This document shows positions 1 through 64,000 of a stretch of 64,000 nt of DNA, piece after piece (positions within the stretch are counted from its first letter, which is position 1; every line of letters begins with the position of its first letter). The notes under the pieces are model-generated. The model was given only the letters and a program-made list of their open reading frames with translations. It did not search any database and was not told the origin of the DNA. The DNA is from Panagrolaimus kolymaensis. Taxonomy: Eukaryota > Nematoda > Chromadorea > Rhabditida > Panagrolaimidae. Both the position numbers and the translations under genes were made by a program. Location of the stretch: positions 9,114,001 through 9,178,000 of the forward strand of contig JAJQJQ010000004.1 of the NCBI GenBank assembly GCA_028622995.1, written 5' to 3'.

Positions 1-986
1 ATTCAAACGTAAATAAGCCGCCAGCTGGCGCAAACAATGCTGAAGAAGAAGCAAAGAAAATCCTTGCCAATGTAAGTTACTTTTGTATTTTCTTATATTT
101 TTACTTCTTTCTTTGTTGGCACCTGATGATGTAAAACAAGCTATCTTAGCCCTTGCTCGTGGTGAAGCATCAGCCTCTGTAAATGATCCTCCTCCGCCGT
201 CTGTTCCACCTAATGCTTGTCCTACTATTTCAACTCCAAATCAAGGTGCTGGTGAAGCAAGAATTGCTTGTGTCAATGTTAATGCCGATGCAGATGCAGA
301 TGCCGATGCCGAGAAGAAAAAGCTATTGCTAAAGCTGAACAAGATAAAGCTATTGCCGATGCTCGTGCTCTTGAAGAAGAAGAAGCTACTGTAGAAATTG
401 ACCATACAAATGTTATTCCTCCTGGCACTGATTGGACAACTGTTGATGATGATCATTCTTTTATTCCTCTGCCGTCTTCTCTTATGTCCGCTGCAAGATC
501 TTCATCCCGTGTGAATGCTAATCAAATGATATTTGGTTTTGCTGGAAATCAAAGTTTACGTTCTCCTATGCCTTCCTCCTCTGGTTAGTTTTTACACTTT
601 CTTGTTTTCATTTTCTTTATCTAATATTATTAACAACATACAATTTTTAGCGCTTGGCTGAAATGCTTTTCGATGAAATCTCCTTTGCCACTGTCATTAC
701 AATGTCTCTTGATCATGAACTCATGGTTGCATGGCTTGTATCCTTTGGAATTGATTACAGCCACGACGGTTACTATGGAACCCTTGCCGATGAACAAGAA
801 AAATTCGTCAATTGGTTTGCTATATACAGACGAAAAAACCTCATCCTTGGCTTCCGTGATCCTCGTCCTTCTGCCAAATTGATTATTAATAAATACTTAT
901 TTATTGCTTATTTTTCCTGTGCCAGTCTTGTTTTTTTGCCAAAAATTTGTTTAATAAATTATTATTTCTTGAATACATTGTGTTAA
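1..986 (+). pseudogene. Partial unknown gene, acidic/Ala-rich, with a poly-A frame break
   Basis: The gene enters from the left edge. Bases 1-71 read as a Lys/Glu/Ala-rich segment ending at a GTAAGT donor. The next coding stretch (about 125-590) has a Pro/Ser-rich part, then an Ala-Asp dipeptide run (about 281-312), then Lys/Glu/Ala-rich sequence. The frame changes in the poly-A run at about 314-320: the upstream frame reads into nonsense and the downstream frame is open to about 584, where TCTG is followed by a gttagt donor. A further exon starts after TTTTAG at about 652 and reads MAEMLFDEISFA... with a conserved-looking stretch ending RRKNLILGFRDPRPS. The acceptor of the second exon is unresolved. 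I do not recognise the family. The break may be a homopolymer assembly error or true decay. Confidence 0.45.
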
Positions 987-1400
987 TAGTAAAAATTAAA
1001 AGGTGTCCTCCGTAGGTGTTTTTTTTCTGAGAGAGAACGAAAGAAAAAGGTATCAGTTGTAGGCGTTATTTAAACGTCCCTTTAAAAGAAGAGCACGTAT
1101 GAAAATCTAAACATCACAGTTTTGTTAATTTTTTTTACAAAATGGGCATGTAAGAAATGGAACGTTGCAACGCGCCCCTGCAATAGCAAGTAGCTTTTTA
1201 TAAACAATCAGGGGATGTTGGAGCAAGGCATACGAGCCCGTATGAAAAACCCCGAATTTATGGGGCGCGTACACTTTTTTTGTACGGGCTTGTAAATCAG
1301 ACTTTGTAGCATAAGGGGCGCGTAAGGTTTTTTTTCTCAGTGCCCGACAATGAAACAAACATACTTTTTCATGTCAAAAAAATATTGTAATTCTAATACA
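987..1400. other. Non-coding stretch with GC-richer repeated words
   Basis: No credible gene. The words ggggcgcgta (about 1261 and 1314) and the near-palindromic pair gagcccgtatg / tacgggcttg sit within 120 bp, which suggests a decayed mobile element. I could not define ends or target-site duplications. Confidence 0.3.
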
Positions 1401-1404
1401 GGAA

Positions 1405-3160
1405 AAAAAATAAAACTGAGGCTCATTTTTTTCAATTCAAAAAAAAATGATTGAAATTGAATGTTGCTAGAAAATGAAAAACATAACTGCAATTAATTTT
1501 AATTCTTTAAAGTTATGGATGCTTTTATTATTTAGATTTAATTAAACTGGAGTCACCATTCGGCGAAGGAAAATAAAAAATACTTTTTAATTTCAAGAAA
1601 ATACAAAAATAATTGAAATGCCTGAAATTTTTATACGTGAATCTCAAGTTTTGAGGGAAATAACTGACTTGAAATTATGGTTATTTTTTATATCTTTTAA
1701 AACTGTAAATGTTATTGTAATGGAGAGGAACAAGCCTTAAAAAAATGAAGGAAAAATGATAAGAAACCAATAAATTTAATGATCTGCTTTCAAAACTTAA
1801 CTGAGACCTTGTGAGTCAGGAAAAACTTTAAAAATTTTTTTTTATTGTTTTAATGTTTTAAACAATTTAGAAAAAAAACTGTATCAAGGATATTTTGTTG
1901 CTTTTCAACGATTTTCGACAGATTCAATCCACTTACTTTTTCTTTCATTCCTTTTCTTTTTATTAAAAACTGTGTTATAACGGTTAACGAAGTAAAGACA
2001 AATTGAAAACTGTTAGTTACTTTATTTAAATTTTCTTTCTTCCTTCGCATTTTTAATATTTTATTTAAACTGTCAAGCGGTAGAATTTTGTTGATATGGT
2101 TATATTTAATTAAATACCTCATATAAATTTCATAAAAAAACTGGATCAGTTGCTTCTTGCGTTTAAAATCAAGAAATAGTAATAGCAACAAAAAAATAAT
2201 AATACCAAAACTTTGAATGTCATTTATTTTTAATTTAAACCCACTAAATTTATTTTTTAAACTGAGGAGGTTTAATTCATCATAATAATACAAAGGCTTC
2301 AATAAAGTTTTTTTAAACAAAATTAAAAAAAACTGATATGATTTGAATTAAACCAAGCAAAGCTTAATTGCAAAATGCATTAATAAAAAATAAAAAAAAT
2401 GAGGTAGCGGCATATAGTTTTCGCCAGCAAATAAGCTTTAATAAACTGTAACCATGAATACGATTCATTATTAGAAACTTTCTATGATAAAAAAAACTGA
2501 ATTGGAATTTTTAGTTGTATTTTAATTTGATATAAGAAATAACTAAAAAATTATATTAAAATTATTATTAAATTTTATAAAACTGTCGACAATAAAAACT
2601 GCAGGGAGTTTCCAATATCAAAAACCTTTCTTTTTAATAATAAAAACTGCCTTCGAAGTTTTTATGTCGAAATAATATTTTTAACTAAAATAAGGTCGAG
2701 CAAGAATAAAATTTTCTTTATAATTAAAACTGTTTCATATTTTGTTGTGAAAGAAAAAAAACTGAAAAGAACTTTATTTTATTGGTTTTGTCCAGTAAAA
2801 TATATTTTTCAATAAAATATGGATTTTATTTAATTTTAAACTGATTTTCTTTATTTTAATTTTTTTTAAACTGAGTCGTGTATTTTTTTAGCGGTGGTGG
2901 AAGAAAAACAAATTCAAGAAATTTATTGCAAATTTTATGGGTAATAATATATTATTCGAACCATTTGTAATTTTCTTTGTGATTTAACGGAAGAAGAAGA
3001 AAATGGAGAGGGCCGAAAAAGATGTTTGGCCAATGGTAAAAAAAGATGGAAGATGAAGGAATAAAAAAAAAACTGGGTTAAAGGATTGAAAAGAAGAAAG
3101 TATATCTTTCTTGTAAAAATTTTTACATATAATTTTTTATATTTAACTGAGTTTGGAAAA
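1405..3160 (+). repeat. Array of AAACTG units (small-RNA-like locus array, left block)
   Basis: About 22 copies of AAACTG or AACTG lie on the + strand within 1.75 kb, for example near 1414, 1543, 1875, 2067, 2146, 2261, 2443, 2580, 2597, 2645, 2839 and 2869. The reverse complement is scarce. Each follows an A/T run and precedes roughly 20-28 nt of unique sequence with more G and C. The orientation matches the + strand genes on both sides. The pattern is identical to that of the 18.4-41.8 kb domain on the opposite strand. No convincing coding sequence is present; the - strand ORF at 1850-2320 is a shadow of A/T-rich sequence. Function is inferred only. Confidence 0.7.
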
Positions 3161-4016
3161 AAATTAAAAAATGCAAAAAAAAAAAGAACCACGGAAATAT
3201 TTTGGATGGACTGACTCATTTTAGTTTTTCGAATATCGTTAAGGAATTTTAATATTAAAATAATTGTAAAACAATGATGTTATAAAATTTTCTACAGTTT
3301 TTTTTAATTCTCTAAATGCTTTTTATTTCCGAACTAAAAAAATGAACCCTATTATTAAAAGCATTGAAAAATAAAAATATGGCACAAATAATTTTGGTTT
3401 CAGTTTCAACGTGCATGGATGGAACCACAACAGTAATGTTGTTTTCCTACTAATTTTTTTAGATCTTCTCAGACATTGCTTGAATTTGATTTCTAAAAAT
3501 GATAGAAAAAATTAAATAATAGTAAAATATACAAAGCAGTGATCACAAAAGTGTGTTTCAGTTTTCTTAATTAACAATAATTTTTTTTTTCTTCACTTAA
3601 GTCAAACTATTTTCCGCCACCTTGTTTAATGGGCAAAAACAGTTAGTCTTCTTTAGAAAAAAAGGACACCTTTCCTTTTACAAAAATAAAAAATCGATTT
3701 ATGCCATTTTGTTGACCTTTTGGATGTGGCTCGCTCGTTTCCTGTTTATAAAAAAAAGAGGCTGCTTGGTCTCTTCTATACTGATCATAATGGCAATTGC
3801 ATTTGACATAGCAATGGCACCGCGCGATGCCGAAAAAAATGTACTGAGTCGATCAAACAGTTGTGTGTGTTTGGTTTTTTTTTCGTTTAATGCTGAAAAA
3901 AATATATGCGTTGGCGCTCAATTTCTAACGAGGAAAATTAAAAGTAAAAAAATTTATTTGTATTTAATTCGAGATTTATCATTGTAAAAATAATTCCTCC
4001 ATTTATTTACTTTTAG
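3161..4016. other. Region upstream of the four-TM gene; first exon not identified
   Basis: A 121-codon ORF on + (3622-3987) contains one hydrophobic stretch but has no family signature, and its composition matches the surrounding A/T-rich DNA. It could hold the missing 5' exon of the next gene, whose first visible exon begins with an acceptor (TTTTAG at 4011-4016). I see no other feature. Confidence 0.3.
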
Positions 4017-4857
4017 CTTCAAACAAAAAAAAAATAACTGAACCTTATTTTGATCATCGTTTAGAAGCTAACCATCGATGTTGTTGCGGATGGATGCACG
4101 TTGAAACAGGAACTAAGATTATTTGTGGTATTTTGTTGATTCCAAATATATTTGATTTAATCCAATTTTTTGGAAGTGATGGATCTGATTACGGAGCTCT
4201 TATTCCAATAGTTTTAAATTTATGTTTTGTTGTTAGTCCTCTCATTGGAATCAGGGCTGTCCGAGATTAGGTCTTTGCCAATCCGGGATCCGGGATCCGG
4301 GACCCGGATCAGAAAAAACGTCCGGGATTCCGGGATCCGGGACACGGGATCCGGGATCCGGGACACGGGATCCGGGATCCCGGACAGCCCTGATTGGAAT
4401 GAAGTTAGCTAACCCATATTATTTCTTTCCGATCCTTTTTTATTTGGTAAATTTTATGGATACATTTATGTAAAATGGTTTTTTTTTCTTTTTCAGGCTC
4501 TTTTCATCATTATTTGCTTTATCTTTAGTGGTTGTTTAGCTTTGGCACTTTTTCCAAATGAAACTAAAATTGGTGAAGAAATTCTTAATTTTATTAAAGA
4601 TCAGACAGGCCTCTCTCCAAAAGGTAAAAATTGAAAAATATATATATTTATCTTTAACATAGATATACAAATTAATTTATAGATCTTGAAATTTTTGTGA
4701 TATACTATGCTTGCGCATTTTTTTCATAACATTATTACTTGTTTGGTTCTTCTCCGTCATTTACAAATGTTTCAAATATATTTGGAATAAGAAAAATCAA
4801 GATGGAGAATATGAGAAAATGATTTTACCTCAAAATGGAGCCAAAAGCATTTATTGA
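4017..4857 (+). pseudogene. Four-transmembrane protein with a CCCG-MHV motif, disrupted by a MITE
   Basis: Three visible exons: 4017-4446, 4497-4623 and 4683-4857, with canonical borders. The product begins with a short Lys-rich tail, then HRCCCGWMHVETG, then four hydrophobic segments (IICGILLIPNIFDLI; LIPIVLNLCFVVSPLIG; LFIIICFIFSGCLALALF; and a segment in the last exon), and a hydrophilic C-terminus ending in Tyr. The Cys-rich MHV motif before four TM helices is typical of a nematode-expanded membrane family that resembles LAPTM-like lysosomal proteins; that assignment is tentative. Exon one is interrupted by a 141-bp element plus an 8-bp duplication (149 bp in all, not a multiple of three), which brings a stop codon (CGA GAT TAG) soon after the junction. 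A second frame break lies in the 7-T run at 4718-4724 in the last exon; one more T would restore the frame. The gene is a pseudogene, a polymorphic null allele, or spliced around the insert. Confidence 0.6.
4252..4392. mobile_element. hAT-like MITE with GGGATCC subrepeats, inserted in an exon
   Basis: A 141-bp non-coding element with terminal inverted repeats CAGGGCTGTCCG / CGGACAGCCCTG. It is flanked by a perfect 8-bp target-site duplication ATTGGAAT (4244-4251 and 4393-4400). The interior is made of repeats of ccgggatccgggat and gggacacggg. An 8-bp TSD and CAG...CTG ends are hallmarks of the hAT superfamily. Its GC content is far above the host sequence. Confidence 0.9.
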
Positions 4858-5650
4858 AAAACTATGAAATTTAAACTTTTTTTCTTCAGAATTCCACCTC
4901 CAGAATTAATTTTTTTATGTCAACCAAAAAAATCTCTTTTTTCTAATTATTTTAATTTTGTATTTTCTAATTTGTCTTTTTTTTTTTTGAAAATAAAAGT
5001 GCTCACTGTTGGATTAATACTCATAAAACAAAAATTGATTGGTTTAATTAAAAAAAATATTTTTTTGTGTGCTCCCAAAAAAATATTAGCCTTCTTGGTA
5101 ATTAAGTTTGTTGAATTTTTTTGTTAATTTTATTCCAAAGTTGTAAAAATTTGATTATTAAAAGATTTAATATTTCAAACTTTTTACTTGCCGATAAAAC
5201 TAAAAAGTTGTATTTTGACAGTCACGTATCAAAAAAAGTTAATGGACTGTTTTTAAAAAAACTGTCTTTTTCGATTTTTAATTGAAAAAGAAAAAACATA
5301 TAAAAAACAAATTTGCTAATTCCTTTCAAAAAAGGGTTCATTGATTTTTTTACTCATTTCTTGTTGCTCAAAACCTTCAAATTTTTATCATTTCAAGTGG
5401 CAACAAAGGCTCTCTCACCCATTTTGACCCTCACATTTCTTGAAGAAGGTGACGATAACAACAACAAAAAATGGTTTGAATTTTTTGTTCTAAAAGTGTA
5501 TTTTTAAAAAACACTTATGTCGACCTTTATTCGATTTCTCAATAACCTCAGTACCTCAGCGTCTACGCACTCTTCTTCTCTTTTTTTTTTGCTGCACGAG
5601 ACTACAACAACCAAATACATAAATATTTTTTAGTTGGTTAATTTAGTTTA
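4858..5650. other. Intergenic A/T-rich DNA
   Basis: Contains poly-T/poly-A runs and a single AAACTG (about 5260). ORFs at 4864-5127 and 5313-5507 look like read-through of low-complexity sequence. A short G/C-richer stretch (about 5520-5610) may be the promoter of the next gene. No gene seen. Confidence 0.4.
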
Positions 5651-6577
5651 TTGGAATTTTTTTTCTCTCATTTTATTATGACTCGACGAAATAATAATAA
5701 GCTTTATTGGATAACGGAAAAATGTTCAAAAGTTTTATGTTATAAACCAAAAAATAATGTTTATTTACAATATTTTTCACTTCCTAAAACAACGATAATA
5801 TTTTATTTAATTCAAAATGCTTCAAGAATAGTTAATTCAAAATTAATTAAAACTTCCAAATATTTTTTAATAAATACCAAAAACAAAACCCAAAAATTTG
5901 TTTTTTTTAAAAACTTTCATGCTAATGGAAAAGCGTATAGCTGTAGAACTGATATTTTGAATGCAATAACATCTAAAATTTGGGTTTTATGGTGAATTAT
6001 TTCAAATGAATTCATCCGATATTCTTCCCCTTATGTATCCAAAGCTTTTTGTGTAAATGTTAAAAAATTATTTTTTGATTATCAAAATATTTTGTATAAT
6101 GAATTTAAATTTTTTGTATTAAATGGAAAAATTGAAGAATTTCGTTGTTGTCGGGGCGTAATTAAATATGATGATGAAACTTTAGTACCTCTTGCAAATA
6201 TTCTTGAAAACTTGTTAACAGTAAAGGAATTTTCTTAGTAAGTTTTTTCTTACATAAATATTTACACAAAAAAACCATCGTCGTCGGTTTAATTTTTAAA
6301 ATTTAAATTCTTTAAATTAGTTATTTTTAGTATTGCTTTAAATGTTGCTTGGTTTTGTACTCCAGAAACAGCAGAAAAAATGATTTCCCTGCCAGTGTTT
6401 TCCAAACTACTGTATTTCAATATTGGTATTTCAATTCCAGCAAAATTTTCAAATTCTGAAGCTTATAAAAAATTTGAAAATGTATGCTTTTTTACTAGGG
6501 TTTTTTTTCACATTTTTGTTTTTTAGACTCATTCATTCGCAAAATTTACCAAATACAAACAATGGGATGAAGTTTAA
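5651..6577 (+). pseudogene. F-box-like/nematode-expanded protein, in-frame stop
   Basis: Three exons: 5651 (or second Met at 5678) to 6237, 6331-6481 and 6527-6577, with clean GT-AG borders (the stop codon TAA is at 6575-6577). The reading frame is continuous except for one in-frame TGA at 5993-5995, after SKIWVLW. The downstream frame continues as NEFIRYSSPYVSKAFCVN and, in exon two, as WFCTPETAEKMISLPVFS. The N-terminal part (YFSLPKTTIIFYLIQ... KLIKTSKYFLI) resembles the F-box-like head of large panagrolaimid protein families, which would make it a substrate adaptor for SCF ubiquitin ligase; this is recalled resemblance, not a search. About 260 residues if the stop is ignored. The TGA could come from a single G-to-A change in TGG. 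Confidence 0.45.
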
Positions 6578-6625
6578 ACCTACTTTTTTTATAAGCTGTA
6601 AATTTTTTATCGACCTTACTTTTAG

Positions 6626-6682
6626 ATACTTGGAATATATTTAAATAAACTTATTGGACCTTATGATTTTAATTTAAAGAAC
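6626..6682 (+). pseudogene. Relic of a chemoreceptor last exon
   Basis: After a TTTTAG acceptor the sequence atacttggaatatattta... ttattggaccttatg closely matches the start of the second exon of the chemoreceptor at 7969 (atatttgaaaaatattta... ttaattggaccttatg). It translates as ILGIYLNKLIGPY against IFEKYLNELIGPY. The homology stops soon after. I infer the remnant of a second, tandem receptor gene otherwise lost or overwritten by the F-box-like gene. Confidence 0.65.
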
Positions 6683-7098
6683 AATGTCGAATTTTTTTTT
6701 TAATTTCTCATAAAAAATAAATTCATAAAAAATTGTCTCTGAGTTTTCGAAGAATATAAATAAATTTTTTAGGAGGAAGAAAGTTTATTTTATCTTTATA
6801 ATTTGAAAGTCAAACGTTATAATTTTACAAAGTACACGAGAAAAATACAACCAACGCAGCAACATTTAAAAAGGGAATAAGAGTAATAATAATGGGGTAG
6901 TAATAAATGACTCGAAAAAAAAAATACTTGCATTTTTTTAGGAGCATTATAAAATGTTTAAATAAAGTTTTTTTTATAACTCCGTTTGTTAGGTTAAAAA
7001 AAGTAACTTTTCTTTTGAAAATAAAAGAAAAAAATTTAAATAAACTTTGTTATATTTAAATAGTTTTTATTGCACTCCGGAATACCAATTGTGATTCA

Positions 7099-8127
7099 AT
7101 GAAATATGTAACTTTGGTAACTTTAATTCACCACATAATTGGATTCTTAATGATGCTATGTTTATTAAAATTTTCGAAGGATGTTTTATTTCATAAAAAG
7201 TTATTTGTTAAAAGTTTAAAATTTTCTCCAGTTATCAATCTTTATTTTATATATTTATTAATTTATTGTATTTTTTCATTATTCTATTTTATTTATTTAA
7301 TTGCATTTTGGAGACCCGATGTAAATGTTTATGACGCTCGAATTTTATATTGGCTGGGATTTTTTCCATTCGTCTTGGGATTTCTTGGAACAGTGGTGGA
7401 AATATTTTTGTGTTTGGATCGATGTCTCTCTATTATTTTTTCATTGAAATATAATTCTCAGCATCGATTTTATTGTAGCTGTGCAGCAATTTTTAGTTTA
7501 TTTCTAATCTGTGGTATTATGCTTTTTATTTTTCCAATTCTATCTCATGTTCCAGTAAACCCAACTTCAAACTGTGCCATTTTTGGTTGTTTTATGGTTG
7601 GGGTTTCAAATTTGAGTGTATTTAAACAAATTTTAATTGGAATAAATTTTTCTGGTGGAATTATTTTATATTTTTTTACTAAATTTTTTCTAAAGAGGAA
7701 TAATAATAAACAATTATCAAAAACCGTAATAATTATAATATTGTCTACAACGGTTTTTGAAATAGTTCCTGCTGTGATTTCGTCACTTCTTTTTCGGGTG
7801 AGTGTATTTTTTTGAATAATAAAATTGTTGGAAATTTCAATCTTAAAATTGAGAGGTTTAAATTTAATGATTTAATTTATGCGAAAAAAGGCAAGAATCT
7901 AATAAAAAAAGAAATAAATAAAAATGGATAAAAATTTCTAATAAACTTTTTTTGATTGTTTTTTTTAGATATTTGAAAAATATTTAAACGAATTAATTGG
8001 ACCTTATGGTGTAACTGTAACTGCCATAAACTTGACCATTTGTGCTGCAATTTATTCCAAAGCTTGCAAAAAGACATTCAATTATGGCCCAGCAAAAGTG
8101 TTTGCAACAGCAGCAAATGTGCGATAA
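7099..8127 (+). CDS. Serpentine chemoreceptor (7TM GPCR)
   Basis: Two exons, 7099-7797 and 7969-8127, joined in phase 0 at GTGAGT...TTTTTTAG; about 285 residues. Six to seven hydrophobic helices are visible: the N-terminal VTLIHHIIGFLMMLCLL, a long Tyr/Phe-rich TM2, a TM3 followed by LDRCLSIIF (the position of the rhodopsin-type DRY motif), then TM4-TM7, with exon two carrying LNELIGPYGVTVTAINLTICAAIY. The layout and the conserved Leu-Asp-Arg fit the nematode-specific serpentine receptor superfamilies (srbc/srx-like); I cannot assign the class. It is expected in chemosensory neuron membranes. The 7099 Met gives a short extracellular N-terminus; a small upstream exon is possible. A relic of a paralogous exon lies 1.3 kb upstream, so the locus was once a tandem pair. 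Confidence 0.75.
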
Positions 8128-8809
8128 AAATAGGAATCGTCCAACTTCCGTTATGGGTTTTCCATTTATCTAATTAGAATTATGGATATTTCTTAAAAAT
8201 TAAAAACTCTTAATTTCGTCATGTGTTTTTTTTGTTGTTTGTAGTAAAGTAAATTTAATGCTCGGGCCTCAGATTTAAAAAAATACTATGATAGTTTTAA
8301 TATATACAATTTTTTTAGAATCAATTCAAAGGTTATTTGAGTAATTTAGAAGTTTTTTTACCAGAGCTTCCAATAAAATTGATCTTTGATATAAATATAT
8401 TTTTTTCTCAAACTGTATGTATGTATTTATCTAACTCAATAAAACTTACTTTTAACGTCTAAGATAGTTAAATGGTACTTACTTAACTTTTTGATATTTA
8501 CAACTTATAAAACTTTTTTTTAATGAATGTTTTAAAACTACAACTTACACCCATAAAAAAATAAGTTTTTTTTTTTATTTTTGAGTGAAAAGAAAGAAAA
8601 ATCTTTTTTTTCAAATACATAAAACTTTTTCAGTTTTTATTGATTATTTATTTCAATAAAATTTATAAGCAAACACATTAAAAATAGTTATTTTATGGAG
8701 ACACAAAAAAAAAATTGGAGAAAGAAAAAAACCCGAAAAATATATAATAAAAAAGAGGATTTTTTGCATTAAAAAATAGCTTTAAAAAAGTAAATCACAA
8801 ATATTTTAT
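8128..8809. other. Convergent intergenic spacer
   Basis: Lies between the 3' ends of the chemoreceptor (+) and the esterase (-). It is A/T-rich, with one AAACTG at about 8409 and several aataaa words on both strands that could serve as poly(A) signals. No gene seen. Confidence 0.5.
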
Positions 8810-11800
8810 TTAGTTTGTAGTATCTCTTCCACTTGGCCAATCAAAACCAAATTCATTTGATAAATTATCCCAAAATTCAATTCGATCCGGCCATAAATTA
8901 TCTTCAACTTTTGAAATAGAATCAATATCAACAAATGGAATTTTATCTTTGGTTACGAGTGAAGCTTCAATTGGGGATGATTTCGGGACACTGAAATTAT
9001 TTTTCTTTTGAATCAAAATTAATTTAATTTTTTTTATTATTCATCTCAACTTAAATGGAGGATTTAAAATTGTGAAGAAAAAAATAATGGAAAAAATAGA
9101 AAAAATATTTGGCACTAAAATCAATTTTTAATAAAGCGCAGAAATTTATAGAAAAAATATTGCTAAAAAAAGGGTAATTTATGCAAATTTTTATATTTAC
9201 TTTTTTAAATTTTGGTCGGCAAAAAAGACAAATAAAACTTTTTGAGTTCAAAATTTTTAGTTGTGGAACTTTTTTTAATTTGTTCATTTATCAAAGAAAT
9301 ATCGCATTTTTTTGTGGCAGAAAAAAACTATCAATAGAAGTTTTGCATTTTTTAAAGAATGTTTTAAATCGTCTTATTTTTTGATTAAAATGCCTCCCGA
9401 AAAAAAAACTATGAAATTTTCATAAACAAAAAAAACAATTTACCCATTAACAGCAAAATTAACAAATAAATCCGCCGTGGTTCTTTGAACTTCTAAACTA
9501 CTCGTTAATGGAGAAAAGAAATTCTCCAATTCTGATCCATGTCTTGCTCCATCCACAAGCATACATTTCCAATTAGGTTGAATATGAGAATATCGATAAA
9601 AATAAACTTTATGCCCAACGGCTGCTAACATTTTGGCTTCCCTCATTGCTGGAACATTAAAATGAATATCAGAAAAAATTTGAACAAAAGTTTGTAAATA
9701 AAAATTTCGTTTATAATTTAAATTTTTTTCATAATATTCAATAATTTTTTTGGCCACTTTGAATTTATTTTGCCCGAAATGTTCTTCACTTCCTAAAAGT
9801 GCGGTGACAGCTTCGGTGAAATTTTGCCTTCGAAAATGTATAGCTTTTTCAAGAGGCAACGGTAAATATTTGGCATCCGTGAAATTATAATATTGAACCA
9901 AAGCTGAAAATAAATAATTAATATTTGAGTTTTGAAAGGAAAAAAATTTAGTTTTCTATTATAAATTTTTTTTATGGGTTTTGAATAAAAAAAATTTATA
10001 TGTCTCAAAACAATCTTTTTTGCTGTTTCAATAAAAATTTGCCTTACCAAAAGTTATGTCTTCTTGAGAATCAATTCCAATAAAATGTTCTCGTTTAGGT
10101 GCATTTTGAATGGCTTCCTTAAAATTTTGAGCATCAATAAAATCTCCATCAAATCGGGGATTCCAATAACTGAAATCAGGTGAATCGAAGCGATTACCGG
10201 TTGGAATCTAAAAAAATATATTATTTCAAGCTTCAAAAATTCTGCTAAAAATTTTTTATCTTGGCTTTTTTGCATTTAAAAAAAATATAAACAAAAAAAC
10301 TTACAAAACTTTTTGCTGCTTTTAAAATTTCATGAGTGGATGGTTTTTTAAGACATTTAGGTAAATCTTCAACTTTGTCACAACCCAATTTCTTTGTTAA
10401 GTTTTTACTAAAACCAACTACATCTTCGGTATTTGCCCAAATGCCTTGAGATGACCCGCTCATAGGAATGGCTCGATTGAAGAGGCCTTCAGCTGCTGGG
10501 GATAAACTCAACCATGAAACTGAGGCTCCACCAGCGGATTCACCAAAAATTGTTACGCTTTTTGGATTTCCACCAAAATTAGAGATAGTTTTTTGAATAA
10601 ATTTGAGTGCTTCCACTTGATCCCAGAGTCCATAATTGCCAGGAGCGAAGGAATTTCCAGTGGAATAAAAACCTGAAAAATGGAGGTAAAATTTAAGGAT
10701 TTCTGGAGGAAAATAATTTTCTGTCAAAATTATTCTCAGAACGAAAATAAATAATTTTCGTCTCATCGCGAAAATTCAGAAACTTTTCATGTTAAAATTG
10801 GTTTTTGTAATAAAAATTAGAAGTTTATTTTATTTTTGTTTTGCTAAGAAAACCCAAAAAAGTCTCTAAGCAAAAATAAAAATTCAAACTAAATTAATGT
10901 CGCCGCTAAAAACCCTTTTCCTATTTACTTACCAAATGGACCCAATCGATAATTAATAGTAACAACAATAATTTCACGTTTAACAAGTTTTTCAATAATA
11001 GGTAAAAATGGATAATCTCGACTTGCACCACTAATAAATCCACCACCATGAATGAAAAACATCACCGGGTAGCCATCAGAATTTTTAGATGGGGATGAAG
11101 GTCGCATAATATTTAGGGTTAAACAATCTTCACTGAATAGGGTTTCATTGATTCCTGGATAATACGTGGAACATGCAAAACCATATTTAAATGCTTTAAT
11201 GGTTTCTTTCCATGGTTCAGGTGGTTGGGGTTTCTGAAAGAAAAAATGATAGAGAAAAAAATCACAAAAACTTTGAATTTGGTAAAAAAGTTGGAAATTT
11301 GAAAAATTATGCAACTTCCAGGCAAGAAAAAAGGATTGGATTAAATAAAAAAGGTGTCTCGAAGCTAAATTTTCAAAAATGCTTTTAACTTAGAAGCATT
11401 CTTTTTAAAACCAAACTTAATATTCCCAATATATTTTTCTAACAAATTTAAAAAAATCATTCTGGCAATTTTGTGTTGCTAATAAACGCGTTTTGGAGTG
11501 GAGCGAAAACTAGAGAAATGTTTTAAAATTAAAAATTTCGGTTTGAAACTTAGCCTTATTAGTTTTTTTTCTACAATCGCTCACTAATTTTTTAAAGATA
11601 AATAGTTTAGAAAAAATGGTTCTCTTGATATCATTTTTTTGGCTCAAATGGAAGTTTGATTTTTTTTTCGAGTCGAGTCCGATCTTAAGTATAATTCATA
11701 AAACCCACTTCAAATCTCAATTCTCCAATTGGTGGTTTAGCAAATGGAATACCAAGAAATACATCAGCATTAAATCCCACGGTTGTTTTCAATGATAAAC

Positions 11801-11942
11801 CTTCAATTTTTCCATAATCTGTATTTACAATTGGTCCAAGTTTATTATTAGTATTAAAATTAGAATAATCATTATTGTTTGTATCACATAAAAAACAAAA
11901 ATAATTTATAAATGTTTGAAATATAAATGAAATTAATTCCAT
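8810..11942 (-). CDS. Carboxylesterase / cholinesterase-like type B esterase
   Basis: Six exons on the - strand: 11942-11709, 11233-10933, 10672-10305, 10207-10048, 9903-9444 and 8990-8810, all with GT-AG borders; about 565 residues. The N-terminus is hydrophobic (MELISFIFQTFINYFCFLC), a likely signal peptide. Alpha/beta-hydrolase landmarks are in order: GKIEGL, FLGIPFAKPPIGELRF, EDCLTLNI, the oxyanion loop FIHGGGF, NYRLGPFG, the nucleophile elbow FGESAGG, a GIDSQED segment holding the likely acidic residue, and GARHGSEL with the catalytic His. All three triad positions seem present, so the enzyme is predicted to be active on carboxylic ester substrates and to be secreted or in the secretory pathway. 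Length and motif order are normal for the family. Substrate cannot be told from sequence. Confidence 0.9.
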
Positions 11943-12319
11943 TTCTTATTTTTAATATTTTTTTGTCGTCCAACAAACTGTTACAATAAAAATGCACAAC
12001 GGAGACTGAAAAAAAACACAACACTGAAGAGTGAAAAAAAGAAGGGAGATGTGAAAAAAGACGAGGCCACGCAGCAATCAATAAAGGTCAAAAACAAAAC
12101 AAAAAAAAAGAAGGAAGAAAAAAATAGTGTTTAGTGTTTTTCAATTTGTTGATTTTTTTTCTCGTTCAACGGAAATGAAAAGGAGAAAGAAAAAATGTGA
12201 GAACAGTCAGATTAATCAATATTGATTTAGGTGTTCGATTATTTGCCTATTTTTAATCTTTTTAAATGAATTCCTTAAAAGTGGAAGCAAATTGATTTAT
12301 TTTTTAAAAAAATAAAATG
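11943..12319. other. Esterase promoter side and 3' end of the CUB-like gene
   Basis: The two - strand genes follow each other; this 377-bp gap holds the 5' flank of the esterase. It includes purine-rich low-complexity sequence (about 12003-12200). No additional gene; the ORF on - at 11884-12081 overlaps the esterase start and lacks support. Confidence 0.4.
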
Positions 12320-15300
12320 CTAATTACAAGAGCAACTATAAACTTTCAAAAAAATTTCTTCATAAAAGCTGCTTTCATTTGAAGGAGAACTTAATTTGAT
12401 TGTAGCTTCGTTGGAAGTTATTAGACTGTCGTTAAGTTGCATCGTGAGATTTAAACCTGGAGAAGCGGTAAATCTAAAACTTGAATGCAATTTTTAAAAA
12501 AAAGGTTTGATTAAAAAATTTACTTTGTTAAATTTTTTGTTCCATAATTTAGTGTCAAATTGGTAGTAGCCATAATATCAATCACATCGGTTTTGAGTAT
12601 CGTATCATTATTTACTATTTCATGAAGAAAATCTGATTTAAAAGGATATTTATGAGGTTTCCAGTAAAATGGAATTTTCGTAAACGTTTGTGCTATTTCT
12701 GATAAATTAAATGGAAATTCCGTAGAAAATAAATTTAGAATAATGCTTGAATTTGGTGGAATTTTTATAACATAAAATAATCCGTTAAGTATCATAGTTT
12801 CCCAAAATGAAGTTTTACTAAAATTAGAGACAGCCTAATATTAAATGGTTAGAAACAAAAACAACTTTTTCTGTCTATGAAAATTAAAATGACGTCATGT
12901 TTGAATCTTTTAAAATTTGACTTACTCAAATTCCAAAACTTTTTCACGTTTATTAATTCCATTATACACAGTGACAATGTGGTTATTTGAATTTGTCCAT
13001 ATTTTTACAAAAAATATGCTACTATCTGGTACATGCTTTGCTATAATAATCTCACAAGAACCTTTATGGCTTGAAATCATTGAAATATTATGCCATCCGT
13101 TTTTTCGAATATTAAAAATAGTTTTATTAAAATTACAATTTACTGCTTGGGCTAAAAACAAGCTAACATTATTTTTTGTTTTTTTAAAGAAATTAGAATT
13201 ATACTCCTTCTTGCTATAAATACCATGATAATAGAATCAATAGTTTTATTTGTGCAATGATAATGTCGATAAACGGTCATAGAAACCAGCTTTCTTGAAT
13301 CGCTAAATCCATAATTATCAGAAAAATTCTTTTCAGCATACATGGCCATAAGGGTTTCTGTGTTATTTAAACTTAAAGTATTGATTAATTTTAGACAAAA
13401 AAGGAGGTTGAAGTAATTCATAAAAAATTCTCACTGATAAAGATTGCCCAATAAATGAGAAAAGCCTCTACCAGCGTAAATATTAAAACATCCCAAAGTT
13501 GTTATATGATATGATGGTGATGATGGAAAGTATAATAATTCATCCCCAGCATCTTTCAAGTCTTTAGAAAGTTCAGCAGTAATTGCCATATTTTCTGTTT
13601 TAAGTTTTCTGATTTGCACTGGATTCTCTGGCGTTAGAATAACTTTATTAGCTTGGGTTGGGTCTAAAAATATGTTGCTGCTTTCCACGAGCTTAGAATA
13701 GCGCTTACCGTGTGTTGTAGTAAAAAACATTTGAAAATAATCTAAATTTTTTTTAACATTTTCCCATATTTTTTTAATAAAAAAAGGAATAATTAAACTT
13801 TTAAAAAATTGTAAAAAGTTTTTTTACACTTTTTTATATATTTTTTTAATTTTGTGTAACTTACTTCCTAAACCATCTCTTAATTTTTTATCATATTTAT
13901 GAATTTTAGTGGATCGAAATATTAATGTTGTATCACTTCCAGGAGTAATCAATGCAGCTCTTTCTTTTGCTGTAGAATTTAAAATTATTTTTTCATTTGA
14001 TATTACAAGAAAATTTCCAATAACCCTATGCTTTCCTCCTCTATAATTTCATAATAAAGTTAATCGGTAAACTATTGGGCTATATTTACGTTTCCCAATC
14101 AATATACGGTATCCATGAAATTACTTTTAGCACGCCATATTTTTCAGGACAACCATCTTCGATAGTTATCTAAAGATAAAAAATAACATTCGTTTAATTT
14201 TTATTATATATTTTTTTAAATTTTCTAACAGAATATTTGCAAATTAAATTAGCACAAAAGCTGTAAGTGTAGCTACCCATGATAGAATAATTTCGATCAC
14301 CATTACATGGAATTATAAGATTCGGAGTTCCACATTCACAATCTAAAATAGCATAATAATAAAAAACCGTTTAGAGAAGAAAAAAAAACAGCACCTATGC
14401 GATCAAATTCAACAACAAATCCCTCCCCTTGAACGCTGCCATCAGAAGTAAATTCAAATGTCACATCTTTGGGATAAGTGCCTGTGCTATTTTCAAGAGG
14501 ATAAAAAACAGTGTAATTTTTTTCTTCTAATCTTCTACCGCGATAATCTTCACTACCATTATAATATTTTACAATATCAACGCCTTTTTCATAATGATCA
14601 TAAATAATGTGAGCATAAAGTTCTTGGTTGGGTTCAATTTTCATTTTTATTTGGCTTTGTAAGTTATTTTGATATTCATGATCACTGTGATTATGAAGAT
14701 TCGACCATGTAAACCTTGCACACTTCTCTTTTGATTTAATATTTTCTGGATCATGAATATGGTTATCTCTGCATGCAAATTTTTCAATATTATAGGATAT
14801 ATTTGTTTTAAACTGGTATTTTCTGGCTACACTAACATAAGCATTAAACCCTCCACTTTCAGGAGATTGGGTAGCATTATGAAGAAATATTCTTATATTG
14901 TCATCTTCATTGTAATAAGGTTTTAATTTTTGTGCAGTATACCTAAAAATTCATTATAATGCAAATTTTTTTGTAACCATTGCTTACTCTGTAATAAAAA
15001 TTTATTTAATTATCGTTTAAAGTTAAATAATTTTCCACTTGCCTGTTGTAACAAAATCGCCTGTGCTATTGATAATGTTAAATTTTTCTGTCAATGAAAA
15101 ATTCAAAGCTACAAATTTAAATCCGAAACCCGTTGGAGCTTGTAAATCCCATGAACAATTCTTTGGGAATTTTAAAGTCTCATTATTACTATAGGTTGCT
15201 CTAAGATAAATTATTTGCATTTCATCCTTCAATAAAATTTTAGAGCTCGAAAAGGGACAATTGTTATTTCTTTGAGATTCAAAAGTATCATAACCTCGTA

Positions 15301-15774
15301 AAAATTTTAGATTATTTATGTAAAATTTGTTGAATAGTTTAGTTGTTGAATAAAAAAATGGCTGGCTACTTTTTGGAAAAGTTTCTCTAAAGTAAAAAAG
15401 AAAAATGATAGCCAGTTAAAAAAAATTCATTACTTTTCCTTAATTTTTGAAGTTTGATTTTTGTTGACTGTGGTAATATTTTTGTTTAATTTCAACAGCG
15501 AGGTAATCATATTTTCCTAAAAACAATTGCGATAAATAATAACGCTAAAAGCTTCAACCTTCACTTTTTTATAGTAAAAATTTTGAAAATAAAAGTTGCG
15601 ATTTTTAAATCTAACAAGTGTATGATTTTGAGAACCTTCAATTAAAACAACTTCACTCTCTTTTACAGTAACATTTTGCGCATTTTCGTCAGCTTCTTTA
15701 TTCAAAAAATAAATCACCGAAATAATAATAAAAATAAAAAAGCAAACAAAAATTTTGACCAACATTTTATTCAT
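12320..15774 (-). CDS. Large CUB-like domain secreted/membrane protein
   Basis: A single gene of about a dozen exons on the - strand. It starts at Met 15774 with a hydrophobic leader (LVKIFVCFFIFIIISVIYFL) and ends at TAG 12322-12320 after YSCSCN. Main exons, roughly: 15774-15571, 15512-15430, 15390-15043, 14942-14396, 14341-14225, 14170-14086, 14040-13866, 13740-13434, 13421-13216, 13161-12927, 12835-12525 and 12476-12320. It shares a diagnostic order with the + strand genes at 47.4 and 53.1 kb: a GYDT segment near the N-terminus, a C.W....PTGFGFKFV block, SDGSVQGEGFVVEFD, a C.C...LIIPC block, and a SCEIII block near the C-terminus. Many Asn-X-Ser/Thr sites fit an extracellular protein. The CUB-like family of C. 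elegans contains pathogen- and stress-induced intestinal secreted proteins (for example dod/irg genes); the role here is inferred from that. One intron at 15042 uses a GC donor (GGCAAGT). Confidence 0.7.
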
Positions 15775-16264
15775 TAGCCTTAGTTATCATTGCTTTTGCT
15801 TTTCTTTTTTATAAGAAAAACGTTTTATGATTTTTATCATAAAATGTGAAAACACGCACTTGATCATTTTATCAAAAGAATGCGATGAAATATATTTTGC
15901 AAAAAAAGGAAAGAAATTATTTTCCCAGAAAAGTTACAAATCATTGGTAATGACGCCATATTTATTTACAAGATATAAAAACAAATAATTTTGGCGTTTT
16001 TGTATAAAAACATAAACAAATAATTGGTTAAATAAATGATAAAAATAAACATGCTAAAAATTTGTTTATCGAATCAATCCAACTCGGGCACGCAAAAATG
16101 GAAAACATTCTAATATTTTTTTTGGCAACATGCATCCTTTTGAAAAAAATGCTTTTGATTGCTTTGAAAGTTTTGAAAATTTTATAATTTTCATTCTTCA
16201 ATTTTTTTTAACGCTTTGCTGATTGGTTGCGAAGTCTCGATTTGAATTTATCATCGCATCACAA
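15775..16264. promoter_or_regulatory. Divergent intergenic region, CUB-like gene / vps-32
   Basis: About 490 bp separate the start of the - strand CUB-like gene from the + strand vps-32 start, so it must contain both promoters. I see A/T-rich sequence and a short inverted pair around 15815-15845 (aaaacgttttatgatttttatcataaaatg) but no recognisable named element. Confidence 0.4.
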
Positions 16265-17063
16265 ATGTTTGGAAGAATCTTTAGAATCAAACGAGGTGCT
16301 CCACGAATAACGCTACAAGAAGCATTGGCAGAATTGGTAGAAACAGAAGAAATGTTAATGAAAAAACAAAATTATCTTGATAAACAAATTCAACAAGTAA
16401 GTTTATTGTTGTTTTTATTTTCCTTTTTCTAATGCGATTATTTGTTTTTTATAGGAAATTCAAATAGCTCGAAATCATGCATCATGGAATAAACGAATAG
16501 CTTTACAAGCTTTGAAAAGAAGAAAGCAACATGAAAATCAACTTCAACATATCGATAAAGTGTTACATACAATTGGATATCAAAAACAAGTAATAGATAA
16601 TGCAATAATCAATACACAATTTCTTCGAGTTATGGATTCTGCTTCGAGAGCTATGAATGCTGCACAAAATGATATGAATATTGATCGAATATATGCTTTA
16701 ATGGAAGATATCGCTCAACAACAAGATATTGCAAATGAAATTGCTCAAGCTATTTCTTATCCGGCTACTTCAAATGGTGTTGGTGGTGGTTTTGGTAATT
16801 ATGATATCGATGAAGATGAACTTTTAGCCGAATTAAGAGAACTTGCAAGTTTTTCATTTCATAGCTTCTTTGTGTGATTGCAGTAACCTATTGCTATGTT
16901 TTAGGAAACTGACGATGATTCGATACCACAAGATGATATTAGTACACAATTACCTGATGTTCCTAATGATGTTATTCCAGCTGCTCATCAAAAGAAACAC
17001 AAAAAGAAGAAGAAATCCGAAGATGATGAATGGGCTGAACTCGAGAAATGGGCTCATTCTTAG
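16265..17063 (+). CDS. vps-32: ESCRT-III subunit CHMP4/Snf7 (VPS-32)
   Basis: Three exons, 16265-16396, 16455-16844 and 16905-17063, giving 226 residues, close to the usual 220-230. The protein starts MFGRIFRIKRG, has a basic first helix region (QLQHIDKV, KRIALQALKRRK), the Snf7 core (RVMDSASRAMNAAQNDMNIDRI, LMEDIAQQQDIANEIAQAI), an acidic stretch (DIDEDELLAELRELE) and a C-terminal helix ending WAELEKWAHS; the acidic tail with ELEKW fits the Alix/Bro1-binding helix of CHMP4. It polymerises into spiral filaments for membrane scission in multivesicular body formation, cytokinesis and membrane repair. Intron 2 begins with GC (CTT|GCAAGT at 16845), a rare GC-AG intron; reading GAA ACT GAC on the far side restores the conserved sequence, which supports it. 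An upstream in-frame Met at 16223 exists, but the conserved start is MFGR. Confidence 0.93.
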
Positions 17064-17513
17064 CAGAATTATTTGAAGAACTTATAATTTCACCATTCCA
17101 TTCATTTCAAATTGTCTTTATTTTATTGCTCTAACTATCTATTTCATATTTTGATTGTATCAATTTATTACGTTCGTTTATATTGGAAATAAATGTTTAT
17201 ACTCTTTTTTTTAAACTTAATTATAAATCGTCTATCCTTTTCAAAAATGTAAAAGGCTTTCTTGCTTCCAAAATTGTTTTGGGAATAACAAAAAAATATT
17301 ATTCTTAAAAGCTTTTAGTTGAGAATAATAATATATTCCATTGTTGCGGCAGCAATCATCATCTCGTTACAAAATGGGAGGAGGAACTTTGTCGCTATTG
17401 TATTTTGAAGAAAAACGTCGCTCGCTTTAACGCCGTAAAAAAATGTTTCAGCATTTCAGTTCCTCGATTTTTTCTACAGAAAAAAAGAGAATTTTAAAAT
17501 TTTTTCATTCATC
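17064..17513. other. Spacer between vps-32 and the Cys-rich peptide gene
   Basis: Holds the vps-32 3' end, with an AATAAA at about 17188, and the 5' flank of the next + gene, including a G/C-richer stretch near 17340-17440. No gene seen. Confidence 0.5.
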
Positions 17514-17877
17514 ATGCAACGACGACGCATCCTTGCCATTTTCGTCCTTGTATTTGTTGTTGTATTATTGAATATAAAAATGGTAGGTTGGTTAAAAAAG
17601 TATCCATCAAAAAAAATACAAATGAAGTAAAAAAAATTAATTTAATTTTTCTATAGTCTCTTGCTATCTGTTGCGACCATAATTGTGGAGGGTTATTTTG
17701 TTGTTCAAATGGGCCCTGCAATGTGTAGGTGTTTTTAATTATCTCTCACACTAAATAAATAATTCCAATATTTTAAGTTTATGTTGCAATTGTGATGCTC
17801 CATGTATTTCATGTAAGCCATTAAACAAAACAAATAAAAATAAAATTCGTAAAATATATGTGTTAGACCATTTTTAG
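17514..17877 (+). CDS. Small cysteine-rich secreted peptide
   Basis: Three very short exons, 17514-17582, 17657-17724 and 17778-17877; both introns start GTAGGT, and the splice phases give one 78-codon frame. The product has a basic start (MQRRR), a strong hydrophobic signal (ILAIFVLVFVVVLLNI), then a compact Cys-rich core with the spacing CC-x2-C-x6-CC-x5-C-x2-CC-x-C-x4-C-x2-C (11 Cys), and a basic tail (KPLNKTNKNKIRK). No single ORF exceeds 35 codons, so it escapes ORF tracks. I do not recognise the fold. Small Cys-rich secreted peptides in nematodes include antimicrobial and cuticle peptides, but nothing here proves a function. Confidence 0.65.
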
Positions 17878-17906
17878 CTGACTCTCTATTCTCATTTTCT
17901 CAAACG

Positions 17907-18116
17907 ATGGGCAACAACAATAGCAGCTTCCTCACAACTTTTAAAAAACTTGATACTAACTCCGATGGCAGCATTAGTAAAACCGAAGCAATTTCGCACC
18001 TTGTCGAACTTGGTCATAACTCAACCGACCTTGAAATCGAAAGTAAATGGTTTAATGGAATCGATACAAATAAAAATGGTTTAATCGAAAAAAATGAACT
18101 TGATAAAGATTTTTAA
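17907..18116 (+). CDS. Two-EF-hand calcium-binding protein (69 aa)
   Basis: A single-exon ORF. Two canonical 12-residue loops are visible: DTNSDGSISKTE (about residues 16-27) and DTNKNGLIEKNE (about 53-64), each with Asp1, Asn/Asp5, Gly6, Ile8 and Glu12. The N-terminus MGNNNSS fits an N-myristoylation signal (Gly2, Ser6). The size of one EF-hand pair suggests a small calcium sensor or buffer. It starts 30 bp after the Cys-rich peptide stop on the same strand, so the two might be an operon-like pair or one could be a misjoined neighbour; a trans-splice acceptor is not obvious in the 30 bp. Higher GC than its surroundings fits a genuine gene. Confidence 0.8.
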   Translation: MGNNNSSFLTTFKKLDTNSDGSISKTEAISHLVELGHNSTDLEIESKWFNGIDTNKNGLIEKNELDKDF

Positions 18117-18252
18117 ATTTTAAAACGATCTATTTAATAAAAATAAAAGTATGCATGATACTATAATACCGCAATATGAGTTAACTATTTTCGCCGCACC
18201 AAAAAAACTATCGCGAATCCAGTTTAAAAGTTTAAAATAATCTTGATCTTAC

Positions 18253-18404
18253 CAATTTTTTTATCGAATGGGACAAATATTGTATTCAATTTCAAAATTT
18301 GGAATTCGTTTACGAATGGATGCCGCAATTTGTTCTGGAGTAAATGAAAACCCAGTGACATTGTATGTTCGCATGGTTAGGTTTTCTGATGGAGTGTGAA
18401 GCAT
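18253..18404 (-). pseudogene. Decayed duplicate of TDH exon 4
   Basis: About 90 percent identical by eye to the TDH exon at 24207-24357, reading MLHTPSENLTMRTYNVTGF... in the same frame. The copy cannot be spliced or read normally. The acceptor AG has become GG (cat|ccg on + instead of cat|cta), and near the 3' end a CAA codon is TAA with an extra A in the run before the donor. The functional neighbour exons 3 and 5 are absent nearby. This marks the left end of a partial TDH duplication. Confidence 0.88.
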
Positions 18405-18996
18405 CCGAAATTGGGTGTTTATAAAATAAAATACAGTTAAAAAATAAAAAATAAAAAATTTATACTAGTTTTTATTAATTAAAAAAAAGTATCATCATCA
18501 AGTCCAGTTTAAAAAAAGATGCAAACAAAAAAGTGAATAAAAATTTAACGAATGGTTTGAATTTTTCTATAGTTTTATATTTTTATAAGTAAAAAATTTG
18601 TTTTTTGAAAAAATGAAATCAAACAATAAAAAGCACAGTTTTTGTTATTAGCTATGAAAAGACTGTTCAGTTTTAAAAAAGTTTTATATCAAAAACATGG
18701 AAAAAAAAGCACATAGAGACACCCCGCTACAGTTTAAAATGAAAGCTATACGATTGATTCAAAAACAGTTTTTCTCTTAAAAATATAAACAAAAAATATT
18801 TTAAAAAAAGAAAAATATTTAAAAAAAATGGCAATACTATTTTTTTCGTCAGTTTAAATATTTTCTTCAAAATAAATAATTTCCTTTTTTTGTTTTGTTA
18901 TTTCAAACCCTATTTTTTTTAGAAACTCAGTTTTTTTTTAATTTTTCAAAAAAAAGATATTTAACTTTTTTTATTTTTAGAGACCAAAGAAACATA

Positions 18997-19957
18997 CAAT
19001 GCCTGACATCCAACCGAAGTCAATGTAGTCGTTTGTAACCGTTTGTTATCGTTTGGCACCGGTCGATGCATTGCCAAACTTGTGGGGTAAAAGAAATGTT
19101 TGAAAGCAAAAATTTGATAAAATTTTGCATATTTATCAATATTTTTTCCATATTTTTTTAAACAAAATATAATTACTAAAATGTTTTTGCTATGTTACTG
19201 TTGTTTCATGAAATTCGCAATCATTTGAAGCAACTACTGATTGACATAAAGTAGAGTTGAAGCCGTTTCGTTATGGTTGTCAAAATCAATTTTTTTTTTG
19301 ATCATCAACATCACTTCGTCCACAACTTGCCCACGACCACGTCTTCCTCGATTTACTCTTTCTGCCTTTAAACAAAATTCACCTTAACGTAAAAAAATAA
19401 GTAACTAACCGAAGGGTCAAATCTTTCAACAGGAATAACATTTTGGCCGCTGCGTGTCGTTCTTTGAGAATCTGAGGTCTGAGAAGATGACATGTTTGAA
19501 TTCAAGATCATCCAAGTTTGGAAAAAGAAAGACTGATTAAAATGAAGGGAAAAAAAGCTATGAATATCACTTGTTCTTATAAAAAGGGGCTAAAAATAGC
19601 TTGAATGGCTATCATTGATTATGCTCTCTTTGGTGGAGGCAAAGGTGAATGTTTCCCGCTTTTTTATTGAATTAAAAAAAGGTTGAACGTTATTTGATAG
19701 TTTCATGATGCTAAACAATGATCAAATAATCCATGAAAAAGATATTTGTGACATAAAAAACATGTAAGCATATTAATTTCATTAAAAATATTGAAAATAT
19801 GTAACAAAAAATAATAATACAGTATGCAAAATTTTATCAAATTTTTGCTTTCAAACATTTCTTTTACCCCACAAGTTTGGCAATGCATCGACCGGTGCCA
19901 AACGATAACAAACGGTTACAAACGACTACATTGACTTCGGTTGGATGTCAGGCATTG
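18997..19957. mobile_element. TA-flanked DNA transposon with 134-bp TIRs
   Basis: Near-perfect inverted repeats lie at 18997-19130 and 19824-19957, beginning CAATGCCTGACATCC. A TA dinucleotide flanks both ends (18995-18996, 19958-19959), as in Tc1/mariner-type insertions. At 961 bp with only a small internal ORF it is a non-autonomous or deleted derivative. TIR identity is very high, which suggests recent activity. It interrupts the motif array and contains none of the motifs. Confidence 0.88.
19190..19511 (-). CDS. Short two-exon ORF inside the TIR element
   Basis: Exon one (19511-19410) reads MILNSNMSSSQ... RTTRSGQNVIPVERFDPS, then a GTTAGT donor. Exon two (19365-19190) starts AERVNRGRRGRGQVVDEV and ends at TAG. 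About 93 residues, Ser/Thr-rich then basic RGRRGRG. No transposase DDE/D motifs can be seen. It may be the N-terminal remnant of a longer transposon protein or a captured host exon pair. Confidence 0.4.
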
Positions 19958-21430
19958 TAGTTTTAAAAAAAATAAAAATCTTGACATTATTGATTTATTT
20001 TTTGAAATGATTTGGCAAAAAAAGGTCAGATCAATTCATCGTACAGTTTTTAATTCATAAATAATGTTAATTTTTTTGTATCTGTGAAACTGGTAAATAT
20101 TCATATGCAGTTTAACAAAATAAAAATAATTTTAGATGCTTAGAAAAAAAAAGAAAGAAATTTTTTTCAAAAGTCAATCGAACTTTTTTGTAAACAGTTT
20201 TTATCCTAGATACAAAACGCAAATGCAGTTTTTTTCGTTTAAATTTTTTAAACCCATGAAAGTACATTCACAGTTTATTATTCTGCCTTTCATGAATTCA
20301 ATGAACAAGCCAGACATTCTCAATAAAAATTTTACCAACAAAAAAATATCAAATAGTGTTATTTTAATTTTTTTGTAGCCATCTTGCATTTAAAGCCCAA
20401 AAAGCAAAGATTTTCAGCTAAATTTCCTTAACCCTTTTCACAAATACGATGCAGTTTTTATTTCTAAAATGTTGCCGCTACATACATATTTGTTGCATAT
20501 AAAATTCGTTGCTGCTTCTTTTTTTTTTTACAAACAGTTTAAAACATTTCAAATATATTTTTTTAAATGTAACAATTATGTTTTTAGGAAATTCGTTGAC
20601 GAGTGTGCGTGGAGCTACAGTTTTGTTTAAACCACCGAATATTGATCATAATTTTAGCTTTTTTTTGAATGTAAATTAATAATTGATTTGTGCAATTTTA
20701 AAATATACATATTTTATTATTCATCAGCAGTTTTTTTTAGAATTTTATTTTTGTTCTTGATGTAATAATCAAATCAAAGTTTATGCTTCATACTACAAAT
20801 GACACAATTTAATTAATTCTTAAAAAACCTTCTTTTTTTTCATCAGCCCATGATGCTAAAAAAGTGACATGTGCATTTATAAAACAGTTTAAAACAAACA
20901 AAAAAATATTATTAATATTAAAGATTTATTAAAACTACGCATTTTCGCTCTCCAGTTAAAAAAAAATTATAAAAATATGCAATCATATCAACAGTTTAGA
21001 TTTTTAGGATATATATTTTTAGATACCATATTTTCCATAAAAAAAAGCATCAAGAATCCTAATATATTTTTAAAAATTGTTGTATTTACGGAATCGTTTG
21101 GTGAACAGTTTTATATAAAATGAATGAAATCCTATGAAATTTCCACGATTAAGTGGTTGAATTCAGTTTTAATTTAAATTTGTCATTGATCAATAATAAT
21201 TCTTAAAGATGAATAAAATAATTTATTTACAGTTAACAGCATTTATTTTTCATAGTTAAAACAATCAATTTGTTAATCATACTACAGATGAATGCAGTTT
21301 AAAAAAAATACTTTTATTGCTACTAAATTAATTTCTAAATTTAATTTTAAATAAAAACAAAAAAGATAAATACCCGAATTAATAATGAAAAAAAAGTTAC
21401 ACCTGAACATTACTTTCCAGTTTAAATTCC

Positions 21431-21474
21431 AAATATCTGAAAGGATTACCGAATCTTTGCCATACATGTATATG
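21431..21474 (-). pseudogene. Relic of TDH exon 2
   Basis: The run ccgaatctttgccatacat, followed by gtat, is shared with the real exon 2 (27840-27910). The frame gives YMYGKDSVILSDI, after which homology ends. Flanking intron sequence is also recognisably homologous to TDH intron 1, so this is part of the same duplication as the exon 4 relic. Confidence 0.75.
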
Positions 21475-22098
21475 AAAAAATAAATGTTTATCAGAAAATT
21501 TAAACGAAGATGCATGTAAGATTCAGTTTTTATTAATCATGGAAAATTATATTTTTTTATGGTTTATACTCCATCAAAATCAAATCAATGATGAGTATTC
21601 GTTCAACTGGGAGATTAAATTAATTTAAATATTTTAAAAAGAGAAGTTAAATTATGATGGCTTTATTTCATCATTTATTGCACTGTTCCACATTTTGTTG
21701 CAGTTTTATCAAACCATAACAATGATCTTCGTGCACAGTTAAAAAAACTTTTAAAAAAATGACGATCGCAAAATTATGGAAAAGAGAAACCATTTTCTTA
21801 TGAACACAGAAGAAAAATCAGTTTATTTTCTTCATATATATTTATTATACCATCAATAAAGCTTTTATCCCTAAATTAAATAGCCGTCCAGTTTTTTAAA
21901 AAAAAATATGTGCAAAATGCAAAAAGAACAGTTTATTTTTCCAAATAATTCTTTGAGTTCCGAAATAAAAAAAAACTTTTCAAAAGCCACATCCGAAATA
22001 TATATAACCGCTCAGTTTATTAAACCAAAATACTTTATACGCTGCAGTTTATTTGTTTTTATCCCTCTCGAATCCCCTAAAAATTAATTAAAAAAGAC

Positions 22099-22160
22099 GC
22101 TTACTTCATAATTGTTGTTAAACTTCTTTCAAGTTTGTCCCATGCCCCCATTTAACAATT
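22099..22160 (-). pseudogene. Relic of the 3' end of TDH exon 1
   Basis: The sequence cgcttacttcataattg followed by ttgttaaacttctttcaag matches the exon 1 end and donor at 28661-28705 with several substitutions that disrupt the Gly-rich nucleotide-binding segment. It keeps the order expected for a - strand copy (exon 1 relic, then exon 2 relic, then exon 4 relic). Confidence 0.75.
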
Positions 22161-23949
22161 CAAAACTGTTTTTTCAATTACAATATAATTTTTTTATAAC
22201 CCTGAATGGTTTAATGCAGTTTTCTATTTCGCCTTTTATGAATTTAATTAATGAACAAGCCAGTTTTATCTTTAACGAGAGTTTAAAAAAACACGAACTT
22301 TTTAATTTTATTTTTACTCTCTTTTTCTAGTTAACGCGAAAACAGCAAAAGTGTTCAGTAAAATTTTCTTTGCCCGATTAAATATTAAGACGCAGTTTTT
22401 ATTTTTAAAATGCTCAAGCTCCACATTTGCTCAACATAAAATTCGTCGCCATTTTTCTGGTGCAAACAGTTTAAAATTTAAAACCTATCGAATTTTTTTA
22501 ATGAAACAATTATAGTTTTAAAAAACACTTTGAAGACTATGGACTCAGTTTTATTTTAACCAACAATCATTAATCATAAATTTAGCTTTTTGTGAATGTA
22601 AATTAATTATTGATTTGTGCAGTTTTAAAAATACACATAGTATTATTTATGCCAGTTATTTTTTTGTATAAAACTTGTTCTTGAGGTAATTAAATCAAAT
22701 TTTTCGATTTACAAGACAGTTTAATTAATTCCTAAACTTTTTTTATCGTCAAATTAAGATGCTAAAAACGTATCATCAAGTGCATTTTAAATGCAGTTTA
22801 ACAACAACAAAAAATCATTATTATTTAAGATTTTTTAATCAAATGTATAATATTTTATTGTTCTACAGTTTAACAAAAAAAAATTAAAATTATGCAAAGC
22901 TATCGATTGTTTAGCTAATTACAATATATTTTTTATAGATAGCTACATGTTATTTTCCATCAAAGTTTCAATAAATATTTCAGTTTTTTTATAACCAAAA
23001 TGGTTTATACCAAAAAGCCTGGAGCTCGGACAGTTTTTTTTATTTTGCAAAAAAATTTTTTACATAAAGTAATTGAAACCATTGACGCAAAGCAATGGCT
23101 AGAGCCAGTTTTTTTTATAAATAAAAGAATTTTAAATGGTTGTTTTTTTGATAAACGGAAAAATTCGAGTACCTAATGTTATGGTATAATTCAATAAAAC
23201 TGAGTTTACCATCAAACTCATTTAATTACAGTTTTTTTCTTCTCTAGCTTTATTCAAAGATTTTGTATTTAATAAAATAATGTATTTAAAATTTATTAAA
23301 CAGTCTTTAAAGAAAAAAAATTTTTTTATCAAAATTTTAATAACTTCTGTTATTAAATAATGAGACAGAAGATCTCATATTATCAACACAATTTTTTTCT
23401 CAGTTTTATAAAAATAATTTTTTTTCTTTCCTTTTTCTAAATGGAAAATGTCTTTATAATAAAAAGTGAGAAAAAGAACCCAGTTAAATAAATTAACTTT
23501 TATTAATAATGCAGTAGCAAAAATGAAACTACTAAAGGTATGGCTCCAGTTTATTTTAAAATGGTTGTATAAACTAATGATAACAATTAATTAAGTTTAT
23601 ACAGCCTGTTTTAAAGTTTTACAAGAAATTTTTCCCTTTTTTAAACCAATAATTTTGTAAAATGAACCACAACAAAATATGGATATCAGTTTTTATTATA
23701 AAAAAAGCCGTTGATAATTACTGTTCAGTTTTTTTAAAAGAAAATTTTTATTGTTACCAAATTCATTTAGAAATTCTATTTTAAAGAAAAATCAAAATAA
23801 AATATAAATACCCGAATTAAAGATAAATCGAAGTCGAGACAGTTTACAAAAAAAAGAGTTATGAACTACAGTTTTAAAAAATGAGAAAAAATCGACGCAG
23901 TTAAAAACAAAAGCTAATTTAAAAAAAAATTTGTGTTGTGCTTTCCCGC

Positions 23950-26900
23950 TCACATTGAAGCAAGCATGGCTTCATTTGATTGATCGGCTGGCATTATTTT
24001 GGCTGATAAGAGTTGCAACATAAGATCCGTGGTTGCTTCCAAATCATATTCGGGCTTCCAATTCCAATCTCTTCGAGCAGTGGAATCATCAAGAGATCGA
24101 GGCCATGAATCAGCTGAAAAAAGAGTTTTTAATCAAAAAATTTCTTTGACAAAATTCAAAAAAAACCAGATGCAGTTTAAATTTTTTTAAAGTTGCTAAA
24201 GCTTACCAATTTTTTGTCGAATGGGGCAAATATTGTATTCAATTTCAAAGTTTGGAATTCGTTTACGAATAGATGCGGCAATTTGTTCTGGGGTAAATGA
24301 AAAACCAGTCACGTTGTAAGTTCGCATGGTTAAGTTTTCTGATGGAGTGTGGAGCATCTAAAATGAAAAAAAAATATTAAGGAACAGTTTTAAAAAAAAG
24401 TATTTAAAAAATAAACCAAAATTTTATGAAAATTTAAGAATAATTAAGAAAAAAAGTATACATAAAATTTAAATTCGCGAAATTGACATTCAAAGCAGTT
24501 TTTTAGAAAGATTAAAAAAAAGTTTTGTTTTTTGCTGAAAATATGAACTCAAAGAATTAATCCACAGTTTTAACTTCTAGTTTCGAATATCCAGTTTTTA
24601 ACAAATTTTTAAGAACTTTTTTCCTATTTACCAATAAAAATAAAATAGATCAGTTTAAAAAAACCTAAGATAAACTTTATAAAAATTTTAATAAACGCTC
24701 CTATTTTGGAACAGTTTTTTATAAGTAAACGGAGCTTGTTTGTTTGATAAAGAATATAAACTCACGGTAAGAGAGTTACAGTTTTCTTGACACTTTCGAA
24801 AAATCCAGTTCTTACTAAATTTAAAAAAAAGTTTTTGGCGATAAAATGCGAAAAAGAAAAATTCTTAACCTCGCGATGGAGTTTTGATTAAACCCTTCTT
24901 ATTTTCCCAAAAATGCAGTTTTTACTTTTAAAATTAACAAGAAAATCGCTGATATTTTTATAACAGTTTATACTAAATTTATAATCCAAAAAGAATTTTT
25001 TTAACGTTTCAGATTTTCCACCTGACATCGTAAGAACCCAGTTTTGTTTTAAATTATATAATTTGATGCCAAATATTTTCTTTTCTTTTAAAAATTTTTT
25101 TATAGTCCCTGATCAACACCCAGGAATTCAGTTTTTTTCAAATAGAAAACCGCAAATGCAGTTTATTTTTAAGTTCAAAACTAAAATGAAAAAAAAATTG
25201 AAGATTACTTTAAAAAATGGCGATATTATTTTTTGTCAGTTTAAATCTTCTATTCGAAAAATATAATTTTAGTTTTTGTTTTTCTTAAATTCATACCGAA
25301 AACCATTTAACACCCAGTTTTATTTTTAATTTTACAATTAAATATTCGTTTTTTTTTCAAGGTTAAAGATATTTCCCTTTCTTTAAAAAAGTTTTTTGTA
25401 GAAAAAAAGTCTTTTCCATCACATAAACTCAGTTTTTTATAGATCCCATTAAAAAACAGCAAATGCAGTTTAATTATAATTAGATTTTCCCCTAAATTTA
25501 TTTACATACCTGAACGACTGAAGTCATGCAATCAGTATCAAACATCATAGGCAATTCCGTGTCAGGCTTTAAATAGCAATTATGTTTTCCAGTTAATAAA
25601 GCATCATAAAATATTTTAATTGCATAATCAGTTGTTCCGCCTCCAGGTTGTACGGTGGAAATAATACCTGGGAATCGAAGGGAGCGAAAATCAACACCAT
25701 ATTTTTCAAAATAATATTCCCCCAAAAGTTCTGCATAGACTTTAGTGACGCCATAAATGGTTCGTGGACGTTGAATAGTTAAATCAGGGGTTTTGTCTCG
25801 TTGCGTGGTAGGACCAAAAGCGCCAATTGTGGATGGAATAAAAACTTTTAATTTGTGTGCTTTAGAAACTTCCAAAACATTTTCCACTCCTCTACTATTG
25901 ACTTGAATTGCGAGGGGAACATTATTTTCAGCAACCGCGGATAAAAGAGCAGAAAAATGAATCAATGTATCGACATTATGGTTCACCACGGCTTCCTCAA
26001 TTGAATCCCTATCCAATATATTGACATAACAAAATGGGGCTAAAAAATATTTTAATTTTTTGATTTTATGAATGAAATGAAGCGAACCACAGCTCAGTTT
26101 TTTTTGTTTGTTAAAAAAGTTAAAACCATTATAAAAAAACTTTACAAACTTTCAATATGATGCGCAGTTTGTAAATAATTTTTGTAGATTTTTTTTATCT
26201 CTAATTATTAAAATTTAAAGCTTCCAAAAATATTATTTTGAATTCTTATGCAATTAATTCCAGTTTCTTATCAATAAATTCTGTGTTTCTCTTTTTTTTT
26301 TTCAAATAGAATTCTTGATTGTTTATTTAAATACAATTTTTCCTTTTTTTAACACCCTTTTATTTTTTTTAATTTCAAGAAATTGAAGAAGAAGAAGAGT
26401 GCGCTCAGTTTGAATGAAATAAAATAAGTTTTTAGATTTCATTTTTTCGAAGCCATTTTTTTTGCAAGACGTACGCGCTTTGTCCTGGTGACAGTTTTTT
26501 CCTAAAATTTTGTAATAAAAATTGGGTTCGTCTTGCTTCTCAAATATCAGTTTTTTTCTAACTTGCCAAAAATTGAATTTATTCCAAGAATTTTAGCACA
26601 TAAAAAATAAATTTTAAAATATTGAGCCTCATTCTTATTCATCCAAACTAGGCGGGTGGCGCGCCTACGGCGCGCCGAGTAAATGTTACTGTTTCGAAAA
26701 TATAATGTTTTTTGATTACAGTTTATAATAAGCAGTTCTTAGTAAAATAAGGTCATACATGCTACTATATCTGTGAAATCTTTGTGCATTTTACTCTTTA
26801 AAAGTCCTTAAAACTCAATCAAAAATATCCTTAAGATTTTCATTAGTATTTTCATCAATTTTGGATTATTTCATGACATTTTCTCGTTTTTGGTCCTCGG

Positions 26901-28928
26901 GATAATTCATTCTACGTGTTTCGAAAAAAGGCTTGATATCAGTTTTTTCTTTTTCTTGAAATCCTCAATCAAAATTAAAAGATCCTTTCTAATAAAACTT
27001 TTAAATGTTTAAAGCGCTTCAAAATCAACAACCATCGTCATCGCTAACATTCCTTGCAATGCAAAGTCTATCTGCATCAGGGATGCTCGATCGTTCGTGG
27101 TTCGGAGTTCGAAGTTCGGAATTTTAGGCAATTTTGTCCGAACATTGTTCGGAGTTCGGATGTTCGGATTTTAAAAAGCAAATTTTTACGTCTCCGAACA
27201 TGGTTCGATGTTCGGATGTTCGGATTCTCCAAAAGCCAAGATCGAGCATCCCTGATCTGCATTCGTTACATTCATGTTTATGCAAATTTTGTTGCACAAA
27301 CTCAAGCCATTTTATGCAAATTTGTTATTTCCTTTATTTTGTTTTTTTGGTCATTGAAACCTTCCAATTATGTCGGGTCCTTACATCCTCGAAATTAGGT
27401 CCTTGGATCCTTCCCTTGATATTAGCTCTACTGATATTATTTCATAGGATTTTTTTCTGTAATTAGGTCTCTACAATTCGGATTTTATGCCCTATTTCGA
27501 TCCCATGCTTTCTCTGGATCCTATCATCTTTTTTTTTAGTTAACGGATCCTTCACTTGATTTTGGTCCTTGGATCCTTCCCCAGCTATTATCTCTACGGA
27601 TCCTTGCCTTGATAATTGAAAGTTTAAAACTTTTAATGCAAATTTATCATTCCCTTTTCTTTCTTTTTCATTCTTTTTTTCTCTGTTTTTGTATTTGAAA
27701 AAAGTAATAAATTTGCATAGAGTGGACGCACAACCTGTTTTAGAAGAAAGGGATTCAGTTTTCATTCAACAAGTTTTTATAAATTCAGTTTGGCTTTATC
27801 TATCTATGCTTTTTGTTGTTGTAAAAGAATTAAGCTTACTTAAATGTTCAAAACCAGCTGGACGTTTACAAATATCCGTAAGAATCACCGAATCTTTGCC
27901 ATACATGTATCTGAAAATAAAATAAATATTTATCATTAAATTTATATGATGATGTATCTAATACCCAGTGTTTATTCTTGAGTGAAATAAAAGTTAATCA
28001 TTTTCTATGTTACACAAATCCATCCAGTTTTCTTATTATTATTTTAATAAATTATTTTTGAAACAGTTTTCTTTTCTATTTATTATTCAAACAAAACTAA
28101 AGTCAAATTCTGGCAAATGTGGGTTCAACTTAAAGACTTTATTGGCAGTTTTATTTTTATAAAGTTAAACATCAAAGGAATTTAAAAAGAATTTAATAGT
28201 TTGGCTTTATTGTTTATTGAAGCGCATTAATTAAACCTACTACAGTTTTATCTTGCTGATAGTTAAAAGGAAAAGAGAGAGAAAACATTTAATTTTTGTT
28301 TCAGTTTAAAAATTAATTCATAATTCGCAATCACACCTTATGACGCCGCAGTTTTAATAACAACAAAAAATACGCATGTTGTTCAACAGTTTTTAATTTT
28401 TTTTAAATTTTGTATGCAAAATATGCGAAAAGCAGTTTCTTCAAATCCGAAAAAAAGATAATCAAAACGTTTATCGATCCAAAATAATAATGCTTTTTGT
28501 TAGCTTTTAAACACTAATATGTTTTACATATGAAAGGTATCAAACAGTTTATATTTTCCAAACTCAAAATAAAAACTAAAAAACCTTTTCCCGCCGTGAC
28601 ACATCTTGTCAACCTCCAGTTTATTTACACAAATATCTCAAAAAAAAATAATTAAAAAAGTCGCTTACTTCATAATTGCTGCCAAACTTCTTCCAAGTTG
28701 TCCCATGCCTCCAGTAATAAGAACTTTGGGTGGGGAATTGCTATGATAAGCTTGAGCATATTTATAAAATTTTACAAATGGATCCGATATTGGAGCTTCT
28801 TGTCCAATGGGTGTAAAACCTCGAGGGTTTTCAGTCGAGGTTCCAATTCCTCGAAATTGTGAAGCTGTTGTTGTTGTTGTTCGTAGAGCCAAAGTTGATG
28901 GAACAACGAAGAGCAAATTTCGCTGCAT
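23950..28928 (-). CDS. L-threonine 3-dehydrogenase, mitochondrial
   Basis: Five exons: 28928-28669, 27910-27840, 26039-25510, 24357-24207 and 24113-23950; about 390 residues. Exon 1 carries a Ser/Thr/Arg-rich leader fitting mitochondrial import, then KVLITGGMGQLGRSLA (the Rossmann GxxGxxG). Exon 3 has IHFSALLSAVAENN, VFIPSTIGAFGP and RPRTIYGVTKVYAELLGEYY, with the catalytic Ser/Thr and the YxxxK pair of short-chain (extended) dehydrogenases, then FPGIIS and PGGGTTDYA. Exon 5 ends with DWNWKPEYDLEATT. It oxidises L-threonine to 2-amino-3-ketobutyrate with NAD+, feeding glycine and acetyl-CoA. All motifs are intact. Its introns (especially 1, 2 and 3) are packed with AAACTG units in sense orientation, and intron 2 also holds a MITE. 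A decayed partial copy lies downstream at 18.2-22.2 kb. Confidence 0.95.
26651..26680. repeat. Isolated GC-only palindrome
   Basis: Thirty bases, nearly all G/C, contain ggcgcgcc twice around a tac spacer, so a perfect 8-bp stem hairpin can form inside very A/T-rich intron DNA of TDH. No TIR/TSD pair could be defined. It may be the core remnant of a MITE. Confidence 0.5.
27078..27254. mobile_element. hAT-like MITE with GTTCGGA subrepeats (in TDH intron 2)
   Basis: A 177-bp element with TIR CAGGGATGCTCGATC / GATCGAGCATCCCTG and a perfect 8-bp TSD ATCTGCAT (27070-27077, 27255-27262). The interior consists of gttcggagttcgga and gttcggatgttcgga repeats in both orientations. Non-coding; the ORFs crossing it are by-products of the repeats. 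Confidence 0.9.
27395..27620. repeat. Degenerate GGATCCTTxxCTTGAT repeats
   Basis: ggatccttcccttgat, ggatccttcacttgat, ggatccttcccc and ggatccttgccttgat occur within 225 bp, mixed with attaggtcc words. They lie just beside the MITE in TDH intron 2 and look like an old minisatellite or decayed element. Confidence 0.5.
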
Positions 28929-30835
28929 AATTAATTACTGTAAAATTTTTTTCCGAAAAAATGAGGAAAATGAAAAAATTTAAAGTAAATTTATAGGAAA
29001 AAAATTCTTTTTTTTATTTCCTAATTTTTTTAGGAAAGAAAATTTTTTTTCTTTTCGTCTTCGATGTCTGTCGATCGGCTGATAATATTTGATTTGATTG
29101 TTGCCGAAAGAAATAAAGGCGGAGTAATCAGAATTGAGAAAAAAAAGAAGCATCCGATTTTTTGATTTCATTGAAAAAATCTTTTTCTTTTTTTTAGTTT
29201 TTGTTTCTGCGCGTGTATGTCTGCGTCATTCATTTAATTAGTTAGTTAAATGAAAAGAGTAAAAACCAAAACCGCAAAATCACAAAAAAATGAAGAAAGA
29301 AAAAAAACTCATCCTTCAACTTCATTAATTTTTTTGTTTCATTAAAAGAATGGAAATGTAAAAAACTAACCACGTGGAAACAGAAACACAGAAACCAAAA
29401 GAAAAAAATAATGAAAGTGCAGTTATTTCTCTTTGATTGATTTTGATCATTAATTCTGCTCGAAACATGCACCGAGCGAGGGTTCCATTATTTAGGCCAC
29501 ATTTTTTTTGAATAAATAGTTTATATTTTTTTTTTGGTTTGTAGAACCGTACTTTTTTTCATAAATATCAGTTTTTTTCTTTTCTCTTGGTGGGACATAG
29601 CTGCTATCACATAGATTTTTTTATATGAGTTACAGTATCTGATAAACAGGCATGTCCGTCCAAGAAATAAAAAATATACACAGTTTTTACTTTTTATAAA
29701 AATTAATTTTGACAGCATCGATGGACGTTAGTATTCAGTTTAATAATGATAATGGAATTGGAACTGAAACATAAAAATTTTTTGTTCAAGTTTCTTTTTC
29801 TTTTTGGGTACAAATAAAAAAAAAAGATGGAAGAAGAGAAAAAAATTCTGCAGCAATAATCACACCATAAAATATAATTATTTTCTCGTTTAATTAATGA
29901 TAACCATGTCACAGAAGATTGCAGTTTAAATATTTATGAAACGATGGTTTGATATTTGCTACAAAACTTGAAAGTTGCAACAACAGGAATTTTTTGAATG
30001 GAAAGGAAAAATGGGGAGAAAAAATTAGAAATAAAAATTGGGGCTTATTAGCTAATTTTAAACATTTTTTAAAATTTTGTTTAAAAAAAACAAGTTATGG
30101 TACTTCCCACGCATGCAGTTAATTTTCATATTTAAATTAATTCGTTATTCACAATTAATCTCGATACTCAGTTTTTATGAAGAATTATATTGAAAAGCAA
30201 TTAACCATAGAAAAAATATTTGGGGCTTCAAAGTATGTATAACAATAAAGTGCAGTTTTAATTTTTTTTAAATATATTTTCGGCTGATGGAATTTATTTT
30301 TTTGGCATATTTTTACATTTCGCTTTTTTCGCACAAATGTGGCAAAATTTTACAGTTTCATTGTATACCAAAAAGGAATTCACAAGCCATCACAGTTTTT
30401 TAAAAATTTTGTTTTGGAAAATATTTTATTTTATGCGCCAATGCGGCAAAAATTATACTTGAGTCAGCTAAAGCAGTTTATTTTGTATTTAAAAATGTTA
30501 ATATTTTATGCTCCTTATGCAGTTTTTATGTTTGCTTAAATTAAGGTTAATTATGGGTAGTAAGAAATATTTTGTCGATATAAAATTTATTAAATGGTTT
30601 TATCATGGATCACGCCGTGCTTCAGTTTTTTAAAGCGAATATTTCTATCTTTGCAAATGCAATACCATATCAAAATGATAGAAAGAACACAGTTTTTTCT
30701 TTTTATTATTAAATTTTCAAAAAAAAACACAAAAAACAACATTTACCAGTTTTTTTTTGGATTTTTGAATTGAATAAATCAAAAGTTTTTGTATAAAATT
30801 TAAATTAATAACCACACCAGAATTAATATGGCAAG

Positions 30836-31059
30836 CAGGCCTCTTCCTTCGGCCCGTCCAGCCCGGCCCGGCCTGGCCCGCGGGCCGGGCCGGGCCGACT
30901 TTTGAACGGGCCAGGCCGGGCCGAGGCCGACCATTTTCTAAAAAAAGAAAAAAAATCAAAGGGAATACCAAGGCAAAAAAAAAATTGACGGGCCGGGCCC
31001 AAATTTGAACGGGCCGGGCCGGCCCGGGCCTGCAAAAGTCGGCCCGTGGAAGAGGCCTG
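30836..31059. mobile_element. hAT-like MITE with GGGCCGG subrepeats
   Basis: A 224-bp element with ends CAGGCCTCTTCC / GGAAGAGGCCTG and a perfect 8-bp TSD ATGGCAAG (30828-30835, 31060-31067). Both arms are almost pure G/C (cccggcccggcctggcccg and partners) around an A/T-rich centre. The right TSD abuts a CAGTTT motif. It stands out sharply from the host composition. Confidence 0.92.
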
Positions 31060-34000
31060 ATGGCAAGGCAGTTTGATTATTTAAAAAAATGTTAAAAATT
31101 TAAAACGCTTGTATTTTTAATGGATAAAAAAATATTCCATAAAAATAACAAGGAAGTTTAAATTAAATATAAATATATTTATAAATTAAACCAATAAGAA
31201 TCTTATAAAAAGCTCCAGTTTTAAAGGTGAAAAAAATTTTTTTAAACAAATTAATAAACGCATGACTATTATTCCTGCGATTATAACGCCCTTCAGTTAA
31301 AAAAATAAAATAAAGCTCTTACAAAATAAAGATCAACGCAGTTAAAAAAATTTTCGTTAATATTTTTTTTTTAAAAAGCTGTCTGTCTATTTGTGATTAA
31401 ATATGGCCAAAAGCGTGTTGTTTGAAAAGCATAGATAATCATGCAACAAAAAAGGCTTTTTTTCCCGGCAGTTTTAATTATGAAATAAAAAATTAATTAC
31501 TTACCTCAAAAATTAATATTTCAGACACAAAATCGTGGTTTACAGAAAAAAAATTTGCAGTTAAAATTCAATAAAAAAATTCTTGAATGAGAAATTCAGC
31601 AAAACCCATGTTTTTTTAAATTCCAGTTCACCCCCGATCACAGTTAATAAAAAATTAAGATTAAAAAAATCTTTTTATGTTAAAAAAAAATTAAGATAAA
31701 AGAAAAAAAATAGAAAATGGTGGAAAAAAATTGATTGCAAGTGAAAGTTGCCAAACATATTATTTTGGAAAGACAGTTAATTACCAATAAAGATATGACC
31801 AGGCTAAAGAGTTCCCAGTTTTAAATAATTTAATTTTTTTAATGAATATCAGTTAAAATTAATCAAGAAAAAATAATTTTAAGCTTCCCAACACTAAAAT
31901 TTAGCCAAGTTTTTTATTTTTAAACAGTTTTTAAAACTATGATGAATCAAAATGAGTAATCTCTTAGGATCAGTTAAAATTATTTATTTCATACGAATCT
32001 AACGAATACAGTTTAAAATTAAATAATCTTACTTGGAGTCTAATGAAATTTTTTTTAAGAAATGTAAAAAAAAATCAAATAATTACCTTCCGTACCAGTT
32101 TTCCAATCAAATCCTACAATTTTTACACTTGTTCCAGTTAATTGAAACCACAAAAGAAAAAATAAACTAAACTTGCAATCATTCTTATTTTCTTTTTTAT
32201 TTAATAATAATGATGAAAGGAAATGAAACAGAAAAAAATGATGAAGATGATGATGGAAAGAAATTGAAACAGCAAATTATCTTTCAAACCAACCAAACAA
32301 CCACACATAAACGCAAAAACAAGAAAAAAATAAAAATAAGGGAAAAAACACGCTTTTTTCTTTCTTCCTTTCTTTTTCTTCCCTTCCGCTACTTTCTATT
32401 TGCCACCTCTGGCTATGATGCTGCTGCCACTGCGCAAAAAGAAAAAAAGAAACTCGAAGTCGATGTTGTTTAAAAGAAAAAAAAAGAAAACCAAAAAAAA
32501 GTTGTTGTTGCCTGTGGCAGCTAATCTCAGTTCTTTTTCTTTGCATTTTTTTTTTGAAAAAAAAGTGGGAATAAAGAAGAAAATTTTCTTCTTTTTGCCA
32601 CTTTTGAGGGTCATATGTATTTTTCATTTTTTTGTTGTTGTGTTATTTTGTTAGTATTTTTTTTACATATGTTTTTTTAAATATTTTTAAGCGCAGTGAA
32701 ACGAAGTTTTTTAAATTGTAAACAGTTTTTATAATACTAAAATGGATTAAATGCTAAAAGAAAAAACGGAAGTTGTAGTTTATGGGAATTATAAGATTTA
32801 ATAAAAAAAAAGCAAAGGGATTAATACACACCTTTATCTTCCGTGCTTAATAAAAACAAAAAACAAAACAGTTTTTAAAGAGAATAAAAATTATTTCCTT
32901 TATAATATATTTGGAACAGTTTTATCAACCAAAAAAATCATTTAAAATGTATTTAAAAAATTTAAATACCATTTATTACAGTTTTTTATATATTTTTTGT
33001 TTAAATCAGTTTTTTTTGCAAACAAAGTGAACAAAAATCTTGGAATTTGACAGTTATTTAACAAAAACCCTTTTAGTGCAAACACGTGTAAATTTTATTA
33101 ATAAATTTGATACGCATTCTTTTTTTTTCATCTGTTGAATTTAAAGGAAATTTAATCCTGCTGCAGTTAAATATTCATTACATTAATTAAGACAATTTAA
33201 ATTAATTAGTGACTATTGAAAAATAAAATTAAAAAAATTTAGCGAATTTAAAACAGGGATAAATGAAATAATTCAGTTTTTTTTAAAATAAAATAACAAA
33301 TGCGAAAATGCTAAAAACAGTGTTTTATTGAATCCAGTTAATAAACTAAAGCTTAAAAAAAGTTGTAAATCTTACTAAAAAATTTTTTGATTTTGGTTGC
33401 TTTTTCCTCGACGTAAGCACTATCACAGTTTTAAAAAATTTTAATAATTTATGGTTATGATGTCCTCTTGATAATAACAAATCACAGTTTAAAAAATAAA
33501 TAAAAGGAAAAATTATGAAGAAATAGAGATATTTAGCATGTTTGTTAGATGTGTAAGCTAATGGGAAGCTGCTACTATGATAGTCTCTAGAAACCAATTT
33601 TGGACGCCTTAATTCAGTTTTTATAGTTTTTAATAACTACAGATGTATCTACTGCGCAGTTTTTTCTTTTAATTTCATTCAAATTTTTCAATAAAAAAAA
33701 TGTTTACCATTCATAACACATTTTCTTCCAATGCAGTTTCAAGAAAAAAGCATTTTTTTAGTTTTCGATTTTTGTAACAAATCTGTTAGTCTTTTTGGCC
33801 AGTTTAAAAACGTGGTAAATTGCAAACATAATTATCACAAATGCTCTTTTCCCAATAAAGTATGAAACAAAAAAGACAAATTTCATTTGACAAATAATTT
33901 ATTTCTCGTCTCCTCAACCAACAATTTTTCTCAGTTTTGATTAAAATAAAAAGTGACTTCTTCTTCTAGCGTTAATTTGGATGGAAACAATGAATGCATT

Positions 34001-34819
34001 GAAATGCGAAAAAAAGAAGAAAAAAACCACGAAATAAATTATAAACGGAAATTAGAGAAAAGAAAAACTTGTTTTCATCTTCTTTCTTTTTATACCAAAA
34101 AAATTTATTGAGTTTTGTTTAAAAAAAGTTAAAAAAATTTAATTTGAAAAGTAAAAGGGGTTAAAAAGAATGGAAAAAATCGGAAATACAGTTTAAAAAA
34201 TTTTGTAACATAAAATTTTAACAAAAAGAAAAGCAGTTTTTAAATATGTAAAAAAGAAATCTGGCAAACTATCATAAAAAAAAGAAATCTTGGAAATCAG
34301 TTTATATTTATTAAAGATTTGTATGTGTCGTCAAAAATATCCATTTTAAAAAATGACGGCCAGTTTTAATATCGAAAATATAATATTTTAGTTATGATGG
34401 GTACATATGTATATTAATGAAGGCCAAGCGTTGGCATTTTCATTCCAAACTAATAATTAAAAATTAAAAAAAAGGTTCCTCGAAGAAGAAAAAATATACA
34501 GTTTATTTAAATTTATAGAAGCTATGTATGGAAAATATTTGGCACATATACACCGCAAAAAACCTAAAATAGAAAGTTTTTTGTTACATCGTCGTAATAA
34601 ACAGTTAAAATAAATTCTTTTGTATTGAATCCAAATTTCCTTCTAGCGCCGCAGTTTTTAATTCCTTCAATAAAATTAGAATATTTCCATTTTCACATAA
34701 AAAAATTTTCACAACTTCTTTTCAATAACAACAAAACCATACGAATTCAGTTTATAAATTTTCAAATTGTTTTACTTCTCATTCCAGTTTTTTTTTCTAT
34801 TTGCAGTTTATAATATATG

Positions 34820-35020
34820 TGTTGCAACCGCACACCTGTTTAAAGAGTGCTGAGTCTCGACACGCTTGTCTTGCATCGCTGCTCGCTTCCATTACCCACT
34901 CTCGCTAGTTTACCTTTGCTAGTTTGTATCTTTGTATTGTTGTATCGTTGTTGACTGTTCCTGTGCTGCAAAGCAATAATAAATATAATCCTTATTTCCT
35001 TGTTGTCTGAGGTTACAACA
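34820..35020. mobile_element. Solo LTR of a retrotransposon
   Basis: A 201-bp block with higher GC begins TGTTGCAACC and ends GGTTACAACA (TG...CA with short inverted ends), flanked by a perfect 5-bp TSD ATATG (34815-34819, 35021-35025). It contains aataataaa near its 3' part, a plausible poly(A) signal. A 5-bp TSD fits Ty3/gypsy or BEL/Pao elements. No internal region or second LTR is adjacent, so it results from LTR-LTR recombination. Confidence 0.88.
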
Positions 35021-35329
35021 ATATGCTTAAATTTTTTTTGAACTATTGCTAAATATGAGACAAAAATTTTTCCAATCTCCAGTTTTAAAATTTTATGAAA
35101 TAAAAATGAAACGTATTTAATAAATTTATCAACAAATACTCTTTTTACTCAGTTATCAAATAACAAATGTAAATATTATCATTAAAGTTTAAGAAAATTA
35201 TGTTATTTATTTTTGTATTTGTAGTCCACATGAATTTTCCTGTAACAGTTATTTTTATTTATGTTTAAAATTTAGTTGTGCCGTGATTTTTTTTGAAAAT
35301 TGATTGAATAAAAGTGGCACAGTTTTAAC

Positions 35330-35614
35330 TAGGGTTCCATCCCCTCCCGCCCCTTAGGGGGATCCCCCTTCCCCCCGCCGATTTTTGCTCCCCGTGCCTC
35401 CCTCCCCGTGAGCCTCAGCCCCCGTCAAAAAAATGTAACACAGGGAGGAGTATGCTAAGAAAAATCCCCCGTCATATTTACAACAAAAAAATTTTTTTTT
35501 TCAAACACCCACAGGGAGGAGTATGTGCTAAAATCCCCCGTAAAAACCTCCCCGAGGCGTGTCCTCCCCTCCCTCTCCCTCCCCGTGGACCATTCCCCCG
35601 GGGGATGGAACCCT
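35330..35614. mobile_element. hAT-like MITE with CCCCTCCC-rich arms
   Basis: A 285-bp element with ends TAGGGTTCCATCCCC / GGGGATGGAACCCTA and a perfect 8-bp TSD GTTTTAAC (35322-35329, 35615-35622). The target is itself the A/T side of a CAGTTTTAAC motif, so the insertion split one unit. Interior: repeated cagggaggagtatg and cccccgt words. Confidence 0.9.
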
Positions 35615-35873
35615 AGTTTTAACTCAAAGCAAAAGAATTTTTTGCTCAGTTTAATCAGTTTAAAAAAACTTTTACCAGGATTTGTATCTTTTTTTACCAT
35701 TTATTTTCTCAACGATACTTTCCCACAAACCTTAAATTTAATACAATTTTGTAAATATTATTATAAATCTATCTTTACAATAGCAGTTTAGAAAAAAGAA
35801 AAAACAATTAAATGTTTCAAATCAAAGTAAACATAAAAATATTTGATATGAAAAGAAAAATAGATATCAGGAA

Positions 35874-36211
35874 CAGGGGTGAGCGGACATGACTTTTCCT
35901 TAGACGGACGGATACGGAAACGGACGTCAGGCAATTCCGTAAAAGCGGATACGGACACGGAAATCCAAAAGTGCCCGGATATCCGCGGAAACGGACACGG
36001 ACACGGAAATTTTGTATTAGAATTTTCATTTTTAAGGCTTACACGGATACGGATACGGACACGGATATTAAAAAAAAAATTTTCGGACGCGGATACGGAT
36101 ACGGACGTGAAAAAACCACGGATATCCGCGGACGCGGATACGGATACGGACGTGAAAAAACCACGGATATCCGCGGAAACGGACACGGACACGGATATCC
36201 GCTCACCCCTG
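35874..36211. mobile_element. hAT-like MITE with CGGATACGGACACGG subrepeats
   Basis: A 338-bp element, ends CAGGGGTGAGCGGA / TCCGCTCACCCCTG. Flanks atcaggaa and attcagga form only an imperfect 8-bp TSD. The interior is a tandem array of 6-12 bp words (cggatacgga, cggacacgga), including a 40-bp unit holding ggatatccgcgga repeated in tandem around 36110-36170. It gives long spurious ORFs rich in Asp/Thr/Arg; these are not genes. Confidence 0.85.
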
Positions 36212-37371
36212 ATTCAGGAAAGGTTATTTTTTTTTTATTTGTATCAGTTTAATTCAGGTAAATTAAAGAAATAATTAGAATTTTCAAATGCAGAAAATAA
36301 GAAGCAAATTTATATTTACAAAAATTCTTTAGATTCACTCATATGTCAGTTAAAATTAAAATCCTGCATAAAACTTATCAGTTTAAAATTCTATTTATTT
36401 CCAAACAAAAATATTATTAATAAACATCTAATACAGTTTTAAAGTAATTTTTTTATATGTATTTTCATGCAGCTTTGTTTTTCATCTGTAACAGTTAGTT
36501 TTTCAATACTTTTTTATGTTGCACAAAATAATTTGCTTCAAACAGTTTTATTTTATTAGTAAAGGCATTTACCATTTTGGTTCCAAATAAAAATAAAGTA
36601 GTTTCCAGTTTGAATTCATTACAACTTAAAAAAAAAGAAACAATAATAATGATAAGCCAGTTTAAATATATACTCTTAATTATTCAACACATTTTTTTGT
36701 GAACAATTCAAGTTGTTAATTTTTTTCACAAGTTTAAAATTGAACATCCAGTTTTTATTTTTACCATCGCCGCCTACTTCCCTCCATTTTTTTTGTTGTT
36801 GTGAAATCATTAGATCTTGCTGCAGTTTATAATAAAAATTATAATATAAATTCGTAAATATAAATATTTTTAGTTTTAATTTATATTTTTTCTTCTAAGA
36901 TTTTTAAGAAATTGCTTAATGTAATGAATAATCAACCTCCTCAAAAGAGCACCCAGTTTATCTTTGCTTTTACGTTTATTTTTAATGCTTTTTTCTTTCT
37001 TTTTTTTTGTTGTTAAATTAGGATTTAAACCATACAGTTTTATTTATAAAAAAAGGAAATGTAAATATCCAACTAAATTTGGCCTTTACAGTTTTAATAT
37101 TTTTTTTTACATTTGTTATTGGCACAACAGTCGATGTCAATGAAAACAGTTTTATTATATTAAAAAAAAATGATTCACCAGTTAACTAACGTTTATATAC
37201 AATATTATTATTTATTTATTTAGAAGAAAAAAAGACATTTGAAAGACCAAATAATTCTTTTTTGAGGCTCCAAAATCCAAAATATTTTTTTGTTTGATTT
37301 ATGGTTTCATTATTTCTGAAAATATAAAATTTTTGAATAACAGTTTTTACATTTAAAAGAAATTTGCTTAC

Positions 37372-39089
37372 TTTCTCTTTCCAAAAGCATAGCATCGATT
37401 GCTTCTTTCGCATCCCCAGTTAATTCATAATTTTCTGCTCCTGTAGATCTTCTTTGAAGAGTGGAAACGGGTTTCAATTCAGATGCATGTTCACTCGTGG
37501 CTGTGGACCTTACAGCAGCTGCTCGAGCTCGAAAATGATTGGTTGTTGGAATTGAAGCTTCTGAAGTTTTAAAACTTCCAGCTTTTGATGGTTCTGATGC
37601 AAAAGCTGAAAATGCATCTGTGTTCCCGCTGCCACCACCACCAGAAGATTTTGAGCTTGAGAAAGAAGGTGGTGATGCTTCAGATTCAGAAACATCAGGG
37701 AAATGTGAGGCATCTCCCATACTTGGAGAAGATGAACCAGACGATGATGATGATGCGGGATTGATTTGTGGGTGTGATCCTCCTCCACCTGAATTTTCTG
37801 AATATCCCGATGATGATGAACCAGACGACGATGAAGACCCTCCACCGCCGCCATTCGATTGACGAAACACTGCTTGCATGGGTTGTTTGTTCCAATTACT
37901 ATATGCCGGTTGATAGCCTTGGGCAATATTAGACTAAAATAAAAAAAGGAATTTATTTTGGTGTAGAAAAAAATTTCTTGAGCGAATAGAGTAATAAAAT
38001 CGTAATTTTGTTAGAGTAAAAAAATTTTTCTTGAAACATCAACTTTCAACAGTTTTAAAAGAATTTGAATTGTATCAAAGGAAACAGTTTTTTTTGTGTT
38101 TTAATATTATCAAAAAAATGTCAAGCATGGACAGTTAAAAAAAATTTGAATTTGTTAGAGTTAAAACCTTACGCATCAAAGCCAGTTTTATAAAAAATTT
38201 TGCCTTCGAAAAATACATTTTTTTAGTGTTTCTTTATAGGCAAGAATGCTTAAATTCGACCAGTTTAAAAAAGATTTTGTTGCCTATACAAGAGTTAAAA
38301 AAAGAAATGCAGTTTTGAAAAAACTTACATCCACTGAATGATGAGCAAATTTATTATATTTGCTTGGAGAATCATTTCCACCCATATCATAATTGGGTCG
38401 ATATAAATTTGGAGTGGATTGATAATTATTATTATGGCTATAACCATCTTGAGATTGTGATTGTTGTTGGTAACTGGGTTGTTGATATGATGAACGAATT
38501 CGGCCATAAATTGGAATTCTCATTAATTGAGTTTGTCCTGAAATAAAAATTTTTGTTGAAACAACTCTTTTCAGTTTTAAATTTATTTCTAACCAAGGGG
38601 TCTCAAAGTTGATGGGTCAATATTAACTGGAATGGGTTGAGAAAAATATCGAATTGCAATGGGTTGGATGTTACTACTACTACCAGGGGGTAAATTTCCA
38701 TATGGAATGGAATCAAAATCAATTCCAGATGACCCTCCTCCACCTCCATCACCACCACTTATGCCACTAGTCGACCCACCATAGCTACCACCACCATAAC
38801 CGCCACTAGAGCCATATCCTCCGCTTGAGCCATATCCAGAGCTGCCACCATATCCACCTCCACCACTGGAGCCACCATAACTATAAACATCGCCTGGATA
38901 TGAATTAGCTACAGCTGCGGAAGCTTGAGGAGCCATTCCATAAATAGGATATCCACTTGGTGTCATCATTCCCGCTGGATATGGTCCAGGCCCTGGTCCA
39001 CCACAACACCCAAGAAATCCCAAACCATTAGCAGCTATTTGACCAAAGAAAAATGAAAATATAATTAAAAACAAAAATATTATTTTCAT
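37372..39089 (-). CDS. Secreted Gly/Ser-rich low-complexity protein (3' end not found)
   Basis: Three exons are visible: 39089-38594, 38537-38329 and 37933-37372. The N-terminus is a clear signal peptide (MKIIFLFLIIFSFFFGQIAA) followed by a CCGGPGPGPYP start, a long Gly/Ser/Tyr repeat (GYGSSGG units), then IPYGNLPPGSSSNIQ. Exon 2 is Gln/Ser/Tyr-rich (SSYQQPSYQQQSQSQ). Exon 3 has GGGGSSSSSGSSS, then an ordered acidic/basic tail ending AKEAIDAMLLERE at a gtaagc donor, so at least one further exon exists. The composition suggests an extracellular matrix or cuticle-associated protein, but I recognise no domain. Both introns carry AAACTG units; exons do not. Opposite-strand ORFs here are shadows. 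Confidence 0.75.
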
Positions 39090-39540
39090 TTTCTTTAATA
39101 TTTTTTTAACTAATATAAAAAATAGTAAAGTAAATTTTTGAACTAAAATTTTTTTGTTTATAAATGTTTTTATTTTATTTTTTTGTTGTTTTTTATTTTA
39201 TATTAAACCGCGGGCGCCGCTGCCTTATGACCTTTTTCTTTTGTCTTTTTGCTTTCCTCGTTACTTTTTTTTCTTCTTCGTGGCCATGAATTCCCACTCA
39301 TTTTCACTTTCTCGTTTAATAATTAATTACTCGTTTTTTTTCATTTACCCATTTTTTTGTTTTGTTTTTGAAATTGTAACGTAGAAGACGAAGACGCATT
39401 CTCGTCTCACTTCAACCGGAACCCTAAAACGTTAATGATTTTTTTGCTTCGTTAAAATTAAACTCGTTTTTTTAAACTTTTTTTTATTGTCGCGCAACGA
39501 GACTAACTTTTTTTTTATTTCATGAAAAAATGCGCCTTTG
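39090..39540 (-). promoter_or_regulatory. 5' flank of the Gly/Ser-rich gene, free of motif units
   Basis: About 450 bp without a single CAGTTT although the array continues on both sides. It contains scattered G/C-richer words (ccgcgggcgccgctgcc at about 39208; gaagacgaagacg at about 39387). Like the TDH upstream region, it seems protected from the array, consistent with a resident promoter. Confidence 0.45.
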
Positions 39541-41755
39541 AGCTAAATGTAAAACAGTTTAAAGTAAATTTAATTTTATTTTTGTAGTAAAATAAAATTT
39601 GAGTTAATTTAAATCAAATTAAAATATTAAATATGACGTAAATAAATAAACGAAACGAACGGTTTTGAAAGTTTAATTTTATTTAAAAAACGTTCTTTTC
39701 AAAATAGTTATTTTTCTTTTATTCCTTGAAACTTTGTAATAAAACGAATGACGATCGAAGACAGTTTAATGCTTAAAAAAAGGGCAAAAATAATGGACGT
39801 GCTCAGTTTTTTTGTGTGGGAGAAATATTTAGTAATATTATTCAGTTTTAAAGAATTTATAAAAAGTGGATATATTTGTTTATTTTATTTTTTTGTATGT
39901 ATGTAATATAAAAGCCATCCATGATACTACATAACAGTTTTAAATAAGCCAAGAATTAAATTTAATTTTGATGTTAAAAGAAAAAAAATAGAAGGCGCCT
40001 TTAAAAGTGACAGTTTTAAATCAAAAGAATCTGTCGATCAAAGCAGTTTTGCAATAAAAATAAATATAAAAGTAATTGGAAGAAATGTTAATAATTGCTT
40101 TTTAAGTTAAAATAAAATTTGGTTTGTGATTTGCAGTTTTATTATTTTTGAAAGATTTCTTTACAAAGGACAGTTTTTTGCCATGCAATCATTGATTGTT
40201 TTTATTTTAAAAAATGTAAATTATTTTTTGAATAAAAATTTATTTAAATTTGAATATCAATAAGCTAAGACTCAAATCCTCAGTTTTTATATTTGTAATT
40301 AATATTTGTTTGAATTTAATTTTAGTTTCAAAAATTTTTTTAAGTCTACAGTTTTCAATTTTCTTTAAATTTTTAAATGGAAAATGCTGTCAGTGCAAAG
40401 ATTTTTTCTCATGGTGCTTTATATTAAAATGGCATGTATGTGAGCAAAAAAGAAACAATGTTTAACAGTTTCTAAATTTATTAAAATACAAAAAAGTGAA
40501 AAACATAAATTAATTTTCATAAACCTTTTTCTTGTCTTTATTCCTTTTCCCCATAGATTCTTAAAAGGCAGTTTTTTAATATGTGAAATTAATTACAATG
40601 ATGCATGTTCGTGGAGTCAATGTATTTTTTCAGTTTTTTATTTTATCTATGTTTACACAGTTTTTTTTTGTTTTGTTGTTCACATGATGGACTTTTATTG
40701 CTCTTTCCCCTTTCGAATGAATGACCTTCAAGTAAGTACAATACGTGAGAATAAATAAAACAATTAAAGGTCAGTTTAAGAACAAAAAGAAAATTAAGAA
40801 GGACAGTTTAATTAATATTAATTGGAGAGAAAAAAAAATACTACCAATAAAAAAACAAATGAATTTTTGTGTTTTCATCTTACGAGGCTGTTGGCAGTTT
40901 TAAAAATGTAAAATGCATGTGAAAACCAAAATGAAATAAGAAAAACAGTTTATTATATAAATTTCATTGTTTTCAAGAAATGGCAAATTTTTTCAGTTTA
41001 AATCAAAAAAATCTAAATCGCAAATGAGTTAATCTTTTTTTCTAAGCATAAAAGCTATCGTTTTTTTCAAAAAAAATTTTTTAAGAAACAAAACCCTGTT
41101 TTCTTTTGGCATCACCGTTTCAAATTAGACTTTTTGGTTTTTGAAAAATGTTCATTGTTACAGTATTTTTTAATTAAGCTGAAAGCAACCAACGGTCAAT
41201 TCCTAAGTCCAGTTTAAAAAAACAAAATAAAAGGTTTGGAAAAGTGGGATATTTTCTAAATATAACAATTTTAAATGAGTATCCAATTCTAGCAACAACA
41301 AAGAAAAATGTTTTGAATAATAATTAATACATATTTTTTATAATTAAAAAAGTATTATTCCTGTTACCTTTATTTATTTATCATCGAAAGCATGACTTGC
41401 GATAGTTTCAAAACAAATTTAACTTCCTTAATTAAAGATTCAAAATTAGCACACATTTTTTCCACGTGAAGAAATCACTTTTTTACTTACCCCTTTTTTG
41501 TATGAATGACTTTCAATCAAGTACAAAACGTGAGAAAATTTAAAAAAAAGTAAAAGACAATTTAAGAAAGATGAAGACGAAGGACATTTTAATTGAGATA
41601 GAAAGTAAAAGAAAAAAAACTATGAACTCTCAAAAAATAAAAAAACGAGTATACGAATGTTTGATTTTTATGTTTTCAAAAGAACCAAACCTGTATTTTT
41701 TTAAATTTTCATAGTTTAAAATTTGTCAAAATGAGTTATTTTAATCCAGTTTTAT
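39541..41755 (-). repeat. Motif-unit domain, block 3 (right end)
   Basis: CAGTTT on + continues, for example near 39554, 39763, 39804, 39843, 39934, 40011, 40043, 40135, 40171 and 40280, becomes sparse after about 41.0 kb, and ends at about 41750. No gene supported; ORFs such as 40250-40465 run through A/T-rich units. Confidence 0.75.
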
Positions 41756-43164
41756 AAAATTAAGAAATAATAATATACCATCACTAAATTCGTTATCCTT
41801 TTTTGATATACTACAATGAATAAAGGCGCACTTGAAGAGAAAAAAAAACAGGATCTGATAGAAAGATTATGCGCTAATAAATAAAAGTTTGCATCAAAAT
41901 GAAATAATTTTTTATGATGATGTCAGAAAAAATTATGAACAAATTTAGAACGTTTGTAATCAATTTTTTTATTTTTTTTTCTTTTATTTTCATACATTAC
42001 TGCTTTATCAACATCTTGTTTCCCAAAAAAAAATTACGCATGTGTTAAATTTTTATCATGTAGAAATTGTAATCCAAGGGTAATTTGTTTGGCAAATATG
42101 ACTTTTGCTTTGAGCATGATAGTCAAAAGTTGTGTGAGGGAATTTATTTCAATAAAAATAATATTTTCCTTCCATATAAGGGCCTATAAAAATTATTTTG
42201 CAAAACGAATTGTTTTTTCGTTTTTAAATCTTATTTACAAAATATATAAAAAAAGAGACAAGTCATTCAAAAATTCAAAAAAGAAAAAAACGAAAAGTGC
42301 AAATACAACAAAAAAAAATGTTGATTAACTCTGCCAATACATTTCTTTTCATTTTTTCTTTCATTTTTTTTTCGGGGGTTTTTTAAAGCAAAAAAAACTG
42401 ATAGGGAAGCGACAACAATTAAAAGCGAATGGGTGTAGTAGTTGGATTAGTCATAATGTCTAGAGTTTCTTCTTTTTTGCGCTAAAAAAGACAGCATTTT
42501 ATTTTCGCGAAAAAAATTTATATGGCTTTGTTTTTTAGCTTAAAAAAATGGAGAGGTGAAGAAGATATTTCCATATTTTTTAAGCTTTTTTCTTTTTGAA
42601 TATTTTGTTTTCAACAATATTTTTTAATTTTTTTATCTTAAATATTAAAAAATAAATAAATAAGGTTGTAATAATGGACACCTTAAAAAAGAAGGAAAAA
42701 TAACTATTTTTGTGGAATAAGTTTAGAACAATGCAAACAACACTGAAGATATTGTGGCAGAAGTTAAAGCCTTCTGAATTTGTTCTGAATGTGAATATTA
42801 TCCGAAGCTGATCTTCGAGGGATTAAATAAAGAATTAAACTGGTGCATCATCATTGAATATATAATAATATTGGCTATGAAGTTGCTGCTGCAATTCCAC
42901 ATTTTTTTAAACTTAATATTTAAGTAACAAAATAAAATTTTAATGAGGCACGTGAACCAAAATAAAAAATTTTTGCTTTTATTAAATTTCTTATTCTAGT
43001 AATTATAGTTTGGCTAATGTTGAAAAGCAATTAGTAAAGGTGGATGGATGTATGCGGATTAATCATAACATAATATCTAGCGTTTTTTTTTTCTGTGTTA
43101 ACAAAAAATCCTTTTTCTTTCTTTTTTTTACACGCCCATTGTTTTAAAGTTCATTTCATAATTT

Positions 43165-43359
43165 ATGTCACTAATTGGCGTTGATGTTTCAGGGACAAAT
43201 TTCGCTTCCATGCAACTATCATCCAAGCTTGATGAAGATAATTCTGGGATGCCTTGGCCAACCAATGATCCACCAAGATTTTGTGATGAAGCCTCAAAAA
43301 CCATTGTTGTATCATTACAACCTTCAACACTTAATATGATTGTGCTTGAATTTTACTAG
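43165..43359 (+). other. Orphan 64-codon ORF with coding-like composition
   Basis: Reads MSLIGVDVSGTNF...SSKLDEDNSGMPWPTNDPPRF and ends in a stop. Codon usage and hydrophilicity differ from the A/T noise around it. No family recognised and no splice partners identified; likely a gene fragment within the repeat tract. Confidence 0.3.
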
Positions 43360-43923
43360 CAAATTAATTTAATTTAGAAATAAATATCTTTCAAAAATAG
43401 AAAAAAGATAAATATAAAATATTCAAAAAAAAGAACTTTCTTTTAGGAAAAAAACCCAAAGCTAACATTTTTTGTGAATGATGCTTTTAATGAATGTTGT
43501 TCGTTTTCTCTCGTTCGCTATTTCTTTTTCGTTATTGATTGGTTTGAAATTTTATCTCACTTTAATGTTGTTGTTTTTTTGCCTTTTTTGATTATAAAAA
43601 AAACCGAGAGAAAATTTTTTTTCTGCGCTAACAAAAAAAAATGATTATTCTTTTTTTTGTGCAAAATTTCTTTGGTTTTATTTTTAAGCTTAAAAAGGGA
43701 AAGGAAAAAAAATTTTCGTTTTTTTGTTGGGCTTTTTTCTTTTTGAATATTTTATTTTCTACAGTAATTTTTAATTATTTTTTAAAAGTAAATGAAATAA
43801 TAAATAGCATTTTAGGTCCATTTGAAGCAAAAAACCATTTTAAATCCTTTCTTTTGCAAATTCTCATCGTTCAATAAAGAGTCATGCGTTTTTTGTGGAA
43901 ATTGAAATACGAAAGCTTCTTAA

Positions 43924-44122
43924 AGGACCATATTCATTTGATCTTTTTTTTAAACACGCGGCTGGATATTCCATCATGCCGCAATATTGCAAAGCCCGCA
44001 AAGTACAGTAATTTGAACGTAAAATTACTGTACATTACTGTACTTTACGGGCTTTGCAATATTGCGGCATGATGGAATATCCAGCCGCGTGTTTGAAAAA
44101 AAGATCAAATGAATATGGTCCT
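43924..44122. mobile_element. Palindromic foldback element at TTAA (1)
   Basis: A 199-bp near-perfect palindrome: arms of about 95 bp beginning aggaccatattcatttgatc, with an asymmetric centre containing attactgtac repeats. It is flanked by TTAA on each side (43920-43923, 44123-44126), as for piggyBac-like insertions. The flanks (cgaaagcttc... and ...gattggtgtttgtcgaatcgatt) are homologous to those of the element at 52320 and to the empty site at about 57880. Confidence 0.8.
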
Positions 44123-45571
44123 TTAAGTGTCATTTTTATAGATTTTTAGATTGGTGTTTGTCGAATCGATTTTGATTTTTAACACATTTTTCTTTCTTTA
44201 AAAAGCTCTTGTTTGATCCTTAATTAAAGAAATTGATAAAGCTTTAACTGAACGTAAAAAAAATTCATTAAATGTAAACAAAAACAAGGAAAATTTAAAG
44301 CAAATTAAAATTATTTTTTTTCCATTTTCGTTGAAAATTCTGTGCTTTATTTACTTTTTTGTTTCCTTTTGCGTTTTGAGATGCCTTTGACATCAAAAAT
44401 TTTTAATAACATATTTTAAAAATATGCTTACACTTATTTTATTTCTTTATTCTAATCAAAATCCATTTGTGAATGAGATCGATATGCTGAATTAAGTTTT
44501 TTCTTCGCTAATTTTTTAGCGCCTTCATGTTTATGAATTTTTTTTTTCCTTTGATTTTGGATATTAAAGGCATATTCAAATGGTTTTCGTTTAATATGTA
44601 CAAACTCGAATAAATCATTCATTATTAAGGCTTACAAAAGCTGCAATCATTTGTGGCATGAAACTATCTGATATCTTTGCATCATCAAAAGGTTAAGACT
44701 TTAAACAAAATCAAAAAAAGAGAAGCTTTTCAAATATTCAAAAAAAGAAAAGGAAACTGCAAAAGAAAAATGTTAATGAATTTTGTCTAAATTTTTCTTT
44801 TTTCATTATTTTTTTGCATCTTTTTTTTCATGGGATTTTTTATAGCTAAAATTTGTTGGGAAATCAACGATTAAAAGCGGATGGGTGTAGTAGGTGGATT
44901 AGTCATAACATGTCTAGCATTTCTTTCTGCGCTAACAAAAAAACATTTTTATTTTTTTACCGCCGTATTTTTTTGTTATTGATTTTTGCATTGACTAACA
45001 GAAAGAAGTCATTCTTCTTTTTACTTTTTTTTGATATCTTTCCTTTTTGAATATTTTGTTTCTATAATATTTTTTTTATTTTTGTTTCAAATCTCAACAA
45101 AAAAAGATTTAAAAGATGGAATTTTAAAGTACCGATCGGCCATGCCTCGAATTTAAAATAAACAAAATATCTCATTTCTGCTCTTGAATATTAGCGAAGG
45201 AAAAAATATGACATTGGGATCGACTTAACAATTATTACACGCCTATCATTTGAATTAATTTTTATTTAATCCTACTATGTTGACTTTAAAGAAAATAAAA
45301 AAAAAAGTTGATAAGTTTTTCAAATATTCAAAAACAAAAATAACAAAGAAAAATCCAAAAAAAGAAAACTACAAAAAAAATGATGAACTTTGTCAAATTT
45401 TTTCTTTTCAATAATTTTTTGCATATTCTTTCCTTTTTGAATATTTTGTTTTAATTATTTTTTTTATTTCTAAACTCAAAAAATATTTAAAACCGGCGAT
45501 TTTAAGACTCCGTAATTCATAGCCTCGAAGTTAAAATAAACAAAAAAAATTTCTTTTTTTATTATTCCGCC

Positions 45572-45763
45572 ATGGAATCAAATACCAATAAAGATGATGA
45601 TGAAAAGATGCAACAGCCATCATCTTCATGAAATGAAAATGATATGGCAATTGATAAAGAAGAAGATTATTTAGTACTTGGCCTTCTCAAAAAACGAAAG
45701 GTCTTTTCATCAGAAATAGAAAATCCATTAAAACAAAGGATAGAAATTATTGAAATTAATTAA
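45572..45763 (+). pseudogene. Short acidic ORF with one in-frame stop
   Basis: MESNTNKDDDEKMQQPSSS, then TGA, then ENDMAIDKEEDYLVLGLLKKRKVFSS... ending in TAA; 63 codons in one frame. Composition is coding-like (Asp/Glu/Lys-rich). Not recognised; possibly a decayed transcription-factor-like or transposon-borne fragment. Confidence 0.35.
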
Positions 45764-46700
45764 TATGCTGCTGCTCTCATTCCTAATGATTGAATTAGTT
45801 ATGTTTGTTTTTCTTCCCTAAAAACTACTACAAATAAAAGGATGAAATTTTCTTACAATATATGGCGCATTTTTATTCTTATAATTTTACGATTCTTGGT
45901 TTGTAAAAGCTGGTGGCAGTTATCGTTGTTTTTTCATCTCTTGTTTGAAATTGCAAAGAAAAAATTTACTACTACTCTTAAAACATGTATGACAAGAGTA
46001 AAATTTTCAGTTTAATATTAATTATTGGCTTCGTTGCCAATTGAGATTCCTAATTGAATCATTTCTTCTTGTTTCACCTCCATAAATGCTTTTGTGCATT
46101 CTTCTTGGAGGGCTCGAAGTTCCCAAAGTTGAGATGTGTATTAATAATTTACTAAATCTATCATATTTTTGTTTGTTAACAAAATTTAAATTAAAATTAT
46201 AATGATAATGCATTAAGCAATTCATTTAATTATAAAACAATTAACATAAAAGAAAGAAAAAAGAAATTTAAAATATTCAAAAAAAAAAGAACTATCTTTT
46301 CTGAAATAAAAAAAAACCCAAAGCTAACATTTTTTTCTTTGTTGAATGATGCTTTCACTGAATTTTTTTTCTCTCTTGTCCGCGTTTTTTCTCTTCATTA
46401 TTGATTGTTTTGAAAATTACAGCGCACTTTTAATCGTGTTTTTTTAGCATTTTTTTTGATTACAAATAAAACCGAAAAAAAATTTCCTGCGCTAACAAAT
46501 ATATATTTTTTCATTTTTTTCGTGCAAACATTTCTTTCTTTGGCTTTGTTTTTTAACTTAAAAATGAAAAGAAAAAAAATTTTTCAGATTTTTTGAGCTA
46601 TTTTTTTGAATATTTTGTTATCCACAATCTTTTTTAACTGTTTTATTTTAAAAATCTAAAAATAGATAAATAATGAAGCTTTAAAATTAATTTATTACAA

Positions 46701-46853
46701 ATGAAAGAAACTATGTATGTGGTTGATAATAATGGACAATTTAAAATAGAAGGAAAAACAACTGTTTTTGTGGAAAAAGTTTACAAAAACTTAAATGAAT
46801 ATCTTGATATTATTGCAGAAGTCAATGCGTTTTCTATTGCAGTTAATTTTTGA
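46701..46853 (+). other. Short ORF, one of two related fragments
   Basis: MKETMYVVDNNGQFKIEGK... FVEKVYKNLNEYLDIIAEV, 50 codons. A degenerate copy of the same sequence lies near 42672-42775, likewise just after a repeat copy and followed by a similar gcatcatcattgaat segment. So a gene fragment was duplicated together with the repeat. Confidence 0.35.
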
Positions 46854-47412
46854 ATATATTGCAAATATATTAGATGCAGCAAAAAATTATTAATCAAAGT
46901 GAGATGCATCATCATTGAATTTGTCGTATTATTCTCTAAAGCATTATTTTGTTGTTGCCATTCTCCATTTCTTTTGAGAATGTATCAACTTGAAAATTGG
47001 TGTTCCCTTTGTTGTTCCTATATCAGAGATATTGAACAAAATGGATGAATCTGTCATAATAATTTAATACATTTTATACTTTGCTTTTTTTATTTTGTCT
47101 ATTTCGTTCATTTCTAAATAGTTGGGTGTTAAGCAAAAAAGTGTTTTTGGATTTTTAATCTAAAACTCGGATTATTTTATTTTTGTTTATCATTTCAGAT
47201 TTTTCTTCACCGACCTTTTTTGAAGTATCATTTGATTTTTTATTCTTATCATTATTTAAAAAAAGTGTTATAAGGAGCTTAAAAAATTTTATGCCGCAAA
47301 AATAAATCTATCATATTTCGCCGCACCTCTTTTTTCTACTAATGAAAAGATTATAAAACAACCAAAACTTCTATTTTTCTCTTTATTATAGGTAATTTTT
47401 TTCAATTACCTA

Positions 47413-50400
47413 ATGACTTTCCTGGTTTACTTATTTTATTTTTCGTTTTTGTTTTACCCATTTTTGATTTGGGGATATGATACAATAATTTGTGATAAAC
47501 TTATAAATCTTCAAAACTTTGGGCCAAATGATATATATTTCATCGAAACACCTGATTTTCCGAAAGGCATTACGGATGAAGTGAAAAAAAATTGTATGCT
47601 GAATTTTACAACATTTGTAAGCATAATTTTTTTACAATTTTAGCTAAAGCTTTAAAAAAAATTTATCTTGTTTTTGGTAGAAATTTGGGTTATTTTTTGA
47701 TAATTAAATACGAAAGTAGAAAATATAAGAGCCTCATTTCTTTTAGTTCTCAGAACAAAGAAAATTTTATTTTTGATTTTTTAGATATCAAATATAACCT
47801 TTGTAATCACGAATGGTTTTTTGGATAATGTTGAAATCAGAGATAGTAATGGAATGTAAGATTTTTTTTGATAAATAATCTCTCTACGTTCTTTTTTGTT
47901 GCCATACTTACTCAAACTTTCAAAAAGTTCTCATATCTGTATTGTTCTTCAAAAAAAACCAGAAGCTGAACTTTTTTGCTTTCTTTTTAAAATGATTCTT
48001 ACTTTCTTTGTAAAAACAAATAACCGCTTTTTAAATGTCTTATGTACTTCGCGTTCAAATTTATGAAAAAAAAATTTAGAATTTAGCACGATTTGAATTA
48101 ACTTATTTTTTGTTATGTTAGTTGGCCTCTTTTTTACTAGATAAATTACAGAATAAAAGAAGGCACGCTAAACCCAACTAAACTCGTTGGTGCTTATGTT
48201 TTCTCAACATCCACAACAAACTTATTATTTAAGTTAAAAAATGATGTCAATCGATCTTCTTCTTGGAATGCTTTTCAAGGTTATGTTACGGTACACAGTC
48301 ATGAGTGAGTTCGAAAATCAATTTTTAGAAATAAAATTTTTATCAAAAAAGTGTTATAAATTTTTAGCTGCCTCTTATCACTTTCATTCCCCTTAAACCC
48401 TCCCATTATTTTGACAAATGAATCACAAATTGCTTATATTGAATTGGGAGAGGAAAGAGGTTGTGACTGGTCCTTTCAAGGACCTATTGGATATGGATTC
48501 AAATTTGTTATAGAGCAATCCCATGGATGGGTAATTGATGTTTCTAATAGCACTGGCTATCCCATCTACGGGTAAGAATATTATTAAAATTTAAGCTTTT
48601 TTTAAAAGAAATAAGGAAAATATTTTTTAAATTTATTTTACTTCAAGCTAGCCTTATTTGAGTAGTGCAAGTTGGAAAATATCAGAAAAGCTACGTAGAA
48701 TAAAAGAATCACTTGCTTTTAACGAAAATCATTAAGTTTTTTAGAATGCCTTTTTTATTTATGATACTTTTACAGAGCCAGTAATGACCAAGACCTACAA
48801 CCAAAGGCATATTATAATAGTGACAATCATTTGGGAATAAATTTAAATCCAAGTGACTACCCTGACAACCCAAACAATATTCCATTTAGAGGATATGTAA
48901 CAATAATAAAAAATGTTTTGGCTGAAAATGATGAAAATGTATGCTTTCAAATAAATCTGGGGAAAAAAGAAATTTGGAGTTTTACTAATTATCAATTAAA
49001 TGTAAAATGTTATTTTAATCATACTGTTTTCAAAGATGACGTAGTTGCGGTAAATATTAATTTAATCGCGATTGAACCTGGAGCGGATACTTTAATCCTT
49101 TACGCTCAATATGGCTTGCCTTACTCCGGCGATTTCACACATCGGAAATTATTCTTTTTAGATTCATTAAAAGAAGATTTTTTTACTTATGAATGGGTAT
49201 TTTTAAGCGATGGCAGCGTTCAGAATGAAGGATTTGAAATTAAATTTGATACTATGAGTAAGAAACATTCAAATTTTTTTTGTAAGTTTTATTTCTTTCC
49301 TTTTTTAGAATGCCATTGTGCTGACCAACTAATCATTATTCCTTGCGACGATGTTTATATTCTTAATGTCATGAATGAATCGGCTCCATATGTTTGTGGG
49401 AACTTAAATTGTAGATATAATGTAATTTTTGTTTTATTAAATGACTAAATTTTTTTAAAATATTTTATTGGATAGGCGAGAGCACCAGTGAAGTTGTTGA
49501 TTTCTTTTTGTAAAAATATAACATTTTTATCTAAGAAACTTTCTATCAAAAATCGGGATGGCTCAAGTCAGAAATTCATGGGCACAGCCAGTGTTTTAAA
49601 AATTTTTTGTAACGTAAACCAAGATATCTGAAACCTTTTTTTTTCAAAAAACATTTTTTGTGAATCTAGCCCGCTTAAAAAATTCTACTGTATGTGCATC
49701 GAAAAAAAATTCCTGCTGCATTTAAAAAATATCCCTTTTCAAAATAACTTTGAAAGCTAGCAAAAAAGTAAATTTTTAGATCTCGATTGACCAGAAATGT
49801 TCAGAAAAGTATTTGTTGCTTGAAATACTTGAAACAACAGGATTTTGGCAACTTCGGATTTTTTCAATCGATAATATTTTGTATTTTGATTCAGATAAAT
49901 TTTGGAAAAATGATCCTGACATCTTCGGACGAGCATATAACAACATTTTCTTAAATTCGTCAAGAAGTTATTTTATTATATTTCATTCAGATTATGGAGA
50001 TTATTTTGAATTAAAATTTTCATATATTGATCGTGAGTTGTTAACATTAAATTAATTCGCTATTTTTTTTCGTGTAGCTCCAGAAACTTATAAAAATCTG
50101 ATTTTATCTGATAAAACGCAATATTCCGTTTTTGATCTTTATTCCATGCCAGATAATTCGCTGTTTTATATTGAACTTGATAATGAGGTACAGTGAAAAG
50201 AGTAAATTTTTTGATTACAAAAAGGAAAGTTGCATTTAACCATTAAAGGGCGACGATACTCTCTATTTTTTTTTTTCAATTATTTCTAACACGCGAGTTT
50301 TTGTCCCAAAATTGTAAAATGTTTTGTGTTTAAAGCAATTGGAAAAAACAGAAAGTGTCGCCCCACTTTAAAACTTACTCCTCTTAATTGAACAAAAATT

Positions 50401-52034
50401 AGCTGAAAGTTTTTTGTCTTCAAATTTTCTAATAATAAATTAATGATATTTAATAAAGTTGCTAGAGTTATTAAATTTTTTAATATACTTGTTTGTGCTG
50501 TTTTTCCTTTAAAAAATTCTTTTTAAGTTAAAAAATGATATCCTGGAAGTTTATTCTGCCACATATGAAAATTTAAAGTGTTATTTTATATATGAAAATA
50601 AAAATATGTCCAGAGTTTTATCTCCTCTTGATTAGTTTGTTTTCTTTTATTTTTTGAAACGCATTTTATTATGTGTATTTTTTTTCTTCAGTTTAATGTT
50701 TGAACAATATGAAGATGATTATAATCCCCTTGCACCTTCTCCATTTTACTGGAAATCCCACACTTCATCGATGGCTATTTACAAGCCGTACAATTGTTTA
50801 GCAAATGTTTCGTATGTTTTATTTAGAGCAAAACACGGTAAGGTAAAGACTGAAAAATATTTGAAATTATTATTTTATTAGCCCATTCGAAGAATTGTGT
50901 ATTTCAAAATAATGTTGTACAAATTGATGCAAATTCATCTTATTCTATGCTTGTTAAACCTGAAGGAGGAACATGTGAAATTATAATACTCACCAATAAT
51001 GTCACAGAAACAAAAGATGTGAATTATATGTTAAGTCGACAAAGTATGAATTTTGGGAAAAACTCCATTTAACCTGCCCAAATGGCTGCGCTCACAATAA
51101 TATAGTTTATCGGATCGCGTTGTAAGATTTCTTTTCACAAGATTTTTTTAGATAAATTTGCAAAAATAAAGAAAATGAAATTTTCCCCGCAAGGGTAGTT
51201 CAATCCTACGCCCTCTTATAACCGGGACGGATCAAGGCTGGTTTTGGTTTTAGAACCACGAACGAAGCTTCGCGTTTTTTTTAATTAATTTTTGAAGGGG
51301 AAATGGAAACCAAATTTAAAAAAATGAACTTGGATGTGCTAAACTTAAAACAAATTACATATGAATTTTTTTAGTGATATATAAATTTTGGACAAATTCC
51401 TTAGCGGAGAATATCTTTTTCACGAGTAATAATAACTCCACTCAAGAAATATTGAAATTCAAGTTTGTAAAAGGATGAAGCTATTCAAAAATAAAAATAA
51501 AATTTAGCCATCAAAATGAAAATTTTTATCTAAGCATATCTTTGGGCGCACCGTTTTATATTTTAACTGTACCTTCTAACGTTAGTGTAGTATTTTATTT
51601 GGTGACCCCGAAGTACATGCTCCAGTCACATTTCCCGATGATGCTCCATTTAAAGCTTTTATTGATACTCCATATTTTGGAACTCCAAATAAAATAAAAA
51701 TATATTATGGTTTAATTGGTTGCTATAAAATTGGAAAATTCAATGCAGAATTTAAAGTTGATTTTTTGGATTTATCTACCGAGGGCGAATTGTATTTAAA
51801 AAATTCAGCAACAAATCAAACAAAGTAAATTTTTAATTTCTAAATTAAATTTTTTAAACCTTTTTAATTTTTAGTTTGACCTTTGTTGATCAGAAAGTTT
51901 TATATTCAAATACTATGGTTGGAGTTTATTATTTTGAACCAAAATTGGGTTATTTAGGAGCCAGAATCAGTATTTTAAGCTATGGAAAAGTTGTTGATGA
52001 TACAAAATTAAATGAATATTTTGAATGCGAATAA
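47413..52034 (+). CDS. CUB-like domain secreted protein, gene 1 (probably damaged)
   Basis: A multi-exon + strand gene. Visible exons, roughly: 47413-47616, 47786-47856, 48133-48304, 48368-48571, 48776-49256, 49309-49421, 49780-50029, 50078-50187, 50529-50640, 50692-50839, 50881-51065, 51373-51464, 51508-51825 and 51875-52034. Signal peptide VYLFYFSFLFYPFLIWG, then GYDTIICD; CUB-like blocks WNAFQGYVTV, CDWSFQGPIGYGFKFVI, FRGYVTIIKNVLAENDE, FLSDGSVQNEGFEIKFD; C.C.DQLIIIPC; IAIYKPYNC-type block; SMLVKPEGGTCEIIILTNN; terminal YLGARISIL...YFECE. Order matches the 12.3-15.8 kb gene. Lesions: TAG where the paralogue has AAG (about 50632) and a 1-nt frame offset near 51597 in a T run. Role by family: secreted, gut/immune-associated; inferred. 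Confidence 0.65.
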
Positions 52035-52245
52035 TATTTCTAAAAACCATTGAATAAATAATGCATGTAAATAATAATAAAATATTTTTATATTTCTTTT
52101 TTATGTTTTTGTTCGAGTGTTTTTTTCTTTTCAAATAAATAAAAAAAGATTTTTATCAAATAAGTGGAACGAAATTATATATATAATTTTAAGCAAAAAA
52201 GATTTATTGATCACACACTCTTCTTTGGCATTTTTATTTTAAATC
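51590..52245. repeat. Near-identical tract shared with 57171-57828
   Basis: About 656 bp spanning the last two exons and the 3' flank of CUB-like gene 1. They differ from the matching tract of gene 2 at only a handful of positions: one substitution plus one inserted C near 57350-57362, t/a near 57563, and small flank changes. Upstream exons of the two genes are only about two-thirds alike, so the tract ends abruptly on both sides. Fits recent gene conversion. Confidence 0.88.
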
Positions 52246-52319
52246 ATTTCTTTTGCTAATTGTTTTGGCTATACAAGTGTCTAACTTTTCATGGAATTTA
52301 AAATACAAAAGCTTCTTAA

Positions 52320-52549
52320 AGTACGACTGTACTTTCTGTATTTTTCAAATTGTTTCAAACGAACCGCGGTTCTGTCTCCAAGTGGTAAAGTGCTTTGAAC
52401 ATCGAAAAACCGTAATGCTACCGTAATATCTCACTTCCAAATTACGGTAGCATTACGGTTTTTCGATGTTCAAAGCACTTTACCACTTGGAGATAGAACC
52501 GCGGTTCGTTTGAAACAATTTGAAAAAAAACAGAAGGTACAGTCGTCCT
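52320..52549. mobile_element. Palindromic foldback element at TTAA (2)
   Basis: A 230-bp palindrome with arms of about 105 bp (agtacgactgtac... ; inner arm ggtagcattacggtttttcg...), flanked by TTAA (52316-52319, 52550-52553). The arms do not resemble those of the 43924 element apart from short terminal likeness (AGG/AGT ... CCT), yet the insertion site is the homologous TTAA in a paralogous flank. Confidence 0.8.
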
Positions 52550-53147
52550 TTAAGTATTTTTTCTTATAATTTTTAGATTGATGTGCGGCGAATCGATTGT
52601 TTTTTGGCACATTTTTCTTTCTTCATAAAGCTGTTGTTTGACTCTTATTAAAAAAAATATACAAAGCTTTAAAGATTGTAAAAAAATGTCCTTAAATGTA
52701 AACAAAAACTTAAAAAAAATTAAATCAGAATAGAATTATTTTTTCCATTTTCGTTGTTTGCTCTTTTGTCGATCGTTTTTTTAATTTTAAAAAAGTGGTT
52801 TTGTGATTCTTAATCAAATATCAATGTTTTTGTTTATCATTTTCAGATTTATTTTGGGCAACTTTTTCTTTTCATTGTTTCAAGATTTTTCTTATTATCA
52901 TACTTTTTAGAGAAATATTTATAAGAAGCTTAGAAAAATAATTTCCTATTAGCCGATTAATTGTTCTCATTGCTCTAAAACAGCCGCACCCTCGTTTCTA
53001 TCGGAGTGGAGCAAGATTTTATTAGGAACTTAAGAAACTCTGATGTCATTGCAACTTCCTTTTTTCTTTAAAATAATTATTATCAAACACCAAAAACTCC
53101 TTTTTTAATTTATTTATTAGAAATATATTTTTTCAATTTTAAAATAA

Positions 53148-56100
53148 ATGATTTTCTCGAAATATTATTTACTATTAAAGTTTTTATTCTTATTCTTTAC
53201 ACCGCACATTTTTGGATATGATACTTTAATTTGTGATTCAGCAATAATTCTTGATGACCTTGACCAAAACGATCTTTATTTTATTGAATCTCCTAAGTTT
53301 CCAAAAAATATGACAGATGAAATGAAAGAAAATTTAATTTCGTTTTTATTTATGTTTTGTAGATGCCATATTTAACTCTTGTTATTACCAATGGTTATTT
53401 AGATGATATCGAAATAAGCGACAGTGATGGAATGTAAGATCTTTCTTTTATACTAAAAAAGTTAACACTTTTGCTTCTTCTTTTTTTATGGGGAAGCAAG
53501 CAATATGATTGGCTTGAATCCTATCACATCTTAATTATTTTTTTATTTTTATTTTATTTTGAATATTTACCATAAGCAAAGAGCAATGGATTTATAACTT
53601 TTAATGCAAATGTTCAATTACAGAATGAAAGAAGGAACACTTGATCCAACTGAACTCATTGGATCATACGTTTTTTTAACTTCCACGAATAACCTGTTAT
53701 TTAAATTTAAAAGTAATACTAACGCAACTTATTCCTGGAACGCTTTTCAAGGTTATATTACTGTAAAACATAGTAATGATGTGTGAGTTCAATTTGTGGC
53801 AAATTAGCTTTTTTCTTTTTTATTCACACTGTAATTAGTTTCAGCTGCCTTTTACCTGATTTAAAAGGATATGCTCCCATATTTTTAGAAAATGAATCAC
53901 AAATCGCTTATATCGAATCAGGAGGGGATCGATATTGTACATGGAGTTTTAAAGGTCCTATAGGATACGGATTTAAATTTGTTATAGAAGAGTATAATCC
54001 CGAATCAACTCTTGATGCCTATAATAGTACGAGTTATCATATTTTTGGGTAAATTAAAAAAATTTGTATAAAAAAGAAAAAACTAATAATTTATTATTGG
54101 AATTTCCACATTTAAAAACTTTAAAGAAGATTTTTAAACCTTCCGGTAAACATAAAAACAGCCCTAATAAAATTATTATATTTTTTGGAGAACATTAAAA
54201 ACCTATAGAACGGGTTTAATCTTTACCGAAAAAATTGTTTTACAGGCCCAGTGATTATCAAAATGATTATCCTTCCGTATTTATAATAGTGACATTTTTT
54301 TGTTAATAAATTTATTTTCGAGTGAAATTTACCCATTTAAAGGATATGTGACTATAATAAAAAATGTTTTGGCTGAATATGATGAAAGTGCATGCTCTCA
54401 AATAAAATTGGGAGAATGTAAAGAAATATGGAGTTTTACTAATTATAAATTTAATATTAAATGCTCTTTTAATATTACTGTATTCCCAGAAACTATGATA
54501 CTTGTTACATATAATTTTTGGGGTTTAGAATTATAAGTGGATACTATAGAACTTTATGAAGATTATGGCTTTTATATTACCATAACTCCGAAACTTTTGA
54601 AATTTTGGATATTGAAAACCATGGGAGATAAACCAAAAACATATAAATTGGAGTTTTTAAGTGATGGCAGTGTTCAAAATCAAGAGTTTGAACTTGGATT
54701 TGAAACTTTAAGTAAGCAATATTTTTTTATATTAAAAAATACTTCTTTAATTTTAAAGATTGTCGATGCGCGAATGAAATTATATTGGTTCCTTGCTTCG
54801 AAGAATATTTATTTAATGCTATGAATGAAAGTGCTCCATATGTTTGTTCCAATTTAAATTGTACATTTAATGTGAGATTTTTTTAAATAGTCGGTATAAA
54901 TTGCTGTTCAAGAGTTGCTATTTTTCTCCTTTCGTTACGCATGAGTTTAAATTTACTTTGTTGCGTTCTTTTTAAGCAGAAACATTTCTTAAAATTAATA
55001 TTTCTGCTTGGAGAGAAAAGAAGAATATATTTAAGTCCAGTTCACCATGAAGTCATGAATTTTTTTCAAATCGATTATATCCCTATAATATCAAGCAACA
55101 AGTGCATTTTAAATTCAAAAAAAAAACCCTCAACCTTTGTAATTAGGCTTTGCTTTTCGTCAATATTGTTTATTGCACACATTTTTTTTAAAATTAAAAC
55201 AGCAAAAAATAAATGAAACTTTGACTGTTTTCGACCCAAATTTTAGTTTTTATTACGGTGCAACCTTTGATTGAAATCTTTCTCTTTAGTTTTCAAAAAA
55301 TAATAGTTTTTGAAATTTCGACAAAAATTTTGATTTTAAAAACAATTATTCATTTTTTAGCTAAACTATTGTATTAGGAGCAAGCTTACATCCAACTTTT
55401 TTTTTTAAAATTATATTTATGTAAAATTTATTTCTAAGGTGTTGCTAGACAAAAAAATTTTTCCCCTTTTTATTAAATAAAGCAATGATAAATTAACAAA
55501 ATGCTTTCATGTGTTTTTGAAACATTAGATCAAAAAAGATTAAAAATTCCGCCGTGAAAAAATGAGATAGAGGAAAAGTGTCCGTCCAAATAGTAATCAA
55601 TGTCATTTGAACAAGAACAATGCGTGAAAAATTGTAAAGCTCAAAAACAAACATATTTAATTAAACTTTATAAATTTAGATTATATATGACTCAGCGTGC
55701 TCAACAAAATATTTGCAAATTGATGTTCCAGCGGCAATCAGTTCAAGTCGTTTAAAAATTTTTTTAAACAATATTTTATTTTTGGATAACGATAATTTTC
55801 CTTTGAATTTAAATGTTTTTGAACCAATTACAAACACAATTTTTTTGAACACAACAAGAAATTATTCATTTAAATTTTATTCAGACGTTAGCTTTTATTT
55901 TCAATTAAAATTTAATTACATTAATTATAAGTATAGTTACAATTGAAGGCTTTACCATTTCTTTTAATTTTAGCTCCCGAAATTTATAACCATCTTGTTT
56001 TGTCCCGTAAAATGCCATATTCTGTTTTCGACCTTTATTCAATGCCAGAAAATACAATTTTTTATATTGAACTTGGTAAAGAGGTAATTTTAATTCCACA

Positions 56101-57616
56101 TTTTTCTTACATTCAAAAAGAAACATCATCTTTCAAAAAAAGGTTTATTAGCAAATTGCAAATTTATGAGAGGCTTTTTTAATAAAGGATTATTTGTTGT
56201 GCTTTAATCATGAAAATAAAAAACCCTTGTAAAATTTTTTGATTTCAAAAAAATTTATTTCAAAAAATGCTCCATGCTATTTTTCTTGTTAACAAATATA
56301 TTTAAGCTATACAACGACACGTTGGAAGTTTATTTAGCTGAATGGGAAAATTTAAAATGTTACATCGTCTATGAAAATCTAAATATGTCTTCAATTTTAT
56401 CCTCTCTTGATAAGTTTGTTATTTGCCCTTGAGATGAATTTTATAATATATTTCTTTCTTTTTTTAGTTTAATTCACCCGCAAACTGATGGAATTTCAAA
56501 ACAAAAAGATGATCAATTTTCATTTATTTCTCCAACTTCTTCCATAGCTATTTATAAACCTTACAATTGCGTGACAAATATTTCATATGTTTTATTCAGA
56601 GCAAAATATGGTAAGAAAAAGCAAAAAATATGAGACATTTTATCTCATTTTTTATTTTGTAGTCCACTCAAAAAATTGCGTATTTCATAATAATATTATG
56701 CAAATCGAATCAAATTCCTTTAATTCTATGCTTGTTAAACCTGAAGGTGGATCCTTTGAAATTATTATTTTAACCAAAAATGTTTCTAATGCATTAAATG
56801 GCAATAATTCGATGCATCGACGAAATATGATATTTAAAACGCTAAAAGTTAATCCCGTCTGTCTCCTAACTTTTTTTTATTGCTCCTAAAAAAATCGAAA
56901 AACCTTAGTTGGACGTGGCAACGCTGAACTTATTAAAAATATGTTTTTTTAGTGATGTATAAATTTTGGACAAACTCAATCACTGAAGATATAATTTTCA
57001 ATAGTAATAACAACGATAGCCAAGAAATAATGAAATTCAAGTCTCCTAAATTTTTTCTTTTCTAAAATAATTCTTTTTTTACTTTTAGCCATCAAAATGA
57101 AAACTTTTTCCAAAGCATTTCCCTGGGTGCACCATTTTATACTTTAACTGTTCCCTCAAATGTCAGCGTGGTATTTTATTTGGTGACCCCGAAGTACATG
57201 CTCCAGTCACATTTCCCGATGATGCTCCATTTAAAGCTTTTATTGATACTCCATATTTTGGAACTCCAAATAAAATAAAAATATATTATGGTTTAATTGG
57301 TTGCTATAAAATTGGAAAATTCAATGCAGAATTTAAAGTTGATTTTTTCGATTTATCTACCCGAGGGCGAATTGTATTTAAAAAATTCAGCAACAAATCA
57401 AACAAAGTAAATTTTTAATTTCTAAATTAAATTTTTTAAACCTTTTTAATTTTTAGTTTGACCTTTGTTGATCAGAAAGTTTTATATTCAAATACTATGG
57501 TTGGAGTTTATTATTTTGAACCAAAATTGGGTTATTTAGGAGCCAGAATCAGTATTTTAAGCAATGGAAAAGTTGTTGATGATACAAAATTAAATGAATA
57601 TTTTGAATGCGAATAA
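53148..57616 (+). pseudogene. CUB-like gene 2, tandem paralogue with several lesions
   Basis: Same exon order as gene 1. It starts MIFSKYYLLLKFLFLFF (signal), then GYDTLICDSAIILDD, IMKEGTLDPTELIGSYVF, YCTWSFKGPIGYGFKFVI, FKGYVTIIKNVLAEYDE, SDGSVQNQEFELGF, IAIYKPYNCVTN, SMLVKPEGGSFEIIILTKN and the terminal YLGARISIL...YFECE. Lesions seen: a 1-nt deletion near 54282 (tatttataatag against tattataatag context), an in-frame TAA at about 54534 where gene 1 reads on, the shared frame offset near 57178, and an inserted C near 57361. A 0.7-kb expansion (about 54890-55680) sits between two exons. I judge it a pseudogene unless the assembly is faulty. Confidence 0.65.
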
Positions 57617-57828
57617 TATTTCTAAAAACCATTGAATAAATAATGCATGTAAATAATAATAAAATATTTTTATATTTCTTTTTTATGTTTTTGTTCGAGT
57701 GTTTTTTTCTTTTCAAATAATTAAAAAAAGATTTTTATCAAATAAGTGGAACGAAATTATATATATAATTTTAAGCAAAAAAGATTTATTAATCACACAC
57801 TCTTCTTTGGCATTTTTATTTTAAATCC
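57171..57828. repeat. Near-identical tract shared with 51590-52245
   Basis: Partner of the conversion tract described at gene 1. It ends where ttaaatc is followed by cttattttcatcg here but atttcttttgctaa in the other copy. The extra C at about 57361 (ctacccgagg against ctaccgagg) shifts the frame here. Confidence 0.88.
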
Positions 57829-57859
57829 TTATTTTCATCGCTCAATAAAGTGCAATTTT

Positions 57860-58005
57860 GTGGAAATAGAAATACAAAAGCTTCTCAAAAGTCATTTCTA
57901 TAGATTTATAGACTGATGTTTCTAGTATCAATCATGATTTATAATGCATTTTTTATTTTTTATAAAGCTGTTGTTTGATCCTTATTTATCGCTTTAAAAT
58001 ATCTG
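57860..58005. other. Empty-site homologue of the two TTAA palindromes
   Basis: The sequence caaaagcttctcaaaagtc, with downstream words tagactgatgttt and ataaagctgttgtttgatcc, aligns with the flanks of both foldback elements, but here no palindrome is present and the site reads tctcaaaag in place of TTAA. It represents the pre-insertion or excised state after target mutation. Confidence 0.65.
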
Positions 58006-58031
58006 GTTTTATTTGTGAATAATATTATCAG

Positions 58032-58147
58032 GTTCTGCAGGAAGCACATTTGGAGTGGGAATAAATGATGGAATATGTGAAGCATTTTTAAATAAATCAT
58101 GGTCAATAACTTCAATAAAAGTTGGTCAAAATGAGGGATCATTATTT
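58032..58147 (+). pseudogene. Orphan spliceable exon
   Basis: Bounded by TTATCAG and GTAAGT. Frame 3 reads SAGSTFGVGINDGICEAFL... VGQNEGSLF, clearly coding-like and unlike the repeat around it. No gene start nearby; a Tyr/Asn-rich terminal exon at 59085-59191 could belong to the same broken gene. Not recognised. Confidence 0.4.
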
Positions 58148-59084
58148 GTAAGTTCAAGGTAACAACTTTTTGTATAAAAATAAAAATTGCTGATTTTTAT
58201 TTTTTATTTTATCAAAATAATCTGAAAAAAGGAAGAGAAAAAAGCCTTTCAAATATTCAAAAAAAGAAATAAGGGCGAAATTAAAAAAGAAAATTGAAAA
58301 AAAGTCGATTAATTTCGTCAAAAAAATTTTCTTTTTTGCATGTTTTTTCATTTTTTTTAATGCAATAAATTCATTGATTAGCGGCGGATGGGTGTTGTAG
58401 GTGGATTAGTCAAATAATATCTAGTGTTTGTTTCTCTTTCTGCGCTAACTAAAAACAACAACATTTTACTTTCATCTTTTTTTTAATTGATTTTTGCTTT
58501 AACTAACAGAAGAAAAAAAATACATACATTTTTCTTCTCTTTTTTGAGCTCTTTCCTTTTTGAATATTTTGTTGTAATTATTTTTTTATTTCTAAACTCA
58601 AAAAATAATTTAAAAACAGGAGATTTTAAGTCACCCTCATCCATAGAAAAGAAAACCCAAAGCTGACATTTTTTTGTTTGTTGAGAATGATGCTTTTAAT
58701 GAATTTTCTTCGTTTTCTCTCGTCCGCATTTTTTCTCTTCATTATTGATTGATTGTTTTGGAAATTTCAGCGCACTTTTAATGAGTTTTTTTTTTTGCGT
58801 TTTTTGATCATTACAAATAAAATTGAAAAAAAAATTCTGCGCTAACAAAAAAAAATTCATTTTTGTGCAAAAATTTCATTCTTTGGCTTTGTTTTTTAGC
58901 TTTAAAAAGAAAAGAAAAAGAAACTTTCATATTTTTTGAGCTTTTTTATTTTTGAATATTTTATTTTCTGCAATATTTTTTAACTTTTTTTCTTAAAACT
59001 CGAGAAATAAATAAAAAATGAAATTTCAAATCCAATTGATTATTATTATCAATAAGTAAAAGAGAGAAATTTTTTATGACACAG

Positions 59085-59191
59085 GAGTAAAAAAACAAGA
59101 GAGTTGTGATGGAGCTGTTCTACTTAGAATATTACGCGCAAATGTAACACCATTCGCAGTGTCACAATTTATATATACTACAAATAATTAA
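59085..59191 (+). pseudogene. Orphan terminal exon
   Basis: After GACACAG the frame reads VKKQESCDGAVLLRILRANV... SQFIYTTNN and stops at TAA, followed by aataaa signals. It is separated from the 58032 exon by a type B repeat copy, so one gene may have been split by repeat growth. Family unknown. Confidence 0.4.
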
Positions 59192-61157
59192 TAAACCTTT
59201 TTATAAGGAAGGAATAAACTTTAGCATTCATAAATAAAATATTTTTTAAATTCAAAATTTAAAAACTATCTTAATAATTACATTTTGAATAAGAGGATTC
59301 AAAGTTTTTATAAATCGAATAAAATTCTTGTATTATTTTTCGAATAAACTTGAAAAGGCTTTAAAAAATAAATTTCGTTGAGCTTTTTTGGATGAATTTT
59401 TTTCATCAAAAAACAAAAAAACTATTAAATGCTTGCTTTTTTTAATTTCTTTAGTTTTTTCGATGCCCTTACGTGCTAAAAACAAAAAGCATTTTCAGAA
59501 AATTATTTTAAAAAAGATTCCTTTGCAGAAAAAAATTATTTTTAAAAAATGCCACTGTTTTTTTCTTCAATTTTTACACAATTTTGAAGTTTGATTGATT
59601 GAAAATTTTTTTATTGATGTATTCTGTAACTATGCACCAATTTGATTCACAATTAAGCTCGATTGATTGATTTTGGAACATATTCACACTTACTCCTGTA
59701 GTAAGTGAATTTATTTCAGCACTAATAGTTTTGCATCATTATAAACCTTTTTCTAGAAAAATTGTTGTTTTCTGATTTTTAATTCTTAAAAACGAAACAA
59801 ATAAAGAAAGAGACAAGCCTTACAAATATTCAAAAACAACGAAAGCAAAAAATAAAATAAAAATTGAAGGGTTTTGTCAAAAAAATTTCAATTTTTTCTG
59901 TGTCTCTTTCTTTTTACAAGCTTTAAAGCCAAATTTCTTGGAAATCAATGATCAAAAGCGGAGGGGTGTATATGGATTAGTCATGATTGTTTGGCGTTTC
60001 TTTCTTTCTGCTCTAAAAAACCCTTTTTTATGTTTATACCGCCGTTTTTTCTTTGTTATTGATTTTTGCATTGACTAACAGAAAGAAGCTATTTTTCTTT
60101 TCTACTTTTTTTGATTTCTTTCCTTTTTGAATATTTAATTTTAATATTTTTTTGTTTCAAATCAAAAAAAATATTTAAAACCGAGGATTTTAAGTCACCG
60201 TCATTCATTGCTTGAAAGTCAAAATAAACAAAAAAAAATTGCTTATGTCAAGTAATTTTATTAAGATTTTTTTTATCCATATTTTAAAATGTTTTATTAA
60301 AACTTCAATAAATTGCATGAAATATGGTTCCGATATCCCCAGTTGAGGAGAATACATAAATTTACATTGTAAAATAAAAGATTGTTAAAAAACATTTGAA
60401 AAAATATTTAAAACTTTCTTAAAAATTTTCGACCTCGCGACAACAAATATTTTATAAACTTTAGCATCAAAATGAGGAAACATTTTTTAAAGCGATGTTT
60501 AAAAAAATTTCAGTGAATTTTATATATTTGCATTCATAGTTTTTTATTGTTGTCATTACTCCTTGGTATCTGCTTTTTGTTTCATAAAAAGATAATTAAT
60601 CATAAAAAAAATCATTCATGTTAGATTTCGTTTGTGCAAAAAATCAAAACCAATGCAAGAAATTTAAAAAAAAATCTTTGAATAAGAAAAAAATTCATGG
60701 AGAAAAGTGCTTTACTTTTCTTATTTAAAATTCAAGCAAATCCAAGACATTTAAGAAATGGCTGCAAAAAATGATAAAACAATCATTTCAAAGTTGATGA
60801 ATTTTAGAAGTTTTAAATATGAAACAAATATTTTTTCCCTTTCAGCAGATATTATTTTTTTCTTTTTTTTGTTACTTTCCTCAATTTAAATTCAAGCAAA
60901 TACAAGACACTTCAAAAATAGCTGCAAGATATTCAACGTAATGAAAGTCGATGTGATTTTTTTTTAGAAAAAAAAAGAAATTTCAAGTCATTTTTTAATT
61001 ATGTCCAGGGAAATCATAACAAATAGAAACAACATAATATTAACATTTTTTTTTGTTTATACATACATTTTTTTCCACGAAGCTTCTTCTTCTGTTAGTT
61101 ATCGATGAAAAAAAAAGCATAGCTTCAACATCATTTTCTGAAAATGGATGACAACAA

Positions 61158-61265
61158 TCATTTACAATTTATCATTTTAATCATGCCATAAGAATAAATA
61201 TCTGACGGCAATCCAGCTTGATCTGAATTTCTTACTTCCGGAGCCATATTTATGTGGATGCATTT
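61158..61265 (-). pseudogene. Protein kinase fragment (activation-loop end)
   Basis: The - strand reads INMAPEVRNSDQAGLPSDIYSYGMI. MAPE and SDIYSYG are kinase subdomains VIII (APE) and IX (DxxxxG, here with Tyr-Ser-Tyr). No other kinase subdomain (Gly loop, VAIK, HRDL, DFG) is visible within a few kb. A stranded exon or retro-fragment in the repeat tract. Confidence 0.6.
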
Positions 61266-63129
61266 GGGAAGAATACGTAATTTAGTTTTGTGTTTGCTCT
61301 TTTCCAAATAAAAAAATGAATGGCAAAGAAAAAGTTTCAATTTTTTAAAAGTTTTCCAAAACTTTAAACGAAATCAAATAAAAGAAAAAAATGCTTTTGA
61401 AATATTCAAAAACAAAGAGAGTAAAAAAATCTGCAAAAAAAATATATCAATGAATTTTGCCAAAATTTTACTTTTCATTTTTTTTTGCATCTTTTTTCTT
61501 TGGTTTTTTTTAAAGCAAAAAATTTCATGATTAGCGGCAGATGGGTGTAGTTGGTGGATTAGTCATATAATGTGTAGCGTTTCTTTTTTTCTGCGCTAAA
61601 AAAACCTTTTTATTTTTTTTACCGCCGTATTTTTTGTTATTGATTTTAGTATTGACTAACCGAAAGAAGCCATTTTTCTTTTTATTTATTTTTCAGCTCT
61701 TTCCTTTTTGAATATTTTATTTTAATTTTTTTTTATTTTAAAGCTCAAAAAATGTTTAAAAACCGGGGATTTTAAGCCACCGTCATTCATTGCCTCGAAG
61801 TTAAAATAAACAAAAAAATTCACTTATGGATCCTCTCAATCATATTTTTACTCCAGTAATATTAATAACATTTTTTTATCCATCTTTTGAAGACATGGAT
61901 CAATTATTGTATGAAAATGCTTCCGATAATTAAGAATGGTCAGCATATATAAATTTGCATTGTAAATGAATGATACATTCTAAAAAAAGCTTTTGAGTAT
62001 TTTAAAAGTTTTTTGCCCAAGAAAAAAGATTTCAATGTTTTCAAAATTTCTTTTTGCAAGATTTTAAACAAAAGAAGAAATAAGCTTTCAAAATAATTAA
62101 TAACAAAAGCTAAAAAAAGGAAAATACAAAATAAAATTCGATGAATTTTATCAAAATTTCTTTTGTTATTTTTTTGCCTCTTTTTTCATGGGATTTTTTA
62201 AAGCTAAAATTTGTTGGTAAAGCAATCATTAAAAGTGGATGGATGGGTGTATTTGGATTAGTAATTATGTCTTTTTTCTTTCTGAGCTAACGAAAAAGTG
62301 TTTATATATATATTTCTTTTTTTCGTGCAAAAAATTGTTTGATTTTTTTAACTCCTTCCTTTTTAAATTATTTGTTTTAATAATTTTTTGTTATTTCTTT
62401 CATTTATGCTCTCTGGTTTGAAAAAAATTTAAGTTTGGTTTTTTCAAAAGAAAGTTACCGGGTCATCAAAGAAATGAAAGTACGGCTAATTTAACCGGAA
62501 AAATTTAGGCAGCTCAAATTTTTCTTTGCAACTTCTTTTTTATTATATTTTTTTCTTGTTGATTTTGGATGCCAAACGCGAAAGCACATGATCCTACATT
62601 GCGTTTTATGTCGCCATCAAGAAAATCAGGGTGAATCGTGAAAATGCTTTTACTATTTTTTGTTGTGACAATTATTTAAATTTTCTTTCAAACAGTGGAC
62701 ATAATTTGAAAAAAAATTTACTGATACTCTTATCATTGTATCATTTGTGAATTGAAAATTATACGAAATCAAAAAAAAAAGAGGCAAGCTTTTCAAATAT
62801 TCAAAAACGAAAAAAAAGAAAGAAAACTACAAAAAAATCGATGAATTGTGTCAAATTTTTTCTTTGCATTTTTTATGTGTTTTTAAAGCTAAAAAATTTA
62901 CTGAGAAAGCAACCATTAAAAGCGGATGGGTGTATGTGTTGATTAATCATAACATGTCTAGCATTTTTTTCTCTTTTTGCGTTAACGAAAAACAAGACTA
63001 TTCATTTCGTTTACTTTTTTTCGAGCAAAAATTTCTTTAGTTTTGTTATAGCTTTAAATAGCGGGAAATGGATAAATTTTTTTGATATGATTTTTTTACG
63101 CTTTCCTTTTTGAATATTTAATTTTTACA

Positions 63130-64000
63130 ATATTTTTTTATTTAAATAAAACAAAGATTTAAAATCCAATTGATCAATGGGTTTCTATTGTACTATTGGC
63201 ACAAGCAATTTTTTCTGTCATGCCACATTGGTTGGGGGAAAATTTCAATTTCAAATGAAACATTCAATTGACCCCCCTTGCAGCTTCTTTATTTAACAAC
63301 TCCAACAGGAAACTTATTAATGAAGCAGCAAAGGTTTTCCACGAAAATCTCAAACTTAATGCTGGGAAAGCTAAAAACAAATATTTGATTAAATTTGTTT
63401 TGATTAAAAAATTAGAAACAAATAAGAAAAAAAAAATAATAAATCAAAAAATTCAAAAAAATGTTTTTCAATGGCGCAAAAATAAAAAATTCTAAGAAGA
63501 AAAAAAGGCACAAAAATTCAGTTTTTTAATTGTGTAATTTAAAGTTCTAGTTGTATTTAAAAATATGCCATTATTATTTATAAATATAAAATATTGATTT
63601 ATGCGGCTTTAAAAAATGGTTGAGCGATGAAAAAAATTACTTCCATTTTCCATTTACGTCTTATGTTAGAAGTTCGAAAATAATAAAAAAAAAGTTGTCA
63701 AAACGGTTTCATATTTTAATCTAATTTAAATTATTTTTTTGTTCTGGAAGGAATAAAATCCCGAATGAAATTTTATCTCTAGAATACACTTTCATCTCTG
63801 TTAAGTAACCATCTAAATAATTTGAATTGTTAAATCTTAGAATAAATGAATTTTCTTGTTTTTTTCCTAGCTTCGAAGTTAAGGCCGAACGACCCTTTTT
63901 TGTTATCGAATTGCAAAAAAAAAATAAAAATAATAAAGAAAATATTCAAATAAAGTATTTATAGTTTTAAAAAAAGCTTCAAAATTTTCTAAATAGCAAA
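63130..64000. other. Right edge, no confirmed gene
   Basis: A 75-codon ORF on + (63268-63495) starts after a possible acceptor (ttgcag at about 63279-63284) with NSNRKLINEAAKVFHENLKLNAGKAKNKYLI, then turns Lys-rich; it could be a gene fragment. A stretch at 63735-63850 (- strand) is coding-like but too short to judge. Otherwise A/T-rich DNA. Confidence 0.3.

Follow-up and report, generated by a model that had tools for sequence, protein, structure and literature searches.

Co-oriented AAACTG units in Panagrolaimus kolymaensis as candidate PIWI-independent guide mini-genes with fast-changing payloads

Introduction

How clade IV nematodes control transposons after the loss of PIWI is the question behind this locus; passages in PMC6436959 and PMC4323106 report PRG-1 as absent from the clade. 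We analyzed a 64,000-nucleotide window of the P. kolymaensis assembly GCA_028622995.1 (contig JAJQJQ010000004.1, positions 9,114,001 to 9,178,000), in which a first-pass annotation had described a one-orientation domain of AAACTG units at 18430-41755 and proposed that it is a 21U-type piRNA gene cluster. We asked what these units are, how far they extend and how they change between haplotypes.

Results

AAACTG units form single-orientation blocks

The + strand of 18430-41755 contains 173 CAGTTT sites and 3 AAACTG sites, against about 8 per strand expected per 23.3 kb from the genome-wide total (190,598 occurrences over 2 x 265.8 Mb), and the median spacing of 84 bp agrees with the 80-100 bp that had been annotated. 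The borders of the block are sharp; its leftmost unit lies at 18220, slightly outside the annotated extent. At 18220..41755 (- strand), the main block comprises 174 AAACTG and 29 TAACTG, with 3 and 2 in the opposite orientation. TAACTG shared the enrichment and strandedness of AAACTG (29 versus 2), and no other one-mismatch variant showed comparable strandedness in this block. A second block, of opposite orientation and overlooked by the annotation, lies at 1413..4035 (+ strand), with 20 AAACTG and 5 TAACTG against 3 CAGTTT and 1 CAGTTA. The main block is one of ten single-orientation blocks within 264 kb, obtained by merging 14 detected runs; the ten span 1-24 kb each and sum to 842 units in sense versus 23 in the opposite orientation. 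A duplicate of 14.39 kb adjoins the window and is 100% identical, so it cannot tell mutation from selection.

The blocks enclose gene-like ORFs of both strands. Inside the main block, the ORF at 25498..26151 (- strand), which contains an exon of L-threonine 3-dehydrogenase (TDH; NAD epimerase family), holds no CAGTTT start and served as a coding control. Glycine-rich ORFs lie at 37310..39197 (- strand); the two that were scanned (37310-37933 and 38589-39197) gave no Pfam match. At window-relative 154-157 kb, RasGEF-like ORFs, named by eye, are antisense to their enclosing block. A strictly sense-to-gene orientation of the units was rejected on such antisense cases.

One explanation of the blocks is that each is transcribed as a single long RNA, from which guides, one for every unit, are released at AAACUG acting as a processing mark (or at CAGUUU, if the transcript comes from the other strand). 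The co-orientation of whole blocks (842 versus 23) and their sharp borders fit this explanation, as do the same-strand groups in which Strongyloides ratti 21-22U RNAs are arranged, according to part of PMC9203780; independent mini-genes have no reason for a common orientation over 1-24 kb, which counts against reading each unit as a gene of its own. However, a long precursor would run through enclosed ORFs of either strand and antisense to the RasGEF-like ORFs, and in the main block AATAAA shows no depletion on the motif strand (97 copies on the - strand, 95 on the +). We consider a long precursor distinctly unlikely.

Units are nearly confined to megabase domains

P. kolymaensis is a triploid nematode. 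The genome-wide clustering anticipated in the first-pass annotation was borne out by a scan for AAACTG-N25-55-AAACTG-N25-55-AAACTG triplets, which numbered 2058 + 2103, whereas the reversed control gave 142 + 174. Two rarer triplet types gave 118 versus 1 and 66 versus 2. Of the 118 places for the first, 100 were listed, and 99 of these, like 65 of the 66 for the second, were on contigs C3, C5, C18, C20, C23, C40, C42 and three small contigs. With few exceptions, motif triplets lie in megabase domains on a few contigs, and the units thereby show the megabase clustering in few chromosomal regions that marks type-I 21U loci.

Each unit joins a motif to a unique payload

Counting the first A of AAACTG as 0, and leaving the duplicate block at 111394-115948 out of profile and spacings, we found a unit of 26-27 bp: the motif, a GC-richer stretch of about 20 nt, a weak TKGA box and a drop into A/T-rich DNA. 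The profile over 596 sites agrees with the annotated order of a GC-richer payload followed by A/T-rich sequence, with GC high at +6 to +26 and low at +27 to +47. TKGA is most often at +23 (EM log-likelihood 143, versus 24 for shuffled payloads), and no other strong fixed element was found between -75 and +75. This second box reads TTCMA on the opposite strand, which is Inr-like, so that the strand assigned to the units is provisional. T had a frequency of 0.40 at +6 against a background of 0.38, and outside the motif itself the 596-site profile favored no particular 5' nucleotide at any fixed offset. Units are irregularly spaced, with a lower limit of 26 nt that just 8 of 783 distances between neighboring units undercut, and all 596 de-duplicated payloads differ from one another. 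The payload is a real statistical object.

The common orientation within a block would also suit an old tandem repeat that has decayed until AAACTG alone is recognizable. However, Tandem Repeats Finder returned 16 rows for the window and no array matching the units, which are not alike over their length as tandem satellite units are. The irregular spacing with its 26-nt floor and the 596 distinct payloads speak against such a repeat as well, and the constraint profile described below, with a constrained motif and a payload faster than its flanks, contradicts it. A decayed satellite is hardly credible.

Several other readings of the motif were set aside. The stretch before CAGTTT is GC-richer and has no T run, unlike a splice site; in about one third of sites CAG is followed by no more than three T, unlike a Pol III T-run terminator; and a transcription start at the T-G step at +24/+25 is not preferred, because the fast-changing stretch would stay untranscribed. 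Rfam gave no match in the window at gathering score.

The payload changes faster than its surroundings

In comparisons between haplotypes, the motif is conserved and positions +6 to +24 change about twice as fast as their surroundings. The unit at 23526..23552 (- strand; AAACTG at 23552-23547, then payload) has the same motif in its C18 homeolog, with 7 of 20 shown payload bases changed. A slow unit, at 24943..24969 (- strand), has motif and 20 shown payload bases unchanged in C18, and in C42 carries TAACTG as motif and a payload with changes and a gap.

In region 2 (window-relative 134-153 kb versus C18), 5 of 405 motif bases and 205 of 1150 payload bases (+6..+23) had changed, while in-block DNA away from units differed by 6.6% and near flanks by about 9%. 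Sites not fully covered were dropped, leaving 66 (another count gives 80 in nearly the same range). Fourfold sites of eight ORFs differed at 26 of 416, a count for which ORF ends were trimmed by hand and one ORF (possibly DLD3, with 0/14 at fourfold sites but 5.8% at codon positions 1 and 2) was dropped; payload exceeded them at p = 1.5e-9. Re-alignment of region 2 with MAFFT gave 226/1101 for payload, 12/383 for motif and 198/1899 and 139/1301 for flanks, with a payload/flank ratio of 1.56-2.38 by site bootstrap.

In region 1, payload divergence was 25.1% (C42) and 22.1% (C18), near flanks 11.3-12.7%, and DNA away from units 11.6% (C42) and 10.0% (C18). The motif also carries changes here, being fully identical in 105 of 143 comparisons, 47 of 190 having been dropped as not covered. 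Fourfold divergence was 26% in C42 (TDH, 20/76) and 17.6% in C18 (TDH, 16/76; esterase, 11/77). The payload thus changes at almost three times the synonymous rate in region 2 and at about the same rate in region 1; because region 1 payload is close to the fourfold rate, the case for a faster-than-neutral payload comes from region 2. The intron at 10690-10915 is 35% different and was left out as a neutral standard, since it may be misaligned. Alignment of a further homeolog, L075, was partial.

With in-block DNA outside units as the reference (unit margin 0..+26), base-corrected rates over the three comparisons were 0.40 for the motif, 2.44 at +6..+12, 1.92 at +13..+19, 2.22 at +20..+22, 1.67 at +23..+26, 0.92 at +27..+29 and 1.19-1.24 in flanks. 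These rates and the decoy rates leave out 25400-26160, which holds the TDH exon. Pooled over seven decoy hexamers, the next 18 nt differed at 100/730, 99/703 and 85/933, near flank level, versus 25.1, 22.1 and 17.8% after AAACTG; a single decoy, AAATTG, was high in region 2 (32/204). TAACTG units in region 2 showed no clear acceleration (16/159). All 12 substitution types were raised after AAACTG, 1.9-3.6-fold and nearly strand-symmetrically, as expected of selection and not of one lesion type.

An explanation that involves no RNA is that AAACTG is a DNA-protein binding site, related to pairing, domains or repair, and that the bound protein disturbs replication or repair such that the adjoining 20 bp mutate faster. 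The excess is indeed tied to the motif, starts immediately after it and tails off over some 20 bp, and the payload outpaces in-block DNA away from units by similar factors (2.2, 2.2 and 2.7) in regions of unlike divergence, as mutation bias would give. In contrast, the excess is one-sided, every substitution type is up, GC stays above the surroundings, and a lone binding site needs neither a second box nor a minimum unit length. We judge this explanation unlikely, though deserving of serious consideration.

Argonautes and promoters do not place the units among 21U genes

We searched the assembled genome exon by exon with a PIWI-clade domain (PDB 7yfq, from a sponge) and found no PIWI-clade gene. 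The best of 56 matches had an E value of 9.7e-15 at 25% identity; the highest identity among them, 41% over 56 residues, was in an exon adjoining an ALG-1-like Piwi exon. A Piwi family search gave 143 exon matches, of which we fetched 20; 16 of these were readable in frame and, judged by eye, look AGO/WAGO/CSR-1-like.

The type-I 21U motif sits about 40 nt upstream of the RNA, which is 21 nt long, begins with U and has a short-capped precursor. No such arrangement of the Ruby motif (GTTTC core) was seen for these units, in which AAACTG abuts the payload, and CAGTTT, the opposite strand of AAACTG, has only GTTT in common with that core. [AT]AACTG or CAGTT[AT] was present in none of 12 regions upstream of U2 (15 U2 matches found) and in 2 of 20 upstream of SL RNA (42 pattern matches). 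The units thus do not resemble the U2 promoters and most SL RNA promoters examined, and, judged on these upstream regions, AAACTG showed no relation to snRNA-type SNAPc promoters.

Megabase clustering, A/T context and units in their thousands would suit a canonical PRG-1-type 21U cluster. The weak PIWI-clade match (E 9.7e-15, 25% identity), the lack of a fixed 5' U, the motif abutting the payload and the absence of PRG-1 from clade IV in parts of PMC6436959 and PMC4323106 weigh against it, and we regard it as very improbable. Membership fails because no PIWI-clade gene, Ruby-type arrangement or fixed 5' U was found and the motif is absent from U2 promoters. Of the proposed 21U analogy, what stands is one-strand mini-units, a motif abutting a payload of about 20 nt, megabase domains and a fixed motif beside a hypervariable payload; the PRG-1/21U affiliation does not.

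Discussion

Taken together, these data suggest that the units are PIWI-independent, piRNA-like candidate guide mini-genes with fast-diversifying guides, a reading from sequence to which we assign a probability of about one half. It is likely that every 27-bp unit is a minute small-RNA gene, probably transcribed on the AAACTG strand. The conserved AAACTG is the predicted core promoter or initiator; a short RNA would have its guide portion in the fast-changing 20 nt or so that come next, and transcription may pause and end in the A/T-rich DNA beyond the payload. We place the putative 5' end at the last G of the motif, a T-G step; with an end at +26 this predicts a 22-nt RNA with G first. Guides would be loaded into a worm-type (WAGO/CSR-1-like) Argonaute, and an arms race against transposons or other targets may underlie their speed of change. 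Such units would act like C. elegans 21U genes without belonging to that family.

An array of such small-RNA genes would take over the role of the lost piRNAs. A fuller version of the mini-gene reading is that, PIWI having been lost, each haplotype carries a library of about twenty thousand guide genes, with an AAACTG start at the last G, 22-nt 5'-G RNAs, worm-type Argonautes, diversifying selection and guides faster than synonymous sites; we put this forward as a tentative possibility.

Should RNAs be made from the units, a free-living parthenogen would have a motif-driven, PIWI-independent 21U equivalent, with strand, start and length of the RNAs already predicted by the sequence. If the region 2 result is general, guides that outpace the synonymous rate next to a conserved start signal would offer direct evidence, seldom available, of an arms race at the level of guide sequence. 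Even without any RNA product, a hexamer tag that directs one-sided rapid change over about 20 bp at thousands of sites would be a mutational phenomenon of a new kind.

Passages in PMC6436959, PMC9203780 and PMC9683057 describe C. elegans and C. briggsae type-I 21U loci as thousands of A/T-rich mini-loci in megabase clusters, with a conserved motif and payloads that are not conserved. The AAACTG units have in common with them the thousands of short units, the megabase clusters, the A/T-rich setting, the conserved motif and the lack of conservation in the payloads. They differ in that type-I loci carry CTGTTTCA about 40 nt upstream, whereas AAACTG abuts the payload, and in their single-orientation blocks, the lack of any PIWI gene found and the lack of a fixed 5' U. 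C. briggsae piRNAs have been described as subject to little selective pressure, whereas the payload here exceeds the synonymous rate in one of the two regions compared. The piRNA loci of C. briggsae and P. pacificus lie on both strands, as described in PMC9683057 and PMC6436959, in contrast to one-orientation blocks.

A section of PMC9203780 describes PIWI-independent, piRNA-like 21-22U RNAs of S. ratti, also of clade IV, whose loci cluster on a single chromosome, over 1 and 2.7 Mb. RNAs of this type are 21-22 nt long and carry a 5' U monophosphate. The PIWI-less clade IV setting, the megabase clusters and the same-strand groups are common to both systems; the S. ratti RNAs were found as RNAs and without an upstream motif, whereas here motif and unit are known from sequence alone. 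Pristionchus-type piRNAs, in portions of PMC6436959, are widely distributed, lie in introns and are as often sense as antisense to genes. Unlike these dispersed loci, the AAACTG units are domain-confined and co-oriented, and they share with them a location around gene-like ORFs and a GC-high then GC-low order. That order matches the pausing (melting) signature reported for nematode piRNA loci in a part of PMC6436959.

One-orientation blocks of AAACTG units

In the window, the + strand carries 173 copies of CAGTTT between 18430 and 41755 vs 3 of AAACTG, and the genome average (95,689 + 94,909 AAACTG/CAGTTT sites in 265.8 Mb, both strands counted) predicts ∼8 sites per strand there. The single-orientation recurrence claimed by the first-pass annotation thus holds. 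A second accepted form of the motif, TAACTG, is found 29 times in the same interval vs 2 in the opposite orientation. Across the window and the adjoining 200 kb, we merged 14 runs into ten one-orientation blocks, 1.3-23.5 kb long and separated by quiet DNA. They hold 678 AAACTG and 164 TAACTG sites, vs 16 and 7 in the opposite orientation, and the 177 kb outside them holds 69 and 35. The main block recurs on the homeologous contigs C42 and C18, where its relative orientation is kept (73:1 and 81:1). From the sequence, we take each unit to be a predicted small-RNA gene, transcribed in the AAACTG direction. Because independent mini-genes leave the orientation of a block unexplained, we also keep the alternative of a long precursor spanning the whole block, for which whole-block co-orientation is the main argument.

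Clustering is also seen at the scale of the whole assembly (265.84 Mb, 807 contigs), whose exact SL1 leaders mark it as that of a nematode. Motif triplets number 2058 + 2103 genome-wide vs 142 + 174 for the reversed control, and in this genome-wide scan, of the kind proposed in that annotation, they are concentrated on few contigs. Two rarer triplets map to C3, C5, C18, C20, C23, C40, C42, and small contigs, which hold 99 of 100 listed places (118 in all) for the first and 65 of 66 for the second; the exceptions lie on C8 and C2. Among the places listed, those on C3 start at 6.8 Mb and continue onward, and those on C5 lie at 0.2-2.6 Mb. Extrapolated roughly from the local counts (46 triplets, 678 sites in 264 kb), the triploid assembly would contain about 57,000 AAACTG units, and each haplotype about 23,000 counting both forms. 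The existence of homeologous sets (C3/C18/C42, for example) fits triploidy.

Blocks 97002-101556 and 111394-115948 (window-relative) are copies within a perfect tandem duplication of 14.39 kb (C3:9209233-9238016, loci L014-L017; 14,392 bp, 100% identical), which doubles one AAACTG block and is either a recent event or an assembly artefact. Blocks 97002-101556 and 154399-157248 contain embedded ORFs opposite to the motif, including one that is RasGEF-like by eye. The main block is interrupted at 18990-19964 by a unit-free element whose inverted ends (142 nt each, 99% complementary) enclose 691 nt, probably a transposon insertion. A repeat of ∼350 bp at 26646-26999, with at least 30 near-full copies (86-98% identity) on many contigs, sits within ∼1.1 kb (26648-27752) absent from both homeologs. 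A GC-rich repeat at 35851-36234 combines CGGACAC/CGGATACGG units with CGGATATCCG palindromes, and diverged repeats of several kinds, many at ∼1.4-1.6 kb spacing, occupy 42200-46700 and 58300-63500. Query match scores for C214:16976-18927 and C42:893352-895301 were the same or nearly so; C214 is probably a redundant haplotig.

Anatomy of the unit

We profiled 596 sites, numbering from the first A of the AAACTG motif (position 0). As the first-pass annotation had described, A/T-rich sequence precedes the motif and a GC-richer payload abuts it, with GC elevated from +6 to +26 and low from +27 to +47. A weak box lies at +22 to +25; with a free offset, expectation maximization (EM) placed TKGA in about two-thirds of sites, most commonly at +23 (log-likelihood 143 vs 24 with shuffled payloads). 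Only 8 of 783 unit-to-unit spacings fall below 26 nt, and this floor, the GC step, and the box therefore define a unit of 26-27 bp. All 596 payloads differ from one another, but since the set had been de-duplicated on a 50-base key, this shows only that payloads are not shared between differing contexts.

Divergence of the payload between homeologs

In region 1 (the main block; 143 of 190 comparisons covered), identity was 0.89-0.99 at motif positions, 0.63-0.80 at +6 to +24, and ∼0.82 around the unit, and the whole motif was identical in 105 of 143 comparisons. Mismatch against C42 was 25.1% in the payload, 6.8% in the motif, and 11.6% in in-block DNA away from units; against C18 it was 22.1%, 3.7%, and 10.0%. 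Near flanks were at 11.3-12.7% over the two comparisons. In region 2 (window-relative 134-153 kb, compared with C18), 205 of 1150 payload bases (17.8%) and 5 of 405 motif bases (1.2%) had changed, vs 6.6% away from units, ∼9% in near flanks, 5.4-11% in noncoding DNA outside blocks, and 26/416 (6.2%) at 4-fold sites of eight ORFs. Treating bases as independent, payload and motif differed from 4-fold sites with p = 1.5e-9 and p = 1.5e-4, respectively. Re-alignment with MAFFT gave a concordant picture: 226/1101 payload bases and 12/383 motif bases had changed, and a site bootstrap put the ratio of payload to flank at 1.56-2.38. The base-corrected rate jumps from 0.42 to 2.77 between +5 and +6, and the excess dips at +16 to +19 and fades at +25 to +27; with flanks at 1.19-1.24, the payload therefore changes at 1.6-2 times the rate of its flanks.

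The 18 nt following seven pooled decoy hexamers changed near the flank level (100/730, 99/703, and 85/933), with AAATTG high in region 2 (32/204). AAACAG and opposite-strand CAGTTT, the latter left out of the pool, reached 20-25% in region 1 on 2-4 sites each. The TAACTG payload showed the excess in region 1 (28% and 23%) and no clear excess in region 2 (16/159). At region-1 4-fold sites, for which two genes were available, 14-26% had changed (L-threonine 3-dehydrogenase, 20/76 and 16/76; esterase, 11/77); the payload there therefore evolves at about the synonymous rate, which counts against our reading. Mainly because the payload ratio is similar in both regions, we keep the alternative that the excess arises from mutation. 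All twelve substitution types are raised 1.9-3.6-fold in the payload, complementary types similarly, a spectrum that argues against deamination of a single exposed strand.

Predicted product and comparison with known systems

The ∼20 nt after the conserved motif change fastest right at the motif edge, the behavior expected of a guide seed. If the units are small-RNA genes, a start at the motif's T-G step and an end at +26 would yield a 22-nt RNA beginning with G, the kind that worm-type Argonautes bind. The order of high then low GC matches a pausing signature known from piRNA loci of nematodes (PMC6436959).

The Piwi family search returned 143 exon matches; 16 of 20 fetched exons were readable and resemble, by eye, ALG-1, WAGO, and CSR-1 types. 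The search for a PRG-1/PIWI orthologue suggested earlier came back negative: no match to a PIWI-clade query in the genome improved on E 1e-14 (25% identity), and the highest identity among its matches was 41% over 56 residues. By comparison, 7yfq and 9s0z, both of the PIWI clade, share 58% identity along this stretch. U2 promoters have a long element in common, and none of 12 contained AAACTG or CAGTTT; a motif match occurred upstream of 2 of 20 SL RNAs. Two SL1 RNA-like genes (leader then GTAC) lie between blocks at C3:9093466 and C3:9100218 (L008 and L009), with identical upstream sequences and promoters that look different from the ones in the GTAA set.

The first-pass annotation had proposed a 21U-type cluster. 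The layout is indeed similar to that of C. elegans 21U clusters, but the units depart from them in PIWI, the Ruby motif, likeness to SNAPc promoters, and a fixed U, and therefore we do not file them there. Panagrolaimus belongs to clade IV. In the papers retrieved on Panagrolaimus piRNAs or small RNAs and on selection in nematode piRNAs, among them PMC9683057, no title or abstract opening describes such units. In biological terms, the system most like this one is that of the Strongyloides ratti 21-22U RNAs, described as PIWI-independent, clustered, and without a motif (PMC9203780), whereas the candidate units here carry AAACTG.
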